A stretch of DNA of 64,000 bases from positions 3,497,501 through 3,561,500 of the forward strand of contig NZ_RBXO01000001.1 in the NCBI RefSeq assembly GCF_003634935.1, in the 5' to 3' direction. The notes under the pieces are model-generated. The model worked only from the letters and a program-made list of their open reading frames with translations. It did no database searches and was not told where the DNA came from. The stretch's first letter is position 1. Each line of letters opens with the position of its first letter. This DNA is from Saccharothrix australiensis (GTDB lineage: Bacteria > Actinomycetota > Actinomycetes > Mycobacteriales > Pseudonocardiaceae). Shown here one piece after another: positions 1 to 64,000 of this stretch. The position numbers and the translations under genes were made by a program.

Positions 1-966
1 GGCTCGTTCCTGCGCAACCTGGACCGCAACCGCGCGCAGGTGGGGCACGTGGCGTCCGACGTGCTGGTGCCGCTGCTGCCGTTCTCCCACCAGTACGGGC
101 TGTCGATGGTCCTCATCGCGTGGCTGGCCCGCTGCTCGCTGGTCATCGCGCCCTACAAGCGGCTGGACCGGGCGCTGACGATGGCCGCCCGGTGCGGCGG
201 CACGGTGTTCGACGCGACACCCGCGACCTACCGCAGCATGCTGAACCTGACCCGCCGCCGCCCGGCGCTGCGCCCGGCCCTGGACGCCGCCCGGATGCTG
301 TGCGTGGGCGCGGCACCGCTGGACCCGAACCTGGTGGACGAGTACGTCGCCGAGTACGGCCTGCCGCTGCTGGACAGCTACGGCAGCACCGAGCTGGGCA
401 ACGTCTCCTTCGCCACGCCGGAGAACCCGGTGGCCTGCGGGCGCGCCATGCCGGGCCTGGAGCTGGCCGTCGTGGACGACGACGGCAACCGCCTGCCCGC
501 CGGCGAGGTCGGGGAGGTCCTGGTCCGCACGCCGGACCTGATGACCGGCTACCTCGACCAGGACGGCGGCGTCGACCCGGTGCGGGTCGACTGGTACCCC
601 AGCGGCGACCTCGGCTACCTGGACGAGCGGGACAACCTGCACGTGCTGGGCCGCAAGCTCGCGGTGCACCGCAACGGCCACACGCTCTACCCCGAGGTGA
701 TCGAGCGGCGCGCCGCGCGGGCGGGCTGCTCCACCAAGGTCGTCGCCCTGCCCGACGACCGGCGCGGCAGCAGCCTGGTGTTCTTCGTCGAGGACGAGTC
801 CGGCACGGACGCCGCCGTGTGGCGCGAGCGCATCAACGAGGTGCTGCCGCCCTGGGAGGCGCCCAACCGCGTCGTCGTGGTGGACCGCTTCCCGTTGAAC
901 CGCAACGGCAAGCCGGACCGCGCCGCGCTGGAGCGGCAGGCGCTGGCCGACGCGGCGGCGAGCTGA
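1..966 (+). CDS. AMP-dependent acyl/aryl ligase, C-terminal part (partial at left edge)
   Basis: The reading frame is open from the first base, so the start lies outside the window and about 321 residues are visible. The ANL superfamily adenylation fold is clear: a substrate-pocket/A5 segment DSYGSTELG, an A7-like segment SGDLGYLDE, the hinge region GRKLAVHRNG, and the C-terminal A10 lysine region NRNGKPDRAAL. Such enzymes activate a carboxylic acid as acyl-AMP and load it onto CoA or a carrier protein. The TGA stop overlaps the ATG of the next gene, and an acyltransferase-like gene and a type II thioesterase follow, so this is probably the starter or extender loading enzyme at the end of a biosynthetic cluster to the left. 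The substrate cannot be read from the sequence. Confidence 0.9.
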   Translation, partial: GSFLRNLDRNRAQVGHVASDVLVPLLPFSHQYGLSMVLIAWLARCSLVIAPYKRLDRALTMAARCGGTVFDATPATYRSMLNLTRRRPALRPALDAARMLCVGAAPLDPNLVDEYVAEYGLPLLDSYGSTELGNVSFATPENPVACGRAMPGLELAVVDDDGNRLPAGEVGEVLVRTPDLMTGYLDQDGGVDPVRVDWYPSGDLGYLDERDNLHVLGRKLAVHRNGHTLYPEVIERRAARAGCSTKVVALPDDRRGSSLVFFVEDESGTDAAVWRERINEVLPPWEAPNRVVVVDRFPLNRNGKPDRAALERQALADAAAS

Positions 967-1898
967 TGGCCGACCGCACGGCGATGGTCTTCCCCGGCAT
1001 GGCACCCTCCGGTTTCGCCACGCTGGGCAAGTTCCTCGTGCTGGACCGCTTCGCGCGCGAGCGGGTCGCGGAGGCGTCCGAGGTCCTGGGCTACCCGCTG
1101 TTGGCGCGCCTGCGGGCCGACGGCGAGGACGGGTACTCCGCCGACGCCCAGGTCGCGTTCGTGGTGAGCTGCCTGGCCCTGGCCGACCGCGCCGAGCAGG
1201 TCCGGGGTGTGCGGGCGGACGTGGTCGCGTGCCCGAGCTTCGGGCAGAAGGCCGCCGCGGTCTACACGGGAGCGCTGTCCTTCGCCGACGCCGTCCGCTT
1301 CACCGTGGACCTCGCGCGGTGCGAGGAGGAGTACTTCGCCGGCTCGGACCTGGTGACGCACTGCGTGGTGCGGGTGCCGGAGGAGGCGTTCCACGACGTG
1401 CTGCGCGGCATGGCGGAGCGCGGCGAGTGGTACGACGTGTCCGGCCACCTCGACCGCGGCTTCCACCTGGTGTCGTTGAGCGAGCGCCACCTGGACGCGT
1501 TCATCGCCGACATCCGCGCCGCGGGCGGGTACTCGATGCACACCATGCGCCCGCCGGTGCACGCGGCGGCGTTCACGCCGTTGCGGCACAAGGCGGAAGC
1601 GGAGGTCTTCACCCGCTACACCATCGGCGCGCCGCGCATCCCCGTGGTGGCCGACCAGGACGGTGCGCTGGTCGAGACCGCGGACGCCATGCGGACCATG
1701 CTGCTGGACACCTTCGACCGCGCGATCCGCTGGCCCGACGTGGTCGCGGGGCTGCGCCGGCTGGACGTGGGCACGGTCGTGTTCGCGGGCCAGGACAACC
1801 TGTTCCACCGCCTCGACGTCACGGCGGAGGCGTTCCGCGTGGTCGCGCTGAACCCCAAGAACGCCCTGCTGCCGCCGAAAACCGCCCGATCCGCCTGA
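966..1898 (+). CDS. Discrete malonyl-CoA:ACP acyltransferase-like protein with an atypical nucleophile motif
   Basis: A 310-residue protein whose ATG at 966 overlaps the stop of the ligase gene, implying translational coupling. It begins MADRTAMVFPG, like the FPGQG start of FabD/AT proteins. The AT histidine region is recognisable as PPVHAAAF (His199 on my count). The nucleophile elbow reads ACPSFGQK instead of the usual GHSxGE: Ser91 is present but the preceding His is Pro and the Glu is Gln. It could load an unusual extender unit, proof-read, or be weakly active. The family is well supported; activity and substrate are inferred. Confidence 0.8.
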   Translation: MADRTAMVFPGMAPSGFATLGKFLVLDRFARERVAEASEVLGYPLLARLRADGEDGYSADAQVAFVVSCLALADRAEQVRGVRADVVACPSFGQKAAAVYTGALSFADAVRFTVDLARCEEEYFAGSDLVTHCVVRVPEEAFHDVLRGMAERGEWYDVSGHLDRGFHLVSLSERHLDAFIADIRAAGGYSMHTMRPPVHAAAFTPLRHKAEAEVFTRYTIGAPRIPVVADQDGALVETADAMRTMLLDTFDRAIRWPDVVAGLRRLDVGTVVFAGQDNLFHRLDVTAEAFRVVALNPKNALLPPKTARSA

Positions 1899-1906
1899 GG
1901 ACGCCG

Positions 1907-2620
1907 ATGAACACCGAGTGGTTCCGCCACTTCCACGACGCGCCCGCCGGCGCGCCGCGCCTGATCTGCTTCCCGCACGCGGGCGGCGCGGCCAGCGCGT
2001 ACCTGCCGCTGGCCCGCGTGCTGTCGTCGTTCGCCGAGGTGTGGTGCGTCCAGTACCCGGCGCGGCAGGAACGCAGGCGGGAACCGCACTTCGGCACGGT
2101 GCCCGCGCTCGCGGACATGGTCGCCGAGGCGCTGGGCGAGGGGCCGTACGCGTTCTTCGGCCACAGCATGGGAGCGGTCGTCGCCTACGAGGTGGCGCAC
2201 CGCGTCACCCCGACGGCGCTGATCGTGTCCGGCCGCCGCGCGCCGTCCACGACGCGCTCCGAACGCGTCCACCTGCGCGACGACGACGGCGTGCTGGCGG
2301 AGATCCGCGCGCTCAGCGGCACCGACCAGCGCATCCTGGACAACGACGAACTGCTCAGGATGGTGCTGCCGACCCTGCGCGCCGACTACCGCGCCGTCGA
2401 GACCTACGAGTTCCCCGGCCACCCGCCGCTGTCGACGCCGATCACCGCGCTCGTGGGCGACCGCGACCCGAAGGCCACCGTGCCCGAGGTCGAGGCGTGG
2501 GCCGGGCACACCACCGGCCCGTTCGGCCTCCACGTCCTGCCCGGCGGCCACTTCTTCCTGGACGACCGGCGGCAGGAGGTCGCCGCCCTGGTTCGCGCCG
2601 CGCTGACCGCGGCGGCGTAG
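1907..2620 (+). CDS. Type II thioesterase (GrsT/TEII family)
   Basis: A 237-residue alpha/beta hydrolase of the typical TEII length. The N-terminal signature LICFPHAGGAASAY, the nucleophile elbow FFGHSMGAVVAYE (Ser), the acid loop VGDRDPKA and the C-terminal GGHFFL (His) complete a catalytic triad. ATG 1907 lies 8 bases after the preceding stop, so the gene belongs to the same operon as the ligase and acyltransferase. TEII enzymes remove aberrant acyl groups from carrier proteins of PKS/NRPS assembly lines. A strong terminator hairpin follows, so this is the last gene of the left-hand biosynthetic operon. Confidence 0.93.
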   Translation: MNTEWFRHFHDAPAGAPRLICFPHAGGAASAYLPLARVLSSFAEVWCVQYPARQERRREPHFGTVPALADMVAEALGEGPYAFFGHSMGAVVAYEVAHRVTPTALIVSGRRAPSTTRSERVHLRDDDGVLAEIRALSGTDQRILDNDELLRMVLPTLRADYRAVETYEFPGHPPLSTPITALVGDRDPKATVPEVEAWAGHTTGPFGLHVLPGGHFFLDDRRQEVAALVRAALTAAA

Positions 2621-2636
2621 CGGCGCCTGCTCCCAC

Positions 2637-2672
2637 GGGCACGGACGCGCTCCCGGTAGCGCGTCCGTGCCC
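2637..2672 (+). terminator. Strong hairpin terminator after the thioesterase
   Basis: A perfect 15-bp inverted repeat (left arm 2637-2651, right arm 2658-2672) with a 6-base loop, 16 bases after the thioesterase stop. There is no U-tract, as is common for actinomycete terminators. Confidence 0.85.
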
Positions 2673-3035
2673 GCCTCGCGTTCCGCCCGGAGTCCACTGT
2701 GGACCCCGTGGTCACGACCGCCGCTTTCACATCTCTCGCGAAAAGCTGTGTGCATTTTCGGCCGGTCGGCAGTCGGCTTGATCGGTCGGGAAAACGTGGC
2801 CCCGGTTGATCCGTGCGGGTGAACATCCCCGACCGCCGGGTGCGCGCGGTCGCTCTCCCGGACGAAATGACCTGCGCCGATCGCCCGGCCTTTGATCGGG
2901 GTCGAAGAGCGGGTCCGATTATTGCGCCGGAAACGGTGTTTGTCGGTGTGATGCTCCGGTTATCTATCTGGCGATCGCGGTCCGAGTCCGTGATCGAATA
3001 GTTTTGCAATCTTTTCTCCTCCTACCTGGAATAGG
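2673..3035 (+). promoter_or_regulatory. Leader/promoter region of the glycosyltransferase operon; no gene seen
   Basis: About 360 bases between the terminator and the first glycosyltransferase gene. The last 100 bases (about 2930-3030) are clearly richer in A/T than the surroundings (for example gttttgcaatcttttctcc), as expected for a promoter. I see no convincing coding frame. A specific -35/-10 pair cannot be assigned with confidence. Confidence 0.5.
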
Positions 3036-3803
3036 ATGCACATGGTCATGTCGAGATGTGTTCTCGGCTTGCCCGGCGCGGTGGGGCCCGTTCGTCGGGT
3101 GGTCGACCTGGAGATCGTGATCCCCGCCTACAACGAGGCGGCGCGGTTGCCCGCGACCCTGCGTGCGGCGGTGGCCTACCTCGACGAGCGCCCGTGGCGC
3201 ACGCGGATCGTCGTGGTGGACAACGGCAGCGTGGACGACACGGCCGAGGTGGTGAGAGGTGTCGAGGCCGGCGGGGTGGACCTGGCGGTGATCGGGTGCT
3301 CCCGCGCCGGGAAGGGCGCCGCGGTGCGGCGTGGCCTGTCGGCGGGGACGGCGGCGTTCGTGGGTTTCGTGGACGCGGACCTGTCCACGCCGTTGGACAC
3401 GCTGACCGAGGTGATGTCCCGCCTGCGCTGGGGCGCGCCCGCGGTGGTGGCCTCGCGGCACGCGCCGGGCGCGCGGTTCGTGCGCGCCCAGCCGTTGGGG
3501 CGACGCCTGGGCGGCGCGGTGTTCCGGGCGCTGGCGCGGCCGTTGGTGGTGGGGGTGCGCGACACGCAGTGCGGGTTCAAGTTCTTCCAGCGGGACGTGG
3601 TGCACGCGGCGTTGCGGCGGTGCCGCTTGACGGGGTTCGCCTTCGACGTGGAGCTGCTGCGCCAGGTGCAGGCCGCGGGTCGGCAGGTGGTGGAGATCCC
3701 GGTGGCGTGGACCGACGACGCGCGCACGACCTTCCACCCCGTGCGGGACGGTGTGGCCACGTTCGTGTCGCTGCTGCGCCTGTACCGGCCGGGTGTCGCA
3801 TGA
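3036..3803 (+). CDS. GT2 family glycosyltransferase (dolichyl/polyprenyl-phosphate hexose synthase-like)
   Basis: About 255 residues. The GT-A fold is seen as LEIVIPAYNEAARL, VVVDNGSVDDT and the metal-binding FVDADLSTPLDT (DxD-type), followed by DTQCGFKFF, which is characteristic of the dolichyl-phosphate glucose/mannose synthase-like subgroup. No membrane segments are visible, so it is probably a peripheral cytosolic enzyme making polyprenyl-phosphate sugar donors. ATG codons at 3036, 3042 and 3048 are all possible starts, and a GTG near 3102 would remove the non-conserved N-terminus. The stop overlaps the next ATG (ATGA), so it is coupled to the GT4 gene. Confidence 0.88.
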   Translation: MHMVMSRCVLGLPGAVGPVRRVVDLEIVIPAYNEAARLPATLRAAVAYLDERPWRTRIVVVDNGSVDDTAEVVRGVEAGGVDLAVIGCSRAGKGAAVRRGLSAGTAAFVGFVDADLSTPLDTLTEVMSRLRWGAPAVVASRHAPGARFVRAQPLGRRLGGAVFRALARPLVVGVRDTQCGFKFFQRDVVHAALRRCRLTGFAFDVELLRQVQAAGRQVVEIPVAWTDDARTTFHPVRDGVATFVSLLRLYRPGVA

Positions 3804-5230
3804 CCAACGTGGCACGGCTGCGCGGCAAGCACCTGGCGGTGTTGAACTGGCGGGACGTCCGGCACCCGCAGGCCGGCGGCGCGGAGTGGTACCTGCACCA
3901 CATCGCCCGCCGCTGGGTCGGCGCAGGGGTGCGGGTGACGTGGCTGACCGCGCGCCCGGAGGCGCTGCCCGCGCACGAGGTGATCGACGGCGTCGACGTG
4001 GTGCGCGCCGGGGGAGCGCTGTCGGTGTACCCGGCGGTGGCGTGGCGGTTGCTGCGCGAGCGCGGCCGGTTCGACGCGATCGTGGACTGCCAGAACGGCA
4101 TCCCGTTCTTCGCCCCGCTGTTCGCCGGTGGGAGCGTGCCGGTGGTGCAGGTGGTGCACCACGTGCACCAGGAGCAGTTCGCCGATCGGTTCTCCCCGCC
4201 CATGGCGGCGGTGGGCCGGTTCCTGGAGGGGCCGGTGGCCCGCCGGGTCTACGGGCGTCGCCTCACGGTGGCGGTCTCGCCGTCCACCCGTACCCGGCTG
4301 CGGCAGCGCCTGGGGTGGCGCGGACCGATCTGCATCGTGCCCAACGGCACCGCCGCCCCGGCGGGCGCGACCGCGCCGCGCGCTCCCGACCCGACGATCA
4401 CGGTGGTCAGCCGGCTGGTGCCGCACAAGCGCCTGGACCTGCTGCTGTCGGCGCTGCCGCCGGTGGCCGCCCGGTTGCCGGGGCTGCGCGTGGACGTCGT
4501 CGGCGACGGCGTCGAACTGCCCCGCCTGCGCGACCTCGCGGCACGGCTCGGCCTCCACGGGGTGGTGACCTTCCACGGCAGGCAGCCCGACGCGGTCCGG
4601 GACGGGCTGCTCGACCGGGCCTGGCTGACCGCGTGCACCTCCGCCGGCGAGGGGTGGGGCTGCTCCATCGTCGAAGCGGCCGGTCGGGGCGTGCCGTGCC
4701 TGGCGGTGGACGCGCCCGGTGTGCGCGATTCGGTCATCCACGGTCGGACCGGCCGACTGGTGGCCGACGCCGACGACCTGCCCGCGGCGCTGGTCGACCT
4801 GCTCACCGACCTGGCGGACCCCGGCACGGCCGCCGCGTTCGCCGACCGCTGCCGGGCGTGGGCGGGCTGCTTCACCTGGGAGCGCAGCGCCGAGCTCCTG
4901 GCGGGCGTGCTCGTGCAGGAGGCGGCCGGGCAGCGGACCGGTTGCCGCCGCACGGCCCGGCCCGACATCGCCACCGTCGTCCGCTGCGCGCCGGGCGTCG
5001 CACCCGGCGTCGGGCGGCTGCGCGCCACCGACGAGGTCGCGACCCACCGCGACGGCACGACGACCGTGCTGCTGGCCGGCTGCGACGACTTCGACGCGCC
5101 GCGCGTGGTGGCACGGCTCGGCCTGACCGTCGAGCGCGTGCGCCTGGCCGACCGCTACGACCTGCTCTCGGGTCCGGCCGGGCTGCCCGCCCGGCTGGCG
5201 CCCGCCGACGAGGAGGCGAGGCGGGCGTGA
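3800..5230 (+). CDS. GT4 family glycosyltransferase
   Basis: A 476-residue GT-B enzyme starting at the ATG that overlaps the preceding TGA. Typical GT4 features are the N-terminal NWRDVRHPQAGGAEWY (acceptor side, G-rich loop), IVPNGT, the donor-domain start VSRLVPHKRLDLLL and the EX7E-like region GEGWGCSIVEAAGRGVPCL. The last roughly 100 residues, after the GT4 domain, form an extra tail (TDEVATHRDGTTTVLLAG) that I do not recognise. It presumably adds a sugar to a lipid-linked glycan together with the neighbouring transferases. Confidence 0.88.
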   Translation: MTNVARLRGKHLAVLNWRDVRHPQAGGAEWYLHHIARRWVGAGVRVTWLTARPEALPAHEVIDGVDVVRAGGALSVYPAVAWRLLRERGRFDAIVDCQNGIPFFAPLFAGGSVPVVQVVHHVHQEQFADRFSPPMAAVGRFLEGPVARRVYGRRLTVAVSPSTRTRLRQRLGWRGPICIVPNGTAAPAGATAPRAPDPTITVVSRLVPHKRLDLLLSALPPVAARLPGLRVDVVGDGVELPRLRDLAARLGLHGVVTFHGRQPDAVRDGLLDRAWLTACTSAGEGWGCSIVEAAGRGVPCLAVDAPGVRDSVIHGRTGRLVADADDLPAALVDLLTDLADPGTAAAFADRCRAWAGCFTWERSAELLAGVLVQEAAGQRTGCRRTARPDIATVVRCAPGVAPGVGRLRATDEVATHRDGTTTVLLAGCDDFDAPRVVARLGLTVERVRLADRYDLLSGPAGLPARLAPADEEARRA

Positions 5231-7722
5231 CCGGGCTCCACCGCGCGGGTGCGCTGGTGACCGCCGCCGCCGGACTGGTCGGCGTCACCGGCTACGTCGG
5301 CACGCTGCTCCTGGCGAACCTGCTGACGCCCGCGCAGTTCGTCGACTACAGCGCCGCCCAGTCGCTGGTGACCACCGCCGGGGTGGCCGCCGCCGCCCTG
5401 GTGCCGCTGCCCCTGGCCCGCGCGGTGCGCGCCGGTCCCGCCGGCTCGGTGGTCCGGCGCGACAGCACGGGTTTCGCCGTGCTCGTGGCGTTGCTCGGCG
5501 GTGCGGTCACCGCCGTGGCGCTGACCGGTCTCGGCCTGGTGCTGAGCACGCCCGGCGTCGCCGTCGCGCTCGGCGCGGCGGGGTTCGCGGTGTTCGCCAT
5601 CTCCCCGGTGTGGGGCCGCCTGCAAGGGGAAGCGCGCTTCGGCCGCTACGCGGCGGCCTCCGTCGCCGAGGTCGTGGTGCGGCTGGTGGCGAGCGTGGCC
5701 GCCGTCGCGCTCGGCCTCGGCTCGGCGGGCGCGGTCGGCGGGTTCGTCGTCGGCGCGGTCGTCGTGGCCTGGACGGGCGTGACCACCCTGCGCGGCGACC
5801 TCGCCTGGCGGCCGGGCCTGCTGCGCGATCGGACCCGGTGGCGCGAGACCGGTGTGCTCGCCTCGGCGCAGCTCACGCTGTCCGCCCTGGTCGGGTGCGA
5901 CGTCGTGCTGGTGGCGGCGGTCGACGCCGACTCGACGGCAGGCGCGGGCTACCAGGCGGTGGCGGTGATGGCCAAGGGCCCGGTGTACGTGGCGGCGTCG
6001 GCCGCGCTGGCCGGTTTCCCGCTGCTGCGCAACACCGCTCCCGAGCGGACGCCCGAGGTGGTCGGCGCGATGCTCGGGTCGTTCACCCGGCTCGCCCTGC
6101 CGATCACCGCCGTGGTCGCCACCGTGCCGCCGTCGGCGGTGTCGGCCGTGCTGCCCGACCGGTACGCGGGCGCGCTCGGCCTGCTGCCCTGGCTCGCCGT
6201 CGCCGGGTTCTCGTTCGGGGCGATCAGCGCCCTGGTCATGGTCTTGCTGGGCGTGGGCGCGCACGCGAGGTGCCGTGCCGCGCTCGCGGTGGCGACCGCC
6301 GTGGTCACGGGCGGCATGTGCGTGGGCTGGTACGCCGCCGCCACAACGGGTCTCGCGGTCGGCGTGGCCTTCGGCGCTTCCCTCGCCGCGCTGGTGTGCG
6401 CGGTGCTCGTCCACCGGTTCCTGCCCGCCCGCGCGCTGCGGGCGTTCGCGCGTGCCGCGGTGCTCGTCGCCGGGCTGACGGTGGTGCTGCTGGTGGCCCG
6501 TTCCTCGACTCCGGCGTGGCTGTGCATCGCGGTGGTCGCGGTGTCGGCGGCGTTGTGGCCCCGTCGGGAGCCGCGCGGACGGCCGGGCGCGTCCCTGGAC
6601 ATCCTGCACCTGGGGTTCGAGGACCCCGACATGCCCGGCGCGGGCGGCGGCTCGCTGCGCACCCACGAGATCGACCGGAGGCTGGTCGCCGCCGGCCACC
6701 GGGTCACCGTGCTGACCACGAGGTTCCCCGGCTGCCGCGACCGCGTCCAGGACGGCGTCCGCTACGTCCACGTCGGTCCGGGGCGGGGGAGGACCCTCGT
6801 CGGGCGGGTGCTCGGCTACGCCGCGGCGCTCCCCTTCGCCGCGCGCCGCCACGCCGCCGACCTCGTCGTGGAGGACTTCTTCGCGCCGTTCTCCACGATG
6901 GGCGCTCCACTGTGGACCGGGCGGCCGACGGTCGGTGTCGTGCAGTGGCTCAACGCCCGCGACAAGGCCCGCCAGTACCACCTGCCGTTCCACCTGGTCG
7001 AGCGGTTCGGCGTGCGTCGCCACCGGCGGCTGGTCGCGGTGTCCCGAGGCGTCGCGGACCGGTTGACCGCCCTGAACCCCCGCGCGCACGTCGAGGTCAT
7101 CGGCAACGGGGTGGACCCGCGCGCCTTCGCCGCCACCCCCTCCGACGGCGCCGACGTCGTCTACATAGGACGGTTGGAGTTCATGCAGAAGGGGCTCGAC
7201 CTGCTCCTGGGCGCGTGGTCCTCGGCCTGCGCCCACGTCACCGGGACGCTGGTCGTCGCCGGGACCGGACCCGGCGGGCGCAGGCTGCGCGACCTGGCCG
7301 ACGACCTCGGCATCGCCGACCGCGTGCGCTTCGCCGGCTGGGTCACCGGGCAGGCGAAGTACGACCTGCTCGCGCGCGCCCGCCTGGTCGCCGTGCCGTC
7401 GCGGTTCGAGACCTTCGGCATCGTCGCCGTCGAGGCGCTCGCCACCGGGACCCCCGTGCTCGCGTTCGACATACCCTGCCTGCGGGAGGTCGTGCCCGCG
7501 CACAGCGGCGAGCTGGTCACCCCGTTCGACGTGCCCGCCTACGCCGAGGCCCTGATCCGCCTGCACCGCACGCCCAAGACCGGCGACCGCGTCCGCCGCG
7601 CCCGCTCGTTCGCCGCGGCCTACGACTGGGACGCGCTCGCCCGGCGGCAGGCGGACTTCTACCGCCGGGCCGTCCGGGAACGGCCCGGCACCGACCCCGT
7701 GCCCACCGGGAGGTCGACATGA
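5227..7722 (+). CDS. Oligosaccharide flippase (Wzx/MOP-like) fused to a GT4 glycosyltransferase
   Basis: An 831-residue protein from a GTG start overlapping the previous stop. Residues 1 to about 450 are a polytopic membrane region with many alternating hydrophobic segments (starts GALVTAAAGLVGVTGYVG, ends WLCIAVVAVSAALWP), resembling polysaccharide flippases of the MOP exporter superfamily. From about residue 456 a complete GT4 domain begins (LDILHLGFEDPDMPGAGGG) with VIGNGVDPRAF, YIGRLEFMQKGLDLLL and PSRFETFGIVAVEALATGT. The frame is continuous through the joint, so this is a real fusion. It may couple lipid-linked glycan translocation with a sugar transfer. The flippase assignment rests on topology and gene context and is less certain than the GT4 domain. 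Confidence 0.8.
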   Translation: MTGLHRAGALVTAAAGLVGVTGYVGTLLLANLLTPAQFVDYSAAQSLVTTAGVAAAALVPLPLARAVRAGPAGSVVRRDSTGFAVLVALLGGAVTAVALTGLGLVLSTPGVAVALGAAGFAVFAISPVWGRLQGEARFGRYAAASVAEVVVRLVASVAAVALGLGSAGAVGGFVVGAVVVAWTGVTTLRGDLAWRPGLLRDRTRWRETGVLASAQLTLSALVGCDVVLVAAVDADSTAGAGYQAVAVMAKGPVYVAASAALAGFPLLRNTAPERTPEVVGAMLGSFTRLALPITAVVATVPPSAVSAVLPDRYAGALGLLPWLAVAGFSFGAISALVMVLLGVGAHARCRAALAVATAVVTGGMCVGWYAAATTGLAVGVAFGASLAALVCAVLVHRFLPARALRAFARAAVLVAGLTVVLLVARSSTPAWLCIAVVAVSAALWPRREPRGRPGASLDILHLGFEDPDMPGAGGGSLRTHEIDRRLVAAGHRVTVLTTRFPGCRDRVQDGVRYVHVGPGRGRTLVGRVLGYAAALPFAARRHAADLVVEDFFAPFSTMGAPLWTGRPTVGVVQWLNARDKARQYHLPFHLVERFGVRRHRRLVAVSRGVADRLTALNPRAHVEVIGNGVDPRAFAATPSDGADVVYIGRLEFMQKGLDLLLGAWSSACAHVTGTLVVAGTGPGGRRLRDLADDLGIADRVRFAGWVTGQAKYDLLARARLVAVPSRFETFGIVAVEALATGTPVLAFDIPCLREVVPAHSGELVTPFDVPAYAEALIRLHRTPKTGDRVRRARSFAAAYDWDALARRQADFYRRAVRERPGTDPVPTGRST

Positions 7723-9239
7723 CGCACAGCAGACGACCGGCGCGCGGACGACTGGCGCACGGACGCCCGCCGCTGCTCGTCGCGGCGGGTTTCGGCGCGA
7801 TCGCCCTGGCGGTGCGCGCCTTCGGCCTGACCCGCGCCTTCGACCTCTGGGTCGACGAGATGGTGTACGCGCGCCTGGCCGCCAGCGCGGCCCGCGGCGA
7901 GCTGCCCAACCTGGACGGCATCCCCTTCTTCCTGCACCCGCCCGGCAGCTTCCTGCTCAACGGCCTGCTCATCGACCTGTTCGGCCTGTCGGGCACCGAC
8001 ATGGACCTCGCGCTGGCGCTGCGCTGGGGCAACGCGGTCCTGGGCGCGGTGACCGTCGCGCTCGGTTTCCTGCTGGTCCACCGCGTCGCGGGCACCGGCC
8101 TCGCCGCGTGCTGCGCGACGATCCTCGCGTTCGACCCGTTCGTCCTGCGCAACAACAGCAGGCTCTTCCTGGAGACCCCTGCCGTCGCGGTCGCCCTGGC
8201 CGGGTACCTGCTCCTCGTCCGGGCGGTGAGCGGCGGCGGTCGCGTCCCGACGGGCGCCGCGGTCGCGGCCGGGCTCCTGCTGGGCTGCGGCGTGCTGACC
8301 AAGGACGTGACGATCGTGCTCGCCGCCGCGCCCATCGTCCTGGCCGTGGCCTGGCGGAAGACCTTGCACATCAGGGACGCGGCGGTCGTGCTCGCCGCCG
8401 GCGCGGTGCCCTACCTGGTGTACCTCTTCGTCGTCGTGCTCGACGGGTCGTCGGGCGCGTGGGGCCGGGCCAAGCTCGACGGCGTCGAACGCATGATCGG
8501 CCTCACCCAGACCACCGGGTTCAACGCGCCCCACACCCCGAACCTCGTCGGACGCCTCGTCGACCAGGTCGGCTACTTCGGCACCAGCTACCTCCTGCTC
8601 GCCGCGTGCCCCGTCGCCGGGGTGATCGCCGCACGCGGCGCGGACGCCGCCCGACGGCTCGTCGGGCTGTGCGCGGTGGCGATGGGCGCGCTCGGCGTCT
8701 ACGCCGCGGCCTTCGGCACGTTCGAGGAGCAGTACGGGTACGGCGTCATCGTCGCCGGGACACTGGCCCTCGGCGTCGCCGCGGCGGAACTGCGCGACCG
8801 CCGCCCCGGCCTGGTCAAGGCGGGCGCGATCGCCTTGGCCTGCCTGGTCCTGCTCACGGCGGCACTGGGCGCACGGGTCGAGACCACGCGGGACGACAGC
8901 ATCCGGGCCGTCCGCGACTGGGTCCGCCACCACCTGCCCGCCGACGCCAGGGTCGGCGTCACCTCCAACACCGCCCAATGGGCCTTCGCCGACGACCCGA
9001 GGTTCGGCGTCTGGCCCTCCGCGCCGACCCTGCGCGACCACGGGGCCACCCACATCCTCACCCACGACCTGATCACCGAGCAGGGCTACGGCTACGCCAA
9101 GACCTCGATCATCACCTGGCTGCGCGCCAACGCCACACCGCTGGTCACCGCCACCGGGCCCAGCAACGGTGAGACGGTTCTGTGGCGGATCGACCCCGCC
9201 GCCCTGGACGAGGCCGCCCGCGAAGGCGTCGGGTCGTGA
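7719..9239 (+). CDS. GT-C membrane glycosyltransferase (GT39/PMT-like)
   Basis: A 506-residue polytopic protein whose ATG overlaps the preceding stop. The first extracytoplasmic loop carries an acidic pair (FDLWVDEMVYARLA), the hallmark of GT-C enzymes that use polyprenyl-phosphate sugars, followed by FFLHPPGSFLLNGLL as in PMT/ArnT-like proteins. About ten hydrophobic segments are visible, then a soluble C-terminal region of roughly 120 residues. It should transfer a sugar outside the membrane from the donor made by the GT2 enzyme at the start of the operon. Confidence 0.85.
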   Translation: MTHSRRPARGRLAHGRPPLLVAAGFGAIALAVRAFGLTRAFDLWVDEMVYARLAASAARGELPNLDGIPFFLHPPGSFLLNGLLIDLFGLSGTDMDLALALRWGNAVLGAVTVALGFLLVHRVAGTGLAACCATILAFDPFVLRNNSRLFLETPAVAVALAGYLLLVRAVSGGGRVPTGAAVAAGLLLGCGVLTKDVTIVLAAAPIVLAVAWRKTLHIRDAAVVLAAGAVPYLVYLFVVVLDGSSGAWGRAKLDGVERMIGLTQTTGFNAPHTPNLVGRLVDQVGYFGTSYLLLAACPVAGVIAARGADAARRLVGLCAVAMGALGVYAAAFGTFEEQYGYGVIVAGTLALGVAAAELRDRRPGLVKAGAIALACLVLLTAALGARVETTRDDSIRAVRDWVRHHLPADARVGVTSNTAQWAFADDPRFGVWPSAPTLRDHGATHILTHDLITEQGYGYAKTSIITWLRANATPLVTATGPSNGETVLWRIDPAALDEAAREGVGS

Positions 9240-9248
9240 CCCGTGAGC

Positions 9249-9269
9249 CGCCGGGGTGACCACCCGGCG
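9249..9269 (+). terminator. Possible short hairpin terminator of the glycosyltransferase operon
   Basis: A 7-bp GC stem (9249-9255 with 9263-9269) and a 7-base loop just after the GT-C stop. It is weaker than the other terminators in the window. Confidence 0.4.
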
Positions 9270-9274
9270 CGTCA

Positions 9275-9440
9275 TCACCCGGCCCGGTAGGCCCGGAGGA
9301 ACGCACGCACGCCCTCGACGACGAGCGGCCGGAAGCGGGCGTCCGCCGCGGCGTTCGCGGAGCCGAACCGGCTGAGCGCGACACCGGAGGTCAGCGCGAC
9401 GAGGTGGTCGGCCGCGAGCCGCGCGTCGGGGGCTGCCGGC
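9275..9440 (-). pseudogene. TetR-family regulator, C-terminal fragment
   Basis: Read on the minus strand, about 55 codons end at a TGA (complement of 9275-9277) with a sequence typical of TetR C-terminal domains: HLVALTSGVALSRFGS, then FRPLVVEGVRAFLRAYRAG and stop. The DNA-binding half is missing. Upstream of about 9440 (higher coordinates) the sequence is instead the coding tail of a transporter on the opposite strand, so the 5' part was lost by deletion. Confidence 0.7.
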
Positions 9441-9441
9441 A

Positions 9442-9630
9442 GTCGACGGCGTTCCGGCCACCGTCGCGGCGACGGCGCTGCCCGCCGGCGCGATCCTCGC
9501 CGCCGAGGCCGACCCGGTGCCGAGCCGGCCGGCCGAATCGGCCTTCGTCGCGGGTTTCGCCGTCGCCGGTCTGGTCACCGCACCGGCACTGTGCTTCGTT
9601 CGTGCCATGAGGAGAGGAATCCGGTCATGA
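9442..9630 (+). pseudogene. MFS-type exporter, C-terminal fragment
   Basis: An open frame ending at TGA 9628-9630 encodes about 62 residues with a final transmembrane-like helix, ESAFVAGFAVAGLVTAPAL, and a basic tail CFVRAMRRGIR, as in DHA2-type MFS drug exporters. There is no start codon or N-terminal region. The stop overlaps the ATG of the FAD monooxygenase (ATGA), showing that exporter and monooxygenase once formed one operon. Naming the family as MFS is inference from a short segment. Confidence 0.55.
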
Positions 9631-10844
9631 CGCCCACCGGTCGATCGACGGACATGAGGAGCGCTGCCCGGCGCAAGATCCTGATCTCGGGCGCGAGCAT
9701 CGCCGGGCCCGCGCTGGCGTACTGGCTGCACCGGTACGGGTTCGCGGTCACGCTGGTGGAGAAGGCGCGTGCGCCGCGCGACGGCGGCTACCCGATCGAC
9801 GTGCGCGGCACCGCGGTGGAGGTCGTCCGCCGGATGGGCCTGCTGCCGCGGCTGGAGGAAGCGCACGTCGACACGCGGCGGATCACCTTCCTCGACGCCG
9901 GAGGCGGCGAGGTGGCCTCGGTACCCATGCACGTGGCCGTCGGCAGCGCCCGGGGACGGGACCTCGAAGTGCGTCGGGGGGATCTGACAGCGGCCCTCCA
10001 CGCGGCGATCCGCGACGACGTGGAGTTCCTGTTCGACGATTCCATCGACGCCCTCGACCAGTCCGGACACGGTGTCGACGTGGCGTTCCGCGGCGGTGGT
10101 CGGCGCACGTTCGACCTCGTGCTCGGCGCTGACGGCATGCACTCGCGCACCCGACAGCTGGTGTTCGGTCCCGAGGAGCGGTTCCACCGCTACCTCGGCT
10201 ACTGCTTCGCGGTGTTCACGGTGCCCAACACCTACGGGCTTTCCCACGAGGCCGTGTTGTGGAACACCCCGGGCAGGGCAGCGGCGCTTTACGCCGTCGG
10301 CGACCACGACCGGGTGCACGTTTTCCTGAACTTCCACCGACCGGAACCGCCGAACCACGTCATCCGGAACCCCGAGGCCCAGCTGGACCTGGTCGCCACG
10401 ACGTTCGCCGGCGCGGGGTGGGAGGTGCCGGACCTGCTCACCGCCATGCGCGCGGCGGACGACCTGTTCTTCGACACGGCCGGCCAGATCCGCATGCCCG
10501 GCTGGTCCAGCGGTCGGGTCGCGCTGGTCGGCGACGCCGCGTACGCGCCTTCGTTCCTGACCGGCCAAGGCTCCAGCCTGGCGCTCGTCGGCGCGTACAC
10601 GCTCGCCCACGCGCTGGCCACGAACCGGGACCACGTCGAGGCTTTCGCCGCCTACGAGCACGGCAGCCGGGAGTTCGTGGCCATGAACCAGGCGCTGGTC
10701 GACCACGGCGGCGCGGCGCTCTTCCCCGCCACGGCCGAGGCCCTGGAGCAACGCAACGCCGTGTTGCGCGAGCTGGTCGCCATGCCCACCGCGCCGACAC
10801 CACCGGCCCACTCGGCCCTCGCGCTGCCCGATGTCGTCCGGTAG
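9627..10844 (+). CDS. FAD-dependent monooxygenase (TetX/aromatic hydroxylase-like, group A flavoprotein)
   Basis: About 405 residues from ATG 9627, preceded by the purine-rich ribosome site gaggagagg at 9609-9617. ATG 9654 is an alternative. Group A flavoprotein motifs are present in order: Rossmann GASIAGPALAYWLHRYG, the DG-containing segment LGADGMHSRTR, and the second FAD motif ALVGDAAYAPSFLTGQG. No membrane segment is visible. The family includes enzymes that inactivate tetracyclines or rifamycins as well as biosynthetic and catabolic hydroxylases. The fused relics of a TetR regulator and an exporter directly upstream suggest an old regulator/exporter/inactivating-enzyme resistance unit. 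It has probably lost its original promoter. Confidence 0.88.
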   Translation: MTPTGRSTDMRSAARRKILISGASIAGPALAYWLHRYGFAVTLVEKARAPRDGGYPIDVRGTAVEVVRRMGLLPRLEEAHVDTRRITFLDAGGGEVASVPMHVAVGSARGRDLEVRRGDLTAALHAAIRDDVEFLFDDSIDALDQSGHGVDVAFRGGGRRTFDLVLGADGMHSRTRQLVFGPEERFHRYLGYCFAVFTVPNTYGLSHEAVLWNTPGRAAALYAVGDHDRVHVFLNFHRPEPPNHVIRNPEAQLDLVATTFAGAGWEVPDLLTAMRAADDLFFDTAGQIRMPGWSSGRVALVGDAAYAPSFLTGQGSSLALVGAYTLAHALATNRDHVEAFAAYEHGSREFVAMNQALVDHGGAALFPATAEALEQRNAVLRELVAMPTAPTPPAHSALALPDVVR

Positions 10845-10984
10845 CCGCGAGCCCGTTGCCCGCCGAACGGCGGACCGCCCCCGGCCGGCGCGGCCCTGCC
10901 GCCGGATCACCCCGGACGGGCAGCGTGTCGGTCGAGGACCGCTTCGGAGCGGCAGGCCACAATCCGGTTGTGCGGGACGGTGAC

Positions 10985-13933
10985 ATGTCGGGCGACGAGG
11001 GGACGCGGGTGGCCGCGCACGGTGGCGACGCGGTCGGTCAGCGCGCCCACGCCGAGTCCGCCGGGATCGTCGTGCAGACGGCCGGCGACGCCACCATCAG
11101 GCTGGAGCACGGGCTGCCGGACGCGCACGTCCGGCTCGTGCACGCGCAGGCCGACACGATCGAGGCGCAGCGGCAGCTCATCGACGTCACCAACGAGCTG
11201 AACGACGCCCGGCGGAAGTTGGTCGAGAGCGCGCGGGTCGAGCAGCGGACCTCCCAGCTCATCATGGTGTTGCACGTCGTGCTGGTCCGCCTGTCGGCGC
11301 TGATCGCGCACCTGACCGGTGAGCGGGACCGCTACCTCGTCGAGGCCGCCGCGTACCGCGAGGAACTGGAGGCCGCGCACCGCGGGCTGAGCGACGCCGA
11401 GCGCGAGCGCGGTCGGGCCGAGGGGCAGTTGGACCAGGCCAAGCAGGAACGCGGACGGGCGACGGCGGTCGCCGAGGCCGCGCACGTCCGGGTCCGGTCG
11501 TTGGAGCAGCGGCTGCGCGGTATCGGGGGTTACGGGGGAGCGCACGCGGGCGAGCGGCCCGCGCTCGACGTCCCGGTGCTGTCGCCGGACGACGTCCTGC
11601 TGGACACGTCGAGCGGCCTGGACCGGGTGCAGCGGCTGCTGGACGCCCAGGAGCACGAGCTGGCTTCGCTCGAGGCCGGTGTGGCGCGGCCGGTCCTGGA
11701 GCGCGGTCCGGGCGGGCGTGATCCGCTGACCGGGCTGCCGGACCGGGCGTGGTTCCTGGTGCGGCTGGCGGAGGTGTGCCGCGGTGGGGGACCGCCGGTC
11801 GGCGTGTGCTGCGTTGAGCTCGACGACTTCGACCGCGACGACGAGGGCGGGCGCGAGGTGGGCGACCGGGTGCTGGCGGCCGTGGCGCGGCGGCTGTCCG
11901 AGGCGCTGCACGGCGTCCACCCGCTCGCGCGGGTGGGTGGCGCCGCGTTCGCCGTGCTGGTGGTGGCGCCGGGGGATGCCGACGTGCTGCCCGAGCTCGC
12001 CGCGCGGGTCCGGGCGCTCGTGTCGGCGCCGACCGGTGATCCGCCGTCCCCGGCCCGGACGGTGAGCATCGGCTTGGTGGAGCGCCGGCCCTCCGACACC
12101 ACGCCCGAGGAGCTGATGCGCGAGGTCGAGATCGCCCTGCTGCGGGCGAAGTCGGCCGGCGGGAACCGGTGGGTGCGGTACGACCCGCACGACGAGGCCG
12201 AGCGGCTCGCGCGGTCCTTGGCCGGCCAGCGCGAAGCGCGAGCCCGGATGAACCGGTCCGGTCGGCGGTTCGCGGACCTGGTGTCGCTGACGCCCGTGGG
12301 TGTCGGCCTGTTCGACGAGGCCGAGCGGTTGGTGGACGCCAACGACGCCCTGTGCGACCTGCTCGGCACGGACCTGGAGCAGCTGCGCGGCAGGACCGCG
12401 GCGGAGCTGACCCACCCCGACGACAGTCGCGACTGGTTGCGGTCGGCGGGCGATGCGATCAAGGAGTCGTCCCGCACACATGAGATCCCGGAACGGATAT
12501 TGGTCCGCCCCGACGGTGAGCGGGTGTACTGCGAGTTGCACATCGCGTTGTCGGTGCAGGATGACGGTCGTCGGTTCTGGTTGACGGTGTTCCAGGACAT
12601 CACGGAGCGTCGTCGTGCGTCGGAGGCGTTGCGTCATCAGGCGACGCACGACGAGTTGACGGGTCTGCCGAACCGGGCGCTGGTGAAGGAGATGCTGGCG
12701 CGGTTGTTGGCGTCGGAGGACCGGTCGCGGGTGGCGGTGTTGTTCTGCGACATCGACAATTTCAAGCGGGTCAACGATTCGTTGGGGCATGACGCGGGTG
12801 ACGAGTTGTTGGTGGCGTTGGCGCGGCGGTTGGAGGGTGGTCTGCCGGAGGGGTGCACGGCGGCGCGGTTGTCCGGTGACGAGTACGTGATCATCTGCGA
12901 GGACATCGACCGGGTCGGTGGTGTGGACGCGTTGGCGACGCGGGTGGCGGGGTTGTTGCGGACGGCGGTGCCGGTGCACGGGCAGTTGGTGCGGGTGTCG
13001 GCGTCGATCGGGGCGGCGGTGCCCAACGGGGCGCGGGCGACGGGGAACGACCTGTTGCGGTTCGCGGACGCGGCGATGTTCGAGGCGAAGCGGTCGGGTG
13101 CGGGGCGGGTGGCGTTGGCCAGTGCGGCGTTGATCGCTTCGGCGGATCGGCAGGTGCACCTGGAGGGCCAGTTGCGGGAGGCGTTGGCGCACGACGGGTT
13201 GGCGTTGCACTTCCAGCCGGTGGTGGGGGTGGACGGGGTGGTGGAGACGGCCGAGGCGTTGGTGCGGTGGCCGCACCCGGATCGGGGTCTGTTGCCGCCG
13301 GATGTGTTCCTGCCGGTGGCCGAGCAGGGTGACCTGTTGCGGGAGTTGGACCGGTGGGTGTTGCGTTCGGCGTTGCGGGAGGCGGCGGCGTGGCCGGCGC
13401 CGAACGGCCGGCCGGTGTCGGTGGCGGTGAACCTGGCGGGGTTGGTGCCGGGTGATCCGGAGTTCGTGGACGTGGTGGCGGACGCGATCGCCGAGGCGGG
13501 TGTGCCGTGGGACCGGGTGGTGCTGGAGTTGGTGGAGACGGCGCTGGTGGACCTGCCCTCGCGGGTGCGGCAGTCGATGGACGAGTTGGTGGCGCGGGGT
13601 ATCCGGTTCGCGGTGGACGACTTCGGCACGGGGTATTCGTCGTTGGCGCGGTTGAAGGACCTGCCGGCGCAGATCATCAAGGTGGACCGCCGGTTCGTCT
13701 CCGGGGTGGGCAACGACTCGTCGGACTTCGCGGTGGCGCGGGCGGTGGTGGACATGGCCCGCGCGATGGGCCGCAAGTGCGTGGCCGAGGGCGTGGAGAC
13801 CGTCGACCAGTTCCACGTGCTGCGCGGCGTCGGGGTCGACGCCTACCAGGGCTGGCTGTTCTCCCGCCCGGTACCCGCCGGGGAACTCCGCGCGCTGCTG
13901 GCCCTCGGCGGGCTCACCATGCCGGCGTCCTGA
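10985..13933 (+). CDS. Cyclic-di-GMP signalling protein: coiled coil - degenerate GGDEF - PAS - GGDEF - EAL
   Basis: About 982 residues from ATG 10985 (GTG 10970 is an alternative). Residues about 45-190 are a charged, helical, coiled-coil-like region (QLIDVTNELNDARRKLVES). A first GGDEF-like domain (about 243-400) has GGAAF in place of the signature and should be inactive. A PAS domain spans about 425-540 (ending TVFQDITERRRASEAL). A second GGDEF (about 548-708) has SGDEY, compatible with cyclase activity. An EAL phosphodiesterase domain (about 722-968) has EALVRW, DDFGTGYSSLARL and AEGVET. The protein probably makes and/or degrades c-di-GMP in response to a PAS-sensed signal. It has no transmembrane helices. 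The stretch 12480-13720 differs in base usage from the rest of the gene. Confidence 0.92.
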   Translation: MSGDEGTRVAAHGGDAVGQRAHAESAGIVVQTAGDATIRLEHGLPDAHVRLVHAQADTIEAQRQLIDVTNELNDARRKLVESARVEQRTSQLIMVLHVVLVRLSALIAHLTGERDRYLVEAAAYREELEAAHRGLSDAERERGRAEGQLDQAKQERGRATAVAEAAHVRVRSLEQRLRGIGGYGGAHAGERPALDVPVLSPDDVLLDTSSGLDRVQRLLDAQEHELASLEAGVARPVLERGPGGRDPLTGLPDRAWFLVRLAEVCRGGGPPVGVCCVELDDFDRDDEGGREVGDRVLAAVARRLSEALHGVHPLARVGGAAFAVLVVAPGDADVLPELAARVRALVSAPTGDPPSPARTVSIGLVERRPSDTTPEELMREVEIALLRAKSAGGNRWVRYDPHDEAERLARSLAGQREARARMNRSGRRFADLVSLTPVGVGLFDEAERLVDANDALCDLLGTDLEQLRGRTAAELTHPDDSRDWLRSAGDAIKESSRTHEIPERILVRPDGERVYCELHIALSVQDDGRRFWLTVFQDITERRRASEALRHQATHDELTGLPNRALVKEMLARLLASEDRSRVAVLFCDIDNFKRVNDSLGHDAGDELLVALARRLEGGLPEGCTAARLSGDEYVIICEDIDRVGGVDALATRVAGLLRTAVPVHGQLVRVSASIGAAVPNGARATGNDLLRFADAAMFEAKRSGAGRVALASAALIASADRQVHLEGQLREALAHDGLALHFQPVVGVDGVVETAEALVRWPHPDRGLLPPDVFLPVAEQGDLLRELDRWVLRSALREAAAWPAPNGRPVSVAVNLAGLVPGDPEFVDVVADAIAEAGVPWDRVVLELVETALVDLPSRVRQSMDELVARGIRFAVDDFGTGYSSLARLKDLPAQIIKVDRRFVSGVGNDSSDFAVARAVVDMARAMGRKCVAEGVETVDQFHVLRGVGVDAYQGWLFSRPVPAGELRALLALGGLTMPAS

Positions 13934-14108
13934 TGTCGCGGATGTCCTGAGCGCGATCCGACCGATGCCGCCCTCGCCGGCGCGCACCTCGTCCGGAGGT
14001 GGTGCGGGCGCCGGTGCCGCCGGGGTTCGCGCTGACCCGCACCCCGCTGGACCCCGTTCGCGCCGGACGGCCGCACGCCGGCCACCGCGAGCGAGGACCA
14101 CCGCGCGG

Positions 14109-14200
14109 CCGTGGGACGTCGCCCCGGCGCGGGTGGTGGACCTGATCCGCGCCACGGCGTACCCGCGGATCACCTCGGCCGAGTGGGCACGGCACTTGGA
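14109..14200 (+). pseudogene. Relic of an nSTAND-WD40 protein C-terminus
   Basis: In one frame this short stretch reads PWDV, then LIRATAYPRITSAEW and ARHL. It matches the C-terminal tail of the intact WD40 protein in this window (WDLDVADA, then CRAAPRITAAEW and EKHL). The similarity stops at the terminal inverted repeat of the IS remnant, so the gene end was cut off by the insertion. Nothing recognisable of the propeller remains upstream (13934-14108). Confidence 0.55.
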
Positions 14201-14600
14201 CAACGTCTCATGTGGCCATCCTCGCCAGCCGTTTGAACCAGGTCGGTGTTGCGGCGAGGGTGAGGAAGGCGCAGTGGTTGTCCGCGTGGAGCTTCGCCGG
14301 GCGGAAGCGGCGCGGGCCGCGTCGTGAGCGGATGCGCGGGATCGCCCGGAGCAGGGGCTTGAGGGCCTGGCTGTCGTACGGGTTCGCCGCCGACACCCCC
14401 GCAAGGGCATCGACTCGTCCGATCGACTCGGCTGCCACCGTCGGGCCGGGGAACGCACGATCTCCTGGTTCACCGGCTACCGCCGCCTGGCCATCCGCTA
14501 CGAACGCCACGCCGACAACCACTGCGCCTTCCTCACCCTCATCGCAGCACCGACCTGGTTCAAACGACTCACCAAACCGACCACGTGAGACGTTGTCTCA
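14196..14600. mobile_element. Palindromic IS5-family transposase remnant (two inverted 3' ends)
   Basis: The left half read on the minus strand encodes NPYDSQALKPLLRAIPRIRS, then RGPRRFRPAKLHAD fused to NHCAFLTLAATPTWFKRL. The right half read on the plus strand encodes RTISWFTGYRRLAIRYERHA, then DNHCAFLTLIAAPTWFKRL. Both are pieces of an IS5-like DDE transposase, and both are its C-terminal end. Outer ends carry matching inverted repeats: caacgtctca at 14201-14210 and its complement at 14586-14595, inside a larger imperfect inverted repeat of about 85 bp. No intact transposase remains. The minus copy has an internal deletion between two codon stretches encoding HAD. Confidence 0.75.
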
Positions 14601-14725
14601 GATCGGGTGGTCATGCTCCGGACGGAGCGGGTACGGCCCCCGGTGCGCATCCGGTGGTGTGTCGGGCCGCACGACCATGGACGCTTCCTTCCACCGCCCG
14701 TCCCTGTTCCCGTTCCGCTGCCTGG
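14601..14725. other. Non-coding spacer between IS remnant and terminator
   Basis: No frame here looks like a gene and no repeat besides the neighbouring features was seen. Confidence 0.5.
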
Positions 14726-14763
14726 CCTCACACCCCATCCAACGGGCTTGATGGGGTGTGAGG
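14726..14763. terminator. Perfect 14-bp hairpin, terminator of the minus-strand hydrolase gene
   Basis: cctcacaccccatc (14726-14739) pairs exactly with 14750-14763 across a 10-base loop. It lies 56 bases beyond the stop of the minus-strand hydrolase gene and would also stop transcription coming from the left. Confidence 0.75.
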
Positions 14764-14818
14764 GCGCTCCCACGACACGTTCGGCGGGTTCGATTGGATC
14801 ACCCCGTGGCCCGGATGG

Positions 14819-15784
14819 TCAGTGCCGATTGGCCCGGAAGAAGTTCAGCAGCACGGGGTTGACCACGTCCGACCGTTCCCAGTGGACGTTGTGCCCGCAC
14901 TCGTTGGCCACCACCGTGCGCACCCTGCGGAAGTGCCGGGCCAGCAGACGCTGCACCGGCGGTGAGGTGTGCGGGTCGGCGTCCCCCCACAGCAGCAGGG
15001 TGGGCACGGTGAGCCGTTCGATCACGGCCCAGCTCAGCGAGGTCGCCCTGGGCTGGACGATCCCGTCGGGCCCGGCCCGGTGATGGATGTCCAGCCACCT
15101 GGCGACACCGTCCGGGTCGATCGCGCGGTAGGACGGGCCCAACTCCCGGAAGTGGATGGGCAGCGCGTCGACCTCGGGCGACCGCAACCGCTCCACCATG
15201 TCCTGGTAGTCCCGCTCCTGGACCTGAAGCACGCACGTGCCGATCACCAGGCTGTGCAGCCGGTCCGGGTGGTTGAGCGCGTAGTCCATCGCGTACCAGC
15301 CGCCACCGGCAACGCCGACGAGGTGGAACTTCCCGACTCCCAGGAACTTCACGAGGTCGTGCAGATCCTCGATGCCGGTCCTCGGGTCGTTCGGGTCCTG
15401 CACCGGCGAGTTGGTGTACCCCCGGCGCGAGTAGCCGATGACCCGGTACCCCGCACGGGCGAGGTACGGCTGCTGGTACGGCCAGCTCTCGCCGCTGCCG
15501 CTCAGAGCGTGCAGCAGAACCACCGCCTCGCCGGGCCCGCCGGTGTCCCAGTACCACAGCCGCGCCCCCGGCACCTGGAACAAGCCCTGGGTAGCCGGAA
15601 CCTGCTCGGGCACCGGGATCGGGCGCACCGGGCTACCGGGGGCCGGGACCGGAACACCCGGTGGGTGCGCGTCCGCGGTGCCGTTGACCAGGGCCGTGCC
15701 GCCGAGGGCGAGCCCGGTTCCCTGCAACAGGGTCCGGCGGGATATCGGAAGCGACGGGTTCGGGTTGGCCTCGGCGTTGCCCAT
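14819..15784 (-). CDS. Tat-exported alpha/beta-hydrolase-fold protein lacking the nucleophile
   Basis: 321 residues. The N-terminus carries a twin-arginine signal (ISRRTLLQGTGLALGGTALV) with an AxA-like end, so the protein is exported folded. The fold is an epoxide hydrolase/lactonase-type alpha/beta hydrolase: VVLLHALSGSGESW (oxyanion region), GYSRRGYTNSP, the acid loop LLWGDADPHTS and the histidine region NECGHNVHWE. The nucleophile elbow reads HLVGVAGGGWYAM: the position normally Ser, Asp or Cys is Ala159. Either it is a non-hydrolytic member (binding protein or pseudo-enzyme) or it uses other chemistry. It stands alone between decayed sequences and ends in a hairpin. Confidence 0.85.
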   Translation of the reverse strand: MGNAEANPNPSLPISRRTLLQGTGLALGGTALVNGTADAHPPGVPVPAPGSPVRPIPVPEQVPATQGLFQVPGARLWYWDTGGPGEAVVLLHALSGSGESWPYQQPYLARAGYRVIGYSRRGYTNSPVQDPNDPRTGIEDLHDLVKFLGVGKFHLVGVAGGGWYAMDYALNHPDRLHSLVIGTCVLQVQERDYQDMVERLRSPEVDALPIHFRELGPSYRAIDPDGVARWLDIHHRAGPDGIVQPRATSLSWAVIERLTVPTLLLWGDADPHTSPPVQRLLARHFRRVRTVVANECGHNVHWERSDVVNPVLLNFFRANRH

Positions 15785-16696
15785 GTGACCTCATCTCGAG
15801 TACCGGTTCCCGCCGACGTGCCGGACGTGCCGAGGAGCCGAACCACTGGCGCATCGGTGATCACGTGTCGGGTCGGGCGGGCGCGGCGGCCGTCCGGAGC
15901 GTAGCGAACGGTCCGCACCCGACTCCAGGCGTTCACCGTAAAGAACGCACCCTGGTGATCACCGCAGCCTGTCGGCCGCTGCCGTGTCGGTCTGGCCACG
16001 GCGCGTGGGGAACGGGGACCGGTCCGCGTACCGTTGGCCTCGACAGGGAGCGACGTCCCGTCGGGTCGACCGCCGTGTACGAGCCGTGCCGGTGACCCGC
16101 CGGTCGGGCCGGGGCCGACCCGGCTCGACCGGCGGGCGGCCCGCGGGACTACCTGGCGTGTCGGCCCCCGGTCCGGCCGGGGAGCCGAGCAGGGGCGAGG
16201 CGCGTCACCGCGACCAGCAGCGCCACGGCGAGGACGGGCGTCAGCAGCACCCGCGGCGTGCCGGACCCGGACAGCGGTGCGGGGTGACAGCCCCGACCGG
16301 TCGCCTGCCGTTGTCCGCCGCGTGGGAGCGACGCAACGCCGCCGTCGGTCGCGGCGCCTGCATTCCATGGTCATCGTGGTTCCGCCGGTCTTGCTGGTTG
16401 ATCACGGAAGCGCGGATACCGCCGCTTGCAGGCGTCCTACGGTTCCCGCGCCGGCACCGGTGGAGCACGTCCGGGCCTCCCCGTCGCCGCGGTGTCCGGG
16501 ACGGCGACGGGCGGCCCCTGGTGGAGCCGCCCGTCGCCGTCGTGCCTGGTGCCGACGCCGACCTTACGGGCGTCGACCGCAGGTGGTCGTGCTCGCCGTC
16601 GGCAAGGAGACCGGCATCGCCGGCCGGCGGCCGCACGATGCCCTCCTGGTTTCCGGACCGGGCTGTCACCCTGTCCGGGGCCAACCATTCCGATAG
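15785..16696. other. About 0.9 kb without a convincing gene
   Basis: No frame on either strand has the composition or motifs of a real protein. A minus-strand stretch near 16155-16280 could encode a hydrophobic segment (VLLTPVLAVALLVAVTRLA) followed by a stop, possibly the tail of a lost membrane protein, but it is too short to call. The part next to 15784 should hold the hydrolase promoter. Together with the flanking relics this reads as decayed DNA. Confidence 0.5.
16096..16136. terminator. Possible GC-rich hairpin in the non-coding region
   Basis: cccgccggtcg (16096-16106) pairs perfectly with cgaccggcggg (16126-16136). The loop is itself GC-rich. It may terminate readthrough from the minus-strand ileS direction, but the distance of about 700 bases from ileS makes the role doubtful. 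Confidence 0.3.
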
Positions 16697-16756
16697 TCGG
16701 ATCTCAAGTGGGCACGGCACTTCCCCGGCACGGACTACCGGCCTCCCCGTCCGTGA
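16697..16756 (+). pseudogene. Second relic of an nSTAND-WD40 C-terminus
   Basis: The frame ending at TGA 16754-16756 reads KWARHFPGTDYRPPRP and stop. This resembles the extreme C-terminus of nSTAND-WD40 proteins (EWEKHLPDVEFQPPC in the intact neighbour). The DNA word gtgggcacggcactt is shared with the other relic at about 14183-14197. Only some 20 codons are recognisable. Confidence 0.45.
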
Positions 16757-16830
16757 GCGCCGCGCCTCCGCCCCGTCCGCTCGGTGCCGACGTCGACGCG
16801 GTCCCCGCTCGGCGCCGGACCGCGCCGCCG

Positions 16831-19800
16831 TCACGCCTTCGACAGCCAGAAGCGCAGGCCCAGCTCGTCGTCCACGCGGGGTTCGGTGGCCCCTGCGCGC
16901 TCGGCCACCTCCACCGCCAGCACGGTGTCCGCGATCTCGCGCTCGTGCTCCCGCAGCGCCTCCGCCGTCTCGCCCTCGGCCGTCCACAAAAGACGGACGC
17001 GGTCGGTGACCGCGTAGCCGGCCTCCTTGCGCGCCGCCTGCACCAGCCGGACCACCTCCCGCGCCTGCCCGGCCCGGCGCAGCTCCGGCGTCACGGTCGT
17101 GTCCAACGCCACGGCGGCCTCCGGCTGGGTGATCATCGACCACCCCGTGCGGGGCACCTCGGTGATCAGCACGTCCTCGGGCGTCAACGACACCTCGGCC
17201 CCGTCGACGACGACGACCGCGCTGCCCGTCGCCTTCAGGTCGCGGGCCAGCCCGCCGTGGTCGGCGTCGGTGATCGCCTCGGCGACCTGCCGGGTCCGCG
17301 GCCCGAACCTCCGGCCCAGCGCGCGGAAGTTCGGCTTGACGGTGACGTCCACCAGCTCGCCCGCCTGCGCGAGCGGCGTCACCTCGCGCACGTTCAGCTC
17401 GTCGGCGATCTCGGCGAGCAGCTCGGGGCGCGGTTCCCGACCGCCCGGCACGGCCACCAGCGCGCGCCGCAAGGGCTGGCGGTTGCGGACCTTGCTCGAC
17501 TTGCGCACCGCGCGACCGACCTCGACCACCTGCCGGGTGACGACCACCTCCGCGCGCAGCTCGTCGTCCCGGTGCGCCGGGACGGGAACCGGCCAGGACG
17601 ACAGGTGCACCGACTCCGGAGCGGTGTCGTCACCGGGCCGGATCGCGTGCCGCCACACGTGCTCGGTGACGAAGGGCACGAACGGGGCCAGCAGCCTGGT
17701 GAGCGTGTGCAGGCACTCGTGCAGGGTCGCCAACGCGTCCGGGTCGCCCTCCCGGAACCGGGCGCGGGACCGCCGCACGTACCAGTTCGACAGGTCGTCG
17801 ACGAACCGGCTCAGCGCCTTGCCCGACCGCGCGGTGTCGAAGTCCTCCAGCGCGGCGTCCACTTCGGACACCAGGGCGTGCAGCTCCGCGAGCACCCAGC
17901 GGTCGTTCACCGCGCGCTCGGCGACCGGCGACGCGGTGGCGGCCGGGCTCCACGAGCCGGTGCTCGCGTACAGGGTGAAGAACGAGGCGGTGTTCCAGTA
18001 GGTCAGCAGGACCTTCCGGACGATCTCCTCCAGCGGCGTGTCACCGACCCGCCGGGGCGACCACGGCGAGCCGGAGCACAGCATGAACCAGCGCAGCGCG
18101 TCCGCGCCGTGCTTCTCCATCAGCGGCACGGGCTCGATGATGTTGCCCAGGTGCTTGCTCATCTTGCGGCCGTCCTCGGCCATGATGTGGCCGAGGCACA
18201 CGACGTCCTCGTAGGAGGACCGGTCGAACACCAGCGTGCCGATGGCCATCAGGGTGTAGAACCAGCCGCGCGTCTGGTCGATGGCCTCGCAGATGAACCG
18301 GGCCGGGTAGCCCTTCTCGAACCGCTCGACGCTGCCCTCGACGTACGGGTAGCCGATGCTCGCGAACGGCATCGAGCCCGAGTCGAACCACGCGTCGACG
18401 ACCTCCGGCACCCTGCTCGCGCGCTCGCCGCACTCGGGGCAGGGGAACCGCACCTCGTCGACGAACGGGCGGTGCGGGTCGAGGTCCGACAGGTCCGCGC
18501 CCGCGAGCGCGCCCAGCTCGGAGCGGGAGCCGACACAGGTCAGGTGCCCGTTCCCGCACTGCCACACCGGCAGGGGAGTACCCCAGTAGCGGTTGCGGGA
18601 CAACGCCCAGTCGACGTTGTTGGCCAGCCAGTCGCCGTACCGGCCGTGCTTGATGTGCCGCGGGTGCCAGTTGGTGCGCTCGTTCTCGCGCTGGAGCTCG
18701 GCGCGCCTGGCCGTGGTCCTGATGTACCAGGAGAGCTGCGCGTAGTACATCAGCGGGGTGTGGCAGCGCCAGCAGTGCGGGTACTGGTGCTCGTGCTCCT
18801 CGGCGCGGAACAGCAGGCCGCGGGCCTCCAGGTCGGCGGTGAGCAGGGCGTCCGCCTCCTTGAAGAAGACGCCGCCCACCAAGCCGACGTCGTCCAGGAA
18901 GCGGCCGTCCTCACCGATCGGGTTGACCACCGGCAGGCCGTGGCGGCGGCAGGCGGCCAGGTCGTCGGCGCCGAAGGCGGGCGCCTGGTGCACCAGGCCC
19001 GTGCCGTCCTCGGTGGTGACGTAGTCGGCCGTGATGACGACGTGCGCGTCCGGGATGTCGACCAGGTCGAACGGCGCGCGGTACCGGACGCCGGCCAGCT
19101 GCTCGCCGCGCAGCGAGGCGAGCACCTCGGCGCCCTCGCCCAGGACGGCGGCCAGCAGCGGCTCCGCCACGACGAACACCCCGTCGGCGGTGCGCGCCAC
19201 GACGTACGCCGTGTCCGGGTGCACCGCCACGGCGGTGTTGGACACCAGCGTCCACGGCGTGGTGGTCCAGATCAGCAGCTCCGCGCCCGCCGCGCCGGCC
19301 ACTTCGCCGTCCACGGGCATCCGCACGTACACGGAGGGGTCGACGACCGATTCGTACCCCTGCGCGACCTCGTGGTCGGACAGCCCCGTGCCGCAGCGCG
19401 GGCAGTAGGGGGCGATGCGGTGGTCACGCACCAGCAGCCCGCGGTCGTTGATCCGCTTCAGCGCCCACCAGACGCTGTCGACGTACTCGGGCGACATGGT
19501 CCAGTAGGCGTCGGACATGTCCACCCAGTAGCCGACGCGGTCGGTCATCTCCTCGAACTCGCCGACGTACCGCTGCACGGACTCGCGGCAGCGGGCGTTG
19601 AACTCCCCGATGCCGACCTTCTCGATGTCCTGCTTGCCGGAGAGCCCGAGCTCCTTCTCGACCGCGATCTCCACGGGCAGTCCGTGGCAGTCCCACCCCG
19701 CCCGGCGGGGCACGTGGAAGCCCTTCATGGTCTTGAACCGGGGGAAGACGTCCTTGAACACGCGCGCCTCGACGTGGTGCGTGCCGGGTTTGCCGTTGGC

Positions 19801-19962
19801 GGTGGGCGGCCCTTCGTAGAACACCCACTCGGGGCCGTCACCCGTGCGCTCGACGCTGCGCTCGAAGATGTTCCGCGCACGCCAGAAGCCGAGCACCTCG
19901 TGATCCACCGCGGGGAGGTGCGCATGGGGCGGCAGCGGCGTGTACGGCGACTTGTCGGGCAA
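16831..19962 (-). CDS. ileS: Isoleucyl-tRNA synthetase, IleRS2 type
   Basis: 1043 residues, full length for the eukaryotic-like IleRS2 clade. It activates isoleucine and charges tRNA-Ile in the cytosol. The class I signature appears as GTHH (residues 60-63, in PPTANGKPGTHH) instead of HIGH. The second signature is KMSKH near residue 600. The CP1 editing domain has WTTTPWTL and the C-terminal anticodon-binding and zinc-like Cys regions are present. The start is a TTG at 19962 with AGGGAG 7 bases upstream; the conserved N-terminus (MPDKSPYTPLPPH) begins there. No T-box leader was recognisable upstream. The upstream gene on the same strand ends about 300 bases away, so ileS probably has its own promoter. 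Confidence 0.98.
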   Translation of the reverse strand: MPDKSPYTPLPPHAHLPAVDHEVLGFWRARNIFERSVERTGDGPEWVFYEGPPTANGKPGTHHVEARVFKDVFPRFKTMKGFHVPRRAGWDCHGLPVEIAVEKELGLSGKQDIEKVGIGEFNARCRESVQRYVGEFEEMTDRVGYWVDMSDAYWTMSPEYVDSVWWALKRINDRGLLVRDHRIAPYCPRCGTGLSDHEVAQGYESVVDPSVYVRMPVDGEVAGAAGAELLIWTTTPWTLVSNTAVAVHPDTAYVVARTADGVFVVAEPLLAAVLGEGAEVLASLRGEQLAGVRYRAPFDLVDIPDAHVVITADYVTTEDGTGLVHQAPAFGADDLAACRRHGLPVVNPIGEDGRFLDDVGLVGGVFFKEADALLTADLEARGLLFRAEEHEHQYPHCWRCHTPLMYYAQLSWYIRTTARRAELQRENERTNWHPRHIKHGRYGDWLANNVDWALSRNRYWGTPLPVWQCGNGHLTCVGSRSELGALAGADLSDLDPHRPFVDEVRFPCPECGERASRVPEVVDAWFDSGSMPFASIGYPYVEGSVERFEKGYPARFICEAIDQTRGWFYTLMAIGTLVFDRSSYEDVVCLGHIMAEDGRKMSKHLGNIIEPVPLMEKHGADALRWFMLCSGSPWSPRRVGDTPLEEIVRKVLLTYWNTASFFTLYASTGSWSPAATASPVAERAVNDRWVLAELHALVSEVDAALEDFDTARSGKALSRFVDDLSNWYVRRSRARFREGDPDALATLHECLHTLTRLLAPFVPFVTEHVWRHAIRPGDDTAPESVHLSSWPVPVPAHRDDELRAEVVVTRQVVEVGRAVRKSSKVRNRQPLRRALVAVPGGREPRPELLAEIADELNVREVTPLAQAGELVDVTVKPNFRALGRRFGPRTRQVAEAITDADHGGLARDLKATGSAVVVVDGAEVSLTPEDVLITEVPRTGWSMITQPEAAVALDTTVTPELRRAGQAREVVRLVQAARKEAGYAVTDRVRLLWTAEGETAEALREHEREIADTVLAVEVAERAGATEPRVDDELGLRFWLSKA

Positions 19963-20256
19963 CGGAACTCCCTGGTCACGTGACGTGCGGGTGCGGCATC
20001 GGCCAGGGTATCGAGCCGGTCCACCGCGTTCGCCCGCACAGGTCCGACCGCGCGGCGGAGGGTGTCGGAAGGCTTGCGCGAGGCGGTCGCGGAGGACGGG
20101 CCACCCTTGTCTCGTCGATCCGGTGGGCGTCGGCCACCGCCAGGCCCAAGCCGACGCGGGGGGTCGTCGATCAGCCTGCCGCGGACCGCACCGTCGCGGG
20201 CGAGATCCGCCCGCGACCGTCGCCCCCGCTGGTGCGCGCGGGCCCGGCCCCGGTGT
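19963..20256 (-). promoter_or_regulatory. ileS upstream region
   Basis: 294 non-coding bases between the WD40 gene and ileS. It must hold the ileS promoter unless the two genes are co-transcribed. I looked for a T-box core (TGGNACCGCG-like) on the minus strand and found only cgcggtggaccggc, which does not fit. Confidence 0.4.
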
Positions 20257-22908
20257 TCAGCAAGGCGGCTGGAACTCGACGTCCGGGAGGTGCTTCTCCC
20301 ACTCCGCGGCGGTGATCCGCGGCGCGGCACGGCAGGCGAGGGCTTCCGCGTCGGCCACGTCGAGGTCCCAGATGTGCGCGGTCCGGTCGGTGCTGCCGGT
20401 GGACATGGTCCCGTCCGGGGCGAACGCCACCGAGGTCACCGCTCCCTGGTGACCGGTCAGCACCGCGCGTCCGGTGCGGCTGTCCACGTCCCACAGCCGC
20501 ACGGTGCGGTCGGTCCCGGTGGAGGCGAGGGTGCGGCCGTCGGGGCTGAACGCCACCGACATGACCACGTCGTCGTGACCGGTCAGCACGGCCTCGGGCC
20601 GGAAGCCCCGCACGTTCCACAGCCGCACGGTGTGGTCGTCGCCGCCGGTGGCCAGCAGCCGGCCGTCGGGGCTGTAGGCCACCGTCGTCACGAAGTCGCC
20701 GTGCCCGGACAGCACGGCCACTTCGACCGGCTGCCCCGGCCGGCTCACGTCCCACACGCGCACGGTCCGGTCGTCGCTGCCCGCGGCCAGCAGCCGCCCG
20801 TCGGGGCTGAACGCGACGGGCTTGACGTTGAGGGCGAACCCGCCCAGCACGGCGACCTCCCGGCCGGTGGCCACGTCCCACAACCGGACGGTGTGGTCCC
20901 AACTGCCGGACGCGAGGGTGCGGCCGTCCGGGCTGAACGCCACCGACCACACCGCGTCGGCGTGCCCGCGCAGCGTGGCGAGCTTCGTGCCGGACGGCAG
21001 GTCCCACAGCTGGACGGTCCGGTCGCCGCTGCCGGTGGCCAGGCGGGTCCCGTCGTGGTTCAGCGCGACGGAGAAGACGGTGCCGTCGTGCCCGGTCTCC
21101 AGCACGGGGCCGGGCTCTCCCGCCGGCCCCCACAACCGCACGGTGCGGTCCCTGCTCCCGGTCACGAGGTGCCTGCCGTCCGGGGTGAACAGCACCGCGT
21201 TGACGTAGTCGCGGTGCCCCATCACCGTGGTCGCGAGCGTGCTCAGCAGCCCGTCACGCACTTCGGGCGTGGGGTTCAGGCGGTACGCGCTCAAGCCGAG
21301 CTGCGCCGCCAGCGCCGGGTTCGCGGTGCGCAGCCCGACGGCTTCGACGGCGACCTTGTGCGCCAGCGCCGCGTTGCGCTGCGCGGTCACCGCGCTCCGC
21401 GCCCGCACCGCGTACGCGGTCGCGACCATGCTGACGACCAGCAGCACCACCAGCGTGGCGACCAGGTACCCCATGCGCTTCGCCCGGTGCCGCCCGGTGG
21501 CCTGCTCGGCGAGTTCGAGGGCCACGCCGGCGTCCACGAACGCGCGTTCGCGGGCGGTGAGCCGGGGCAGTTCGCGGGCCAGCGCCAGCCGCGTGCCCCG
21601 GTACAGCGAGCCGGGGTCGCGGTCGTGCGCCTCCCAGGCGTCGGTGGCGTCGGTCAGCTCGCGGCGCCTGCGCAGCCCGTCGCGGTCGTCGGCGAGCCAG
21701 TCCCGCATCCGCGGCCAGCCTCGCACGAGCGCTTCGTGGGTGATCTCCACGCCGGTGCGGTCGAGCGTGATCAGCCGCGCGCGGGCCAGGTGCTCCAGCA
21801 CGGGCGCGGTGTCCGGGTCGAGTTCGCCGCGGTTGAGCCTGCGCTTGGTGTCCTCGGTGCCGTCGCCGAGCGCGACCAGGCGGACGAACACGTCCCGTGC
21901 GAGCTGCCGCTGACCGGGCGAGAGCGCGTCGTAGGCGGCCTCGGCGGTGCGGGCGATCGCGTCGGTGATGCCGCCCGCCTCCCGGTACCCGGCGAGGGTG
22001 AGCATGTTGCCCCGCCTGCGCCGCCAGGTCTCCAACAGGGCGTGCGAGAGCAGCGGGAGCACGCCGGGCCTGCCGACGGCGTCCGCGACGACCGCGGGCA
22101 CCAACTGGTTCTCCAGGCGGTAGCCGGCGGCCGTGGCCGGGCCGGTGATCACCGCGCGCAGCTCGTCGGCGGACATCGGGCCGACCAGGAGCTGGCCGTC
22201 GCGCAGCACGTCCACCAGCTCCGGGTGCTGGGCGCAGTGGGCGTAGAAGTCCGCGCGCACCCCGATCACGACGTGGTGCTCCAGGAGCGACACCACGAAC
22301 CGGACGCGCTCGTCCTGGTCGTGGCAGAGGGTGAACAGCTCCTCGAACTGGTCGACGACCACCAACTCGTCCGGCCGGCCGGTGATCTCGGCCAACCGGG
22401 GCAACGGTCGGCGGCCGGGCGTGATCACGACGGTCGGCCGCGTCCCGCGCGCGTGCACGAGCCCCGCGTGCAGCAGTGACGACTTCCCGGACCCGGACGG
22501 CCCGATGACCGCCACGGCCCGCCGTGCGGCGACCAGCGAGCACAGCTCGCTGACCAGGGCGTCCCGGCCGAAGAACCGCGCGGCGTCGCCCTCCCCGAAC
22601 GCCGCCAGCCCGACGTAGGGCGCGCTGTCGCCGGCGGTCCCGGCGAGCTCCGCGGCCACGCCGCGCCACCGGGCCTCCCACTCGCCCGCGTCGCCGCCGC
22701 ACGCGCGCACGTAGGCCAGCGTCACGTCCAGCGTCGGCAGCTTGCGGCCCCCGGCGGCCTCGGCGAGCGACGACGCCGAGAAGTGCGCCCGCCCGGCCAG
22801 CTCGCGGTAGGACGGACCACCCGCCAGGTCCCGCAGCCGCCGCAGTCCACCCGCGAACTCGGTCAGCGCGGACCCCTCGGCGTCCAGCGGACGCTCGGCT
22901 CTCGGCAC
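20257..22908 (-). CDS. HTH - nSTAND NTPase - WD40 propeller protein
   Basis: 883 residues from GTG 22908, chosen because GGAGG lies 5 bases upstream; an ATG at 22989 would add 27 residues lacking family character. Order: an XRE-like helix-turn-helix (SYRELAGRAHFSASSLAEAA), an nSTAND NTPase with Walker A GPSGSGKSSLLHAG near residue 133 and Walker B-like LVVVDQFEELF, a winged-helix-type linker, one transmembrane helix (about 479-502, GYLVATLVVLLVVSMVATAY), then seven WD40 blades (repeats such as VAFSPDGRTLASGSWDHTVR) and the conserved tail ITAAEWEKHL. Such proteins are common actinomycete signalling ATPases of unknown trigger, and some relatives act in phage defence or conflict systems. A role here is not established. 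Confidence 0.93.
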   Translation of the reverse strand: MPRAERPLDAEGSALTEFAGGLRRLRDLAGGPSYRELAGRAHFSASSLAEAAGGRKLPTLDVTLAYVRACGGDAGEWEARWRGVAAELAGTAGDSAPYVGLAAFGEGDAARFFGRDALVSELCSLVAARRAVAVIGPSGSGKSSLLHAGLVHARGTRPTVVITPGRRPLPRLAEITGRPDELVVVDQFEELFTLCHDQDERVRFVVSLLEHHVVIGVRADFYAHCAQHPELVDVLRDGQLLVGPMSADELRAVITGPATAAGYRLENQLVPAVVADAVGRPGVLPLLSHALLETWRRRRGNMLTLAGYREAGGITDAIARTAEAAYDALSPGQRQLARDVFVRLVALGDGTEDTKRRLNRGELDPDTAPVLEHLARARLITLDRTGVEITHEALVRGWPRMRDWLADDRDGLRRRRELTDATDAWEAHDRDPGSLYRGTRLALARELPRLTARERAFVDAGVALELAEQATGRHRAKRMGYLVATLVVLLVVSMVATAYAVRARSAVTAQRNAALAHKVAVEAVGLRTANPALAAQLGLSAYRLNPTPEVRDGLLSTLATTVMGHRDYVNAVLFTPDGRHLVTGSRDRTVRLWGPAGEPGPVLETGHDGTVFSVALNHDGTRLATGSGDRTVQLWDLPSGTKLATLRGHADAVWSVAFSPDGRTLASGSWDHTVRLWDVATGREVAVLGGFALNVKPVAFSPDGRLLAAGSDDRTVRVWDVSRPGQPVEVAVLSGHGDFVTTVAYSPDGRLLATGGDDHTVRLWNVRGFRPEAVLTGHDDVVMSVAFSPDGRTLASTGTDRTVRLWDVDSRTGRAVLTGHQGAVTSVAFAPDGTMSTGSTDRTAHIWDLDVADAEALACRAAPRITAAEWEKHLPDVEFQPPC

Positions 22909-23027
22909 CACAACCTCCGGGTCGGTGTTCGGACGTTGTTGTCCGACGATCGTCTTTGGGCCTTGGACAACGTAGCTGCCACTACGCATGGAATCCGCAG
23001 TTCCGGTCGTCCGAGGGGGAGCCCCAG
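22909..23027. promoter_or_regulatory. Divergent promoter region between the nSTAND gene and the propeller/Rhs operon
   Basis: 119 bases separate two divergent starts. Each start has its own purine-rich ribosome site (GGAGG for the minus gene, cgagggggag for the plus gene). An inverted pair gttgtcc / ggacaac is present and could be an operator or overlapping promoter element. Confidence 0.5.
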
Positions 23028-24938
23028 GTGTTGTCGCGAAGATTCACCCTGCTGTCGGTGCTGGTCATGGCGTCGTCGCTGATGTCGGTGGGGACCGCCA
23101 CCGCCGATCCGGTCACGGCGCAGGCCGTGACGTGCCGGTCCGACGTGCCCTTCTTCCTCGCCGACGTGTACAACGGCCTGACGCTGACCCGGCACTCCGA
23201 GCCGGAGACCGGCGTCGAGGCGGGCGCCTGGTCGACGGGCCAGGGCATCGGCGTGGGCTGGGACGGCAACCTCTTCGCGGGACCCGACGGCCTGGTGTAC
23301 CACGTCACCCCCGGCAAGGAGCTGTACCGCTACCGCTGGACGGCGTCGGGCTGGGCCGACGGCGGCCGGCCGCAGCAGCTGCCGGGCCTCGGCCTCCAGT
23401 TCGCCGGAGGGGCGGCCGGTCGCAACCGGATCGCGGTGGACGAGCTCGGCGACTTCTACTACTTCGAGCTGGGCCGGGGCCTGACCTGGGCGCGGTTCGA
23501 CGAGGCCACGCGCACCTGGAACACCCGGCTGATCGACGGCGGCGCCAAGTGGACGCTCGCCCGGTACGACATGCTCATCGCGGCCGGGCCCGGCGTGCTG
23601 TACGCGCGGGAGTCGCAGGTGGGCAACCTCTTCCGGTTCCAGTACGACGCGGCCAGCGAGCGCTGGATCGAGCACGCGCACCAGGTCGGCGCCGGCGGCT
23701 GGGACCGGTTCACCGACGCCGCCGGGGTGGGCGGCGACATCTTCTACGTGTTGGAGAGCAACAACACGCTGAAGTGGTACCGCTACGCCAACGGCGGGTT
23801 CGTGACGGGTTCCGGCCGCACCGTCGGCTCCACCTGGCGGGCGGACCTGCGGATCGAAGCGACCAGCGACTCGTGCAAGGCGATCCCGAACGGCCTGCCG
23901 ACCCGGCCCGTCGTGCCCGCCGTGCCGCACGCGCCGGCGAACCTGCTGGTGGCCGCCGACGGCCGGCTCGACTACTCCTACGTCGACGAGTCGAACCGCA
24001 CGGTCAACGCCCAGGTCACCGACCTGACCGGCGGCGCGCCGTTCGGGTTCGCCGCGATACCGGGCAACCTCGGCGTCACCGGCACTCCCGCCGCCGTGGA
24101 CGGCCCGGACGACCGCGTCCGGCTGCTCGCGCTCGGCCTCGACGGCGACCTCCGGTCGAACCGCCAGGTGGCGTCGAACGGGGCGTGGGGGCCGACGGCC
24201 CACGTGGGCGGCTTCGCCGCGGGCTCGCCCGCGCTGATCCGGGCGGGCGACGAGTTCAACGCGTTCGCCGTGGACGACGCCGGCTGCCTGTGGCGGCGCG
24301 CGTTCCGCAACGAGAACGAACGCCTCGGCTGGTGGCACCAGGGCTGCCACGACCTCGCGCCGCAGGCCCTGACGACGGTGCGCGCCGGCGACACCTGGCA
24401 CCTCACCGCGCGCACCCGCTCCGGGAGCTACCTGACCAGCGTGCTGAACGGCGCGTGGACGACGTTGCCGGGCACCGGCTTCACCGGCCGGGCCTCGGTG
24501 GTCGTGGACGGCAGCGGGCTGCGCAGGCTGTTCGCGCGAGCCGCGGACGGCACCGTCCGGACGCTGGCCGAGACGAGCCCGAACGCGTTCGGGTCCTGGA
24601 CGGTCATTCCGGGCATCACGGCGGCGGGCGACCCGTCCGCGCTCCTCGCCCCGAACGGGCTGTACGAGGTCGTCGTCCGGGGGACCGACGGCTACGTCCA
24701 CAACACCGGTCAGCTCTCGATCGGCTCGTCGGGCTGGAGGCCCTGGCGGGAGATCACCGACTACGCCGAGCAGTCGTCCACCGACCCGACGGCGGTGGCG
24801 GTGCCCGCGCGGAACGCGTGGGTGGTCGCGTTCCGCGACCTCAACGACGCGCCCAGGCTGCGACGCGCCCAGTCGGGCGCCCACGCGGCCCTCGGCGGTG
24901 CGGGTTTCGTCGACCTGCCGCTGACCGCCGCCCGCTAG
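23028..24938 (+). CDS. Secreted beta-propeller protein (tachylectin-2-like plus PLL-type repeats)
   Basis: 636 residues from GTG 23028 (ribosome site gaggggga just upstream). A Sec signal peptide is evident: RRFTLLSVLVMASSLMSVG followed by TATADP. The N-terminal half has the tachylectin propeller pattern of repeated Trp/Tyr blades (GIGVGWDGNLFAGPDGLVYH, ELYRYRWTASGW, WDRFTDAAGVGGDIFYVLES). The C-terminal half has shorter repeats typical of PLL/sialidase-like propellers. Such domains bind sugars. It is followed after 36 bases by the Rhs toxin gene, so it may be a surface lectin or adhesion partner of the Rhs protein. No catalytic residues recognised. Confidence 0.8.
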   Translation: MLSRRFTLLSVLVMASSLMSVGTATADPVTAQAVTCRSDVPFFLADVYNGLTLTRHSEPETGVEAGAWSTGQGIGVGWDGNLFAGPDGLVYHVTPGKELYRYRWTASGWADGGRPQQLPGLGLQFAGGAAGRNRIAVDELGDFYYFELGRGLTWARFDEATRTWNTRLIDGGAKWTLARYDMLIAAGPGVLYARESQVGNLFRFQYDAASERWIEHAHQVGAGGWDRFTDAAGVGGDIFYVLESNNTLKWYRYANGGFVTGSGRTVGSTWRADLRIEATSDSCKAIPNGLPTRPVVPAVPHAPANLLVAADGRLDYSYVDESNRTVNAQVTDLTGGAPFGFAAIPGNLGVTGTPAAVDGPDDRVRLLALGLDGDLRSNRQVASNGAWGPTAHVGGFAAGSPALIRAGDEFNAFAVDDAGCLWRRAFRNENERLGWWHQGCHDLAPQALTTVRAGDTWHLTARTRSGSYLTSVLNGAWTTLPGTGFTGRASVVVDGSGLRRLFARAADGTVRTLAETSPNAFGSWTVIPGITAAGDPSALLAPNGLYEVVVRGTDGYVHNTGQLSIGSSGWRPWREITDYAEQSSTDPTAVAVPARNAWVVAFRDLNDAPRLRRAQSGAHAALGGAGFVDLPLTAAR

Positions 24939-24974
24939 TCCGTCCGCCCAGAAGGCCACCGGGGGAGTCCTGCC

Positions 24975-27900
24975 GTGCCGGTTTTCCGTTCGCGCTCCAA
25001 CGCCTTCCTGCCCGCTCCCGTGCCGCCGACGCGGCGCTGGACGGCCCTGCTGCTCGCGGTCGCGCTGGTCGTCGGGGTCTTCGGCCCCGAGCTGGGCCGA
25101 CTGTGGCCGCGCTACGCCGAGGTCGCCGCCCCCGCCTCGGGGCCCGCGCAGCGGTGGGGCAGCGCGGACGGGCTGCCCCACGAGGACGGTGACGGCAAGG
25201 GCAACACGGCGGACCCGGTGTCGTTGCAGTCGCAGTACCCGCCGGTGGAGGGCCAGGCCGACCCCGCGCCGGCGGCCAACGCGGTGGAGGTGGTCGACCC
25301 CGTGCCGCAGGTGCGGGGCTTCGACCAGGCCACCAGCACCGAGATCCCGGAGCTGCGCGGTCGGTCGCAGCGCACGTTCCGCAACGGCGACGGCACGCAG
25401 ACCACCGAGTTCTCCGAGGTGCCCGTCAACTACCGGGCCGCCGACGGGAGCTGGCAGCCCGTCGACCCGGCGTTCGTGCCGAAGGAGAAGGGCGAGGGCT
25501 GGCGCAACAACGCCGACCAGGTCTCCATCGTCGCCGCGCCGCGCGCCGCCGCGTCCGGTGTCGTGCGGGCTGCGTTGGATGACGGGCACGCGATCGAGTT
25601 CGGCGTCGCGGACGCGGCGGAGGTGCCCGGCGAGGTGTCCGGCAACAGCGTCACCTACCGGGGCGTGCGGCCCGACGCCGATCTCACCGTCACCTCGGAA
25701 CCGGGCCTGCTCAAGGAGGTCGTGCGGCTGAACACGCCGAACGCGCCGCGTTCCTGGCTGTTCCCGCTCACCCTGACCGGCCTGACCGCCGAACGGGTCG
25801 ACGGCGGGGTGCTGCTCCACGACGAGAAGGGCGTGCGCCGGGCGCACATCCCCGACGGCTTCATGACCGACGCGTCACCGCCGGACGAGTCGGGCGCGGT
25901 GCCCACCTCCTACGGCGTGACCTACGAGCTGGTGCGGCACGACGGGAAGCCGGCGCTGCGCATGGACCTCGACGCGGCCTGGCTGGACGACCCGGCGCGC
26001 GCCTACCCGGTGTCGGTCGACCCCCCGGTCGACATGCGCGCCGCCGCGTCGAGCATGTACGTGCAGCGCGACAACAACGGCAACAACTTCAGCCGCGTCG
26101 ACGGCGACCTGAAGGTCGGCCGGTCGTCGGTCAGCACGGCCGCGAGCTACCTGTCGTTCCCCGGCGTCGAGGACGCGCTGCGCAACCACAAGATCTTCGG
26201 CGCCAACCTGTCGCTGCTCAACTACCAGTCGTCGTCGTGCAGCGCCCGGCCCATCACCGTGCACCCGGTCGTGGTGCCGTGGACGGCGAACAACTCCCAC
26301 AAGTACCCGGGGCCGGCGGTCGGCGACGCGCTCGCGTCGTCGAGCTTCGCGCACGGCTACATCGCTTCCGGCAGCACCAAGTCCCGGTGCCCGTCGACGA
26401 CGGAGACCGTCGCGCTCGGCGACGACGGCCGCGACCTGGTGCAGCGCTGGGTGACCGGCGCGCAGGCCAACCACGGCCTGTCGGTGCGCGGCTCGGAGAC
26501 CGACCCCAAGAGCTGGAAGGTCTTCACCGGCGCGGGCACCGCGAACCCGCCGCGCCTGGCCGTGACCCACACGCCCTACAACGCCTCCTACAAGTTCCTG
26601 CGCCCGGTGCCCGAGCCGCCGGTGACCCGCACCCGGGCGGGCAAGGTCCGGATCGAGGTCACCAACCTCGGCGCGGAGAAGTGGACGCCCGGCATCTACG
26701 CCCTGGCGTACCGGTACTTCGGCGCGAACGGCCAGTACCTCGGCTGGTCGGAGTCCGCCGCGCTGCCGTCGGTGGTCGAGCGCGGCGGGACGGTCGAGCT
26801 GGACGCGACGATCAACGCGACACCGCCGGGCAGCTACCGGTTCGAGTTCACCATGATCAAGCGCGGGGTCGCGTTCTTCACCGACGAGCAGATCCCGCCC
26901 GCCGCGCTGGCGTTCCAGGTCATCGACGTGCCACCGGTGATCAAGGAGCAGTACCCGCCCAACGGCTACTCCGCGCCGACGCTCACCCCCAGCCTGTGGG
27001 CCAGGGCGCTGGACGTCGACGCGCCGCCGAACGGCTCGTTGCAGTACCGCTTCGAGGTGTGCGACTCCGACAAGCGCAACTGCTTCGACTCCGGGCGCCT
27101 GGCCAAGGCGACGTGGACCATCCCGCACGGCAAGCTGTTCTGGAGCCGGAGCTACCTCTGGCGGGCGTTCGCGTTCGACGGCGCCTCCGAGAACGAGAAG
27201 CTGCCGTTCAGCACCCTGCTGACCGCCGTGCCGCAACCGGAGATCACCGCGCACCTGGGCAACGCGCCCTACGGCGGCCGGTCGACCGACGTCGACCCGC
27301 AGGTGGGCAACTACACCACCGGCGCGGTCGACGCCTCGCTGGGCACGCCCGGCCCGTCGCTGACCGTCGCCCGCACCTACAACAGCCTGGACCCGAGGCG
27401 TGACAACGCGTTCGGCGCGGGCTGGTCGACCGTCTACGACATGCGCGTCACGCCGGACGGCGACGGCTCCGGCAACGTCGTCGTCAGCTACCCGGACGGC
27501 CAGCAGGTCCGGTTCGGCGCCAACAAGGACGGCTCGGGCAACCCGGTGGGCGGCCGGCTCGCACCGCCGCAGGGCAGGTACGCGACGCTCGTGCCGCAGC
27601 CCGAGGGCGGCTGGACGTTGGCGGACAAGAACGGCACGACCTACGTGTTCGGCGGCGACGGCAGGCTGACCGGCATCATCGACCGCGCTCAGCGCCACCA
27701 GGAACTGACCTACACCGGCGGGCGGCTCGCCGCGGCCACCGACCGCGCCAACGGTCGCAAGCTGGAGTTCACGTGGCAGGGCGACCACGTCGCCTCGGTC
27801 ACGGCGGGCGGGTCGACCTGGAACTACACCTACGAGGGCGACCGCCTGACCTCGGTGTGCGACCCGGACGACGGGTGCACCAGGTACTCCCACACCGCGG

Positions 27901-30900
27901 GGTCCCACTACCGCAGCACGGTCCTCGACGCCAAGCCGGACGCCTACTGGCGGCTCGGCGACCGGGGCGGGGACAACGCCGTCAGCCAGATCGGCATCAA
28001 CCTCGGCGCGGACAAGGCGCGGCTGACCGATGTCGCGCTCGGCGGGGAGGGCGCGCTGTCCGGCACCGACGACAAGGCGGCCGGCTTCAACGGCGGCTCG
28101 TCGGTGATGAGGCTGCCCGACGGCCTGGTCCGGCGGACCCGCGAGCTGACCGTCGAGCTGTGGTTCAAGACCACGACCGGCGGCCCGCTGCTGGGCGCGC
28201 AGCTCAAACCGCTGGGTGAGAACGACAACCCGACCTCGGCGACGCTGCTGGAGGTCGGCGCGGACGGCAAGCTCACCGGCCGCTTCCCCGGCGTCATCCC
28301 GTTCCCGCCGCCCAGCGCGGGCCCGGTGAACGACGGCCGCTGGCACCACGTCGTGCTCACCGGCTCGCTGACCACCCAGACGCTGTACCTGGACGGGCAG
28401 CAGGTGAGCACCCGCGCCGGGGTCATCGACACCTCCGAGATGGCCTACAGCCAGATCGGCGCGGCGTTCTCCGGCGGCACGCGCAAGTGGTTCGCCGGCC
28501 AGGTCGACGAGGTCGCGGTCTACCAGCACCCGCTCGGCGCGCCCGCGGTGCGGGACCACTTCCGCGCCAGGGAGGCCACCGACCACGTCGCCGAGGTGAA
28601 GCTGCCCAGCGGCCGGGTCGCCGCCCGCCTGGACTACGACACCGCCGCCGACCGGGTGCGCGAGTACGTCGACCACAACGGCGGCACCTGGAAGCTCTCG
28701 GTGCCGGCGGTGTCCGGTCCGCCGACGAACATCATCCGCACCGTTCGGCTCACCGACCCCGCGAACCGCGCCCACTACTACGACTTCGACCCGCTGCGCG
28801 GTCGGATCGTGCGCTACCTCGCCCCGCTGGGCACCTCCACCCGCCCGGAAGACCTGCCGCCCACCACGACGGCCACCCGACCACCGCCGTCGTGCACCAC
28901 ACCGCCGCCGGGCGAACCGGTGTTCTGCGACGTGCCCACCGACGGCGGCCCCGGCTCGTTCCCGCCGGTCGAGGCGCAGGGCGCGCGCAGCTACCACTAC
29001 GACGCCAACGGCTTCCAGAGCACGATCGCCGACGAGAACGGCAACACCGTCACCCTCGTGCAGGACGACCGCGGCAACATCCGTTCCCGCAAGACGTGCC
29101 GCACCGGGCCGACCGACTGCCAGACCGCGCACTTCGAGTACTACAACAGCGACAACCTCACCGATCCCCGGCTGGACAAGCTGATCTCGGCGCGCGACCC
29201 GCGCTCGGCGTCGGCCACCGACACGACCTACCGCACGCTCTACACCTACACCTCGCGCGGCGACCTGGAATCGCAGACGACGCCGGACGGGGCCGTGGTG
29301 CGCCACACCTACACCACGGCGACCACGCCCGCGTTCGGCGGTGGCAGCACGCCGGCGGGCCTCGTGCACACCTCCACCGACGCGCGCAACGCGCAGACGG
29401 TCTACTCCTACTTCCGCAACGGCGACCTCGCGGAAGTGCGCACCCCGAGCGGGTTCGCCACCCGCTTCACCTACGACGCCCTGGGGCGCAGGACGTCCTC
29501 GACCCAAATCTCCACCGCCCACCCCGGCGGCGTGACGACCACCTACACCTACGACAAGCTGTCCCGCCGCACGTCGGTCACGACGGCCGCGACGACCAAC
29601 GCCGTGACCGGAGCCCGGCAGCAGTCGCGCACCACCACGGCCTACGACGTCGACGGCAGGCCCGAACGCGTCCAACTCGAAGACCTGACCGGCGGTGCCG
29701 TCACCCGGTCGTCCACCGTGGAGCACGACGACCGCGGTCGCGTCGCGCTCACCAGGAACGCCGAGGGGCACGAGACCAGCTACCGCTACGACGTGTTCGG
29801 GAATCTCACGTCGATGGTGAACGCCGCGGGCGTCAACTTCGAGTACGCCTACACGGCCCGCAACAAGCTCGCCGAGGTGCGGGTGAAGGGGTGGAACAGC
29901 GACCCCGGCGACGCGCCGCCGACCGAGCAGCTCGTCCTGGCCTCCTACGCGTACGACCTGGCGGGCCGGCTCGTCCGGGAGACCGACGCGATGGGCCGCG
30001 CCACCCGGTACCGCTACTACTCCGACGACCTGCTGCGCCAGGTGGTCGCGGCGGGTTCGCGCGAGATCGTGCTGGAGGACAACACCTACGACGCCGCTGG
30101 CCACCTGACCCGCAGCACGCAGGCCGGCGAGCGCGTGTCGGCGTTCGAGTACGACGCCACCGGCAGGCTCACCGCCACCACCGCCGACCCCGCCGGGCTG
30201 AAGCGGCGCTCGGTGCTGTCCTACGACCCCAACGGCAACGTCACCAAGGTCGTGCGCACCGGCAACGAGTCGAACACCGGCGTCCTGGACGACGGTGTCA
30301 GCGAGACCACCGAGTTCGGTTACGACCAGGCGGGCCGGCAGACCTCGCAGACCGTGTGGCTCGGCGCGGACCGGCTGGTCACGAACTACGGGTACGACCA
30401 GCGCGGCCTGCTGACCTCGTCGACCGACCCGCGGGCCGGCGACGCGCACACCTCGCTGTTCGGCTACGACGAACTCGGCAGGCTGGTCACCGCGTCCACG
30501 CCGCCGGTCACCGCCGAACGGCTCGGCGCGCAACCGGAGACCAAGCGGGCCGTCACGACCCTCGGCTACGACGTGTCCGGGTCCGTCGTGGACGCCCGCG
30601 ACGCGGCGGGCCGCACCACCCACGTGGACCACGACAAGCTCGGCCGCCAGGTCGCCACGCACCTGCCGGACTACACGCCGCCGGGCGCGACCGAGCCGAT
30701 CAAGGCCGTGTGGCGCACCGCCTACGACGAACTCGGCAACGTCACCGAGACCACCGACCCGCGCGGCGCGGTGAGCCGGTTCACCTACGACCAGCTCGGC
30801 CGGCTGGTGTCCTCGGTGGCGCCGAAGTGGGACGTCCCCGGTGAAGCGGGCGGTACGACCGCCTACACCTACACCAGGGTCGGCGAACTGCTCGCGGTGA

Positions 30901-33900
30901 CCGGACCGACCGGCGCGCGGACCGAACGCACCTACGACGAGTTCGGCCGGATGGACACGCTCTCCGTCCTGGAGCGCAAGCCGACGCCCGGCACGTACAC
31001 GACCCGCTTCTCCTACCGCGACACCGGGGAGCTCGCGACGACCACGTCACCGGGCGGGGTGGTCGACAAGATCGACTACGACGCCGCGGGCGACCCGATC
31101 ACGTTCACCTCGGGCGCGGGCGTGCGCACCCGGCTCGGCTACGACCGGGCGGGCCGCCCGGTGAAGTCGGTGGACGGCCTCGGGCGGACCCGCCGCGTCC
31201 AGTACGACCAGGCGGGGAGGGCGGTCAAGAGCCTCGACATCGCCCCGACCGGCGGCCTGCTGCGCCAGACCGCCACGGGCTACGACCGGGCGGGCAACGC
31301 GATCTCCCACACCGACCCGGAGCAGCGGGTCACGGAGGTGGCGGTCGACGCGCTCGGCCGCGTCACCCGGCAGACCGAGCCGGTGGCGGCGGGCGAGTCC
31401 CTCACGACCTCGTTCGGCTACGACATCGTCGGCAACCCCACCAGGTTCACCAACGGCCGCGAGCACAGCACGTGGACGACGTTCACCAGCTGGGACCTGC
31501 CGGAGTCGGTGGTGGAGCCGTCGACCACCGCCCACCCCGCGCCCGGCGACCGCACCTGGACCACGTCCTACGACGCCGCGGGCAACCCGGTGAGCACGGT
31601 GGCGCCGGGCGGTGTGCGCCGTGACCGCACGTTCGACCTGCTCGGCCTGCTGCGCGCGGAAACCGCCCCCGACACCGCCGAGCGCGTGCTCGACTACGAC
31701 GACCTCGGGCGGCTCGTCCGGGCGGGTGGCAACACCTTCTCCTACGACGACCGCGGCGCGCTGCTCGACACCGCCGGCCCGTCGGGCGCCTCGTCGTTCC
31801 GCTACAACGGGGACGGCGACCTGCTCTCCCGCGCCGACGCCTCCGGCACCTCGGCCTTCACCTACCTCGACGGGCGGCTGAAGACCCTCCGCGACGGCAT
31901 CACCGGCACCGTGCAGACGCTGGGCTACGACGAAGCGGGCGCGCTGTCGACCGTCGACTACGGCGGCCGGGGCGTGCGCAGGTTCGACTACGACGAGCTG
32001 GGCCGGCTCAAGACCGACGCGGTGGGCACGGCGGCGTCCACCGCCTACGGCTACGACCTGGCGGACCGGCTCACCGGCAAGACCACCACCGGTGTCGCGG
32101 GCGCGGGGACGCAGACCTACGGCTACGACTTCGCCGGACGCCTCACGTCGTGGAACGGTGTCGCCTACGGCTGGGACGCGGCCGGGAACCGCACCCGCGT
32201 CGGCGACAAGACCGCGCAGTACGACGAACGCGACCGCCTCCTGACCGACGGGGCCAGCAGCTACACCTACACCCCACGGGGAACGCGCGCGACGAAGACC
32301 ACCGGGACGACCGTCGTCCCCTTCGCCTTCGACGGTTTCGACCGGATGACCGCGCAGGGCGCGACCCACTACACCTACGACGCGCTGGACCGGGTCGCCA
32401 CGCGGGACGCGACCGGGTTCTCCTACAGCGGTCCGGGCAACGACCTGGCCTCGGACGGCTCGGCCACGTTCAGCCGCGACCCGTCCGGCGAGGTGATCGC
32501 GCTGGCGTCCGGCGCGGACCAGCGGCTCACGGTGGCCGACGCGCACGGCGACGTCGTCGGCGGCTTCGACCCGGCGACCGGGCCGACCGCGCTGGCCGAT
32601 TCCGCGTCCTACGACCCGTTCGGCGCGGTGACGGCGGTCGGCGGGGCGAAGCGCCCGCTCGGCTTCCAGGGCGACCACACCGATCCCGAGACCGGCCAGG
32701 TCAACATGGGCGCGCGGTGGTACGACCCGGCGAGCGGCGCGTTCGACAGCCGGGACGACGCCTCGCTGCCCACCTCCCCGTCGGCGATGGCGAACCGGTA
32801 CGGCTACGGGTCCTCGTCGCCGGTGAACTTCACGGACCCGTCCGGGCACAACTCGCTGCCGCCGGGCTGGACCTGCACGCCGAGCTGGTGGGACCCGTTC
32901 AGCGGCAACCAGTCCGCGGACTGCCACATGACCCCGCCGAGCGACGACGGCGGCGTGGGCGGCAGCACCTGCGGCGGCGGCGGGGTGGACCCGAGAATCC
33001 AGACGCGCGCCCCCCGCTGCTGTTCCGGCGGCACGGCGAGCAAGGCGTCCAACGGGTGCGCCGGCAGCTCCACCACCACCATGAAGGGCGGCAAGGGCAC
33101 CAGCATGAAGGGCGGCAAGGCCGGCGGGAAGGGCGGCGGGCGCAAGAACGCCACGAAGCCCAAGCCGAAGCCCGACCCGGCGATCGCCGCCCGGAAGGAG
33201 GCCCGCAACAGCGCCCGCACCAACCCGCGGCCGATCCCGCAGGCCATGCGCACGCCGCTGTACGGCTCGACGTACACCCCGCCGGTCTCGTCCGCGCCGC
33301 ACGCGTGGTCCCACGAGGTGGGCGACTACCAGGAGCCGGTCGACGACGTCAACGAGAGCTACCGTCGACTCCAGCGGTCGCTGACGGTCGACCCGGGCAC
33401 CCTGCTGGGCAAGGTCGCCGACACGGTGGCGGCGCCCTCCGAGATCACCGCGACCAACGCGGCGAACAAGTTCCGCATGGACCCGGAGTCGGGCGCAGGC
33501 CAGCGGCACAACCGCGAGGACTTCCCGACCCAGGAGGAGTACGAGCAGTACTGGGGCGAGAAGAACGGTTGCGTCGACAACGGGACCTGGGACCGGACGG
33601 GTCCGGAGTGCGACCCGCCGAACCCCGCCGACACGGCCCGGCAGAACCGGGCGGTCGGTGACTTCCTGATGATGCTGCTCGGTGTCGACGACATCAGCGC
33701 CTGCTTCGAGGACGGTTCGATCGAGGGCTGCCTGTGGTCCGCGATGGCGATCATCCCCGGCGGCAAGCTCGCCAAGGGCGCGAAGCTCGGCGAGCTCTCC
33801 GGCGACGCGGCGCACCTCGGCGACGCCGGTCGGCACATGGTCGGGAACTCCGGCAAGCTGGCCCTGCCGTTCCACGACCCGGCCCTGCGCGACCAGGTCC

Positions 33901-34160
33901 GGAGCGTGGTGGAGCACTTCGACAAGTTCGGCACGCCGCCCGCCGGCGTGTTGCAGGGCGGCAGCAGGCGTGGGGACGGGATCTACCGGGGTGGCGGCCT
34001 GCCTCCCAAGTCCGACAAGTACTACGTGGAAACCGATGTGTGGCCCACGAAACCGGGGGAGCACCGCAAGAGCGGGCGGCTGGTCATGGGCGCTCTGGGC
34101 GAGGTCTACTACACCAACCACTACGATGACGGCTTCGCGCTGATCCGCTCGGGATACTAG
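24975..34160 (+). CDS. Giant Rhs/YD-repeat polymorphic toxin with a barnase/RNase-Sa-like C-terminal tip
   Basis: 3061 residues, uninterrupted, from GTG 24975 with gggggag upstream. A hydrophobic segment near residues 20-40 acts as signal or anchor. Then a DNRLRE-like domain (about 350-535, SSMYVQRDNNGNNFSRVDGD), a DUF6531-like start (RSTDVDPQVGNYTTG), a LamG/concanavalin-like insert (about 990-1190, WFKTTTGGPLLGAQ), a long array of YD repeats to about 2540, and the Rhs core end at about 2555-2620 (GQVNMGARWYDPASGAFDS). A Gly/Lys-rich stretch and a variable region lead to the toxin tip (last roughly 65 residues), which has GRLVMGALGEVYYTNHYDDG, matching the end of bacterial guanyl-specific RNases including the catalytic His. 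A barstar-like gene follows. It is predicted to be delivered to or exposed to competitor cells and to degrade RNA. Confidence 0.93.
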   Translation: MPVFRSRSNAFLPAPVPPTRRWTALLLAVALVVGVFGPELGRLWPRYAEVAAPASGPAQRWGSADGLPHEDGDGKGNTADPVSLQSQYPPVEGQADPAPAANAVEVVDPVPQVRGFDQATSTEIPELRGRSQRTFRNGDGTQTTEFSEVPVNYRAADGSWQPVDPAFVPKEKGEGWRNNADQVSIVAAPRAAASGVVRAALDDGHAIEFGVADAAEVPGEVSGNSVTYRGVRPDADLTVTSEPGLLKEVVRLNTPNAPRSWLFPLTLTGLTAERVDGGVLLHDEKGVRRAHIPDGFMTDASPPDESGAVPTSYGVTYELVRHDGKPALRMDLDAAWLDDPARAYPVSVDPPVDMRAAASSMYVQRDNNGNNFSRVDGDLKVGRSSVSTAASYLSFPGVEDALRNHKIFGANLSLLNYQSSSCSARPITVHPVVVPWTANNSHKYPGPAVGDALASSSFAHGYIASGSTKSRCPSTTETVALGDDGRDLVQRWVTGAQANHGLSVRGSETDPKSWKVFTGAGTANPPRLAVTHTPYNASYKFLRPVPEPPVTRTRAGKVRIEVTNLGAEKWTPGIYALAYRYFGANGQYLGWSESAALPSVVERGGTVELDATINATPPGSYRFEFTMIKRGVAFFTDEQIPPAALAFQVIDVPPVIKEQYPPNGYSAPTLTPSLWARALDVDAPPNGSLQYRFEVCDSDKRNCFDSGRLAKATWTIPHGKLFWSRSYLWRAFAFDGASENEKLPFSTLLTAVPQPEITAHLGNAPYGGRSTDVDPQVGNYTTGAVDASLGTPGPSLTVARTYNSLDPRRDNAFGAGWSTVYDMRVTPDGDGSGNVVVSYPDGQQVRFGANKDGSGNPVGGRLAPPQGRYATLVPQPEGGWTLADKNGTTYVFGGDGRLTGIIDRAQRHQELTYTGGRLAAATDRANGRKLEFTWQGDHVASVTAGGSTWNYTYEGDRLTSVCDPDDGCTRYSHTAGSHYRSTVLDAKPDAYWRLGDRGGDNAVSQIGINLGADKARLTDVALGGEGALSGTDDKAAGFNGGSSVMRLPDGLVRRTRELTVELWFKTTTGGPLLGAQLKPLGENDNPTSATLLEVGADGKLTGRFPGVIPFPPPSAGPVNDGRWHHVVLTGSLTTQTLYLDGQQVSTRAGVIDTSEMAYSQIGAAFSGGTRKWFAGQVDEVAVYQHPLGAPAVRDHFRAREATDHVAEVKLPSGRVAARLDYDTAADRVREYVDHNGGTWKLSVPAVSGPPTNIIRTVRLTDPANRAHYYDFDPLRGRIVRYLAPLGTSTRPEDLPPTTTATRPPPSCTTPPPGEPVFCDVPTDGGPGSFPPVEAQGARSYHYDANGFQSTIADENGNTVTLVQDDRGNIRSRKTCRTGPTDCQTAHFEYYNSDNLTDPRLDKLISARDPRSASATDTTYRTLYTYTSRGDLESQTTPDGAVVRHTYTTATTPAFGGGSTPAGLVHTSTDARNAQTVYSYFRNGDLAEVRTPSGFATRFTYDALGRRTSSTQISTAHPGGVTTTYTYDKLSRRTSVTTAATTNAVTGARQQSRTTTAYDVDGRPERVQLEDLTGGAVTRSSTVEHDDRGRVALTRNAEGHETSYRYDVFGNLTSMVNAAGVNFEYAYTARNKLAEVRVKGWNSDPGDAPPTEQLVLASYAYDLAGRLVRETDAMGRATRYRYYSDDLLRQVVAAGSREIVLEDNTYDAAGHLTRSTQAGERVSAFEYDATGRLTATTADPAGLKRRSVLSYDPNGNVTKVVRTGNESNTGVLDDGVSETTEFGYDQAGRQTSQTVWLGADRLVTNYGYDQRGLLTSSTDPRAGDAHTSLFGYDELGRLVTASTPPVTAERLGAQPETKRAVTTLGYDVSGSVVDARDAAGRTTHVDHDKLGRQVATHLPDYTPPGATEPIKAVWRTAYDELGNVTETTDPRGAVSRFTYDQLGRLVSSVAPKWDVPGEAGGTTAYTYTRVGELLAVTGPTGARTERTYDEFGRMDTLSVLERKPTPGTYTTRFSYRDTGELATTTSPGGVVDKIDYDAAGDPITFTSGAGVRTRLGYDRAGRPVKSVDGLGRTRRVQYDQAGRAVKSLDIAPTGGLLRQTATGYDRAGNAISHTDPEQRVTEVAVDALGRVTRQTEPVAAGESLTTSFGYDIVGNPTRFTNGREHSTWTTFTSWDLPESVVEPSTTAHPAPGDRTWTTSYDAAGNPVSTVAPGGVRRDRTFDLLGLLRAETAPDTAERVLDYDDLGRLVRAGGNTFSYDDRGALLDTAGPSGASSFRYNGDGDLLSRADASGTSAFTYLDGRLKTLRDGITGTVQTLGYDEAGALSTVDYGGRGVRRFDYDELGRLKTDAVGTAASTAYGYDLADRLTGKTTTGVAGAGTQTYGYDFAGRLTSWNGVAYGWDAAGNRTRVGDKTAQYDERDRLLTDGASSYTYTPRGTRATKTTGTTVVPFAFDGFDRMTAQGATHYTYDALDRVATRDATGFSYSGPGNDLASDGSATFSRDPSGEVIALASGADQRLTVADAHGDVVGGFDPATGPTALADSASYDPFGAVTAVGGAKRPLGFQGDHTDPETGQVNMGARWYDPASGAFDSRDDASLPTSPSAMANRYGYGSSSPVNFTDPSGHNSLPPGWTCTPSWWDPFSGNQSADCHMTPPSDDGGVGGSTCGGGGVDPRIQTRAPRCCSGGTASKASNGCAGSSTTTMKGGKGTSMKGGKAGGKGGGRKNATKPKPKPDPAIAARKEARNSARTNPRPIPQAMRTPLYGSTYTPPVSSAPHAWSHEVGDYQEPVDDVNESYRRLQRSLTVDPGTLLGKVADTVAAPSEITATNAANKFRMDPESGAGQRHNREDFPTQEEYEQYWGEKNGCVDNGTWDRTGPECDPPNPADTARQNRAVGDFLMMLLGVDDISACFEDGSIEGCLWSAMAIIPGGKLAKGAKLGELSGDAAHLGDAGRHMVGNSGKLALPFHDPALRDQVRSVVEHFDKFGTPPAGVLQGGSRRGDGIYRGGGLPPKSDKYYVETDVWPTKPGEHRKSGRLVMGALGEVYYTNHYDDGFALIRSGY

Positions 34161-34168
34161 GGACGTTC

Positions 34169-34651
34169 GTGGACCTGAGAGATGTGGTGAGACGCCATCC
34201 GTGGCTCGGGGAACGACCGCACCTGGTCGAGGCGGACCGCCGGGAGGACTTGATCCGGGCGCTGGGAGCGGCGGACGGCGTCCGGGTGCGGACGGTGCGG
34301 GCGCGGACGTCGGTGCCCGAACTGGTCACCGGGATCGGGCGGGCGCTGGAGTTCCCCGAGCCTCTGCCGCGCGGCTGGTGGGCGTTCAACGACTACTACC
34401 GCGAGATCGACCGGCTCTCGCTCGGCCCGTTCGCGGTGGTGGTGGACGACGCGGACCTGCTGGCCCGGAGCGCGGGCGTGGCGGCCTTCGTCGGAGCGGT
34501 GCACCGCTTGCTCTCCATCGCCGACGGAGGCGAACCGTGGGAGGACGTGGACGTGCGCGTCGGGTACTTCTTCGTCGGGAGGTGGGCGGAGCTGGTCTCG
34601 CAGGGCGCCCGCGGGGTCGGCCCGGTCGACCGGGCCGACCCCGCGGGCTAA
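34169..34651 (+). CDS. Barstar-like RNase inhibitor (immunity protein)
   Basis: 160 residues from GTG 34169, eight bases after the Rhs stop, so co-transcribed. The core resembles barstar (PF01337): VRTVRARTSVPELVTGIGRA, ALEFPEPLPRGWWAFNDYYR, then FAVVVDDADLL. In barstar the equivalent helix blocks the RNase active site. The position directly behind an RNase-tipped Rhs gene and the cytosolic character of the protein (no signal) fit an immunity role. Its stop codon overlaps that of the convergent minus-strand gene fragment. Confidence 0.82.
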   Translation: MDLRDVVRRHPWLGERPHLVEADRREDLIRALGAADGVRVRTVRARTSVPELVTGIGRALEFPEPLPRGWWAFNDYYREIDRLSLGPFAVVVDDADLLARSAGVAAFVGAVHRLLSIADGGEPWEDVDVRVGYFFVGRWAELVSQGARGVGPVDRADPAG

Positions 34652-34864
34652 CGCCGCGCGGGTGGCTCGCCGAGGGTGGCCTGCGCCTGGTCGAGCATCG
34701 TCCGCATGCCGTTCAGGAAGCTGGTCGCGTCGTGCAGCGCCGTGTGGAGCTGCTCGGCCAACTCCTCCGACGCGCTGGTGAACACCACCACCTCGGTCGA
34801 CTCCAAGCGCTGGTTCAGCGACGAGACCGCGGTGCGCCAGCGGTGCAGCAGGTCGATCAGCTCG
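34648..34864 (-). pseudogene. Second-frame continuation of the small minus-strand gene, or a separate fragment
   Basis: Minus-strand frame ending at TAG (34650-34648) encodes DAELIDLLHRWRTAVSSLNQ, then RLESTEVVVFTSASEELAEQ and LHTALHDATSFLNGMRTMLD, an amphipathic helical, protein-like sequence. It has no start codon with a ribosome site, and it begins exactly where the preceding frame stops (TGA near 34857). A single-base frameshift would join the two into one protein of about 165 residues. I do not recognise the family. Confidence 0.5.
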
Positions 34865-35147
34865 GCGTCGTGGCGCGGTCCGGCGCGAGCAGCAGCAGGT
34901 TCACCCCGAAGCCCTGCGCCGAGCGCGGCACCTGGAAGTCGGAGTGCGTGCGCAGCAGCGCGCTGGTCGCGAACTCGCGGTAGGCGCGGCTGCGGGCGTA
35001 CTCCTCCACCGTGTCGCGCGCCAGGTCGTCGCTCAACGCGTCGGTGGTCGCGACCTCAAGCAGGAACAGGTCCTGCGGCCTGGTTAACGCGGTGAGGTTC
35101 GCCGGCAGCTCGGTGTCGTGGTCGAACGGCTCGCCGACCAGTCGCAC
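34857..35147 (-). CDS. Small hypothetical protein, probably frameshifted; contains a TTA codon
   Basis: 96 residues from a GTG at 35147, with gaggag 13 bases upstream (a long spacing). The sequence (RLVGEPFDHDTELPANLTAL, LFLLEVATTDALSDDLARDT) is protein-like but unrecognised. It contains a TTA leucine codon at about 35083-35085, rare in such genomes and dependent on bldA tRNA in Streptomyces. The frame ends just where a second protein-like frame takes over, so this is likely the N-terminal part of a frameshifted gene. Convergent with the immunity gene. Confidence 0.5.
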   Translation of the reverse strand: MRLVGEPFDHDTELPANLTALTRPQDLFLLEVATTDALSDDLARDTVEEYARSRAYREFATSALLRTHSDFQVPRSAQGFGVNLLLLAPDRATTPS

Positions 35148-35199
35148 GTCGTCACTCGGACTCCTCGCGCCGGCGGCTCCACCCCACCTCCCCGCGACG

Positions 35200-35241
35200 C
35201 CGAGAGGCTGCCCGCCCCGGACAGGGCGGGCAGCCTCTCGG
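35200..35241 (-). terminator. Strong 18-bp hairpin terminator
   Basis: A perfect 18-bp inverted repeat (35200-35217 with 35224-35241) around a 6-base loop, 52 bases downstream of the stop of the secreted-protein gene on the minus strand. It is the longest perfect hairpin in the window. Confidence 0.88.
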
Positions 35242-35293
35242 TCAGTGCCGAACCCCGCATGGCCAAATGCCGGGTACGCCGAGGTCGAGCCGG

Positions 35294-35743
35294 TCAGCCG
35301 ATACCGTAGACGTGCACCGTCACGTGGCCGTCCGCGCCCTTGATCACGTAGGGCTCGTGGTGGCCCCGGTAGGGCAGGCAGCCGTCGGCGAGCCGGTCGT
35401 CGGAGCCCCCGTCGCGGTCGTTGACGAAGGCGCACACCTGCTCGACGGCGTCCTCGGGGAACGGCACCTCCTCCACGGCGGCGCCGGTCGTCGGGTAGCG
35501 CCACCGGGACGGGATGTCCCCGGCGCGGCCCTGGTGCCACAGCAGCCGGTCCTGGTCCGCCTGCCGCAGGACCACCGCGCCGTACGGCTCGGGGTCCCGG
35601 TGCTCGCCGGGGTCGGCGAACTCGATCGAGTACGCCACCCGCGTCCGCTGCTCCGCCCCGGCGGGGCCGACGCCGGACAGACCGGTCAGCAGCAACCCCG
35701 CCGACGCGACCAACGACGCCTTGCCCAACCACCCGACGACCAT
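35294..35743 (-). CDS. Small secreted protein of unknown function
   Basis: 149 residues from ATG 35743 with a good ribosome site (GGAGG 5 bases upstream). A Sec signal is evident (WLGKASLVASAGLLLTGLSG, cleavage after a GPAGA-like site). The mature part has two cysteines (QVCAFVND and ADGCLPYRG) likely to form a disulphide, and no catalytic motif I know. It is a single-gene unit ending in a strong terminator. Confidence 0.75.
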   Translation of the reverse strand: MVVGWLGKASLVASAGLLLTGLSGVGPAGAEQRTRVAYSIEFADPGEHRDPEPYGAVVLRQADQDRLLWHQGRAGDIPSRWRYPTTGAAVEEVPFPEDAVEQVCAFVNDRDGGSDDRLADGCLPYRGHHEPYVIKGADGHVTVHVYGIG

Positions 35744-36031
35744 TCCTGCCTCCGCACCCGTGATGGCGTTGCCGACACCGCTCGAACGTAGGCAGCGGAG
35801 GCCCACCCCGCCGCGCGCAGCGCGAAAACCGTCCGCGCGGGTGAGGTGTCCACGTCCGGACGGTGAACGTGCCCTGCGCCGGACACGGACGGTGTCCTGC
35901 ACGGCCCGGTCGTACGGGTGGTGCGGAGAGCGCGACAACCACCCCATCGTGTGGCCGGATGAGGGGCGGCAGCAGCCCCTGTGGCGACTACTGTCATGCG
36001 GCGACCTGGTGCCCGGAGAAGGGTTCGCGCC

Positions 36032-36952
36032 ATGTGGCGGTTACTGGTGGTGTCGGTGCTGGTCCCCCTGCTGCTGTGGTCGTCGGGGGTTTCGGCGGCC
36101 TCGGGCGTGCTCGTGGGACGGTCGGGCGCGGCGGCGTTGGCCAATGCCGCGCTGCGGCCCGACACCCCGCCGGACGGGGCGAACGACTGGTCCTGCGCGC
36201 CCTCGCCCGCGCACCCCCGGCCGGTGGTGCTGGTGCACGGCACGGTCGAGAACATGACCTACAACTGGTTCGCGCTCGCCCCGCTGCTGGCCGACGAGGG
36301 GTACTGCGTCTTCGCGTTCAACTACGGCCAACGCCCCGGTCGCGTCGTCGGGCTGCCGGGTTCCCGCCTCGCCGGTGGCGTCGCGCCCATCGCGGAGTCG
36401 GCCGCCGAGCTCGCCGCGTTCGTCGACGAGGTGCGGTACCGCACCGGCGCGGCCGAGGTCGACCTCGTCGGCCACAGCCAGGGCGGGCTGATGCCGCGCC
36501 ACTACCTGAAGTTCCTCGGCGGCGCGGCCGCGGTGCACCACCTCGTCGCCCTGGCCCCGCCCAACCACGGGACCACCGTGCTGGGCCTCTCCCGGCTGCC
36601 CGGCGTGCCCGAGCTGCTCGCCGCCGGCCTCGGCGAGTCGGTGGCGGACCAGGTCGTCGGCTCGGACTTCCTGCGCGCGCTCAACGCGGGCGGCGACACC
36701 GTGCCCGGCGTGCGCTACACGGTGATCGCCACCCGCTACGACGAGGTGGTCACCCCCTACACCTCCGCCTTCCTGGACGGCCCGGAGGTCACCAACATCA
36801 CCCTGCAACGGCTGTGCGGCCCGGCGCACGCCTCCGAGCACCTCGCCGTCCCCTTCGACCAGGCGGCGCTCCGGCACGTCCTCAACGCGCTGGACCCGGC
36901 CCACGCCCGGCCGGTGGCGTGCGGCTTGGCGCTGCCGGTCGTCGGCGGCTGA
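36032..36952 (+). CDS. Secreted triacylglycerol lipase/esterase (Lipase_2-like)
   Basis: 306 residues from ATG 36032 (ggagaaggg upstream). The signal peptide is WRLLVVSVLVPLLLWSSGVS. The mature enzyme shows the lipase pattern: oxyanion-hole strand PVVLVHGTVENM, nucleophile elbow DLVGHSQGGLMPRHYLKF (Ser), and the segment VIATRYDEVVTPYTSAF typical of actinomycete EstA/LipA-type lipases, which carries the acidic residue; the final His is in the ASEHLAV region. It acts outside the cell on ester lipids. Convergent with the GMC oxidoreductase gene. Confidence 0.9.
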   Translation: MWRLLVVSVLVPLLLWSSGVSAASGVLVGRSGAAALANAALRPDTPPDGANDWSCAPSPAHPRPVVLVHGTVENMTYNWFALAPLLADEGYCVFAFNYGQRPGRVVGLPGSRLAGGVAPIAESAAELAAFVDEVRYRTGAAEVDLVGHSQGGLMPRHYLKFLGGAAAVHHLVALAPPNHGTTVLGLSRLPGVPELLAAGLGESVADQVVGSDFLRALNAGGDTVPGVRYTVIATRYDEVVTPYTSAFLDGPEVTNITLQRLCGPAHASEHLAVPFDQAALRHVLNALDPAHARPVACGLALPVVGG

Positions 36953-36974
36953 CCGACCCCTGGGCCCGCGGTGG

Positions 36975-38582
36975 TCAGATGACCGTGCCGACGTCCTGCG
37001 CCACGATCCGGTCCAGGCAGCGCTCGGCCAGCGCCGTGATCGTCCACGACGGGTTGCAGCACGCGGTGGAGCCGGGGATGAGGGAGCCGTCGGTGACGTA
37101 GAGGCCGGGGTTGTCGTGGACCCGGCCGTACGGGTCGCACACCGGCCCGATCACCGCGCCGCCCAGCGGGTGGAAGGTGTTCGGGTCCACCGGCTGGACG
37201 GGGGCGAACACCCCTCCGCTGGTCAGGGCCATCCGCGTGACCGCCGCGTCGATCGCGATCTCGGGGTCGACGTCGGAGGTCGGCGGCCACACCAGCCGGG
37301 CCGAGTCGGTCAGCGGGTCGTAGTGGAACGCGCCGTGCCCGTTCGGGATCGCCATGCCCGCCACGTACATGGAGAACGTCTCGACGTCGAACGGCGCCGG
37401 CGGGTGGAACAGCGTCACGGGACCGGTGCCGGCGTCCCAGTCGAGCGCCGCGATCGCGGTCGGACCGCCCTGGTGCGGCAGGGTGGGGTCGAGCGGTTCG
37501 GTGCGCAGGAACACCCGGTCGCCGTTGGTGCCCCAGAAGCGGCCGACGTCGGGCGGCAGGTTCGGCATCGTCCCGGACCCCTTCGCCCGCACCAGCAGCC
37601 GCGAGGTGTTGGCCGACCCGGCGTTGAGCAGCACGGTGTCGGTGTGCACCACGACGTTCTCCTGCACCACGCCGTCGGTGTCGATGCGGTGGCAGCGCAG
37701 CACGTACCGGGTCGTGCCGCCGGGCGCGAGCTCCTTCACCACGTGCAGCGGCGCGATGGTGACCAGGCCGGTCGCCACCGCCTCGGCCAGGTAGGTCTTG
37801 TCCACCGAGTACCGGGCGCCGTTGTTCACGCCGTACAGGAACTCGCCGTGCGACGTCCACGGCGGCAGGTCGCCGCGCAGCTCGGCGCGGATGACGTCCC
37901 AGTTCATCGGTTGCAGCACGCGCACACCGGTGGTGCCTGCCCGTTCGGCGTCGGCGAGGAACTTCCGGGAGGACGTGTAGCGGACGTGGTTGAGGATGTC
38001 GTCCGGTATCGGCGTCATCCGCAGCATCGACGCCACCCTGGGGTAGTGGACGGCGGCCATCTCGTCGTAGTCCACCGAGGAGGGCATGACCCTGGTGAAC
38101 AGCTCCTCGGACGGTTGCAGCGAGATCCCCTCGTAGTGCAGGGAACCGCCGCCGACGCCCGCGCCGCACAGGACGCTCATCCCGACCCCGCGAACCCGTT
38201 CCACCAGGCCGGTGTAGGGCTGGAACACGGCGGGCGGCGACGACGGCACCACCGGCGTCGGCTCCAGCCAGCTCACCCGCCGGTCGGGGTGGTAGAAGCG
38301 CGGGAAGGTGTTGTCGTTGGGGACGCTGTTCCACCAGCGGCCCCGTTCCACCACGAGGGTGCGCACCCCGGCGCGGGCCAGGCGCAGGGCCGCGACACCG
38401 CCGCCGAACCCGCTGCCCACCACGACGGCCCGGTACCACTCGTCGCGCGTCGGCGCGGGCGCGGGGAAGCCGACGTCGGGCAGGGCCCGCGCCGCCGCGG
38501 CCTCGCCCAGCCCGACCGTCGCGGCCGCGGCGCCGACACCGGCCAGGAAGCCGCGTCGGGAGATGCGCTGTCCCGTGGTCAT
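36975..38582 (-). CDS. Tat-exported GMC oxidoreductase, cholesterol-oxidase-like
   Basis: 535 residues from ATG 38582 (ggaagg upstream). A twin-arginine signal (ISRRGFLAGVGAAAATVGLG) is followed by the FAD-binding Rossmann motif AVVVGSGFGGGVAALRLARA. C-terminal active-site segments of the class I cholesterol oxidase type are present: NTFHPLGGAVIG (His) and ACCNPSWTITALAER (Asn). The length matches secreted cholesterol oxidases. It should oxidise 3-beta-hydroxysterols or similar alcohols with O2, giving H2O2; the sterol assignment is by family resemblance. Divergent from the PfaD-like gene and convergent with a secreted lipase. Confidence 0.87.
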   Translation of the reverse strand: MTTGQRISRRGFLAGVGAAAATVGLGEAAAARALPDVGFPAPAPTRDEWYRAVVVGSGFGGGVAALRLARAGVRTLVVERGRWWNSVPNDNTFPRFYHPDRRVSWLEPTPVVPSSPPAVFQPYTGLVERVRGVGMSVLCGAGVGGGSLHYEGISLQPSEELFTRVMPSSVDYDEMAAVHYPRVASMLRMTPIPDDILNHVRYTSSRKFLADAERAGTTGVRVLQPMNWDVIRAELRGDLPPWTSHGEFLYGVNNGARYSVDKTYLAEAVATGLVTIAPLHVVKELAPGGTTRYVLRCHRIDTDGVVQENVVVHTDTVLLNAGSANTSRLLVRAKGSGTMPNLPPDVGRFWGTNGDRVFLRTEPLDPTLPHQGGPTAIAALDWDAGTGPVTLFHPPAPFDVETFSMYVAGMAIPNGHGAFHYDPLTDSARLVWPPTSDVDPEIAIDAAVTRMALTSGGVFAPVQPVDPNTFHPLGGAVIGPVCDPYGRVHDNPGLYVTDGSLIPGSTACCNPSWTITALAERCLDRIVAQDVGTVI

Positions 38583-38958
38583 GTTCCGGGTCCTTCCAGC
38601 TGTGGTGGAGGGGGCCTCCTGACCATCCGGGCCGGCGGGACGGGCCGCAATGAAGCGGGGGACCCCGGTCGGACAGCCCGAACCATCCGGCCGCCGGGCC
38701 CGCCGTCGGCGGGTTCGCGCTGGTCGCCGTCGCGCGCTCGGTGGGACGCCCGGCGGCGTCATGCTTCCGGGCCGGCACCAGCAGGCGGCTTATGCCCTCC
38801 GGTGGCGCGCCGCAGACTCGGTGCGACGCGGGCTTCGGACCAGCGGGGCTCCGGACCGGTGGGTCCGGACCGGGACCGGCGGGCTTCGGGCCGGCGGGTC
38901 CCGGCCCGGTGACCACCGCACCGGGCCGCGCCCGGCACAGAGAGGACGGTGACCGCTG
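38583..38958. promoter_or_regulatory. Divergent intergenic region before the synthase operon; no gene seen
   Basis: 376 bases between the oxidase gene (minus) and the first synthase gene (plus). It should contain both promoters. Positions about 38820-38920 are an imperfect short-period repeat of ccgg/cggg words and could form several hairpins. No coding frame is convincing. The ribosome site agagagga sits about 15 bases before ATG 38959. Confidence 0.5.
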
Positions 38959-40599
38959 ATGGCAGCCGGTCCCGATGTCCGACCGCAGGCGCACGGGCGC
39001 GAGGACGGCGCGCACCTCCGGGGTGTCGCGGCGGGGCAGGCGGTGTTCGACGAGGCGGGCATCGTGGCGGCGGTCGGCCGGGTGCGGGAGCGGGCGCACC
39101 TCGTGGTGCTCGACGGGCGGGTGGGCGTGGCGCTCGACGACGGCGGCGGTCCGCCACCCGGCGGGCACGTGGGCACGCTGCCTCCGCTGTACCCCGAGTG
39201 GCTGGGCGACCGCTCGTTCTGCCAGGCGCACGGCGTGCGCTTCCCTTACGTGGTCGGGGAGATGGCCAACGGCATCGCTACCACCGGCATGGTCGCCGCG
39301 GCGGCGCGCGCGGGCCTGCTGGGCTTCTTCGGCGCGGCCGGCCTGCCCGTCGCCGCCGTCGACCGGGCGCTGGACGAGCTGGCCGCGACGCCGGGCGAGC
39401 ACGCGCCGTGGGGGGTGAACCTCATCCGCTCGCCGCACGAGCCCGCCACCGAGAACCGGGTCGCGGACCTGTTGCTGCGGCGGGGTGTCCGGCGCGTGTC
39501 GGTGTCGGCGTTCACCGAGCCGAGCCTCGCCGTGGTGCGGTGCGCGGCGACCGGGCTGCGGCGCGGTCCGCACGGGGTGCACCGCCGCGTGCGGTTGTTC
39601 CCCAAGGTCTCCCACCCGGTCGTCGCCGAGCGGTTCATGTCGCCCGCGCCCGCCGCGCTGCTGCGCGCGCTGGTGGACGACGGGCACCTGACGCGGGAGG
39701 AGGCCGAGCTGGCGGGCCACGTGCCGCTGGCCGAGGACATCACCGTCGAGGGCGACAGCGGCGGCCACACCGACAACCGGCCGCTGGTCGCGCTGCTGCC
39801 CGCGATCACGGCGTTGCGCGACGAGGTGGTGCGCCGGTTCGGCTACCGGGAGCCGGTCCGGGTGGGCGCGGCGGGCGGGCTGGGCAGCCCGGCCGGTGTC
39901 GCGGCGGCGTTCGCGCTCGGCGCGGCCTACGTGCTGACCGGGTCGGTGAACCAGGCCGCGGTGGAGTCCGGGCTGTCCGCCGACGCCAAGGAGATGGTCG
40001 CCGCCGCGGACATCTCCGACGTGGTGATGGCGCCGGCCGCCGACCTGTTCGAGTTCGGCGGCAAGGTGCAGGTGCTGAGCCGCGGCACCATGTACGCGGT
40101 CCGGGCCGCCAAGCTGTACGAGCTGTACGTGGGCCACTCGTCGCTGGAGGAGATCCCGGACCGGGTGCGGCTCAAGCTGGAGCGTGAGGTGCTGCACGCC
40201 TCGCTGGAGGAGGTGTGGGCGGAGACGGCCCGGTTCTGGCAGGCGGTCGACCCCGGTCAGCTCGTCCACGCGGAGGCCGAGCCGAAGCACCGGATGGCGT
40301 TGCTGTTCCGCTGGTACCTGGGCCGGTCCAGCCACTGGGCGATCGACGGCGAGCGCGCCCGCCGCGCCGACTACCAGGTGTGGTGCGGACCGGCGATGGG
40401 CGCGTTCAACCGGTGGGCCGCCGGCAGCCACCTCGCGCCGGTCGGCAACCGCTCGGTGGGTGACATCGGGCTGAACCTCCTGGAAGGGGCCGCCGTCGTC
40501 ACCAGGGCCCAGCAGCTGCGCAGCCACGGCCTGCCCGTGCCGGCGCGGGCATTCGCGTTCACGCCGCGCCGACTGGCCGGAGAGAGGCACGGAGCTTGA
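38959..40599 (+). CDS. PfaD-type enoyl reductase of a PUFA-synthase-like system
   Basis: 546 residues. It belongs to the FMN-dependent nitronate monooxygenase/2-nitropropane dioxygenase superfamily in its PfaD version. Motifs: MANGIATTGMVAAAARAGL and GFFGAAGLP near the N-terminus, VSAFTEP, VGAAGGLGSPAGVAAAFALG and YVLTGSVNQAAVE (flavin-phosphate region), and the PfaD-specific C-terminus with HRMALLFRWYLGRSSHWA. PfaD acts in trans and reduces enoyl-ACP intermediates with NADPH. The gene ends 10 bases before the start of the PfaA-like gene, so both form one operon. In most pfa loci pfaD is last; here it is first. Confidence 0.93.
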   Translation: MAAGPDVRPQAHGREDGAHLRGVAAGQAVFDEAGIVAAVGRVRERAHLVVLDGRVGVALDDGGGPPPGGHVGTLPPLYPEWLGDRSFCQAHGVRFPYVVGEMANGIATTGMVAAAARAGLLGFFGAAGLPVAAVDRALDELAATPGEHAPWGVNLIRSPHEPATENRVADLLLRRGVRRVSVSAFTEPSLAVVRCAATGLRRGPHGVHRRVRLFPKVSHPVVAERFMSPAPAALLRALVDDGHLTREEAELAGHVPLAEDITVEGDSGGHTDNRPLVALLPAITALRDEVVRRFGYREPVRVGAAGGLGSPAGVAAAFALGAAYVLTGSVNQAAVESGLSADAKEMVAAADISDVVMAPAADLFEFGGKVQVLSRGTMYAVRAAKLYELYVGHSSLEEIPDRVRLKLEREVLHASLEEVWAETARFWQAVDPGQLVHAEAEPKHRMALLFRWYLGRSSHWAIDGERARRADYQVWCGPAMGAFNRWAAGSHLAPVGNRSVGDIGLNLLEGAAVVTRAQQLRSHGLPVPARAFAFTPRRLAGERHGA

Positions 40600-40609
40600 G
40601 GTGGAGACG

Positions 40610-43600
40610 ATGAGCGAGCCTTCCTACTCGCGCCAGGCGCCCGTCGCGGTCGTCGGCGTCGGCGCGCTGCTGCCGGGGTGCGACGACGTCGAGGACTTCT
40701 GGCGGGCCGTGCTGACCGGGCGGGACCTGATCGGCGACGTGCCCGCGACGCACTGGCTGCTGGAGGACTACTACGACCCCGACCCGTCCGCCGTGGACAA
40801 GACCTACGGCCGCCGGGGCGCTTTCCTGCGCCCGACGGAGTTCGACACCCTGTCGTTCGGGATACCGCCCAAGGCGCTGCCCGCCACCGACACCACCCAG
40901 CTCCTCTCGCTGGTGGTGGTGGAACGGCTGCTCGCCGACGCGTTCGGCGGCCGGACACCGCCCGACCGCGAGCGGGTCGGCGTCGTCCTGGGCACCGCGG
41001 CGGTGGAGCTGCTCTACACGATGGCCGCGCGGTTGCAGCGCCCGGTGTGGCTCAAGGCGTTGCGCGCGAGCGGGATCGCCGAGCCGGAGGCGCGGCGGAT
41101 CTGCGACCGGATCGCCGACCACTACCCCGAGTGGCAGGAGGAGAGCTTCCCCGGTCTGCTCGGCAACGTCGTCGCGGGCCGCGTCGCCAACCGGTTCGAC
41201 TTCCACGGCGCCAACTTCATCACCGACGCGGCGTGCGCCAGCTCGCTGGCGGCGATCTCGACGGCGGTCGACCAGTTGGCGCTCGGCCGGGCGGACGTCG
41301 TGATCACCGGTGGCGCGGACACCGCCAACGACATCCTGATGTACATGTGCTTCTCCAAGACGCCCGCCATGTCGCCGTCGGGTGACTGCCGCCCGTTCTC
41401 CGACCTCGCCGACGGCACGGTCCTCGGCGAGGGCCTGGTGTTCTTCGCGCTCAAGCGCTTGGCGGACGCCGAACGCGACGGCGACCGCGTCTACGGGGTG
41501 ATCAAGGGCGTGGGCAGCTCGTCGGACGGCAAGGGCGCCGCCGTCTACACCCCCGTGCCGCAGGGCCAGGAGAGGGCGCTGCGCCGCGCCTACCAGGCGG
41601 CGGGCTACGGCCCGGACACGGTGGAGCTGGTCGAGGCGCACGGCACCGGGACCAAGGCCGGTGACGCGGCCGAGGTCGCCGCGCTGCGCGAGGTGTTCGG
41701 GCCGCGTGCGGCCGGCGAACCGCCGCGCACCGCGCTGGGGTCGGTCAAGTCCCAGCTGGGGCACCTGAAGTCGGCCGCGGGCGCGGTCGGCCTGCTCAAG
41801 GCGCTGCTCGCGCTGAACCAGGGCGTGCTCCCGCCCACCGCGAAGGTGCGGCGCCCCAACCCGGACCTGCTGCTGGAGGGCAGCCCGCTCTACCTCAACA
41901 CCGCCGCCCGGCCGTGGGTGCGCGGCCGCGGCCACCCGCGCCGCGCGTCGGTGTCCAGCTTCGGGTTCGGCGGCAGCAACTTCCACCTGACCGTCGAGGA
42001 GTACGTGCCCGCGCCGGGCTCCGCCGCGCGCCGCGCGCCCCGGTTCCGCGCGCTGCCCGCCGAGCTGGTGCCGCTGAGCGCCGCGGGCCCGGTCGAACTG
42101 CTGGCCCGGCTCGACGCGCTGGTGGCCGGACCGGGCGGCACGGCCGCGAAAGCCAAGGCCGCGCAAGGGGAGTTCCGCGCCGGCGACCGGCACCGGCTGG
42201 CCCTGGTGGTCCGCGACGCCGAGGACCTGGCGCGCCAGGCGGCGTCGGTGCGCGGCGCGATCGAGAGCCACCCCGCGCAGCCGTTCGCCACACCGGGCGG
42301 CGCGCACTACGCGGTGGGCGACGCCGATCCCGGCGCGCTGTGCCTGCTGTTCCCCGGACAGGGCGGCCAGTACCCCGGCATGGGCGGCGACGTCGCGGCG
42401 CACCTGCCGCGTGCGCTGGCGGCCTGGGACGCGGCGGCGTCGGTCGACCCGGACGGGTGGGCGCCGCACCGGGTCGCGCACCCGGCGCCTGCCTTCACCG
42501 ACGAGGAGCGGGCGGCGCAGCAGGAGCTGCTGACCGCCACCGAGTGGGCGCAACCCGCGCTGGCCGTGCACAGCCTGGCGCTGCTGGAGGTGCTGCGGTC
42601 GGTGGGCGTCCGGCCCGACCTGGTGGCCGGGCACAGCCTCGGCGAACTGGTGGCGCTGCACGCGGCGGGCGTGTTCGACGCGCCGGACCTGGTGCGCCTG
42701 GCGCGCCGGCGCGGCGAGCTGATGGGCGCGGTCCGCGGCGAGCCGGGCGCGATGCTCGCGGTCGCGGCGGCGGTGGGCCGGGTCGAGGAGCTGCTGGCCG
42801 AGTCCGGCGCGGACGGGGTGTGGGTGGCCAACCACAACGGGCCGGAACAGGTCGTCGTGTCCGGTGTCGCGGACCGCGTCGAGGCGTTGCGGGGATGGCT
42901 GGAACAACGCGGGGTGCGTACCCGCCGGCTGCCGGTCTCGCACGCCTTCCACACCCCGTTGGTGGCCGATGCGGGCGAACCCCTGCTCGACTTCCTCCAC
43001 ACCGTGCCGGTGCGCTCGCCGCTGATCCCGGTGGTGGGCAACCGGGACGCCGCCGCCTACCCCGACGAGCCCGACGCGATCCGGCACGCACTCGCCGCGC
43101 AGGTCGGCGCGCCCGTCCGGTTCGCGGAGCAGGTCGAGGAGCTGTACCGGCGCGGCGCGCGGACCTTCGTGGAGGTGGGCGCGGGCTCGGCGCTGACCGG
43201 CCTGGTGTCCGCGACCCTCGGCGACCGGCCGCACCTGGCGGTGAGCACGGAGCCCCGGCGCGGTGACGGCGTCACCGGGTTGTCCGAGGCGCTGGGCAGG
43301 CTCGCCGTGGCGGGTGTCCCGGTGGACTTCGCCGGGCTGTGGGAGTCCTACGACCGGGCGGAGGCCGGTGCCCGCGAGGAGCCCGCCGCCGACAACCGGG
43401 CCGTGGTGTCGCTCCTGGGCGTCAACTACGGCAAACCGCGTCCGGCGGAGGACGGGACGGCCGCGCTGGCCGAGCCCGTGCCGGGGCCGGGGTCGGTGCT
43501 GGAGCCGGCGGAGGGGGAGGAGGCGTCGGGCACGTCGGCGATGCCACCCGCCCCCACCGTGCCGACAGCGCCCCGACCGGTTTCCGCGCCGCCGGTTTCC

Positions 43601-46600
43601 GCGCCGCCGGTTCCTTCGACAACGGTTCCCTCGGCACCGGTGCCACCGCCGTCCGTGCCGTCGGTTCCCGCGCCCTCGGTCGCCGTGCCGGCGCCTCCGT
43701 CCGTTCCGCTCGGACAGTCCAATGGAGACAGTGAGTGGTGGCGGGCATTGCACGAGTCGCAGCGCGAGACGGCGCTCGCCCACGCCGCCTACCAACGGGC
43801 GATGGCGGACAACCACACCGCGTTCCTGCGGCTGTCCGAGGTCGCGCTGACATCGCTGGCCGCAGCCCTCAACGGCAACGGGCATCACGCGCCCGCACCG
43901 ACTTACGCCCCGCCCGCGACCGCACCGCGACCGGATCCACCCGCCGCGTGGCCCGACGCGCCGCCTGCCGCTCCACCCGCCGTCCGCACCGAGCGGTCGC
44001 CCGCGCCGCCCGACCTGGTCGAGCCCCCGGCACGCCCCGAACCGGCGCCGGTCGCGGAGGGGGACGCGGCGGACCTGGAGGAGGTGCTGCTGTCCGTGGT
44101 GGCCGACCGGACCGGGTTCCCGGAGGAGATGCTGTCGGGTGAGATGGACCTGGAGGCGGACCTCGGCGTCGACTCGATCAAACGGGTCGAGGTGTTGTCG
44201 GCGCTGCGGGAACGGGTGCCGGGGTTGGCCGACGTCGACACCGCTCGGCTGGGCAGGCTGCGGACGCTGCGGGAGATCGCCGACCTCTTCCGCGGGGTCG
44301 CGCCCGTGCCCGCGCCCGAGCGGGGTCCCCGCCCGCCCGGACCGCAGGACCCCGAGCCACCGCCGCCCGCGCGCCTGGCGTGGCGCACCGCGCCCGCGCC
44401 CGCACCCGGCCTGCGGATGGCCGGCCTGTCCGACGGGCCCGTGCTCGTCACACCGGGGGAGCCCGGCGTGGCCGAAGCGCTCGCGGCGCGGCTCGCGGAG
44501 CGGGGCGTGCCCGCCGAAGCCGTGCCCGCCGAAGCCGTGCCCGCCGAAGCCGTGCCCGCCGAAGCTGTGTCCGCCGGAACCGGGTCCGACGGAACCGGGT
44601 CCGCCCTCCCGTCCGACGCCCGCGCGGTGGTGTTCCTCGGCGGCCTGCGGGAGGTCGCCTCGCCCGACGAGGCGTTCGCCGTGCAGCGCGAGGCGTTCCG
44701 GCTCACCCGCGACCTCGCGCCGCGCTTCGCCCGCGACGGCGGGCTCCTGGTCACCGTGCAGGACACCGGGGGCGACTTCGGGCTGCGCGGCGCGCACCCG
44801 GAAAGGGCCTGGCTGGGCGGGATCGCCGCACTGGCGCGCACCGCGGCCGTCGAGTGGCCGGACGCCTCGGTGAAGGCCGTCGACTGCGAACGCGGCGGCC
44901 GGAGCGCCGACGCCCTCGCCCAGGCCCTCGCGGCGGAGCTGCTGACCGGCGGAGCGGCCCCGGAGGTCGGTCTGCGCGCCGACGGCACGCGCACCGCGCC
45001 CGTCCTCGTGCCCGTCCCCGCACCGCCGCCGACCGAGCACGACGACCTCATCCGGCCCGACTCGGTGCTCGTGGTCAGCGGTGGCGCGCGGGGCATCACC
45101 GCGCGGGCGCTGGTCGAGCTGGCCGCGCGCCACCGCCCGCGCCTGGTGCTCCTCGGCCGCACCCCACCGGCCGAGGAACCGGAGGCGCTGCGCGCCCACG
45201 TCGACGAGCCGTCGCTGACCAGGGCGCTAATGGCGCGCGAGCGCGACCGGACCGGCCGCCCGCCCACGCCGGCCGAGGCGGCGGCGCTGGCCGCGCGCGT
45301 GCTGGCGGGCCGCGAGCTGCGCCGGACGCTGGAGGAGCTGCGCGGCCACGGCAGCGAGGTCCGCTACGCGTGCGTGGACGTCCGCGACCCGACCGCCCTG
45401 GCCGCCGCGCTCGCCGCCGTGCGCGCGGAGTGGGGCCCCGTCACCGGGGTCGTGCACGCCGCCGGTGTGCTCGCCGACCGGCGTCTGGAGGACAAGACCG
45501 ACGAGCAGTTCGACCGGGTGTTCGGCACCAAGGCCGACGGGCTGCGCGGCCTGCTGGCCGCGACCGCGGACGACCCGCTGGAGCTGGTCTGCGTGTTCTC
45601 GTCGGTGGCCGCCGTGCACGGCAACGCCGGTCAGTGCGACTACGCGATGGCCAACGAGGTGCTCGCGCACGTCGCCTCCGCCGAGCGGGCCGCCCACCCG
45701 GCCCGCCGCGTGCGGTCGATCGCCTGGGGCCCGTGGCGCGGCGGCATGGTCTCGCCGGGGCTGGCCCACGAGTTCGACCGCCGGGGCGTGCCCCTGCTCG
45801 ACCCGGACGCCGGCGCGCGCGCCTTCGTCGCCGAGCTGTCGGCCGACTCGCCGGACGTGCGGGTGGTCGTGGCCGGCGCGGGTGACGGCGCACCGCACGG
45901 CGCGCCGCCGCGCCGGGCCGCCGAGGTGCTGGTCGACGCGGCGTCGCACGGTCACCTGGCGGACCACGCCATCGTGGGCGTGCCGGTGCTGCCGCTGGCG
46001 GTGGTGCTGGAGTGGTTCCGGGCGGTGGCGGCCACCTGGTGGCCGGGCGGCGACGCGGTGGTGCTCGGCGACGTCCAGGTGCTGCGGAAGGCCGCGCTGC
46101 CCGACTTCGCCACGACCGGGCACCGGTTGGCCGTGCGCGGCGTGCGGCGGGCGGTCGACGCCCGGCCCGTGGTGGAGCTGGAGCTGTGCGGCGACGGTGG
46201 AGTGGTGCACTACCGCGCGGTGGCGTCGGTGGGCGAGGCGCCGGACCCCCGGCCCTGGCACCGCCCCGACGGGGAGCCGTTGGACGCGGACGACCTCTAC
46301 GACGGCGTGGTGTTGTTCCACGGCCCCGCGTTCCAGGTGCTGAGGGGCGGGCCGGTGGTCGCCGCGGACGCCGCCGCCGGCGTCGTGGACGGCTTGCGCG
46401 CGAAGGGGTGGCCGGCGGGGTTGTGGCACACCGATCCGGTGGCGGTGGACGGCGCGCTGCAACTGGCGGGCCTGTGGGCGGCGCGGCGGCTGGCCGGCGC
46501 GTGGCTGCCGATGTCGGTCGGGCGGTTCGCGGTCGGGCGGTCCGGGCCGCTGACCGCGCCGGCGGAGGTGGTCGTGCGGGTCGGCCGGGTCGAGCACGAC

Positions 46601-46753
46601 ACCGCGCGGTGCGACATCCGGGTGCAGGACGGCGGTGGCGCGGTGGCGGAGCTGACCGACGTCGTGCTGGTGCGCCGGCCCGATGTGCCGGCCGACCGGG
46701 TGCCGGCCGCGCCGGCGGGGGAGGTGGCGGTGTGGCGGGGCGCGAGCCGGTAG
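40610..46753 (+). CDS. PfaA-like iterative synthase: KS-AT-ACP-KR-DH
   Basis: 2047 residues. ATG 40610 is chosen because GAGG lies 8 bases upstream; GTG 40601 is possible. Domains: KS about 9-465 (active-site Cys209 in DAACASSL, EAHGTGTKAGD, GHLKSAAGAVG), AT about 577-883 (GHSLGE with Ser near 673; SHAFHTPLV), a Pro/Val/Ser-rich linker, the post-AT helix typical of PfaA (HESQRETALAHAAYQRAMAD), one ACP with its phosphopantetheine Ser near 1189 (LGVDSIKRVEV), KR about 1483-1710 (VVSGGARGI, YAMAN), and a C-terminal DH about 1782-2030 (HLADHAIVGVPVLP). It should catalyse repeated condensation and ketoreduction. PUFA-type PfaA proteins usually carry several tandem ACPs; here only one is present. 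Confidence 0.94.
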   Translation: MSEPSYSRQAPVAVVGVGALLPGCDDVEDFWRAVLTGRDLIGDVPATHWLLEDYYDPDPSAVDKTYGRRGAFLRPTEFDTLSFGIPPKALPATDTTQLLSLVVVERLLADAFGGRTPPDRERVGVVLGTAAVELLYTMAARLQRPVWLKALRASGIAEPEARRICDRIADHYPEWQEESFPGLLGNVVAGRVANRFDFHGANFITDAACASSLAAISTAVDQLALGRADVVITGGADTANDILMYMCFSKTPAMSPSGDCRPFSDLADGTVLGEGLVFFALKRLADAERDGDRVYGVIKGVGSSSDGKGAAVYTPVPQGQERALRRAYQAAGYGPDTVELVEAHGTGTKAGDAAEVAALREVFGPRAAGEPPRTALGSVKSQLGHLKSAAGAVGLLKALLALNQGVLPPTAKVRRPNPDLLLEGSPLYLNTAARPWVRGRGHPRRASVSSFGFGGSNFHLTVEEYVPAPGSAARRAPRFRALPAELVPLSAAGPVELLARLDALVAGPGGTAAKAKAAQGEFRAGDRHRLALVVRDAEDLARQAASVRGAIESHPAQPFATPGGAHYAVGDADPGALCLLFPGQGGQYPGMGGDVAAHLPRALAAWDAAASVDPDGWAPHRVAHPAPAFTDEERAAQQELLTATEWAQPALAVHSLALLEVLRSVGVRPDLVAGHSLGELVALHAAGVFDAPDLVRLARRRGELMGAVRGEPGAMLAVAAAVGRVEELLAESGADGVWVANHNGPEQVVVSGVADRVEALRGWLEQRGVRTRRLPVSHAFHTPLVADAGEPLLDFLHTVPVRSPLIPVVGNRDAAAYPDEPDAIRHALAAQVGAPVRFAEQVEELYRRGARTFVEVGAGSALTGLVSATLGDRPHLAVSTEPRRGDGVTGLSEALGRLAVAGVPVDFAGLWESYDRAEAGAREEPAADNRAVVSLLGVNYGKPRPAEDGTAALAEPVPGPGSVLEPAEGEEASGTSAMPPAPTVPTAPRPVSAPPVSAPPVPSTTVPSAPVPPPSVPSVPAPSVAVPAPPSVPLGQSNGDSEWWRALHESQRETALAHAAYQRAMADNHTAFLRLSEVALTSLAAALNGNGHHAPAPTYAPPATAPRPDPPAAWPDAPPAAPPAVRTERSPAPPDLVEPPARPEPAPVAEGDAADLEEVLLSVVADRTGFPEEMLSGEMDLEADLGVDSIKRVEVLSALRERVPGLADVDTARLGRLRTLREIADLFRGVAPVPAPERGPRPPGPQDPEPPPPARLAWRTAPAPAPGLRMAGLSDGPVLVTPGEPGVAEALAARLAERGVPAEAVPAEAVPAEAVPAEAVSAGTGSDGTGSALPSDARAVVFLGGLREVASPDEAFAVQREAFRLTRDLAPRFARDGGLLVTVQDTGGDFGLRGAHPERAWLGGIAALARTAAVEWPDASVKAVDCERGGRSADALAQALAAELLTGGAAPEVGLRADGTRTAPVLVPVPAPPPTEHDDLIRPDSVLVVSGGARGITARALVELAARHRPRLVLLGRTPPAEEPEALRAHVDEPSLTRALMARERDRTGRPPTPAEAAALAARVLAGRELRRTLEELRGHGSEVRYACVDVRDPTALAAALAAVRAEWGPVTGVVHAAGVLADRRLEDKTDEQFDRVFGTKADGLRGLLAATADDPLELVCVFSSVAAVHGNAGQCDYAMANEVLAHVASAERAAHPARRVRSIAWGPWRGGMVSPGLAHEFDRRGVPLLDPDAGARAFVAELSADSPDVRVVVAGAGDGAPHGAPPRRAAEVLVDAASHGHLADHAIVGVPVLPLAVVLEWFRAVAATWWPGGDAVVLGDVQVLRKAALPDFATTGHRLAVRGVRRAVDARPVVELELCGDGGVVHYRAVASVGEAPDPRPWHRPDGEPLDADDLYDGVVLFHGPAFQVLRGGPVVAADAAAGVVDGLRAKGWPAGLWHTDPVAVDGALQLAGLWAARRLAGAWLPMSVGRFAVGRSGPLTAPAEVVVRVGRVEHDTARCDIRVQDGGGAVAELTDVVLVRRPDVPADRVPAAPAGEVAVWRGASR
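44506..44580 (+). repeat. 15-bp tandem repeat in the ACP-KR linker of the PfaA-like gene
   Basis: Four exact copies of cgtgcccgccgaagc (44506-44565) and a fifth degenerate copy, encoding repeated VPAEA. They lie in a flexible inter-domain linker and look like slipped-strand expansion. Confidence 0.9.
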
Positions 46754-49700
46754 CCGTGGTGGCGGTGGCGGTCGCGGCCACCGGCGGCGGGACGACGCGG
46801 GACCTGTGGCGCGCCCTGTTCGACGGGGTGGCGTGGTCCGACGCCGCGGCGCGGCCGGGGCGGACCGGCCACGGGGCCGGCGTGCCACCGGTCTCCGCCG
46901 CGCTGGCCGAGGCGGCGCGGGACACGCGGCTGCCGGCGCGCGGCACGGTCGTGGCCGGTGCGGTGGACCCGGCCGGTGCGCCGCCGGGCGCCGTGCTCCC
47001 GGTGCCACCCGGCTCGACCGCGCTGGCCGCCGCCGCCGACGCGGTGGCCGGTGGCGCGGCGGAGGCCGCCGTCGTGGTCGAGGTGCCGCCCACCGCGCCG
47101 GAGGTCGCGGTGGTGCTGGTGCTCAAGCGCACCGCCGACGCCCGGCGGGACGGCGACGTCGTGTCGGCGCTCCTCGACGTGGCGGTGGACCGGGACGGCA
47201 CGTCGAACGGGTCGAGCGCCCCCCGCGCCCCGGCGGACCTGGTCGTGGGCGTCGGTCGGCGGGGCAACCGCCGGTTCGACCCGGTCGCCTGCACGGGCGT
47301 GCCCGCCGCGGACCTGTTCGCGGTGGCGTGCGCCGTGCTGGCGGTGCGCCACCGGGCGCTGCCGAGGCCGGGTGTGCCCGCGCGGGCGTGGCCGGGCGAC
47401 TGGTCCGCCGAGGTGGCCACCGCGGCCGGCCCGGTCGGGTTGCGGACCGCCGACGCGGTGCCGTGGGTCGCGGGCGCGCCCGTGGCGCTGCGGGTCTACT
47501 CGGGCGCGGACCGGGCCGGGGTGGTGGCGGCGGTGGAGGCCGGTCGGCCGTCCGACACCGGGCCCGCCCGCCTGGTCGTGTGGTCCACCGACGGCCTGCC
47601 GCCGCGCGAGGTGGAGCAGGCCGCGCTGCGGTGGCTGGCGGGGCGCGGGCCGAAGCCGGCCGGCGCGGCGTACCGGGACGGCCCGGTGAGGGGCGAGGTG
47701 GCCCTCGTCTTCGGCAACGGGGCCGCGGCCTACCCCGGCATGGGCGCGGAGCTGCTGACGGCCTTCCCCCGGCTGGTGACCGCGGTGGAGGGCGCGTTCG
47801 GCTTCGTCGGGCCGCTGCTGGGCCCGGCGGCCGACGCCGGCGACGACCCGCTGCCCGCGGCGCTGCGGCAGATCTGGGGCGCCGGCGCGCTGGCGGGCCT
47901 GCACCGGGCGGTGACCGGGGAGGTGCTGGGCCTCCGGCCGGACGCGGTCATCGGCTACTCCTCCGGCGAGATGGTCGCGATGGCCGTCCTGGGCGTGTGG
48001 CGGCAGCCGGGGCGGGTCGTCCGGCAGGTGCGCGAGTCGTGGCTCTACACCGCGGGCGTCGTCGGCGGGTTCGAGGCGCTGCGGGAAGCCTGGCGGCGGG
48101 CCGGCGTGCCCGGTCGGGACTGGGCGTGCCACCTGGTGCACGCCTCGCCCGAGCGGGTGCGCGAGGTGTTGGCGGGTGAGCGCGCCGCGCACCTGATGCT
48201 GGTCAACGCGCCCGAGTCGTGCGTGGTCGGCGGTGAGCGGGACGCCTGCGCGCGGGTCGTCGGGCGGCTCGGCGCGGACCGCGCCCAGGAGATCGACTAC
48301 CCGGTCGTCGCGCACGTGCCCGAACTGGCCTGGGTCCGCGACCGGTTCCACGCGCTCTACCACCAGCCGACGACCGACGTCGGTGGCACGCGGTTCTACT
48401 CGTGCGCGACCACCGGCTGGTACGTGCCCACACCGGAGAACGTCGCGGAGGCGCTCACCGCGCAGCTCGTCGGCACGGCGGACTTCGCGCGCACCGTGGA
48501 GCGCGCGTGGCAGGACGGGGTGCGGGTGTTCGTCGAGCACGGGCCGCGAGGGGTGTGCTCGCGCTGGATCGGCCAGGTGCTCGAAGGGCGCGAGCACCTG
48601 GCCGTCGCGCTCGACGCGCCGGGTCCGGGCGGGGTGCGGCACCTGGTCGGCGCGGTCGCGGAACTGCTCGCGGCCGGGGTGCGGGTGGACGTGGCGGCGC
48701 TGCTCGACCACCTCTCGCCGGGCGCCGGGCGGCCGCCGGCGGACACGGCGTCCGCGGTCCGGGACGCGTACCACGTGCGGGTGGCGCGCGTGCACCAGGA
48801 GTTCGTCGAGCGGGAAGGGGCCGTGCACCGGCGTTTCCTCGACCTGCGCGCGCGGCTGGACGCGGTGCTGCGCGGCGTCGGGGGAACCGTCACGTCGGAC
48901 GGCGGCACGGCCACGCCTCCGCCCGGCCGGGTCGTCGCGGACGCGACCGCCGACGGCGCGCCCGTCGCGGACCTGCCGCCCCACCCGCACTTCCGCCCCG
49001 CCGACCTCCTGCCCACCGCGGAGCCTTCACGGGCCGCCGACCCGCCCCCCGCCGTCGGGCCTGCGCGCGTCGCCGACCCCCAGCCCGTCGCCGACCCGGC
49101 ACGCGCCGCCGACCCCCTTCCGGTCACCGGGCCCCCGCCCGTCGCCGACCGCTCCTCGGCCATCGGGCCCCCGCCCGCCGCCGATCCCGCGCCCGTCGCC
49201 GACCGCCCTTCGGTCACCGGGGCCCCGCCCGCCGGCCCGTCCCGGCCGCCCCTCCTCGACCGCGCGCGGCTGGAGCAGCACGCGGACCGGGGTGGCGAGC
49301 TGTTCGGCCCGCTGTTCGCCGCCCAGCGCGGCTTCCGCAGGCAGACCCGCCTGCCCAAGCCGCCGGTGCTGCTGGTCGACCGCGTGGTGGGGCTCGACGC
49401 CGAGCCCGCCTCGATGACCGGCGGCACCATCCGGACCGAGACCGACCTCCGCGCGGGCGACTGGCACATCGACCCGACCGGCCGGGTCGCGCCCGCGCTG
49501 CTGCCGGAACTGGGGCAGGGCAACATCCTGTTGCTGAGCTGGCTCGGCGTCGACCTGACCACCGGCGGCGAACGGGTCTACCGCGCGCTCGGCGCGGAGC
49601 TGACCTACCACGGCAGCCCGCCCGCCGTCGGCGACACCGTCGAGTTCGAGACGGCGGTCGAGTCGTTCACCGAGCACGACGGGCTGCTGGTGGCGGCCTT

Positions 49701-51642
49701 CCGCGCCGACTGCCGGGTGGCGGGGCGGCCGCGCCTGACCGTGCGCGCCGCGCGGGCCGGGTTCTTCACCGAGGCCGAGCTGGCCGGCGGTGGCGGCGTG
49801 GTGTGGCGGCCGGAGGCCGAGCGCCCGCCGTCGGGTCCGCTCGACCCGCCGGCGCGCCGGGCCGCGCGGTCCGCGTTCGGGCGGGCGGAGGTGCGGGCGC
49901 TGGCCGAGGGCAGGCCCGCCGACTGCTTCGGCCCGGAGTGGCGGGCGGCGCGGTCGCACCTGCGCACACCGCGCATCGCGGGTGGCGAGCTGCTGGTGCT
50001 GGACGAGGTGACCCGGCTGGACTTCGGCGGCGGGCCGTGGCGGCGCGGTTACCTGCGCGCCGAGACCGCCCTGACCGGTGACGAGTGGTTCTTCGCCTGC
50101 CACTTCGCGGGCGACCCGTGCATGCCGGGCTCGCTGATGCTCCAGGGTTGCGCGCAGGCCGCGGCGTTCTACCTGGCGGCCACCGGGTGCACGGTGGAGC
50201 GGGACGGGTGGCGGTTCGAGCCGGTGCCCGACCGCCCGGTCCGGCTCACCTGCCGCACGCAGGCGACACCGCGCAACCGCCACGTCGCCTACGAGGTGTT
50301 CGTCCGCGAGCTGTCCCTGCGGGACCGCCCGACGCTGGTCGCCGACGTGCTGTGCTCGGTGGACGGGGTCGGCGCGCTGCACGGGCGCGGCCTGGCCCTG
50401 CGCCTGGTGCCGGACTGGCCGCTGGAGCAGTGGCGGACCGGGCGGGCGGTCCCGCGCCGCGTCGCGCCCGCCGGGCCGCCCGCCGCGCTGGGCGGTCTGC
50501 GCGGCCACCGGGACGACCGGCCGGCGGCCGAGGTCGACGGGTTCCGGTTCGACTACCCCGCGCTGCTGGCCTGCGCGTGGGGACGGCCGAGCGACGCCTT
50601 CGGGCCGTCCGCCGCCGCCCTGGACGGCGCGGACCGCGTCGCGCCGCGCTGCCCCGGTCCGCCCTACCACTTCATGAGCCGGATCGCCGAGGTCACCGGG
50701 CCGGCGGACGGCACGCGCCCCGGCGGCGTCGTGGAAGCCGAGTACGACGTCCCCGAGCGGGCGTGGTTCTTCGACGCGGACGACGACGACGACGCGGTCA
50801 TGCCGTTCGCGGTGGTGCTGGAGGCCGCGCTGCAACCGTGCGGCTGGCTGGCCGCGCACGTCGGCGGGTTCGACCCGGTCCGCAGGTTCCGCAACCTCGA
50901 CGGGTCGGCGACGCTCCGGGCGCTGGTGCGCCCCGGCGCGGGCGTGCTGCGCACCAGGGCCGAGCTGACCGCGCTGTCCACCAGCGGCGGCACCACGATC
51001 GAGCGGTTCGAGGTCACCTGCCGGTTGGGCGGCGCGCCGGTGCTGACCCTGTCCACGGTGTTCGGGTTCTTCCCGGACGACGCCTTCGCGGACCGGACCG
51101 GCCTGCCGGTCTCGGCGGCCGAGCGGGCCGCGATCGCCGAGCCCGCCGCGTGGTGGCGCGACCTGCGGGCGCGGGACGGCTCGGCGGGCCCGCCGCTGTC
51201 GGTCGGCCTGCTCCGCGCGCTCGACCGGATTACCGGCTACTGGCCGACCGGCGGCTCGGCGGGCCTGGGCCGGGTGCGCGGCGAGAAGCGCGTCGACCCC
51301 GGCGAGTGGTACTTCCGGGCGCACTTCTTCCAGGACCCGGTGCAGCCCGGTTCCCTCGGCCTGGAGGCCATGCTCCAGCTCGTGCGGTGGTACGCGGTCG
51401 AGCGCGGCCTCACCGCCGGGCCGGCGAGGCCCCGGTTCGAGCCGGTGGCGCTGGGCCGCCCGCTCGACTGGACCTACCGCGGCCAGGTGCTGCCCACCGA
51501 CGAGGTGGTGACCGTCGAGGCCGACGTGCTGGAGGTCGGCCGCGACGAACGCGGCCCGCTGGTGGTCGCGCGGACGCGGCTCTGGGTCGACGGCCGGTGC
51601 GTCCACGAGGCCACGCCCGCCGTCCGCGTCGTCGGCGGTTGA
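46732..51642 (+). CDS. Synthase subunit: vestigial KS - AT - four hotdog (DH) folds (PfaB/PfaC hybrid-like)
   Basis: 1636 residues from GTG 46732, overlapping the PfaA-like gene by 22 bases (ggggaggtgg upstream). Residues 1 to about 320 look like a shrunken KS: GTTRDLWRALFDGVAW, AVVLVLKRTADARRDGD, but no active-site Cys. An AT follows (about 325-640, GYSSGEM with Ser410, VVAHVPEL, VEHGPRGVCSRW). After a Pro-rich linker come four FabA-like hotdogs: VLLVDRVVGL with PALLPELGQGNILLLSWLG (about 875-930), ACHFAGDPCMPGSLMLQG (near 1122), AWFFDADD with PFAVVLEAALQPCGWLAA (near 1345) and RAHFFQDPVQPGSLGLEAML (near 1530). The third and fourth match the PfaC dehydratase pair closely. Expected role: dehydration/isomerisation and acyl loading. 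Confidence 0.88.
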   Translation: MAGREPVAVVAVAVAATGGGTTRDLWRALFDGVAWSDAAARPGRTGHGAGVPPVSAALAEAARDTRLPARGTVVAGAVDPAGAPPGAVLPVPPGSTALAAAADAVAGGAAEAAVVVEVPPTAPEVAVVLVLKRTADARRDGDVVSALLDVAVDRDGTSNGSSAPRAPADLVVGVGRRGNRRFDPVACTGVPAADLFAVACAVLAVRHRALPRPGVPARAWPGDWSAEVATAAGPVGLRTADAVPWVAGAPVALRVYSGADRAGVVAAVEAGRPSDTGPARLVVWSTDGLPPREVEQAALRWLAGRGPKPAGAAYRDGPVRGEVALVFGNGAAAYPGMGAELLTAFPRLVTAVEGAFGFVGPLLGPAADAGDDPLPAALRQIWGAGALAGLHRAVTGEVLGLRPDAVIGYSSGEMVAMAVLGVWRQPGRVVRQVRESWLYTAGVVGGFEALREAWRRAGVPGRDWACHLVHASPERVREVLAGERAAHLMLVNAPESCVVGGERDACARVVGRLGADRAQEIDYPVVAHVPELAWVRDRFHALYHQPTTDVGGTRFYSCATTGWYVPTPENVAEALTAQLVGTADFARTVERAWQDGVRVFVEHGPRGVCSRWIGQVLEGREHLAVALDAPGPGGVRHLVGAVAELLAAGVRVDVAALLDHLSPGAGRPPADTASAVRDAYHVRVARVHQEFVEREGAVHRRFLDLRARLDAVLRGVGGTVTSDGGTATPPPGRVVADATADGAPVADLPPHPHFRPADLLPTAEPSRAADPPPAVGPARVADPQPVADPARAADPLPVTGPPPVADRSSAIGPPPAADPAPVADRPSVTGAPPAGPSRPPLLDRARLEQHADRGGELFGPLFAAQRGFRRQTRLPKPPVLLVDRVVGLDAEPASMTGGTIRTETDLRAGDWHIDPTGRVAPALLPELGQGNILLLSWLGVDLTTGGERVYRALGAELTYHGSPPAVGDTVEFETAVESFTEHDGLLVAAFRADCRVAGRPRLTVRAARAGFFTEAELAGGGGVVWRPEAERPPSGPLDPPARRAARSAFGRAEVRALAEGRPADCFGPEWRAARSHLRTPRIAGGELLVLDEVTRLDFGGGPWRRGYLRAETALTGDEWFFACHFAGDPCMPGSLMLQGCAQAAAFYLAATGCTVERDGWRFEPVPDRPVRLTCRTQATPRNRHVAYEVFVRELSLRDRPTLVADVLCSVDGVGALHGRGLALRLVPDWPLEQWRTGRAVPRRVAPAGPPAALGGLRGHRDDRPAAEVDGFRFDYPALLACAWGRPSDAFGPSAAALDGADRVAPRCPGPPYHFMSRIAEVTGPADGTRPGGVVEAEYDVPERAWFFDADDDDDAVMPFAVVLEAALQPCGWLAAHVGGFDPVRRFRNLDGSATLRALVRPGAGVLRTRAELTALSTSGGTTIERFEVTCRLGGAPVLTLSTVFGFFPDDAFADRTGLPVSAAERAAIAEPAAWWRDLRARDGSAGPPLSVGLLRALDRITGYWPTGGSAGLGRVRGEKRVDPGEWYFRAHFFQDPVQPGSLGLEAMLQLVRWYAVERGLTAGPARPRFEPVALGRPLDWTYRGQVLPTDEVVTVEADVLEVGRDERGPLVVARTRLWVDGRCVHEATPAVRVVGG
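48990..49240 (+). repeat. Pro/Ala/Asp-rich repetitive linker
   Basis: An imperfect repeat of units such as AADPPPAVGP, VADPQPVADP and AADPLPVTGP between the AT and the first hotdog domain. It is coding, low-complexity and likely a flexible tether. Confidence 0.75.
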
Positions 51643-51889
51643 GCGCGCGCGGGCGCGCCGGACGGCCCTCTTCGGCCTCTCGGGTGGTCATTCCGCCCGG
51701 CTCCCCTCGAATGGAGTCGAAATTCCTCTACCCAGCGTGACCGCACCGGGATCGGTTGTGTATTCGGCCGGTCGCCCTTTGTGCGGAACAGCCTGATCGG
51801 CCGTCGCGGTGCGAGGTATGCTCATTCGGCGGGTCCTGTTGCGTCGACAATGCGCGCGGTTGTCGCGGGCGTCGCGGAGGTGTCACAGC
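51643..51889 (+). promoter_or_regulatory. Upstream region of the first LuxR-type regulator
   Basis: 247 bases with lower GC (for example cgaaattcctctaccc near 51718) between the synthase subunit gene and the regulator. Likely holds the regulator promoter. No gene seen. Confidence 0.45.
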
Positions 51890-52249
51890 ATGTGTCCGGA
51901 GGAGCGCATTCCCGATACCGGTGGGGAACCCACCGTGCTGGGGCTGATTCGTTTGGCGCGCACCCACCAAAGTATCGCGCAGGCGCTGCTCGCCCATGCC
52001 GAGAAGATCGGTCGCCGCAATTCGGCGGTGTTGCCGGCCGCCCTGGACGGCCTGGCGAGGTGGAATCTCACCAGACGGGAGCGGCGGGTGGCCGAACTAC
52101 TGGTGGAAGGGCTGTCCAATCGCCGGATAGCGCGCAGAATGGAAATCTCCGAGCGCACCGTGAAAAACCACCTGCACTCGATCTTCTACAAGCTCGGCGT
52201 CGGTGACCGGACCCAGGCGGTCATCAAGCTGATGCGGAGGCCCGAGTGA
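51890..52249 (+). CDS. Small LuxR/FixJ-type HTH regulator
   Basis: 119 residues from ATG 51890, chosen for its strong ribosome site (gcggaggtg, 8 bases upstream); an upstream ATG at 51809 has none. The C-terminal GerE/LuxR helix-turn-helix is complete: LTRRERRVAELLVEGLSNRR, then MEISERTVKNHLHSIFYKLG. The N-terminal 50 residues are short and helical, without a receiver or autoinducer domain. It probably regulates the synthase genes. It is convergent with the ABC1 kinase gene, 11 bases apart. A second similar regulator lies at 56633. Confidence 0.9.
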   Translation: MCPEERIPDTGGEPTVLGLIRLARTHQSIAQALLAHAEKIGRRNSAVLPAALDGLARWNLTRRERRVAELLVEGLSNRRIARRMEISERTVKNHLHSIFYKLGVGDRTQAVIKLMRRPE

Positions 52250-52260
52250 CCGGCGGGGCG

Positions 52261-53751
52261 TCAGTCGTCGCGGTGCGCCCTGCGCCACAGCAGCACGCCG
52301 CCGAGCGCGGCGGCGCCGTAGAGCACCTTGGCGGGGGTGATGGTGGTCGCCTCCACCTTGCGGGAGTCGACCGGGATCTGGAGGTCCCGGTTCGACAGGT
52401 CCCGCAGGATGCCGCGCGCCTGGGTGTAGCTGCCGTTGGCGGTCAGCAGCAGCTCCACCACGCCGCGGGCGAGGTAGGACTCGGACAGCGTCTCGCAGCT
52501 GAGGTCGACCACGATGTCGGCCAGCTCGGCGCGCAGCACCTCGGCGGCGGACACCTCGGGCGCCAGGCAGCGGATCGAGCCCTCCAGGTTCGCGAACGAC
52601 TTGCCCAGCATGGGTATCACCGGGCTGATCCGGATGCCGCGCTTGGTGGAGTGCCCGAGCACGGTGGTCAGGGTGATGCCGAAGTTCAGCTCCTCCAGCG
52701 ACGCGGTCGCCGCCTTGGGCACCAGCGCCGCCACGTCGCCGACGAAGCCGCTGAGGTCGGCCCACTGCGTCGGCTTGCCCATCTCCACCCACGCCTTCGC
52801 CGCGCCGTCGCCGTCGTTCTCCACGATGTTGATCAGGGTCAGCGCCAGCTTGAGGCTCATCGGGCGGTCCAGCCGGCACACCATGCCCCAGTCGATCAGG
52901 AACGCGCCCCGGCCCGGCGCGACGAAGACGTTGCCGGGGTGCGGGTCGGCGTGGAACAGCCGGTCGACGAAGTAGCCGCGGTACATGTAGGCGAGCAGGT
53001 CGTGGGCGATCGCCAGGCGCTCGTCGGCGGGGAACGCGCCCGGCGCGACCTCCCGGATGGACCGGCCCGCCGCCAGGCCCTGCACCAGCACGCGGGGCGT
53101 CACCAGCAGCACCTCGGGCACGGTGAGGTGGTCGAACGCCGCCGCCTGCGCGCGCCCGCGGTCCATGTTGCGCGCCTCGACGGTGAAGTCCAGCTCGCCG
53201 TTGACCGCCTCGAAGGCCAGGTCGAGCATCGCGTGCACGTCGACCACGGCGTTGAACCGCGGCCGCGTGTTGACCAGCAGGCGCGCGGCCCGGCGCAGGA
53301 GCGCCATGTCGGTCGCGACCACCTCCCGGACGCCGGGTCGCTGCACCTTCAGCGCCGCGCGGCGGCCGTCGGCCAGCGTCACCCGGTAGACCTGGGCGAG
53401 CGAGGCCGAGCCGAGCGGGTGCTCGACGTCGACGTGGCGGAAGTGCCGCTGCCAGTCGCGGCCCAGCTCGGCGGCCAGGACGGGCTCGAAGTCCCGGAAC
53501 GGCGACGCGGGCACCCGGTCGTGCAGCCTGCCCAGCTCCTCGATGGTCTCCGCGTTGACGAAGTCCGGCCGCGTCGACAGGATCTGGCCGAGCTTGATGT
53601 AGAGCGGGCCGAGCTGCTCGAAGGCTTCCCGGACCGCTCGCGCGCGTCGCCTGCGCCGCGCGGCGAGGTCGCCGCCCGCACCGGGCGCGACCCGGCGGGC
53701 GACCAGCCGCGCCAGCGTCGCGGCGATCAGCCGGACCCGCCCGTCAGCCAT
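52261..53751 (-). CDS. ABC1/UbiB-family atypical kinase/ATPase
   Basis: 496 residues from ATG 53751, which overlaps the end of the upstream gene by 8 bases. Family motifs: the N-terminal KxGQ signature YIKLGQILSTRPDF (Lys53), the Ala-rich loop LGSASLAQVYRVTL, the nucleotide-binding ALKVQRPGV, the catalytic loop FHADPHPGNVFV and the metal-binding LIDWGM. C-terminal hydrophobic residues (YGAAALGGVLLW) suggest membrane association. Relatives (Coq8/UbiB) support quinone and other isoprenoid-lipid metabolism. Being in one operon with phasin-like and PhaR-like proteins suggests a lipid-inclusion role here. Its substrate is unknown. Confidence 0.93.
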   Translation of the reverse strand: MADGRVRLIAATLARLVARRVAPGAGGDLAARRRRRARAVREAFEQLGPLYIKLGQILSTRPDFVNAETIEELGRLHDRVPASPFRDFEPVLAAELGRDWQRHFRHVDVEHPLGSASLAQVYRVTLADGRRAALKVQRPGVREVVATDMALLRRAARLLVNTRPRFNAVVDVHAMLDLAFEAVNGELDFTVEARNMDRGRAQAAAFDHLTVPEVLLVTPRVLVQGLAAGRSIREVAPGAFPADERLAIAHDLLAYMYRGYFVDRLFHADPHPGNVFVAPGRGAFLIDWGMVCRLDRPMSLKLALTLINIVENDGDGAAKAWVEMGKPTQWADLSGFVGDVAALVPKAATASLEELNFGITLTTVLGHSTKRGIRISPVIPMLGKSFANLEGSIRCLAPEVSAAEVLRAELADIVVDLSCETLSESYLARGVVELLLTANGSYTQARGILRDLSNRDLQIPVDSRKVEATTITPAKVLYGAAALGGVLLWRRAHRDD

Positions 53752-54103
53752 GTCCGACGTCCGGGTCGGGACCGCGCGGGTGCGCCGGGCCCGGCAGCAG
53801 GCCCGCCACACCGCCGACCAGCGGGACGGCGACGCCGCCTGCCCGCGGTCCGGACAGGGCCGGGCCGAGCACCTCGGCGAGCACCTCCAGCGTGCAGTCC
53901 GCGCCGGTGCTGCGCCGGTGCGCCCGGAAGCGGCGGCCCGCCCGGAGGCCGTCCAGCAGCTCCGCGGCGTCGACCACGCGCTGCTCGTCGACGTCGAAGA
54001 GGCCGCCGTCCCGCTCCCGCAGCAGCACCCGCCGCGCCCGCGCCCGGCCGGCGGCGGGCGGGCGGCCCGCGATCACGCCCCGCCCCGGACGGCCGCGCCG
54101 CAC
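53744..54103 (-). CDS. PhaR-N-domain-like protein (polyhydroxyalkanoate synthesis regulator-like)
   Basis: 119 residues from GTG 54103 (a later start is possible). The central part LFDVDEQRVVDAAELLDG, then LRAGRRFRAHRRSTGADCT and LEVLAEVLGPAL follows the pattern of the PHB/PHA accumulation regulator N-domain (LYDT...YVTLxEIAxLVRxG...TGEDLTxxxLxQI). The C-terminus is Gly/Pro-rich and ends overlapping the kinase start. PhaR proteins bind DNA and storage polymer. The assignment is by pattern recognition on a short domain and should be tested. Confidence 0.6.
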   Translation of the reverse strand: MRRGRPGRGVIAGRPPAAGRARARRVLLRERDGGLFDVDEQRVVDAAELLDGLRAGRRFRAHRRSTGADCTLEVLAEVLGPALSGPRAGGVAVPLVGGVAGLLPGPAHPRGPDPDVGHG

Positions 54104-54116
54104 GACCGCCGGCGGG

Positions 54117-54431
54117 TCACGAACCCTTCTTCTGCTGGCCCTGCGCCGACTGGCCCTGCCCCGACGACGTCCCGGCCTGCGCGCCCGCCAGCTCCTCCAG
54201 CCGCCCGGCCAGCTCGTCCAGCTCCTCCCGCAGCGCCGCGACGTCGTCGGCGGTGTCGTCCTCGCCGCGGAACGCGCGCCGGGTCGTGCGCCGCAGGTCG
54301 TGGTCGATCTCGTGGCCGCGGTCGAGCACGTCGTCGAGGTACTCCTTGGTGTCGTCGACGATGTTGCCCAGGTACCCGATGATGCCGGTGCGCTTCCGCG
54401 AACCCCGGCTCGTGCTCCTGCTCGTGGTCAT
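54117..54431 (-). CDS. Small coiled-coil, phasin-like protein
   Basis: 104 residues from ATG 54431 with gaggag 7 bases upstream. Basic N-terminus (SRSTSRGSRKRTGIIG), then an amphipathic segment YLGNIVDDTKEYLDDVLDRG, a heptad-like helix LREELDELAGRLEELAGAQ and a Gln/Gly/Lys-rich tail. This resembles granule-associated phasins of the PhaF/PhaI kind in layout, though the similarity is compositional. First gene of the minus-strand trio with the PhaR-like protein and the ABC1 kinase. Confidence 0.7.
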   Translation of the reverse strand: MTTSRSTSRGSRKRTGIIGYLGNIVDDTKEYLDDVLDRGHEIDHDLRRTTRRAFRGEDDTADDVAALREELDELAGRLEELAGAQAGTSSGQGQSAQGQQKKGS

Positions 54432-54978
54432 CCTCGATCTCCTCGGCTGGTTCGGTGTCCGGTGGGCGGTCCGCGTCCGCACTGGCGCCGGGACGCGGAC
54501 CGCCGGGGTGAACGCGGGAAACGTGGACCATCGGGGATCGGGCCCACTCGGGCGTTCCCGCGTCCGGTCGATGGCGTTCCGGTCCTGTCCGGTCCAGTAT
54601 GCGGCGGGCGCGATCGGGAAAGAATGGTTCTCTCGCACTAGTCCACCAGGGTCGCCCCGAAATCCACCGAAAGAGTTCCGACCCGGCCGCCCGGACTTCG
54701 CCGCGCACGCCTCCGGCGCAGGTCGGCCCAATGGTACCGGGTGCTTTCCGCCTATTCGACGGTGCGTTACCGGGCAGCCATTCGTGCCTATGCCGGAACA
54801 CCCCATCGGCGGTTTACTGAACAGCCCGGTCTGTCTGTGATGGAAACGTGGGCCGGGCCTGGCCCGACCAGTCGAATACCGGTGCGCACGAGGTGCCGGG
54901 AGCGCCTGCCGGTTTCCGATCGGCCCGGTCGCGGCGGTCACCACTGGAAGTGTCGACGGAAAGCGAGGTATCCGGGAC
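54432..54978. promoter_or_regulatory. Divergent intergenic region between the granule-type operon and WS/DGAT gene
   Basis: 547 bases without a convincing gene. GC content falls in 54590-54850 (for example aagaatggttctctcgcact), consistent with one or more promoters. Divergent starts at 54431 (minus) and 54979 (plus) imply shared control of the lipid-handling genes. Confidence 0.5.
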
Positions 54979-56487
54979 ATGGGCGCTGATCCGTTCCGGC
55001 ATCTGACCGGTCTCCGGACGTGGGGCGCGGTGCGGGAGATGAACGCGGTGGAGGCCATGTTCTGGCGGGCCGACACCAGCGCCGGCCTGAACGCGAACCT
55101 CATCGGGATGCACCTGCTGGACCGCTCGCCCGACTGGGACCGGCTGGTCGCCAAGCACCGGTGGGTCAGCCGGGTGGCGCCGCTGCTGCGCAGCCGACCG
55201 GTCGAGCCGCCCCTGCGGGCCGGCCGGCCGTTCTGGGCGGACGACCCGCACTTCGAGGTGGAGCGCCACCTGCGCCGGGTGCGGCTGCCCGCGCCGGGTT
55301 CGCACCGCCAGCTCCTGGATTTCGCCCAGGCGCTGGCGATGTCCGCGTTCCCCGCCGGGTGGCCGCTGTGGGAGGCGGTGCTGGTCGAGGGCGTCAACGG
55401 GCACGGCGCGGCCTACCTGCTCAAGCTCCACCACAGCCTCACCGACGGCACCGGCGCGTCGCAGCTGGTGTACCTGCTGACCGACGAGGAGGCCGACCCG
55501 CCGCTCCCCGAGCTGCCGCCGCCACCGGGACCCGGCCGGGCCCGGACCAACCGGGGGCTGCTCCTGGCCGGGCGGCTGGCGCGGACGGCGGGCGGCGCGG
55601 CGCGGGCCGCCTGCCGCCTGCCCGCGGCGCGCGCCGCCCGGTCCGCGGCCCGGCTCGACGGCGGGCCGCGCGCGTCCGTCCGGGCGCGGGACCTCCGGGC
55701 GCTGCTGCCGCTCGTCCCGCCGACCCTGCTGGCGCTCGCCAGGGCCACCGTGCTGCCGTCGATCCCGCCCTCGCCGCTGCTGGCCGGCCGCAGCGGCCGC
55801 GCCCGGTTCGAGATGCTCGACGTGCCGTTCGAGGCGCTGCGGGCAGCCGGGAAGGCCGCCGGCGGCACCTTCAACGACGCCTACCTCGCCGCGCTGGCCG
55901 GCGGTTTCGACCGCTACCACCGGCGGTTCGGCACGGCGGTGGACGCCGTGCCCGCCCTGCTGCCGATCAGCGTGCGCCGCCCCGGCGCGATGGCGGGCGG
56001 GAACCACCTGGCCAGCTCCCGGTTCGTCCTGCCGACCGGCGAGCGGTCGCTCGCGCGGCGGGTGCGCCTGATCCACGACCGGGTGGCCGCGGTGCGCGGC
56101 GGGCCGACGCTGCACGCGCTGCGCCTGCTGTCCCGCCCGATCACGCCGCTGCCGCCGTCCTGGGTCGCGGGCGTCACGATGCAGCTGTTCCGCGGCAACG
56201 ACCTCCTGGCGAGCAACTTCGCCGGGATCAACCGGCAGGTCCACCTCGCCGGGGCCAAGGTGACCGCGATCGTGCCGTACGCGCCGCTGCTGTGCGGCGC
56301 GGTCTCCATCGCCCTGGTGTCCTACCAGGACAGGGCCTGCCTGGGCATCACCCTCGACTCCGCCGCGGTCACCGAGCCCGACGTCTTCGTGGCCTGCCTG
56401 CGCGAGGGCTTCGACGAGGTGATCGCGTCGCTGCCCGCCGGGCAGGCGCCCGCCGCGCCGGAACGCGCGGCATCCCGCAACCACTGA
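54979..56487 (+). CDS. Wax ester synthase/diacylglycerol acyltransferase (WS/DGAT family)
   Basis: 502 residues, typical length. The N-terminus has MNAVEAMFWRADT (compare the usual LSxxDxxFL). The acyltransferase motif is LLKLHHSLTDGTGAS (HHxxxDG). Further family segments are GGTFNDAYLAALAGGFDRYH, SVRRPGAMAGGNHLASSRFV and LLASNFAGINRQVHLAG. The enzyme esterifies acyl-CoA (or acyl carrier) to long-chain alcohols or diacylglycerol, usually at lipid droplets. ATG 54979 has gaggt about 10 bases upstream. It sits between the two arms of the synthase locus and may release or store the synthase product. Confidence 0.93.
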   Translation: MGADPFRHLTGLRTWGAVREMNAVEAMFWRADTSAGLNANLIGMHLLDRSPDWDRLVAKHRWVSRVAPLLRSRPVEPPLRAGRPFWADDPHFEVERHLRRVRLPAPGSHRQLLDFAQALAMSAFPAGWPLWEAVLVEGVNGHGAAYLLKLHHSLTDGTGASQLVYLLTDEEADPPLPELPPPPGPGRARTNRGLLLAGRLARTAGGAARAACRLPAARAARSAARLDGGPRASVRARDLRALLPLVPPTLLALARATVLPSIPPSPLLAGRSGRARFEMLDVPFEALRAAGKAAGGTFNDAYLAALAGGFDRYHRRFGTAVDAVPALLPISVRRPGAMAGGNHLASSRFVLPTGERSLARRVRLIHDRVAAVRGGPTLHALRLLSRPITPLPPSWVAGVTMQLFRGNDLLASNFAGINRQVHLAGAKVTAIVPYAPLLCGAVSIALVSYQDRACLGITLDSAAVTEPDVFVACLREGFDEVIASLPAGQAPAAPERAASRNH

Positions 56488-56572
56488 GCCCCGCCGACGC
56501 CCATCGCGACCGCCGGGCACGCCTGCGGCGACCGGGCCCCACCGGGTCCGGGAGCGCGCGACCGCCACGACA

Positions 56573-56604
56573 CCGCTGAACCGCTGAACCGCTGAACCGC
56601 TGAA
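56573..56604 (+). repeat. Four tandem copies of an 8-bp word before the second LuxR-type gene
   Basis: ccgctgaa is repeated four times without gaps (56573-56604), ending 28 bases before the regulator start. It is non-coding and could be an operator array or a slippage tract. Confidence 0.9.
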
Positions 56605-56632
56605 CCGCCACGAGAACCGAGGAGAAGACGAC

Positions 56633-57136
56633 TTGACCACCCCCGGCGCCGACGTGTTCCCCATCCCGGCACCACTCCCGCGCCCACCGGACGCCGAACC
56701 GGCCGCCCCCTCGCTCGACCTGGTCGAGCACGCGTTGCAGTGCGTCCGGCAGGCCCTGGCGTCCGTGGAGCAGGTGGCGCGCACGCTGTCGGTGGGTGAC
56801 GGCCGGGAACGGGCGGAACCGCGCGCCGCCGTGGCCGCGCGCCCCGACGGGAGCGCCCACGAGCCCTGGCTGACCAGGCAGGAGCGGCGCGTGCTCACCC
56901 TGGTCGCCGCCGGGCTGTCCAACCGGGAGATCGCCGGTGTCCTGGAGATCTCCGAGAAGACCGCCAAGAACTACGTGCACACGGTGCTGGTCAAGCTGGA
57001 CGCCGGCAGTCGCACGGAGGCGGCGTTCACCGCGCTCTACGAGAACCTGGTGGACCTGGACGAGTGCCGCCGCGCCAGCAAGCGCTCGTCGGCCTCCTGG
57101 CTGGTACCGCCGCAACGGAGCCGGCCGCTGCCCTGA
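56633..57136 (+). CDS. LuxR-type HTH regulator with proline-rich N-terminus
   Basis: 167 residues from a TTG start at 56633 supported by cgaggagaag 6-12 bases upstream. The N-terminus is Pro-rich (PIPAPLPRPPDAEP), then a helical segment, then a full LuxR helix-turn-helix: LTRQERRVLTLVAAGLSNRE, then LEISEKTAKNYVHTVLVKLD. No phosphorylation or ligand domain is present. It is closely similar in its HTH to the regulator at 51890, so the two are probably paralogues controlling this locus, perhaps as partners. It precedes the AT-ACP gene by about 150 bases. Confidence 0.9.
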   Translation: MTTPGADVFPIPAPLPRPPDAEPAAPSLDLVEHALQCVRQALASVEQVARTLSVGDGRERAEPRAAVAARPDGSAHEPWLTRQERRVLTLVAAGLSNREIAGVLEISEKTAKNYVHTVLVKLDAGSRTEAAFTALYENLVDLDECRRASKRSSASWLVPPQRSRPLP

Positions 57137-57282
57137 CCCCGCGCCGCGCGCCCGGCGGGTGCCCGGAGTGCACCTGCCGAAGGGTTCTGCCGCCGCGGCG
57201 GCTTCGCTCGCACACTGGGTGACCGGCCGACGACGCCGGCACGGCGCACGACGAGCACCCCGACGTGTCCCGGAGGACATCG

Positions 57283-58863
57283 ATGAACCCACGTACCGCC
57301 TTCCTCTTCCCCGGACAGGGGAGCTACCTCCCCGGCCTGTTCGGCAACCTCGTCGACCACCACCCGGTGATCGGGGACACCCTGTCCACAGTGGACTCCG
57401 TCGCCACCCGGCTCGGGCGGGCGGCGGTGTCGCCGATGCTGCTCGACACCGACTCGCCGACCCTCCAGGAGCTGGTCGCCCACGACCCGCCCGCGCTGCA
57501 CCTGGCGATCTTCGCCGCGTCGGTGGCCACCTCGCGGCTGCTGGTCGAGGACGGCGGGGTGGCCCCGGACCTCATGCTGGGGCACAGCTTCGGCGAGCTG
57601 ACGGCGTTGACCGCGGCCGGCGCGCTGACCCTGGCCGACGGCGCGCACCTGGTGGCCCGGCGCGACGAGTCGCTGCGCCGGCCCGGCGCGCCGCGCGGCG
57701 GCCTGGTGGCGGTGAGCTGCGGCGTCCGCCGCGCACGGCACCTGCTGGGCGCGCTGGACGAGTGGGGCCTCGCCGTCGCCGCCGACAACGGCCCCGACCA
57801 GGTCGTCCTCTCCGGGCCGGACGAGGCGCTGGCCAGGCTCCAGGAGGCGGCGGGCGCGCTCGGGCTCACCGCGACCCGCCTGCGCATCCCCTACCCGTTC
57901 CACAACCGGCTCATGCTGGACGCGGCCGACGACTTCGCCGAGCGGACGGCGGACGTGCCCAAGCGGGCGCCCCGGCTGCCGGTGTACTCGCCGCTGCTGG
58001 GCCGTTACGTCGAGGACGTCGCGGACGTGGAGCGCGTGGTCCGCGACCACCTCGTCCGGCCGGTGCTGTTCCTGGACGCGGTCCGGGCCGTGCACGCCGA
58101 CGGCGTGCGGCGGTTCGCCGAGGCCGGGCCGAAGGGCGTCCTGGTGGACCTGGTGGCCCGTGCGGTGCCCGACGTGGTGACCACCGCGCCGCTGCGGCGG
58201 CGGACCGACCGGCGCGGGCTGCTCTCCGCCGTGGAGGAACTGCTGGCGCACGACGACCGGTGGGTGCCGGCACCTCGTCGCGTCGAGCACGACCGATGGG
58301 CGCCGATGCCACCCCGCGCGGTGCGCGCGCGCGAACCGGGGACGGAGCCGTCCCCGGTCCGGGGGACCGGTCGGTGGCAGGAGTGGACCACCACCCGCGA
58401 GGACCCGCCCGGACAGCCGTCGGCGCCGGACCGGCCCTCGGCGCCCGACCGGCGCGAACAACCTGATCCGTCCGAACAGGACGGTCGCGTCAACGCGTCC
58501 GGAAGGGACGGTGCGGAGTCGGCGGCGCAGCACCTCCCGGCCGCACCCGCCCGCCCCGGACCGCACCCGGTCACCGCGGCGGGCCTGGACCGCGACGAAG
58601 TGCTCGGCACCGTGCGCGGGCTGTACGCGGAGCTGGTGGGCTACCCGGTGGACGTCTTCGAGAGCGGCACCGACCTGGAAGCCGACCTCGGCATCGACTC
58701 CATCAAGCAGACCGAGGCGTTCGCGCGGATCACCCACCACTTCGGCATCCCCGAGACGGCGTCGGTGGACGTGCGGCTGACCGACTACCCCACCGTGGAC
58801 GCGGTCGCCGACCTCGTCGTGGAGCTGGCCGAGGGCCGCGAGCCGACGGGACGGGTCGCGTGA
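57283..58863 (+). CDS. AT-ACP didomain protein
   Basis: 526 residues from ATG 57283 (GGAGG 6 bases upstream). The AT spans about 1-315: AFLFPGQGSYLPGLFG, the nucleophile LGHSFGELTALTA (Ser102), IPYPFHNRLML (His) and VLFLDAVRAVHADGVRRFAE. A Pro/Asp-rich linker with PSAPDRPSAPDR repeats leads to one ACP (about 440-515, ADLGIDSIKQTEAF, Ser473). The IDSIK form of the ACP is typical of PUFA-type and enediyne-like iterative synthases. It provides a second carrier and a third acyltransferase to the system. The stop overlaps the GTG of the next gene, so the two are coupled. Confidence 0.93.
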   Translation: MNPRTAFLFPGQGSYLPGLFGNLVDHHPVIGDTLSTVDSVATRLGRAAVSPMLLDTDSPTLQELVAHDPPALHLAIFAASVATSRLLVEDGGVAPDLMLGHSFGELTALTAAGALTLADGAHLVARRDESLRRPGAPRGGLVAVSCGVRRARHLLGALDEWGLAVAADNGPDQVVLSGPDEALARLQEAAGALGLTATRLRIPYPFHNRLMLDAADDFAERTADVPKRAPRLPVYSPLLGRYVEDVADVERVVRDHLVRPVLFLDAVRAVHADGVRRFAEAGPKGVLVDLVARAVPDVVTTAPLRRRTDRRGLLSAVEELLAHDDRWVPAPRRVEHDRWAPMPPRAVRAREPGTEPSPVRGTGRWQEWTTTREDPPGQPSAPDRPSAPDRREQPDPSEQDGRVNASGRDGAESAAQHLPAAPARPGPHPVTAAGLDRDEVLGTVRGLYAELVGYPVDVFESGTDLEADLGIDSIKQTEAFARITHHFGIPETASVDVRLTDYPTVDAVADLVVELAEGREPTGRVA

Positions 58864-61800
58864 CCGGTCGGGCGGGTGGCCCGCAGGCGCCGCCCGGTGA
58901 GTTCGAGGGGAAGGTCGTGCTCGTCACCGGCGGTGCGCGGCGGGTCGGCCGGGCCATCGTGCACGAGTTCGCGTCCCTGGGCGCGCACGTGGTCGTCAAC
59001 TACTTCCACTCCGGGCAGGCGGCGCACGAGACGCGCGAGCAGGTCCTCGCCGCGGGCGGCTCCTGCGAGCTGCTGCGGGCGAGCGTCGCCAAACCCGACG
59101 ACGTCAGCGCGATGTTCGACACCGTGCGTGACCGCCACGGCGCGCTGGACGTGCTGGTGAACAACGCGGCGCGAGGGGTGTTCGCGCCGACGGCGACGCT
59201 GACCGAGGCGGACTGGCGGAAGATCTTCGACGTCAACGTGCACGGGGCCCGCCGGTGCGCCCTCGCCGCCCTGCCGCTGCTGGCCGCCGTCGGCGGCGCG
59301 GTGGTGAACGTGTCGTCCATCGGCACGGAGGTGGTGCTGACGGACTACACCGCGATCGCGGCGAGCAAGGGCGCGTTGGAGACGCTCAGCCGCTACCTCG
59401 CGGTGGAGTTCGCCGAGCGCGGTGTGCGGGTGAACGTGGCGTCGGCGGGCCTGCTGGACAACCCGACGGCGGACCTGTTCCCCGACGCCGCCGAGCTGCG
59501 CGCGCGGTGCGCGGCGGCGGCTCCCCTGGGTCGGCTGGGCACGGAGCAGGAGTTGGCGCGCCTGGTGGTGCTCCTGGCGTCGCCCCGGCTGGGCTGGGTG
59601 ACCGGGCGCAGCCTGCTCGCTGACGGCGGGCTGTCGCTCGGCCACGCCCTGCTGCGACCGGACCCGCCGGCGGCACGGGTGCCGGCGGCGCGCGAGGCGG
59701 GTGGCCGTGCGCCTTCGCCGGGGGCGGCGGGTGGCCGTGCGCCCGTCCTCGGGGCGAAGCCCGCCAACGGTGATCGTCTTGCCGAGCCGGGTCCGGCGTC
59801 GGTCGCACCCGCGCGCGCCGCCGGGCGGTCCGGGTCCGTGACGTCCCCCGGACCGTCAGGGGCCGACGACTCCGCCGGCGACCGGACCGTCGCGGTGGTG
59901 GGGCTGGGGCTGGCCCTGCCCGGCGCGGTCGACCCCGGCGAGTTCTGGGAACTGCTCGACCGGGGCGAGCCGGTCTTCGACGAGCCGCGCGAGCGGTTCC
60001 GCCGGGACGCGTTCAAGACGCCGGACGGGACCGCGCCGGGCGGCACCGCACCAGGGTGGTCCACTCTGGACAAGTCCACTTCGGACGGTGCTGTACCGGA
60101 CCCGAACGCGGCGGACCGCGGTTACACCTTCCGCGGCGGCTACCTCCGGAACCCCCGCCTGCACCGCGAGGCCAAGGCGCGGTCCTGCGCCAACGACATG
60201 GCCGCCCAGTGGTTGCGGCACAGCCTGGCGCAGGCGTTCGAGGACGTCGTCCACCTGTCCGGCGACCGGGTCGAGTGCTTCGTCGGCAACACCGTCGAGG
60301 GCAACCAGCACCTGGAGGAGCGCCTGGTGGTGGAGACCGCGCTGAACCGGCTCGTCCGGCACTGGCCGGACCCCGACGCCGATCGCGACCGGCTGGCGGA
60401 CCGGCTGCGCGCGGTGCTGCTGCGGCACTACCCGCACGCGGCCGGCGACGGGCGCGGCCACCTGCCGGACGGGGTCGTGCACGCCGCCGTCACCGACCTC
60501 CTGCCGGCCGGGTCGCCGTACACGACGGTGGACACCGCGTGCTCGTCCAGCCTCTACGCCGTCGACCTGGGCGTGCGCAGCCTGCTGGCGGGCGAGAGCG
60601 ACATCGCCGTGTGCGGCGGGGTGTTCACCAACACGCCGCGGTTCTCGATCATGTTCGCCGCGCTGCGCGGGCTCAGCCGCAGCGGCGCGGTCCGGGCGTT
60701 CGACCGGGCCGCCGACGGCACGCTGTTCTCCGACGGCGCGGGCGCGGTGGTGCTCAAGACGCTGCGGCGCGCCCGGCGGGACGGCGACGAGGTGCTGGCC
60801 GTGCTGGGTGGCACGGGGGTGGCCTCCGACGGCCGGGGCAAGGCGGTCTACGCGCCCAACCCGGTCGGGCAGGGCATCGCCGTCCGCCGGGCCAGGCGGG
60901 TCAACGGGACCCGGCCCGAGGACGTCGACTGGGTGGTCGCGCACGGCACGGGCACCCCGGTGGGCGACCGGGTCGAGCTGGGCGTGCTGGACTCGGCCGC
61001 CCCGGAGCGCGGCTACCCGTGCACGTCCAACAAGTCGCTGATCGGCCACACCGGCTGGACGGCGGGCGTGGCGTCGGTCATCCACGCGGTGCTCGGGTTG
61101 CGCCACGACCGCGTGCCGGCGCAGCGCCCGCTGCGCGAGACGACCCCGGACGTCCGGAACACCCGCGTGCGCATCCCGCGGACCGGCCGACCGCTGCCGC
61201 GCGAGCAGGGCAGGCCGCGGGTGGTGGGCGTGTCGGCGTTCGGGTTCGGCGGCACCGACGCGCACCTGCTCGTGCAGGACCCGCCGCCGCCGGGCGGCAC
61301 GCCGCCGGTCTCGGCGCCCGAACCGGAGACCGACGACGTGGTGCTGGTCGGGTGGACCGCCCACCTGCCCGACGACCCCTCGCCCGAGCAGGTGCGGACG
61401 CGGTTGGCGGCGGGCGCGCCGCTCACCGCGCGGCGGGCGTTCCCCACGCCCTACCCGCCGCCCGCCGGCATCGTGCGGCTGACGCCCCGCACCGCGCGGA
61501 CGATCGACCGGTCCCAGCTCATGGCGCTGGCCGTGGCCGCGAAGTTCGCCGAGGAGCACGGCGCGATCTGGGAGGAGGTCGCGGAGCGCACCGCCGTCCT
61601 GGCCGCGCACACCGGTCCGGCGAGCCTGCTGGGCACGTCCGCGTTGCGCTGCTACGCCGACGACCTGCGCGCGCTGCGCCCGACCGAGGACGACGGGCTG
61701 CCGCCCGAGGCGCTGGCCCGCGCGATCGAGGGCTGCCTGGCGCAGGTGCGGCGGGAGCGGGTGCCCACCAACGAGGACCTGCTGCCGGGTTCGGGCCCGA

Positions 61801-64000
61801 ACATCATCCCGGCCCGGCTGGCGAACGCCCTGGACCTGCACGGCCCCGCGCTGACCCTGGACACCGGGCGGTCGTCCACCCACACGGCGGTGCGCACCGC
61901 CTGCCACTACCTCGCCGACCGCGAGACCGACCTGGTGCTGGTGCTGGCGCTCAACGGCAACAGCACGCCCGAGCTGGCGGCCCTGCTCGACCTGCCCGCC
62001 GACCGCCTCGGCGAGGGGGCGTTCCTGCTGGCGCTGGCGCGCGGGCGGGACGCGGCGGCGAAGGGGTGGCCCGCGCTGTGCCGGGTGACCGCCGACCCGC
62101 GACCGCGGCGGGCCGCCGCGGTCGACCGCCCCGAGGACCCGTCGGCCGGGCTCGTCGAGGGCGGGTCCGCGAGCCACCCGGAGACCTCGCGCGCCGATGC
62201 CGCCGCCGGCGCGCCCACCGAGCACCTGGCCGCGGACCACGCCGGGGGTGCCGGCCACGTGGCGGGCGCGCGCACCTACCTCGCCGCCGACGGCGCGATC
62301 GACCTGCTGACCGCGCTGGCGGGCGGCCCGGTCGAGCCGGTGACGGTGACCGCCCCGTTCCCGGGGCCCGCGCTCACCCTGCACCCCGTGCCGGCGACCG
62401 GCGCCGATCGGGCCGGTGGGTACCCGGCAGCCGCCCGGCCGGTCGCCGCGAACCCGGCGCGGGAGACGGCGGACCCGGCGCGCGACACCGCGAACCCGGC
62501 GCGGGAGACGGCGGACCCGGCGCGGGAGACGGCGGACCCGGCGGGGGAGACGGCGAGGTCGGCGCGGGAGACGGCGGACCCGGCACGCGACACCGTGAAC
62601 CCGGCGCCGGACACCGCCGCGCCGGTGGTGCCCCGGCCGCCGCGAGACCCGCTGACGGCCCGGCACGTCTGCCGCTGGGAGCCGCAACCCCTGCCGAGCG
62701 GTCGCGACGGGCTGCCCGCCGACTGCCTGGTGCTCGCCGACGAGGCGACGGCACGGGCCGTCGCCGGCGCGGCGGAGTCGACGGGCGCGACCGTGGTCGC
62801 CGTGCGGCCCGGCGACGACCCGGAGGCCGTGCTGCTCCCGGCCTTCGCCGCCGGGAGGTCGTACCGCCACCTGCGCGTCCTGGCCCGGCAGCGGCACGCC
62901 GGGCCCCACGCCTCCGAGTCCGCCGACACCCTGGTGGTGCTCCAGGAGGCGGTGTTCCTGGCCGCCCAGCGCTGCCTGCGCGAGCTGACCGGCGGCGGCT
63001 CGCTGGGCGCGGTGCTGCTCGACCCGCTGGAGTCGGGCACGCCGGGCGTCCACACGGGACTGCTGTCCGGTTTCGTCAAGAGCCTGTCGTGGGAGCTGCC
63101 CGCGTGCACCTGCCGGATGGTCGTCACCGACGAGCCCGCGGTCGCGGCGTGGCACGCGCTGGAGGCCGAGCCGGGGCAGCGCGGCGGGCTGCCGGTGGTC
63201 CTGCGCCGCGCCGGTACGCGGTACCGGCAGCGGCTGCACCCCGCGCCGCCCGACATCGGGGAGCTGCCGCTGTCGGCGGGCGACGTCGTGGTGGCGACCG
63301 GCGGCGCGCGGGGCATCACCGCCGCGTGCCTGGAAGCGCTGATCGACCACGTGCCGCTGAAGGTGTGGCTGCTCGGGTCGTCCACCCCGGCGGAGGTGCC
63401 GGACTGGCTGCTCACCGCGGCGGACGACGACCTGCCCGCCCACCGCGCGGAGTTCATCGCCCGGCTCCGCCGCGACGAGGGCGCGCCGGTGGCCGAGCTG
63501 AACCGGCGCTTCGAGCGGCTGCTGCACGCGCGGGAGAGCAGGCTGACCCTGGACCGGATGCGGCGGCGCTGCGGCTGGACCGCGGTGCAGTACCTGACCT
63601 GCGACGTGGTCGACCCGGACGCGGTGCGCCGCGCGGCGGCGACCGTGCTGGCTCGGGACGGCCGGGTCGACCTGCTGGTCAACGGCGCGGGCGTGCACGG
63701 CGCGGGCGACCTGGAGCGCAAGCGGCTGGCGGACTTCCGCCGGATCAGGGACGTCAAGCTGCTCGGCTACCGGCACCTCAAGCGGTACTTCTCCGCGCCG
63801 CCGCCCCGGCTGTGGTGCAACTTCGGCTCGGCCGCCGGCCTGGTCGGCCTGCCGGGGGAGTCCGAGTACGCGGCGGCCAACGACTACCTCTCCTGCGCCG
63901 CCGAGCACCGGCGCGCGACGGGCGGGTCGGACGAGTACACGATGGCCTGGACCGTGTGGGACGAGACCGGGCTCGGCGGCGGTCCCGTCGCCCAGGCCAT
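58860..64000 (+). CDS. Giant fusion: FabL-type SDR enoyl reductase - KS - CLF - KR (partial at right edge)
   Basis: At least 1713 residues, open to the window end. GTG 58860 overlaps the previous stop. Residues about 15-260: an SDR with VVLVTGGARRVGRA and Y163-x6-K170 (DYTAIAASKGALETL), the spacing of enoyl-ACP reductases such as FabL, not the Y-x3-K of FabG. After an Ala/Gly/Pro linker, KS about 342-800 has VDTACSSSLYA (Cys561), VAHGTGTPVGD and KSLIGHTGWTAG. A second KS-like domain about 826-1100 has DTGRSSTHTAV in place of the active site, so it is a chain-length-factor type. A repeat linker (62451-62618) is followed by KR from about 1476 (VVATGGARGIT, EYAAAND). The frame was checked for continuity across the linkers. 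Expected role: second condensing and reducing module of the synthase. Confidence 0.92.
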   Translation, partial: MTGRAGGPQAPPGEFEGKVVLVTGGARRVGRAIVHEFASLGAHVVVNYFHSGQAAHETREQVLAAGGSCELLRASVAKPDDVSAMFDTVRDRHGALDVLVNNAARGVFAPTATLTEADWRKIFDVNVHGARRCALAALPLLAAVGGAVVNVSSIGTEVVLTDYTAIAASKGALETLSRYLAVEFAERGVRVNVASAGLLDNPTADLFPDAAELRARCAAAAPLGRLGTEQELARLVVLLASPRLGWVTGRSLLADGGLSLGHALLRPDPPAARVPAAREAGGRAPSPGAAGGRAPVLGAKPANGDRLAEPGPASVAPARAAGRSGSVTSPGPSGADDSAGDRTVAVVGLGLALPGAVDPGEFWELLDRGEPVFDEPRERFRRDAFKTPDGTAPGGTAPGWSTLDKSTSDGAVPDPNAADRGYTFRGGYLRNPRLHREAKARSCANDMAAQWLRHSLAQAFEDVVHLSGDRVECFVGNTVEGNQHLEERLVVETALNRLVRHWPDPDADRDRLADRLRAVLLRHYPHAAGDGRGHLPDGVVHAAVTDLLPAGSPYTTVDTACSSSLYAVDLGVRSLLAGESDIAVCGGVFTNTPRFSIMFAALRGLSRSGAVRAFDRAADGTLFSDGAGAVVLKTLRRARRDGDEVLAVLGGTGVASDGRGKAVYAPNPVGQGIAVRRARRVNGTRPEDVDWVVAHGTGTPVGDRVELGVLDSAAPERGYPCTSNKSLIGHTGWTAGVASVIHAVLGLRHDRVPAQRPLRETTPDVRNTRVRIPRTGRPLPREQGRPRVVGVSAFGFGGTDAHLLVQDPPPPGGTPPVSAPEPETDDVVLVGWTAHLPDDPSPEQVRTRLAAGAPLTARRAFPTPYPPPAGIVRLTPRTARTIDRSQLMALAVAAKFAEEHGAIWEEVAERTAVLAAHTGPASLLGTSALRCYADDLRALRPTEDDGLPPEALARAIEGCLAQVRRERVPTNEDLLPGSGPNIIPARLANALDLHGPALTLDTGRSSTHTAVRTACHYLADRETDLVLVLALNGNSTPELAALLDLPADRLGEGAFLLALARGRDAAAKGWPALCRVTADPRPRRAAAVDRPEDPSAGLVEGGSASHPETSRADAAAGAPTEHLAADHAGGAGHVAGARTYLAADGAIDLLTALAGGPVEPVTVTAPFPGPALTLHPVPATGADRAGGYPAAARPVAANPARETADPARDTANPARETADPARETADPAGETARSARETADPARDTVNPAPDTAAPVVPRPPRDPLTARHVCRWEPQPLPSGRDGLPADCLVLADEATARAVAGAAESTGATVVAVRPGDDPEAVLLPAFAAGRSYRHLRVLARQRHAGPHASESADTLVVLQEAVFLAAQRCLRELTGGGSLGAVLLDPLESGTPGVHTGLLSGFVKSLSWELPACTCRMVVTDEPAVAAWHALEAEPGQRGGLPVVLRRAGTRYRQRLHPAPPDIGELPLSAGDVVVATGGARGITAACLEALIDHVPLKVWLLGSSTPAEVPDWLLTAADDDLPAHRAEFIARLRRDEGAPVAELNRRFERLLHARESRLTLDRMRRRCGWTAVQYLTCDVVDPDAVRRAAATVLARDGRVDLLVNGAGVHGAGDLERKRLADFRRIRDVKLLGYRHLKRYFSAPPPRLWCNFGSAAGLVGLPGESEYAAANDYLSCAAEHRRATGGSDEYTMAWTVWDETGLGGGPVAQA
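62451..62618 (+). repeat. Eight imperfect 21-bp (7-residue) tandem repeats in the CLF-KR linker
   Basis: Consecutive units NPARETA, DPARDTA, NPARETA, DPARETA, DPAGETA, RSARETA, DPARDTV, NPAPDTA. The period is 21 bp and in frame. It is a flexible tether before the KR region. Confidence 0.92.

Follow-up and report, generated by a model that had tools for sequence, protein, structure and literature searches.

A Saccharothrix locus in which a Pfa-type synthase without KS-CLF and a second iterative synthase may serve one lipid pathway

Introduction

Is a PUFA-synthase-like locus whose KS-CLF pair lies apart from its dehydratases a single rearranged synthase, or does it hold more than one? The question is raised by a set of genes in the 7.86 Mb genome of Saccharothrix australiensis, located in a stretch of 64,000 nucleotides that we refer to as the window. 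An earlier interpretation of these genes from their letters and open reading frames (hereafter the sequence-only reading) listed five megasynthase proteins and saw in them the redistributed functions of one PUFA synthase. We describe here the domain content, ancestry, conservation and distribution of the locus, and weigh the explanations that these allow.

Results

Gene content and setting of the locus

Profile searches with Pfam and NCBIfam bore out the five proteins and the domains listed for them, with three corrections, to the end of protein 5, to its SDR and to the reading of the hotdogs (Table 1). The PfaD, PfaA and PfaBC genes are spaced by 1–2 bases, and the two genes that we call unit 2 (an AT-ACP gene and a longer gene encoding protein 5) overlap by 4 bases. 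Beyond the earlier list, the locus includes a WS/DGAT, an ABC1 kinase, LuxR, a GMC oxidase, a second SDR and an acetyl-CoA carboxylase set. The gene for this further SDR lies 40 bases after that of protein 5; its product contains a Y-x3-K motif, and its best matches are hydroxybutyrate dehydrogenase and ketoreductases. The carboxylase set adjoins the locus in the window, as it does in two related genomes (G200 and G308), and was not found in Saccharothrix algeriensis (54 kb searched) or in G011, a genome of the window's genus (40 kb searched).

Table 1. Features of the locus (positions in the window).
Feature	Position	Strand	Evidence and remarks
GMC-type oxidoreductase, conserved flank	36975..38582	-	PF05199; before PfaD
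PfaD-type flavin enoyl reductase	38959..40599	+	TIGR02814
PfaA-like KS-AT-ACP-KR-DH, one ACP	40601..46753	+	TIGR02813, Pfam domains, motifs
PfaBC-like: KS vestige - AT - DH2 (four hotdogs), KS-CLF lost	46756..51642	+	PF07977 in three stretches; PF00698 weak
Short LuxR-like frame	51797..52246	+	39% to second LuxR of locus; like frames at same place in relatives
ABC1/UbiB-family kinase-like protein	52261..53751	-	PF03109, 171 bits
WS/DGAT-family acyltransferase	55030..56487	+	PF03007, 141 bits; HHSLTDG
LuxR-type regulator	56633..57136	+	PF00196
Unit 2 first gene, AT-ACP	about 57283..58863	+	PF00698, PF00550; GHSFG and IDSIK
Unit 2 second gene (protein 5), FabL-like ER-KS-CLF-KR-DH	58860..64000, on to 65072 beyond the window	+	2070 aa

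A modular PKS run upstream of the window (at about 3378707–3490179 of its contig) contains more than 20 ketosynthases in ~110 kb, and the whole genome yields 72 Ketoacyl-synt_C matches. Within the window, a 3046-residue RHS-repeat protein with a laminin-G-like domain (25020–34160) adjoins a tachylectin-domain protein (23028–24938), and an nSTAND1 NTPase with WD40 repeats is encoded on the minus strand at 20257–22911.

A Pfa-type synthase with an eroded KS-CLF

Both the PfaD-type enoyl reductase named in the sequence-only reading and the PfaA-like protein score above their curated cut-offs (588 bits against 449 for TIGR02814, and 1132 against 1010 for TIGR02813). The PfaA-like protein carries the expected active-site motifs (KS Cys and His; GHSLG and AFHTP in the AT; VDSIK in the ACP; a Ser-Tyr stretch in the KR; a His motif in the DH), and Pfam detects a single PP-binding stretch in it rather than tandem ACPs. 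Glycine-motif patterns gave no match in its KR or in the SDR of protein 5; the other residues of these two domains were identified by eye or by pattern.

The start of the PfaBC-like protein, near 46756, was chosen by codon usage, the open frame beginning earlier, within the PfaA gene. The vestigial KS that had been assigned to this protein is real but faint: KS-like sequence persists over the first ~300 residues, where no active-site Cys motif is seen and a KS HMM search reports nothing. A profile of the vestige, built from four homologues, could be aligned with a mixed and chiefly modular set of KSs over 147 columns; with the KSs of PfaC, PfaA and unit 2 the alignment covered 25–33 columns, at an ‘LKR-DA-DGD’ stretch. 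The protein scores 59 bits with the PfaB profile TIGR02816 (curated cut-off 144), and of the two parts that define PfaC (a KS-CLF with a FabA-type DH2) it retains DH2, the KS-CLF surviving only as the vestige.

The four hotdog domains reported for the same protein are likewise genuine, but they do not represent an extra dehydratase set: they match the DH2 region that Persicobacter psychrovividus and Azospirillum lipoferum have in their PfaBC-type proteins, with an identical catalytic pattern, and are the normal DH2 of PfaC-type proteins. The dehydratases are indeed fused to a PfaB-like AT; the fusion is the known PfaBC layout with an eroded KS-CLF. KS-CLF-AT-DH2 fusions appear as types C and D in excerpts of a published classification (PMC3098273), and excerpts of a second paper describe PfaBC proteins that lack either the CLF or the whole KS-CLF (PMC13291983). 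In a tree of DH2 regions the four loci that contain the full gene set (described below) form one clade (100/100). Loss of KS-CLF amounts to two changes on the best such tree, on which the starred branches leave a single change possible.

Separate ancestry of the ketosynthases

A careful KS tree was built from 62 of 72 KS sequences. The PfaA KSs form a clade of 22 rows (support 100/97) that is separate from the clades of PfaC (9 rows, 99/97) and of unit 2 (20 rows, 100/100). The window's PfaA KS falls in the first of these, which together with the PfaD and PfaA scores upholds the kinship with PUFA synthases proposed for the locus, and no grouping of the KSs with ordinary modular type I PKSs was seen in the tree. 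Joining the focal PfaA KSs to the modular set was rejected outright (p-AU 1.9e-40), and a modular ancestry of the PfaA KS is thereby ruled out. Outside the PfaA KS clade, the sequences that come nearest to it belong to two single KS-AT-KR-DH PKSs encoded elsewhere in the same genome as the window (contig positions 4447677–4453619, minus strand, and 3660876–3667157, plus strand).

The suggestion that the KS-CLF pair had moved away from the dehydratases did not survive this analysis. The KS of protein 5 belongs to the unit 2 clade, and forcing the four focal unit 2 KSs together with PfaC made the tree 174 log units worse (p-AU 2e-5), which excludes a transfer of KS-CLF from PfaC to protein 5 for those four. 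The union of all unit 2 KSs with PfaC was not rejected (p 0.62, with the constrained tree scoring 3.4 units above the unconstrained tree), and a deep common KS-CLF ancestor is therefore possible.

Domains of unit 2

Protein 5 had been read as SDR-KS-CLF-KR. Those four domains are all present, but the end of the protein was missed because it lies beyond the window: sequence read past the window end, to 65072, contains a C-terminal PKS-type DH (PF21089), and the architecture is thus SDR-KS-CLF-KR-DH. An alignment of 22 homologues, taken from those with an SDR match, shows Cys and both His residues in the KS and no Cys at the matching position of the CLF in all 22, and a Y-x6-K motif in the SDR of the window and of 20 of the 22 (the exceptions being G291 and G239a).

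The best of 687 PDB matches to this SDR is FabL, at 150 bits (the next, a glucose dehydrogenase, reaches 136.5), and its Y-x6-K aligns without gaps to entries 3oic and 3oid, which we take to be the FabL enoyl-ACP reductase of Bacillus subtilis. FabL is also the top SDR family in NCBIfam, with 204 of the 328 bits that its cut-off demands. Judged from these comparisons the domain looks like a FabL-like enoyl reductase; we go no further than ‘FabL-like’ because the PDB match and the motif agree on this family but the NCBIfam score lies under the cut-off. In contrast to FabL, the window's domain is fused to KS-CLF-KR-DH. Excerpts of one study place FabI and FabL among the YX6K enzymes (PMC6817880). 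PDB searches started from the KS-CLF and from the KS of PfaA led to general PKSs within the 60 matches listed, and a PHROGs search gave a single weak match, to a family of unknown function.

Conservation of the combined locus and a variant without Pfa genes

Four species from two genera (that of the window, S. algeriensis, G200 and G308) share the order GMC oxidase, PfaD-PfaA-PfaBC, ABC1 kinase, WS/DGAT, LuxR, unit 2 pair and second SDR, and the closest named relative of the window's locus is that of S. algeriensis DSM 44581. A fifth locus, in G011, reads GMC-LuxR-ABC1-WS/DGAT-LuxR-AT-ACP-long unit 2 gene-SDR, with the long gene as one open frame and the SDR at 85% identity; it has no PfaD-PfaA-PfaBC between GMC and ABC1. 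The GMC protein at the matching place is 94% identical in S. algeriensis, 77% in G308 and G200 and 72% in G011. Across the four relatives the ABC1 kinase-like protein reaches 75–88% (G011 78%), the WS/DGAT 66–84% (G011 66%) and the LuxR-type regulator preceding unit 2 52–76%.

The unit 2 tree places G011 beside G200 and G308 (87/80), nested among the full loci. A clade of the four full loci that leaves out G011 was rejected (p 0.024), and a grouping of G011 with the window and S. algeriensis was not (p 0.32). Given the grouping with G200 and G308, the simplest reading of these sequences would be a single gain of the Pfa block and its later loss from a full ancestral locus in G011, with two gains as a less simple alternative. 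G011 also has a different PfaD-PfaA-PfaBC set ~177 kb from its unit 2 locus, and this distant set might act in trans. In a second arrangement, found in three genomes of another genus, unit 2 lies within about 20 kb of PfaD; counting this arrangement and the full locus of four species, unit 2 and Pfa genes are linked more than once.

Two of these genomes hold further related genes. S. algeriensis has a second Pfa locus (at about 974800–991500 of its contig) comprising PfaD, PfaA and, on the opposite strand, a KS-CLF-DH2 protein in which the KS-CLF is kept. In G011, a second WS/DGAT-SDR-AT-ACP-long gene set stands directly behind the first unit 2 locus (about 20180–29786 of the joined stretch).

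Unit 2 as a stand-alone pair

With the CLF as query (E 1e-20 or better), 47 of 390 genomes of the family matched, as did 13 of the 397 that were sampled across the order (the latter counted from listed places). Twenty of the 47 family genomes also have a PfaD match, 19 of them over the cut-off. PfaD over the cut-off lies at most 25 kb from the unit 2 CLF in seven genomes (that of the window, S. algeriensis, G200, G308, G1068, G1071 and G1073), and in G890 a PfaD below the cut-off lies 37 kb away. Conversely, PfaD-PfaA occurs without unit 2 in the stretches fetched from G003, G009 and G021b.

For the most part, the unit 2 clade consists of a two-gene pair, [AT-ACP] plus [ER-KS-CLF-KR-DH], without Pfa genes. 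Twenty-five copies from the order have no PfaD-like match in the stretches fetched (18–40 kb each). The N-terminal SDR is fused in 20 of these stand-alone copies and not in G017, G005, G239b, G312 and G397; three copies (G249, G011b and Sal_3) have no DH match, and the second gene is split in G258a, G090b and G397. Paraburkholderia ginsengisoli (plasmid NZ_CP066077) and Streptomyces sp. NBC_01237 (plasmid NZ_CP108509) also carry the pair; there the two genes and their order are as in the window, the KSs fall in the same clade, and no PfaD-like match was found in the stretches examined.

The genes around two or three of the stand-alone loci encode, among others, KAS III-like proteins, an AMP ligase, an ACP-bearing decarboxylase, a P450, FAD monooxygenases and MMPL. 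At one locus (7880–14589 of the stretch from G115) unit 2 has as neighbours a decarboxylase-like protein with an ACP, an acyl-CoA dehydrogenase, an AMP ligase and a KAS III-like protein, which perhaps suggest an amino-acid-derived starter.

Discussion

We consider it probable that two different iterative type I synthases serve one specialised-lipid pathway at this locus, because their KSs fall in separate clades whose union, for the focal sequences, was rejected, each unit has a full domain set, each is found alone, a congener (G011) keeps the rest of the locus without the Pfa block, and the two units are nevertheless linked in conserved loci more than once. What appears to be a single rearranged PUFA synthase would then be two systems, a KS-CLF-less Pfa set and an independent KS-CLF family with its own ER-like domain. 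The former comprises PfaD, a one-ACP PfaA and a PfaBC in which the AT and the two FabA-type dehydratases persist, and its PfaA KS would be expected to carry out every condensation. The latter, with AT-ACP and ER(FabL-like)-KS-CLF-KR-DH, should provide every activity of a fatty-acid cycle. Each synthase would build a separate acyl chain, and both chains would feed the one pathway.

WS/DGAT enzymes make wax esters and triacylglycerols. The member encoded here matches PF03007 over the cut-off and contains the HHxxxDG motif, and could take a finished chain from an ACP and esterify it; we propose such a release because no thioesterase was found among the domain matches of the core genes. An ester step with this enzyme as the releasing one is a tentative proposal, and one that we put forward with less confidence because no more than 5 of the 25 stand-alone copies (G011a, G011b, Sal_3, G017 and G005) have a WS/DGAT match nearby; as the three loci of the second arrangement also lack one, ester release would not be general to unit 2. 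As far as its gene content indicates, the product of the locus is probably a specialised lipid, perhaps an ester. We are doubtful of the most complete version of this scheme, in which an undescribed class of two-protein iterative synthases (AT-ACP plus FabL-like ER-KS-CLF-KR-DH), spread through many actinomycetes and onto a Burkholderiales plasmid, is coupled here to a KS-CLF-less Pfa synthase, with the WS/DGAT joining or releasing the two chains as a wax-ester-like secondary lipid.

The most serious competing explanation, which we nevertheless judge unlikely, is a single rearranged PUFA synthase, the functional counterpart of the sequence-only reading, in which the KS-CLF of unit 2 takes over from the one that PfaBC no longer has, and a single chain is lengthened by all five proteins. 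In its favour, conservation extends to the gene set as a whole, each of the four full loci pairs a PfaBC that has lost its KS-CLF with a unit 2, and a deep common ancestor of PfaC and unit 2 was not rejected. Yet PfaBC also lacks KS-CLF in G021, in whose genome the CLF query found no unit 2 at E 1e-20, and conversely it keeps a KS-CLF-like region in G1071 and G1073 even though unit 2 is ~18 kb away. A replacement would furthermore not need the AT, ACP, KR, DH and ER-like domain that unit 2 brings with it.

That two unrelated pathways adjoin by chance would fit the occurrence of each unit without the other, but the Pfa block sits inside the other locus, between GMC and ABC1, in four of the five related loci examined and in two genera, and we regard a chance association as distinctly improbable. 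Still less credence is due to the idea that the locus supplies a lipid starter or side chain to the large modular PKS, which is encoded upstream on the same strand: ~41 kb separate the last modular PKS gene from PfaD, including genes for a class I tRNA synthetase, RHS-repeat and WD40 proteins, and in S. algeriensis the 7.7 kb upstream of PfaD contain no KS, AT or KR match. We therefore set that link aside as very improbable.

The loci form a natural series (the full locus in four species, a locus without the Pfa block in a fifth, and PfaD-PfaA alone elsewhere) in which the need of Pfa-type synthesis for a KS-CLF becomes testable, as does the cooperation of two iterative synthases on one lipid.

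Comparison with known systems

In a search of open-licence papers, none of the titles and abstracts listed described either the unit 2 pair or the combined locus, and no product turned up for them; the layout is thus unusual, as the sequence-only reading held. Part of the layout may already be drawn in Figure 1 of PMC3098273, which gives the layouts of types H, L and M of the ‘secondary lipid’ synthases. Both PfaBC fusions and PfaBC proteins that lack KS-CLF are already known. PfaA-like genes as such have precedents in actinomycetes, in Nocardia (PMC4035055) and Kutzneria (PMC4210621), according to excerpts of those papers.

With the ‘secondary lipid’ synthases of types A–T, as excerpts of PMC3098273 present them, the locus shares PfaD and PfaA over their cut-offs and the usual DH2 pattern. 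The clade that contains the window's PfaA KS also includes the KSs of Persicobacter and Beijerinckia indica, and the synthase of B. indica is listed there as type P; the same excerpts accept single-ACP members among Pfa-type synthases. Unlike the Pfa and secondary lipid synthases, the window combines one ACP, a PfaBC without KS-CLF, a second KS-CLF synthase and a WS/DGAT. The AT-DH fusion without CLF or KS-CLF recurs in the PKS-NRPS-PUFA hybrids of cyanobacterial clade II and Ottowia, in the parts of PMC13291983 available to us, but the PfaBC proteins of those hybrids adjoin PKS-NRPS genes, whereas that of the window adjoins an iterative KS-CLF synthase and a WS/DGAT.
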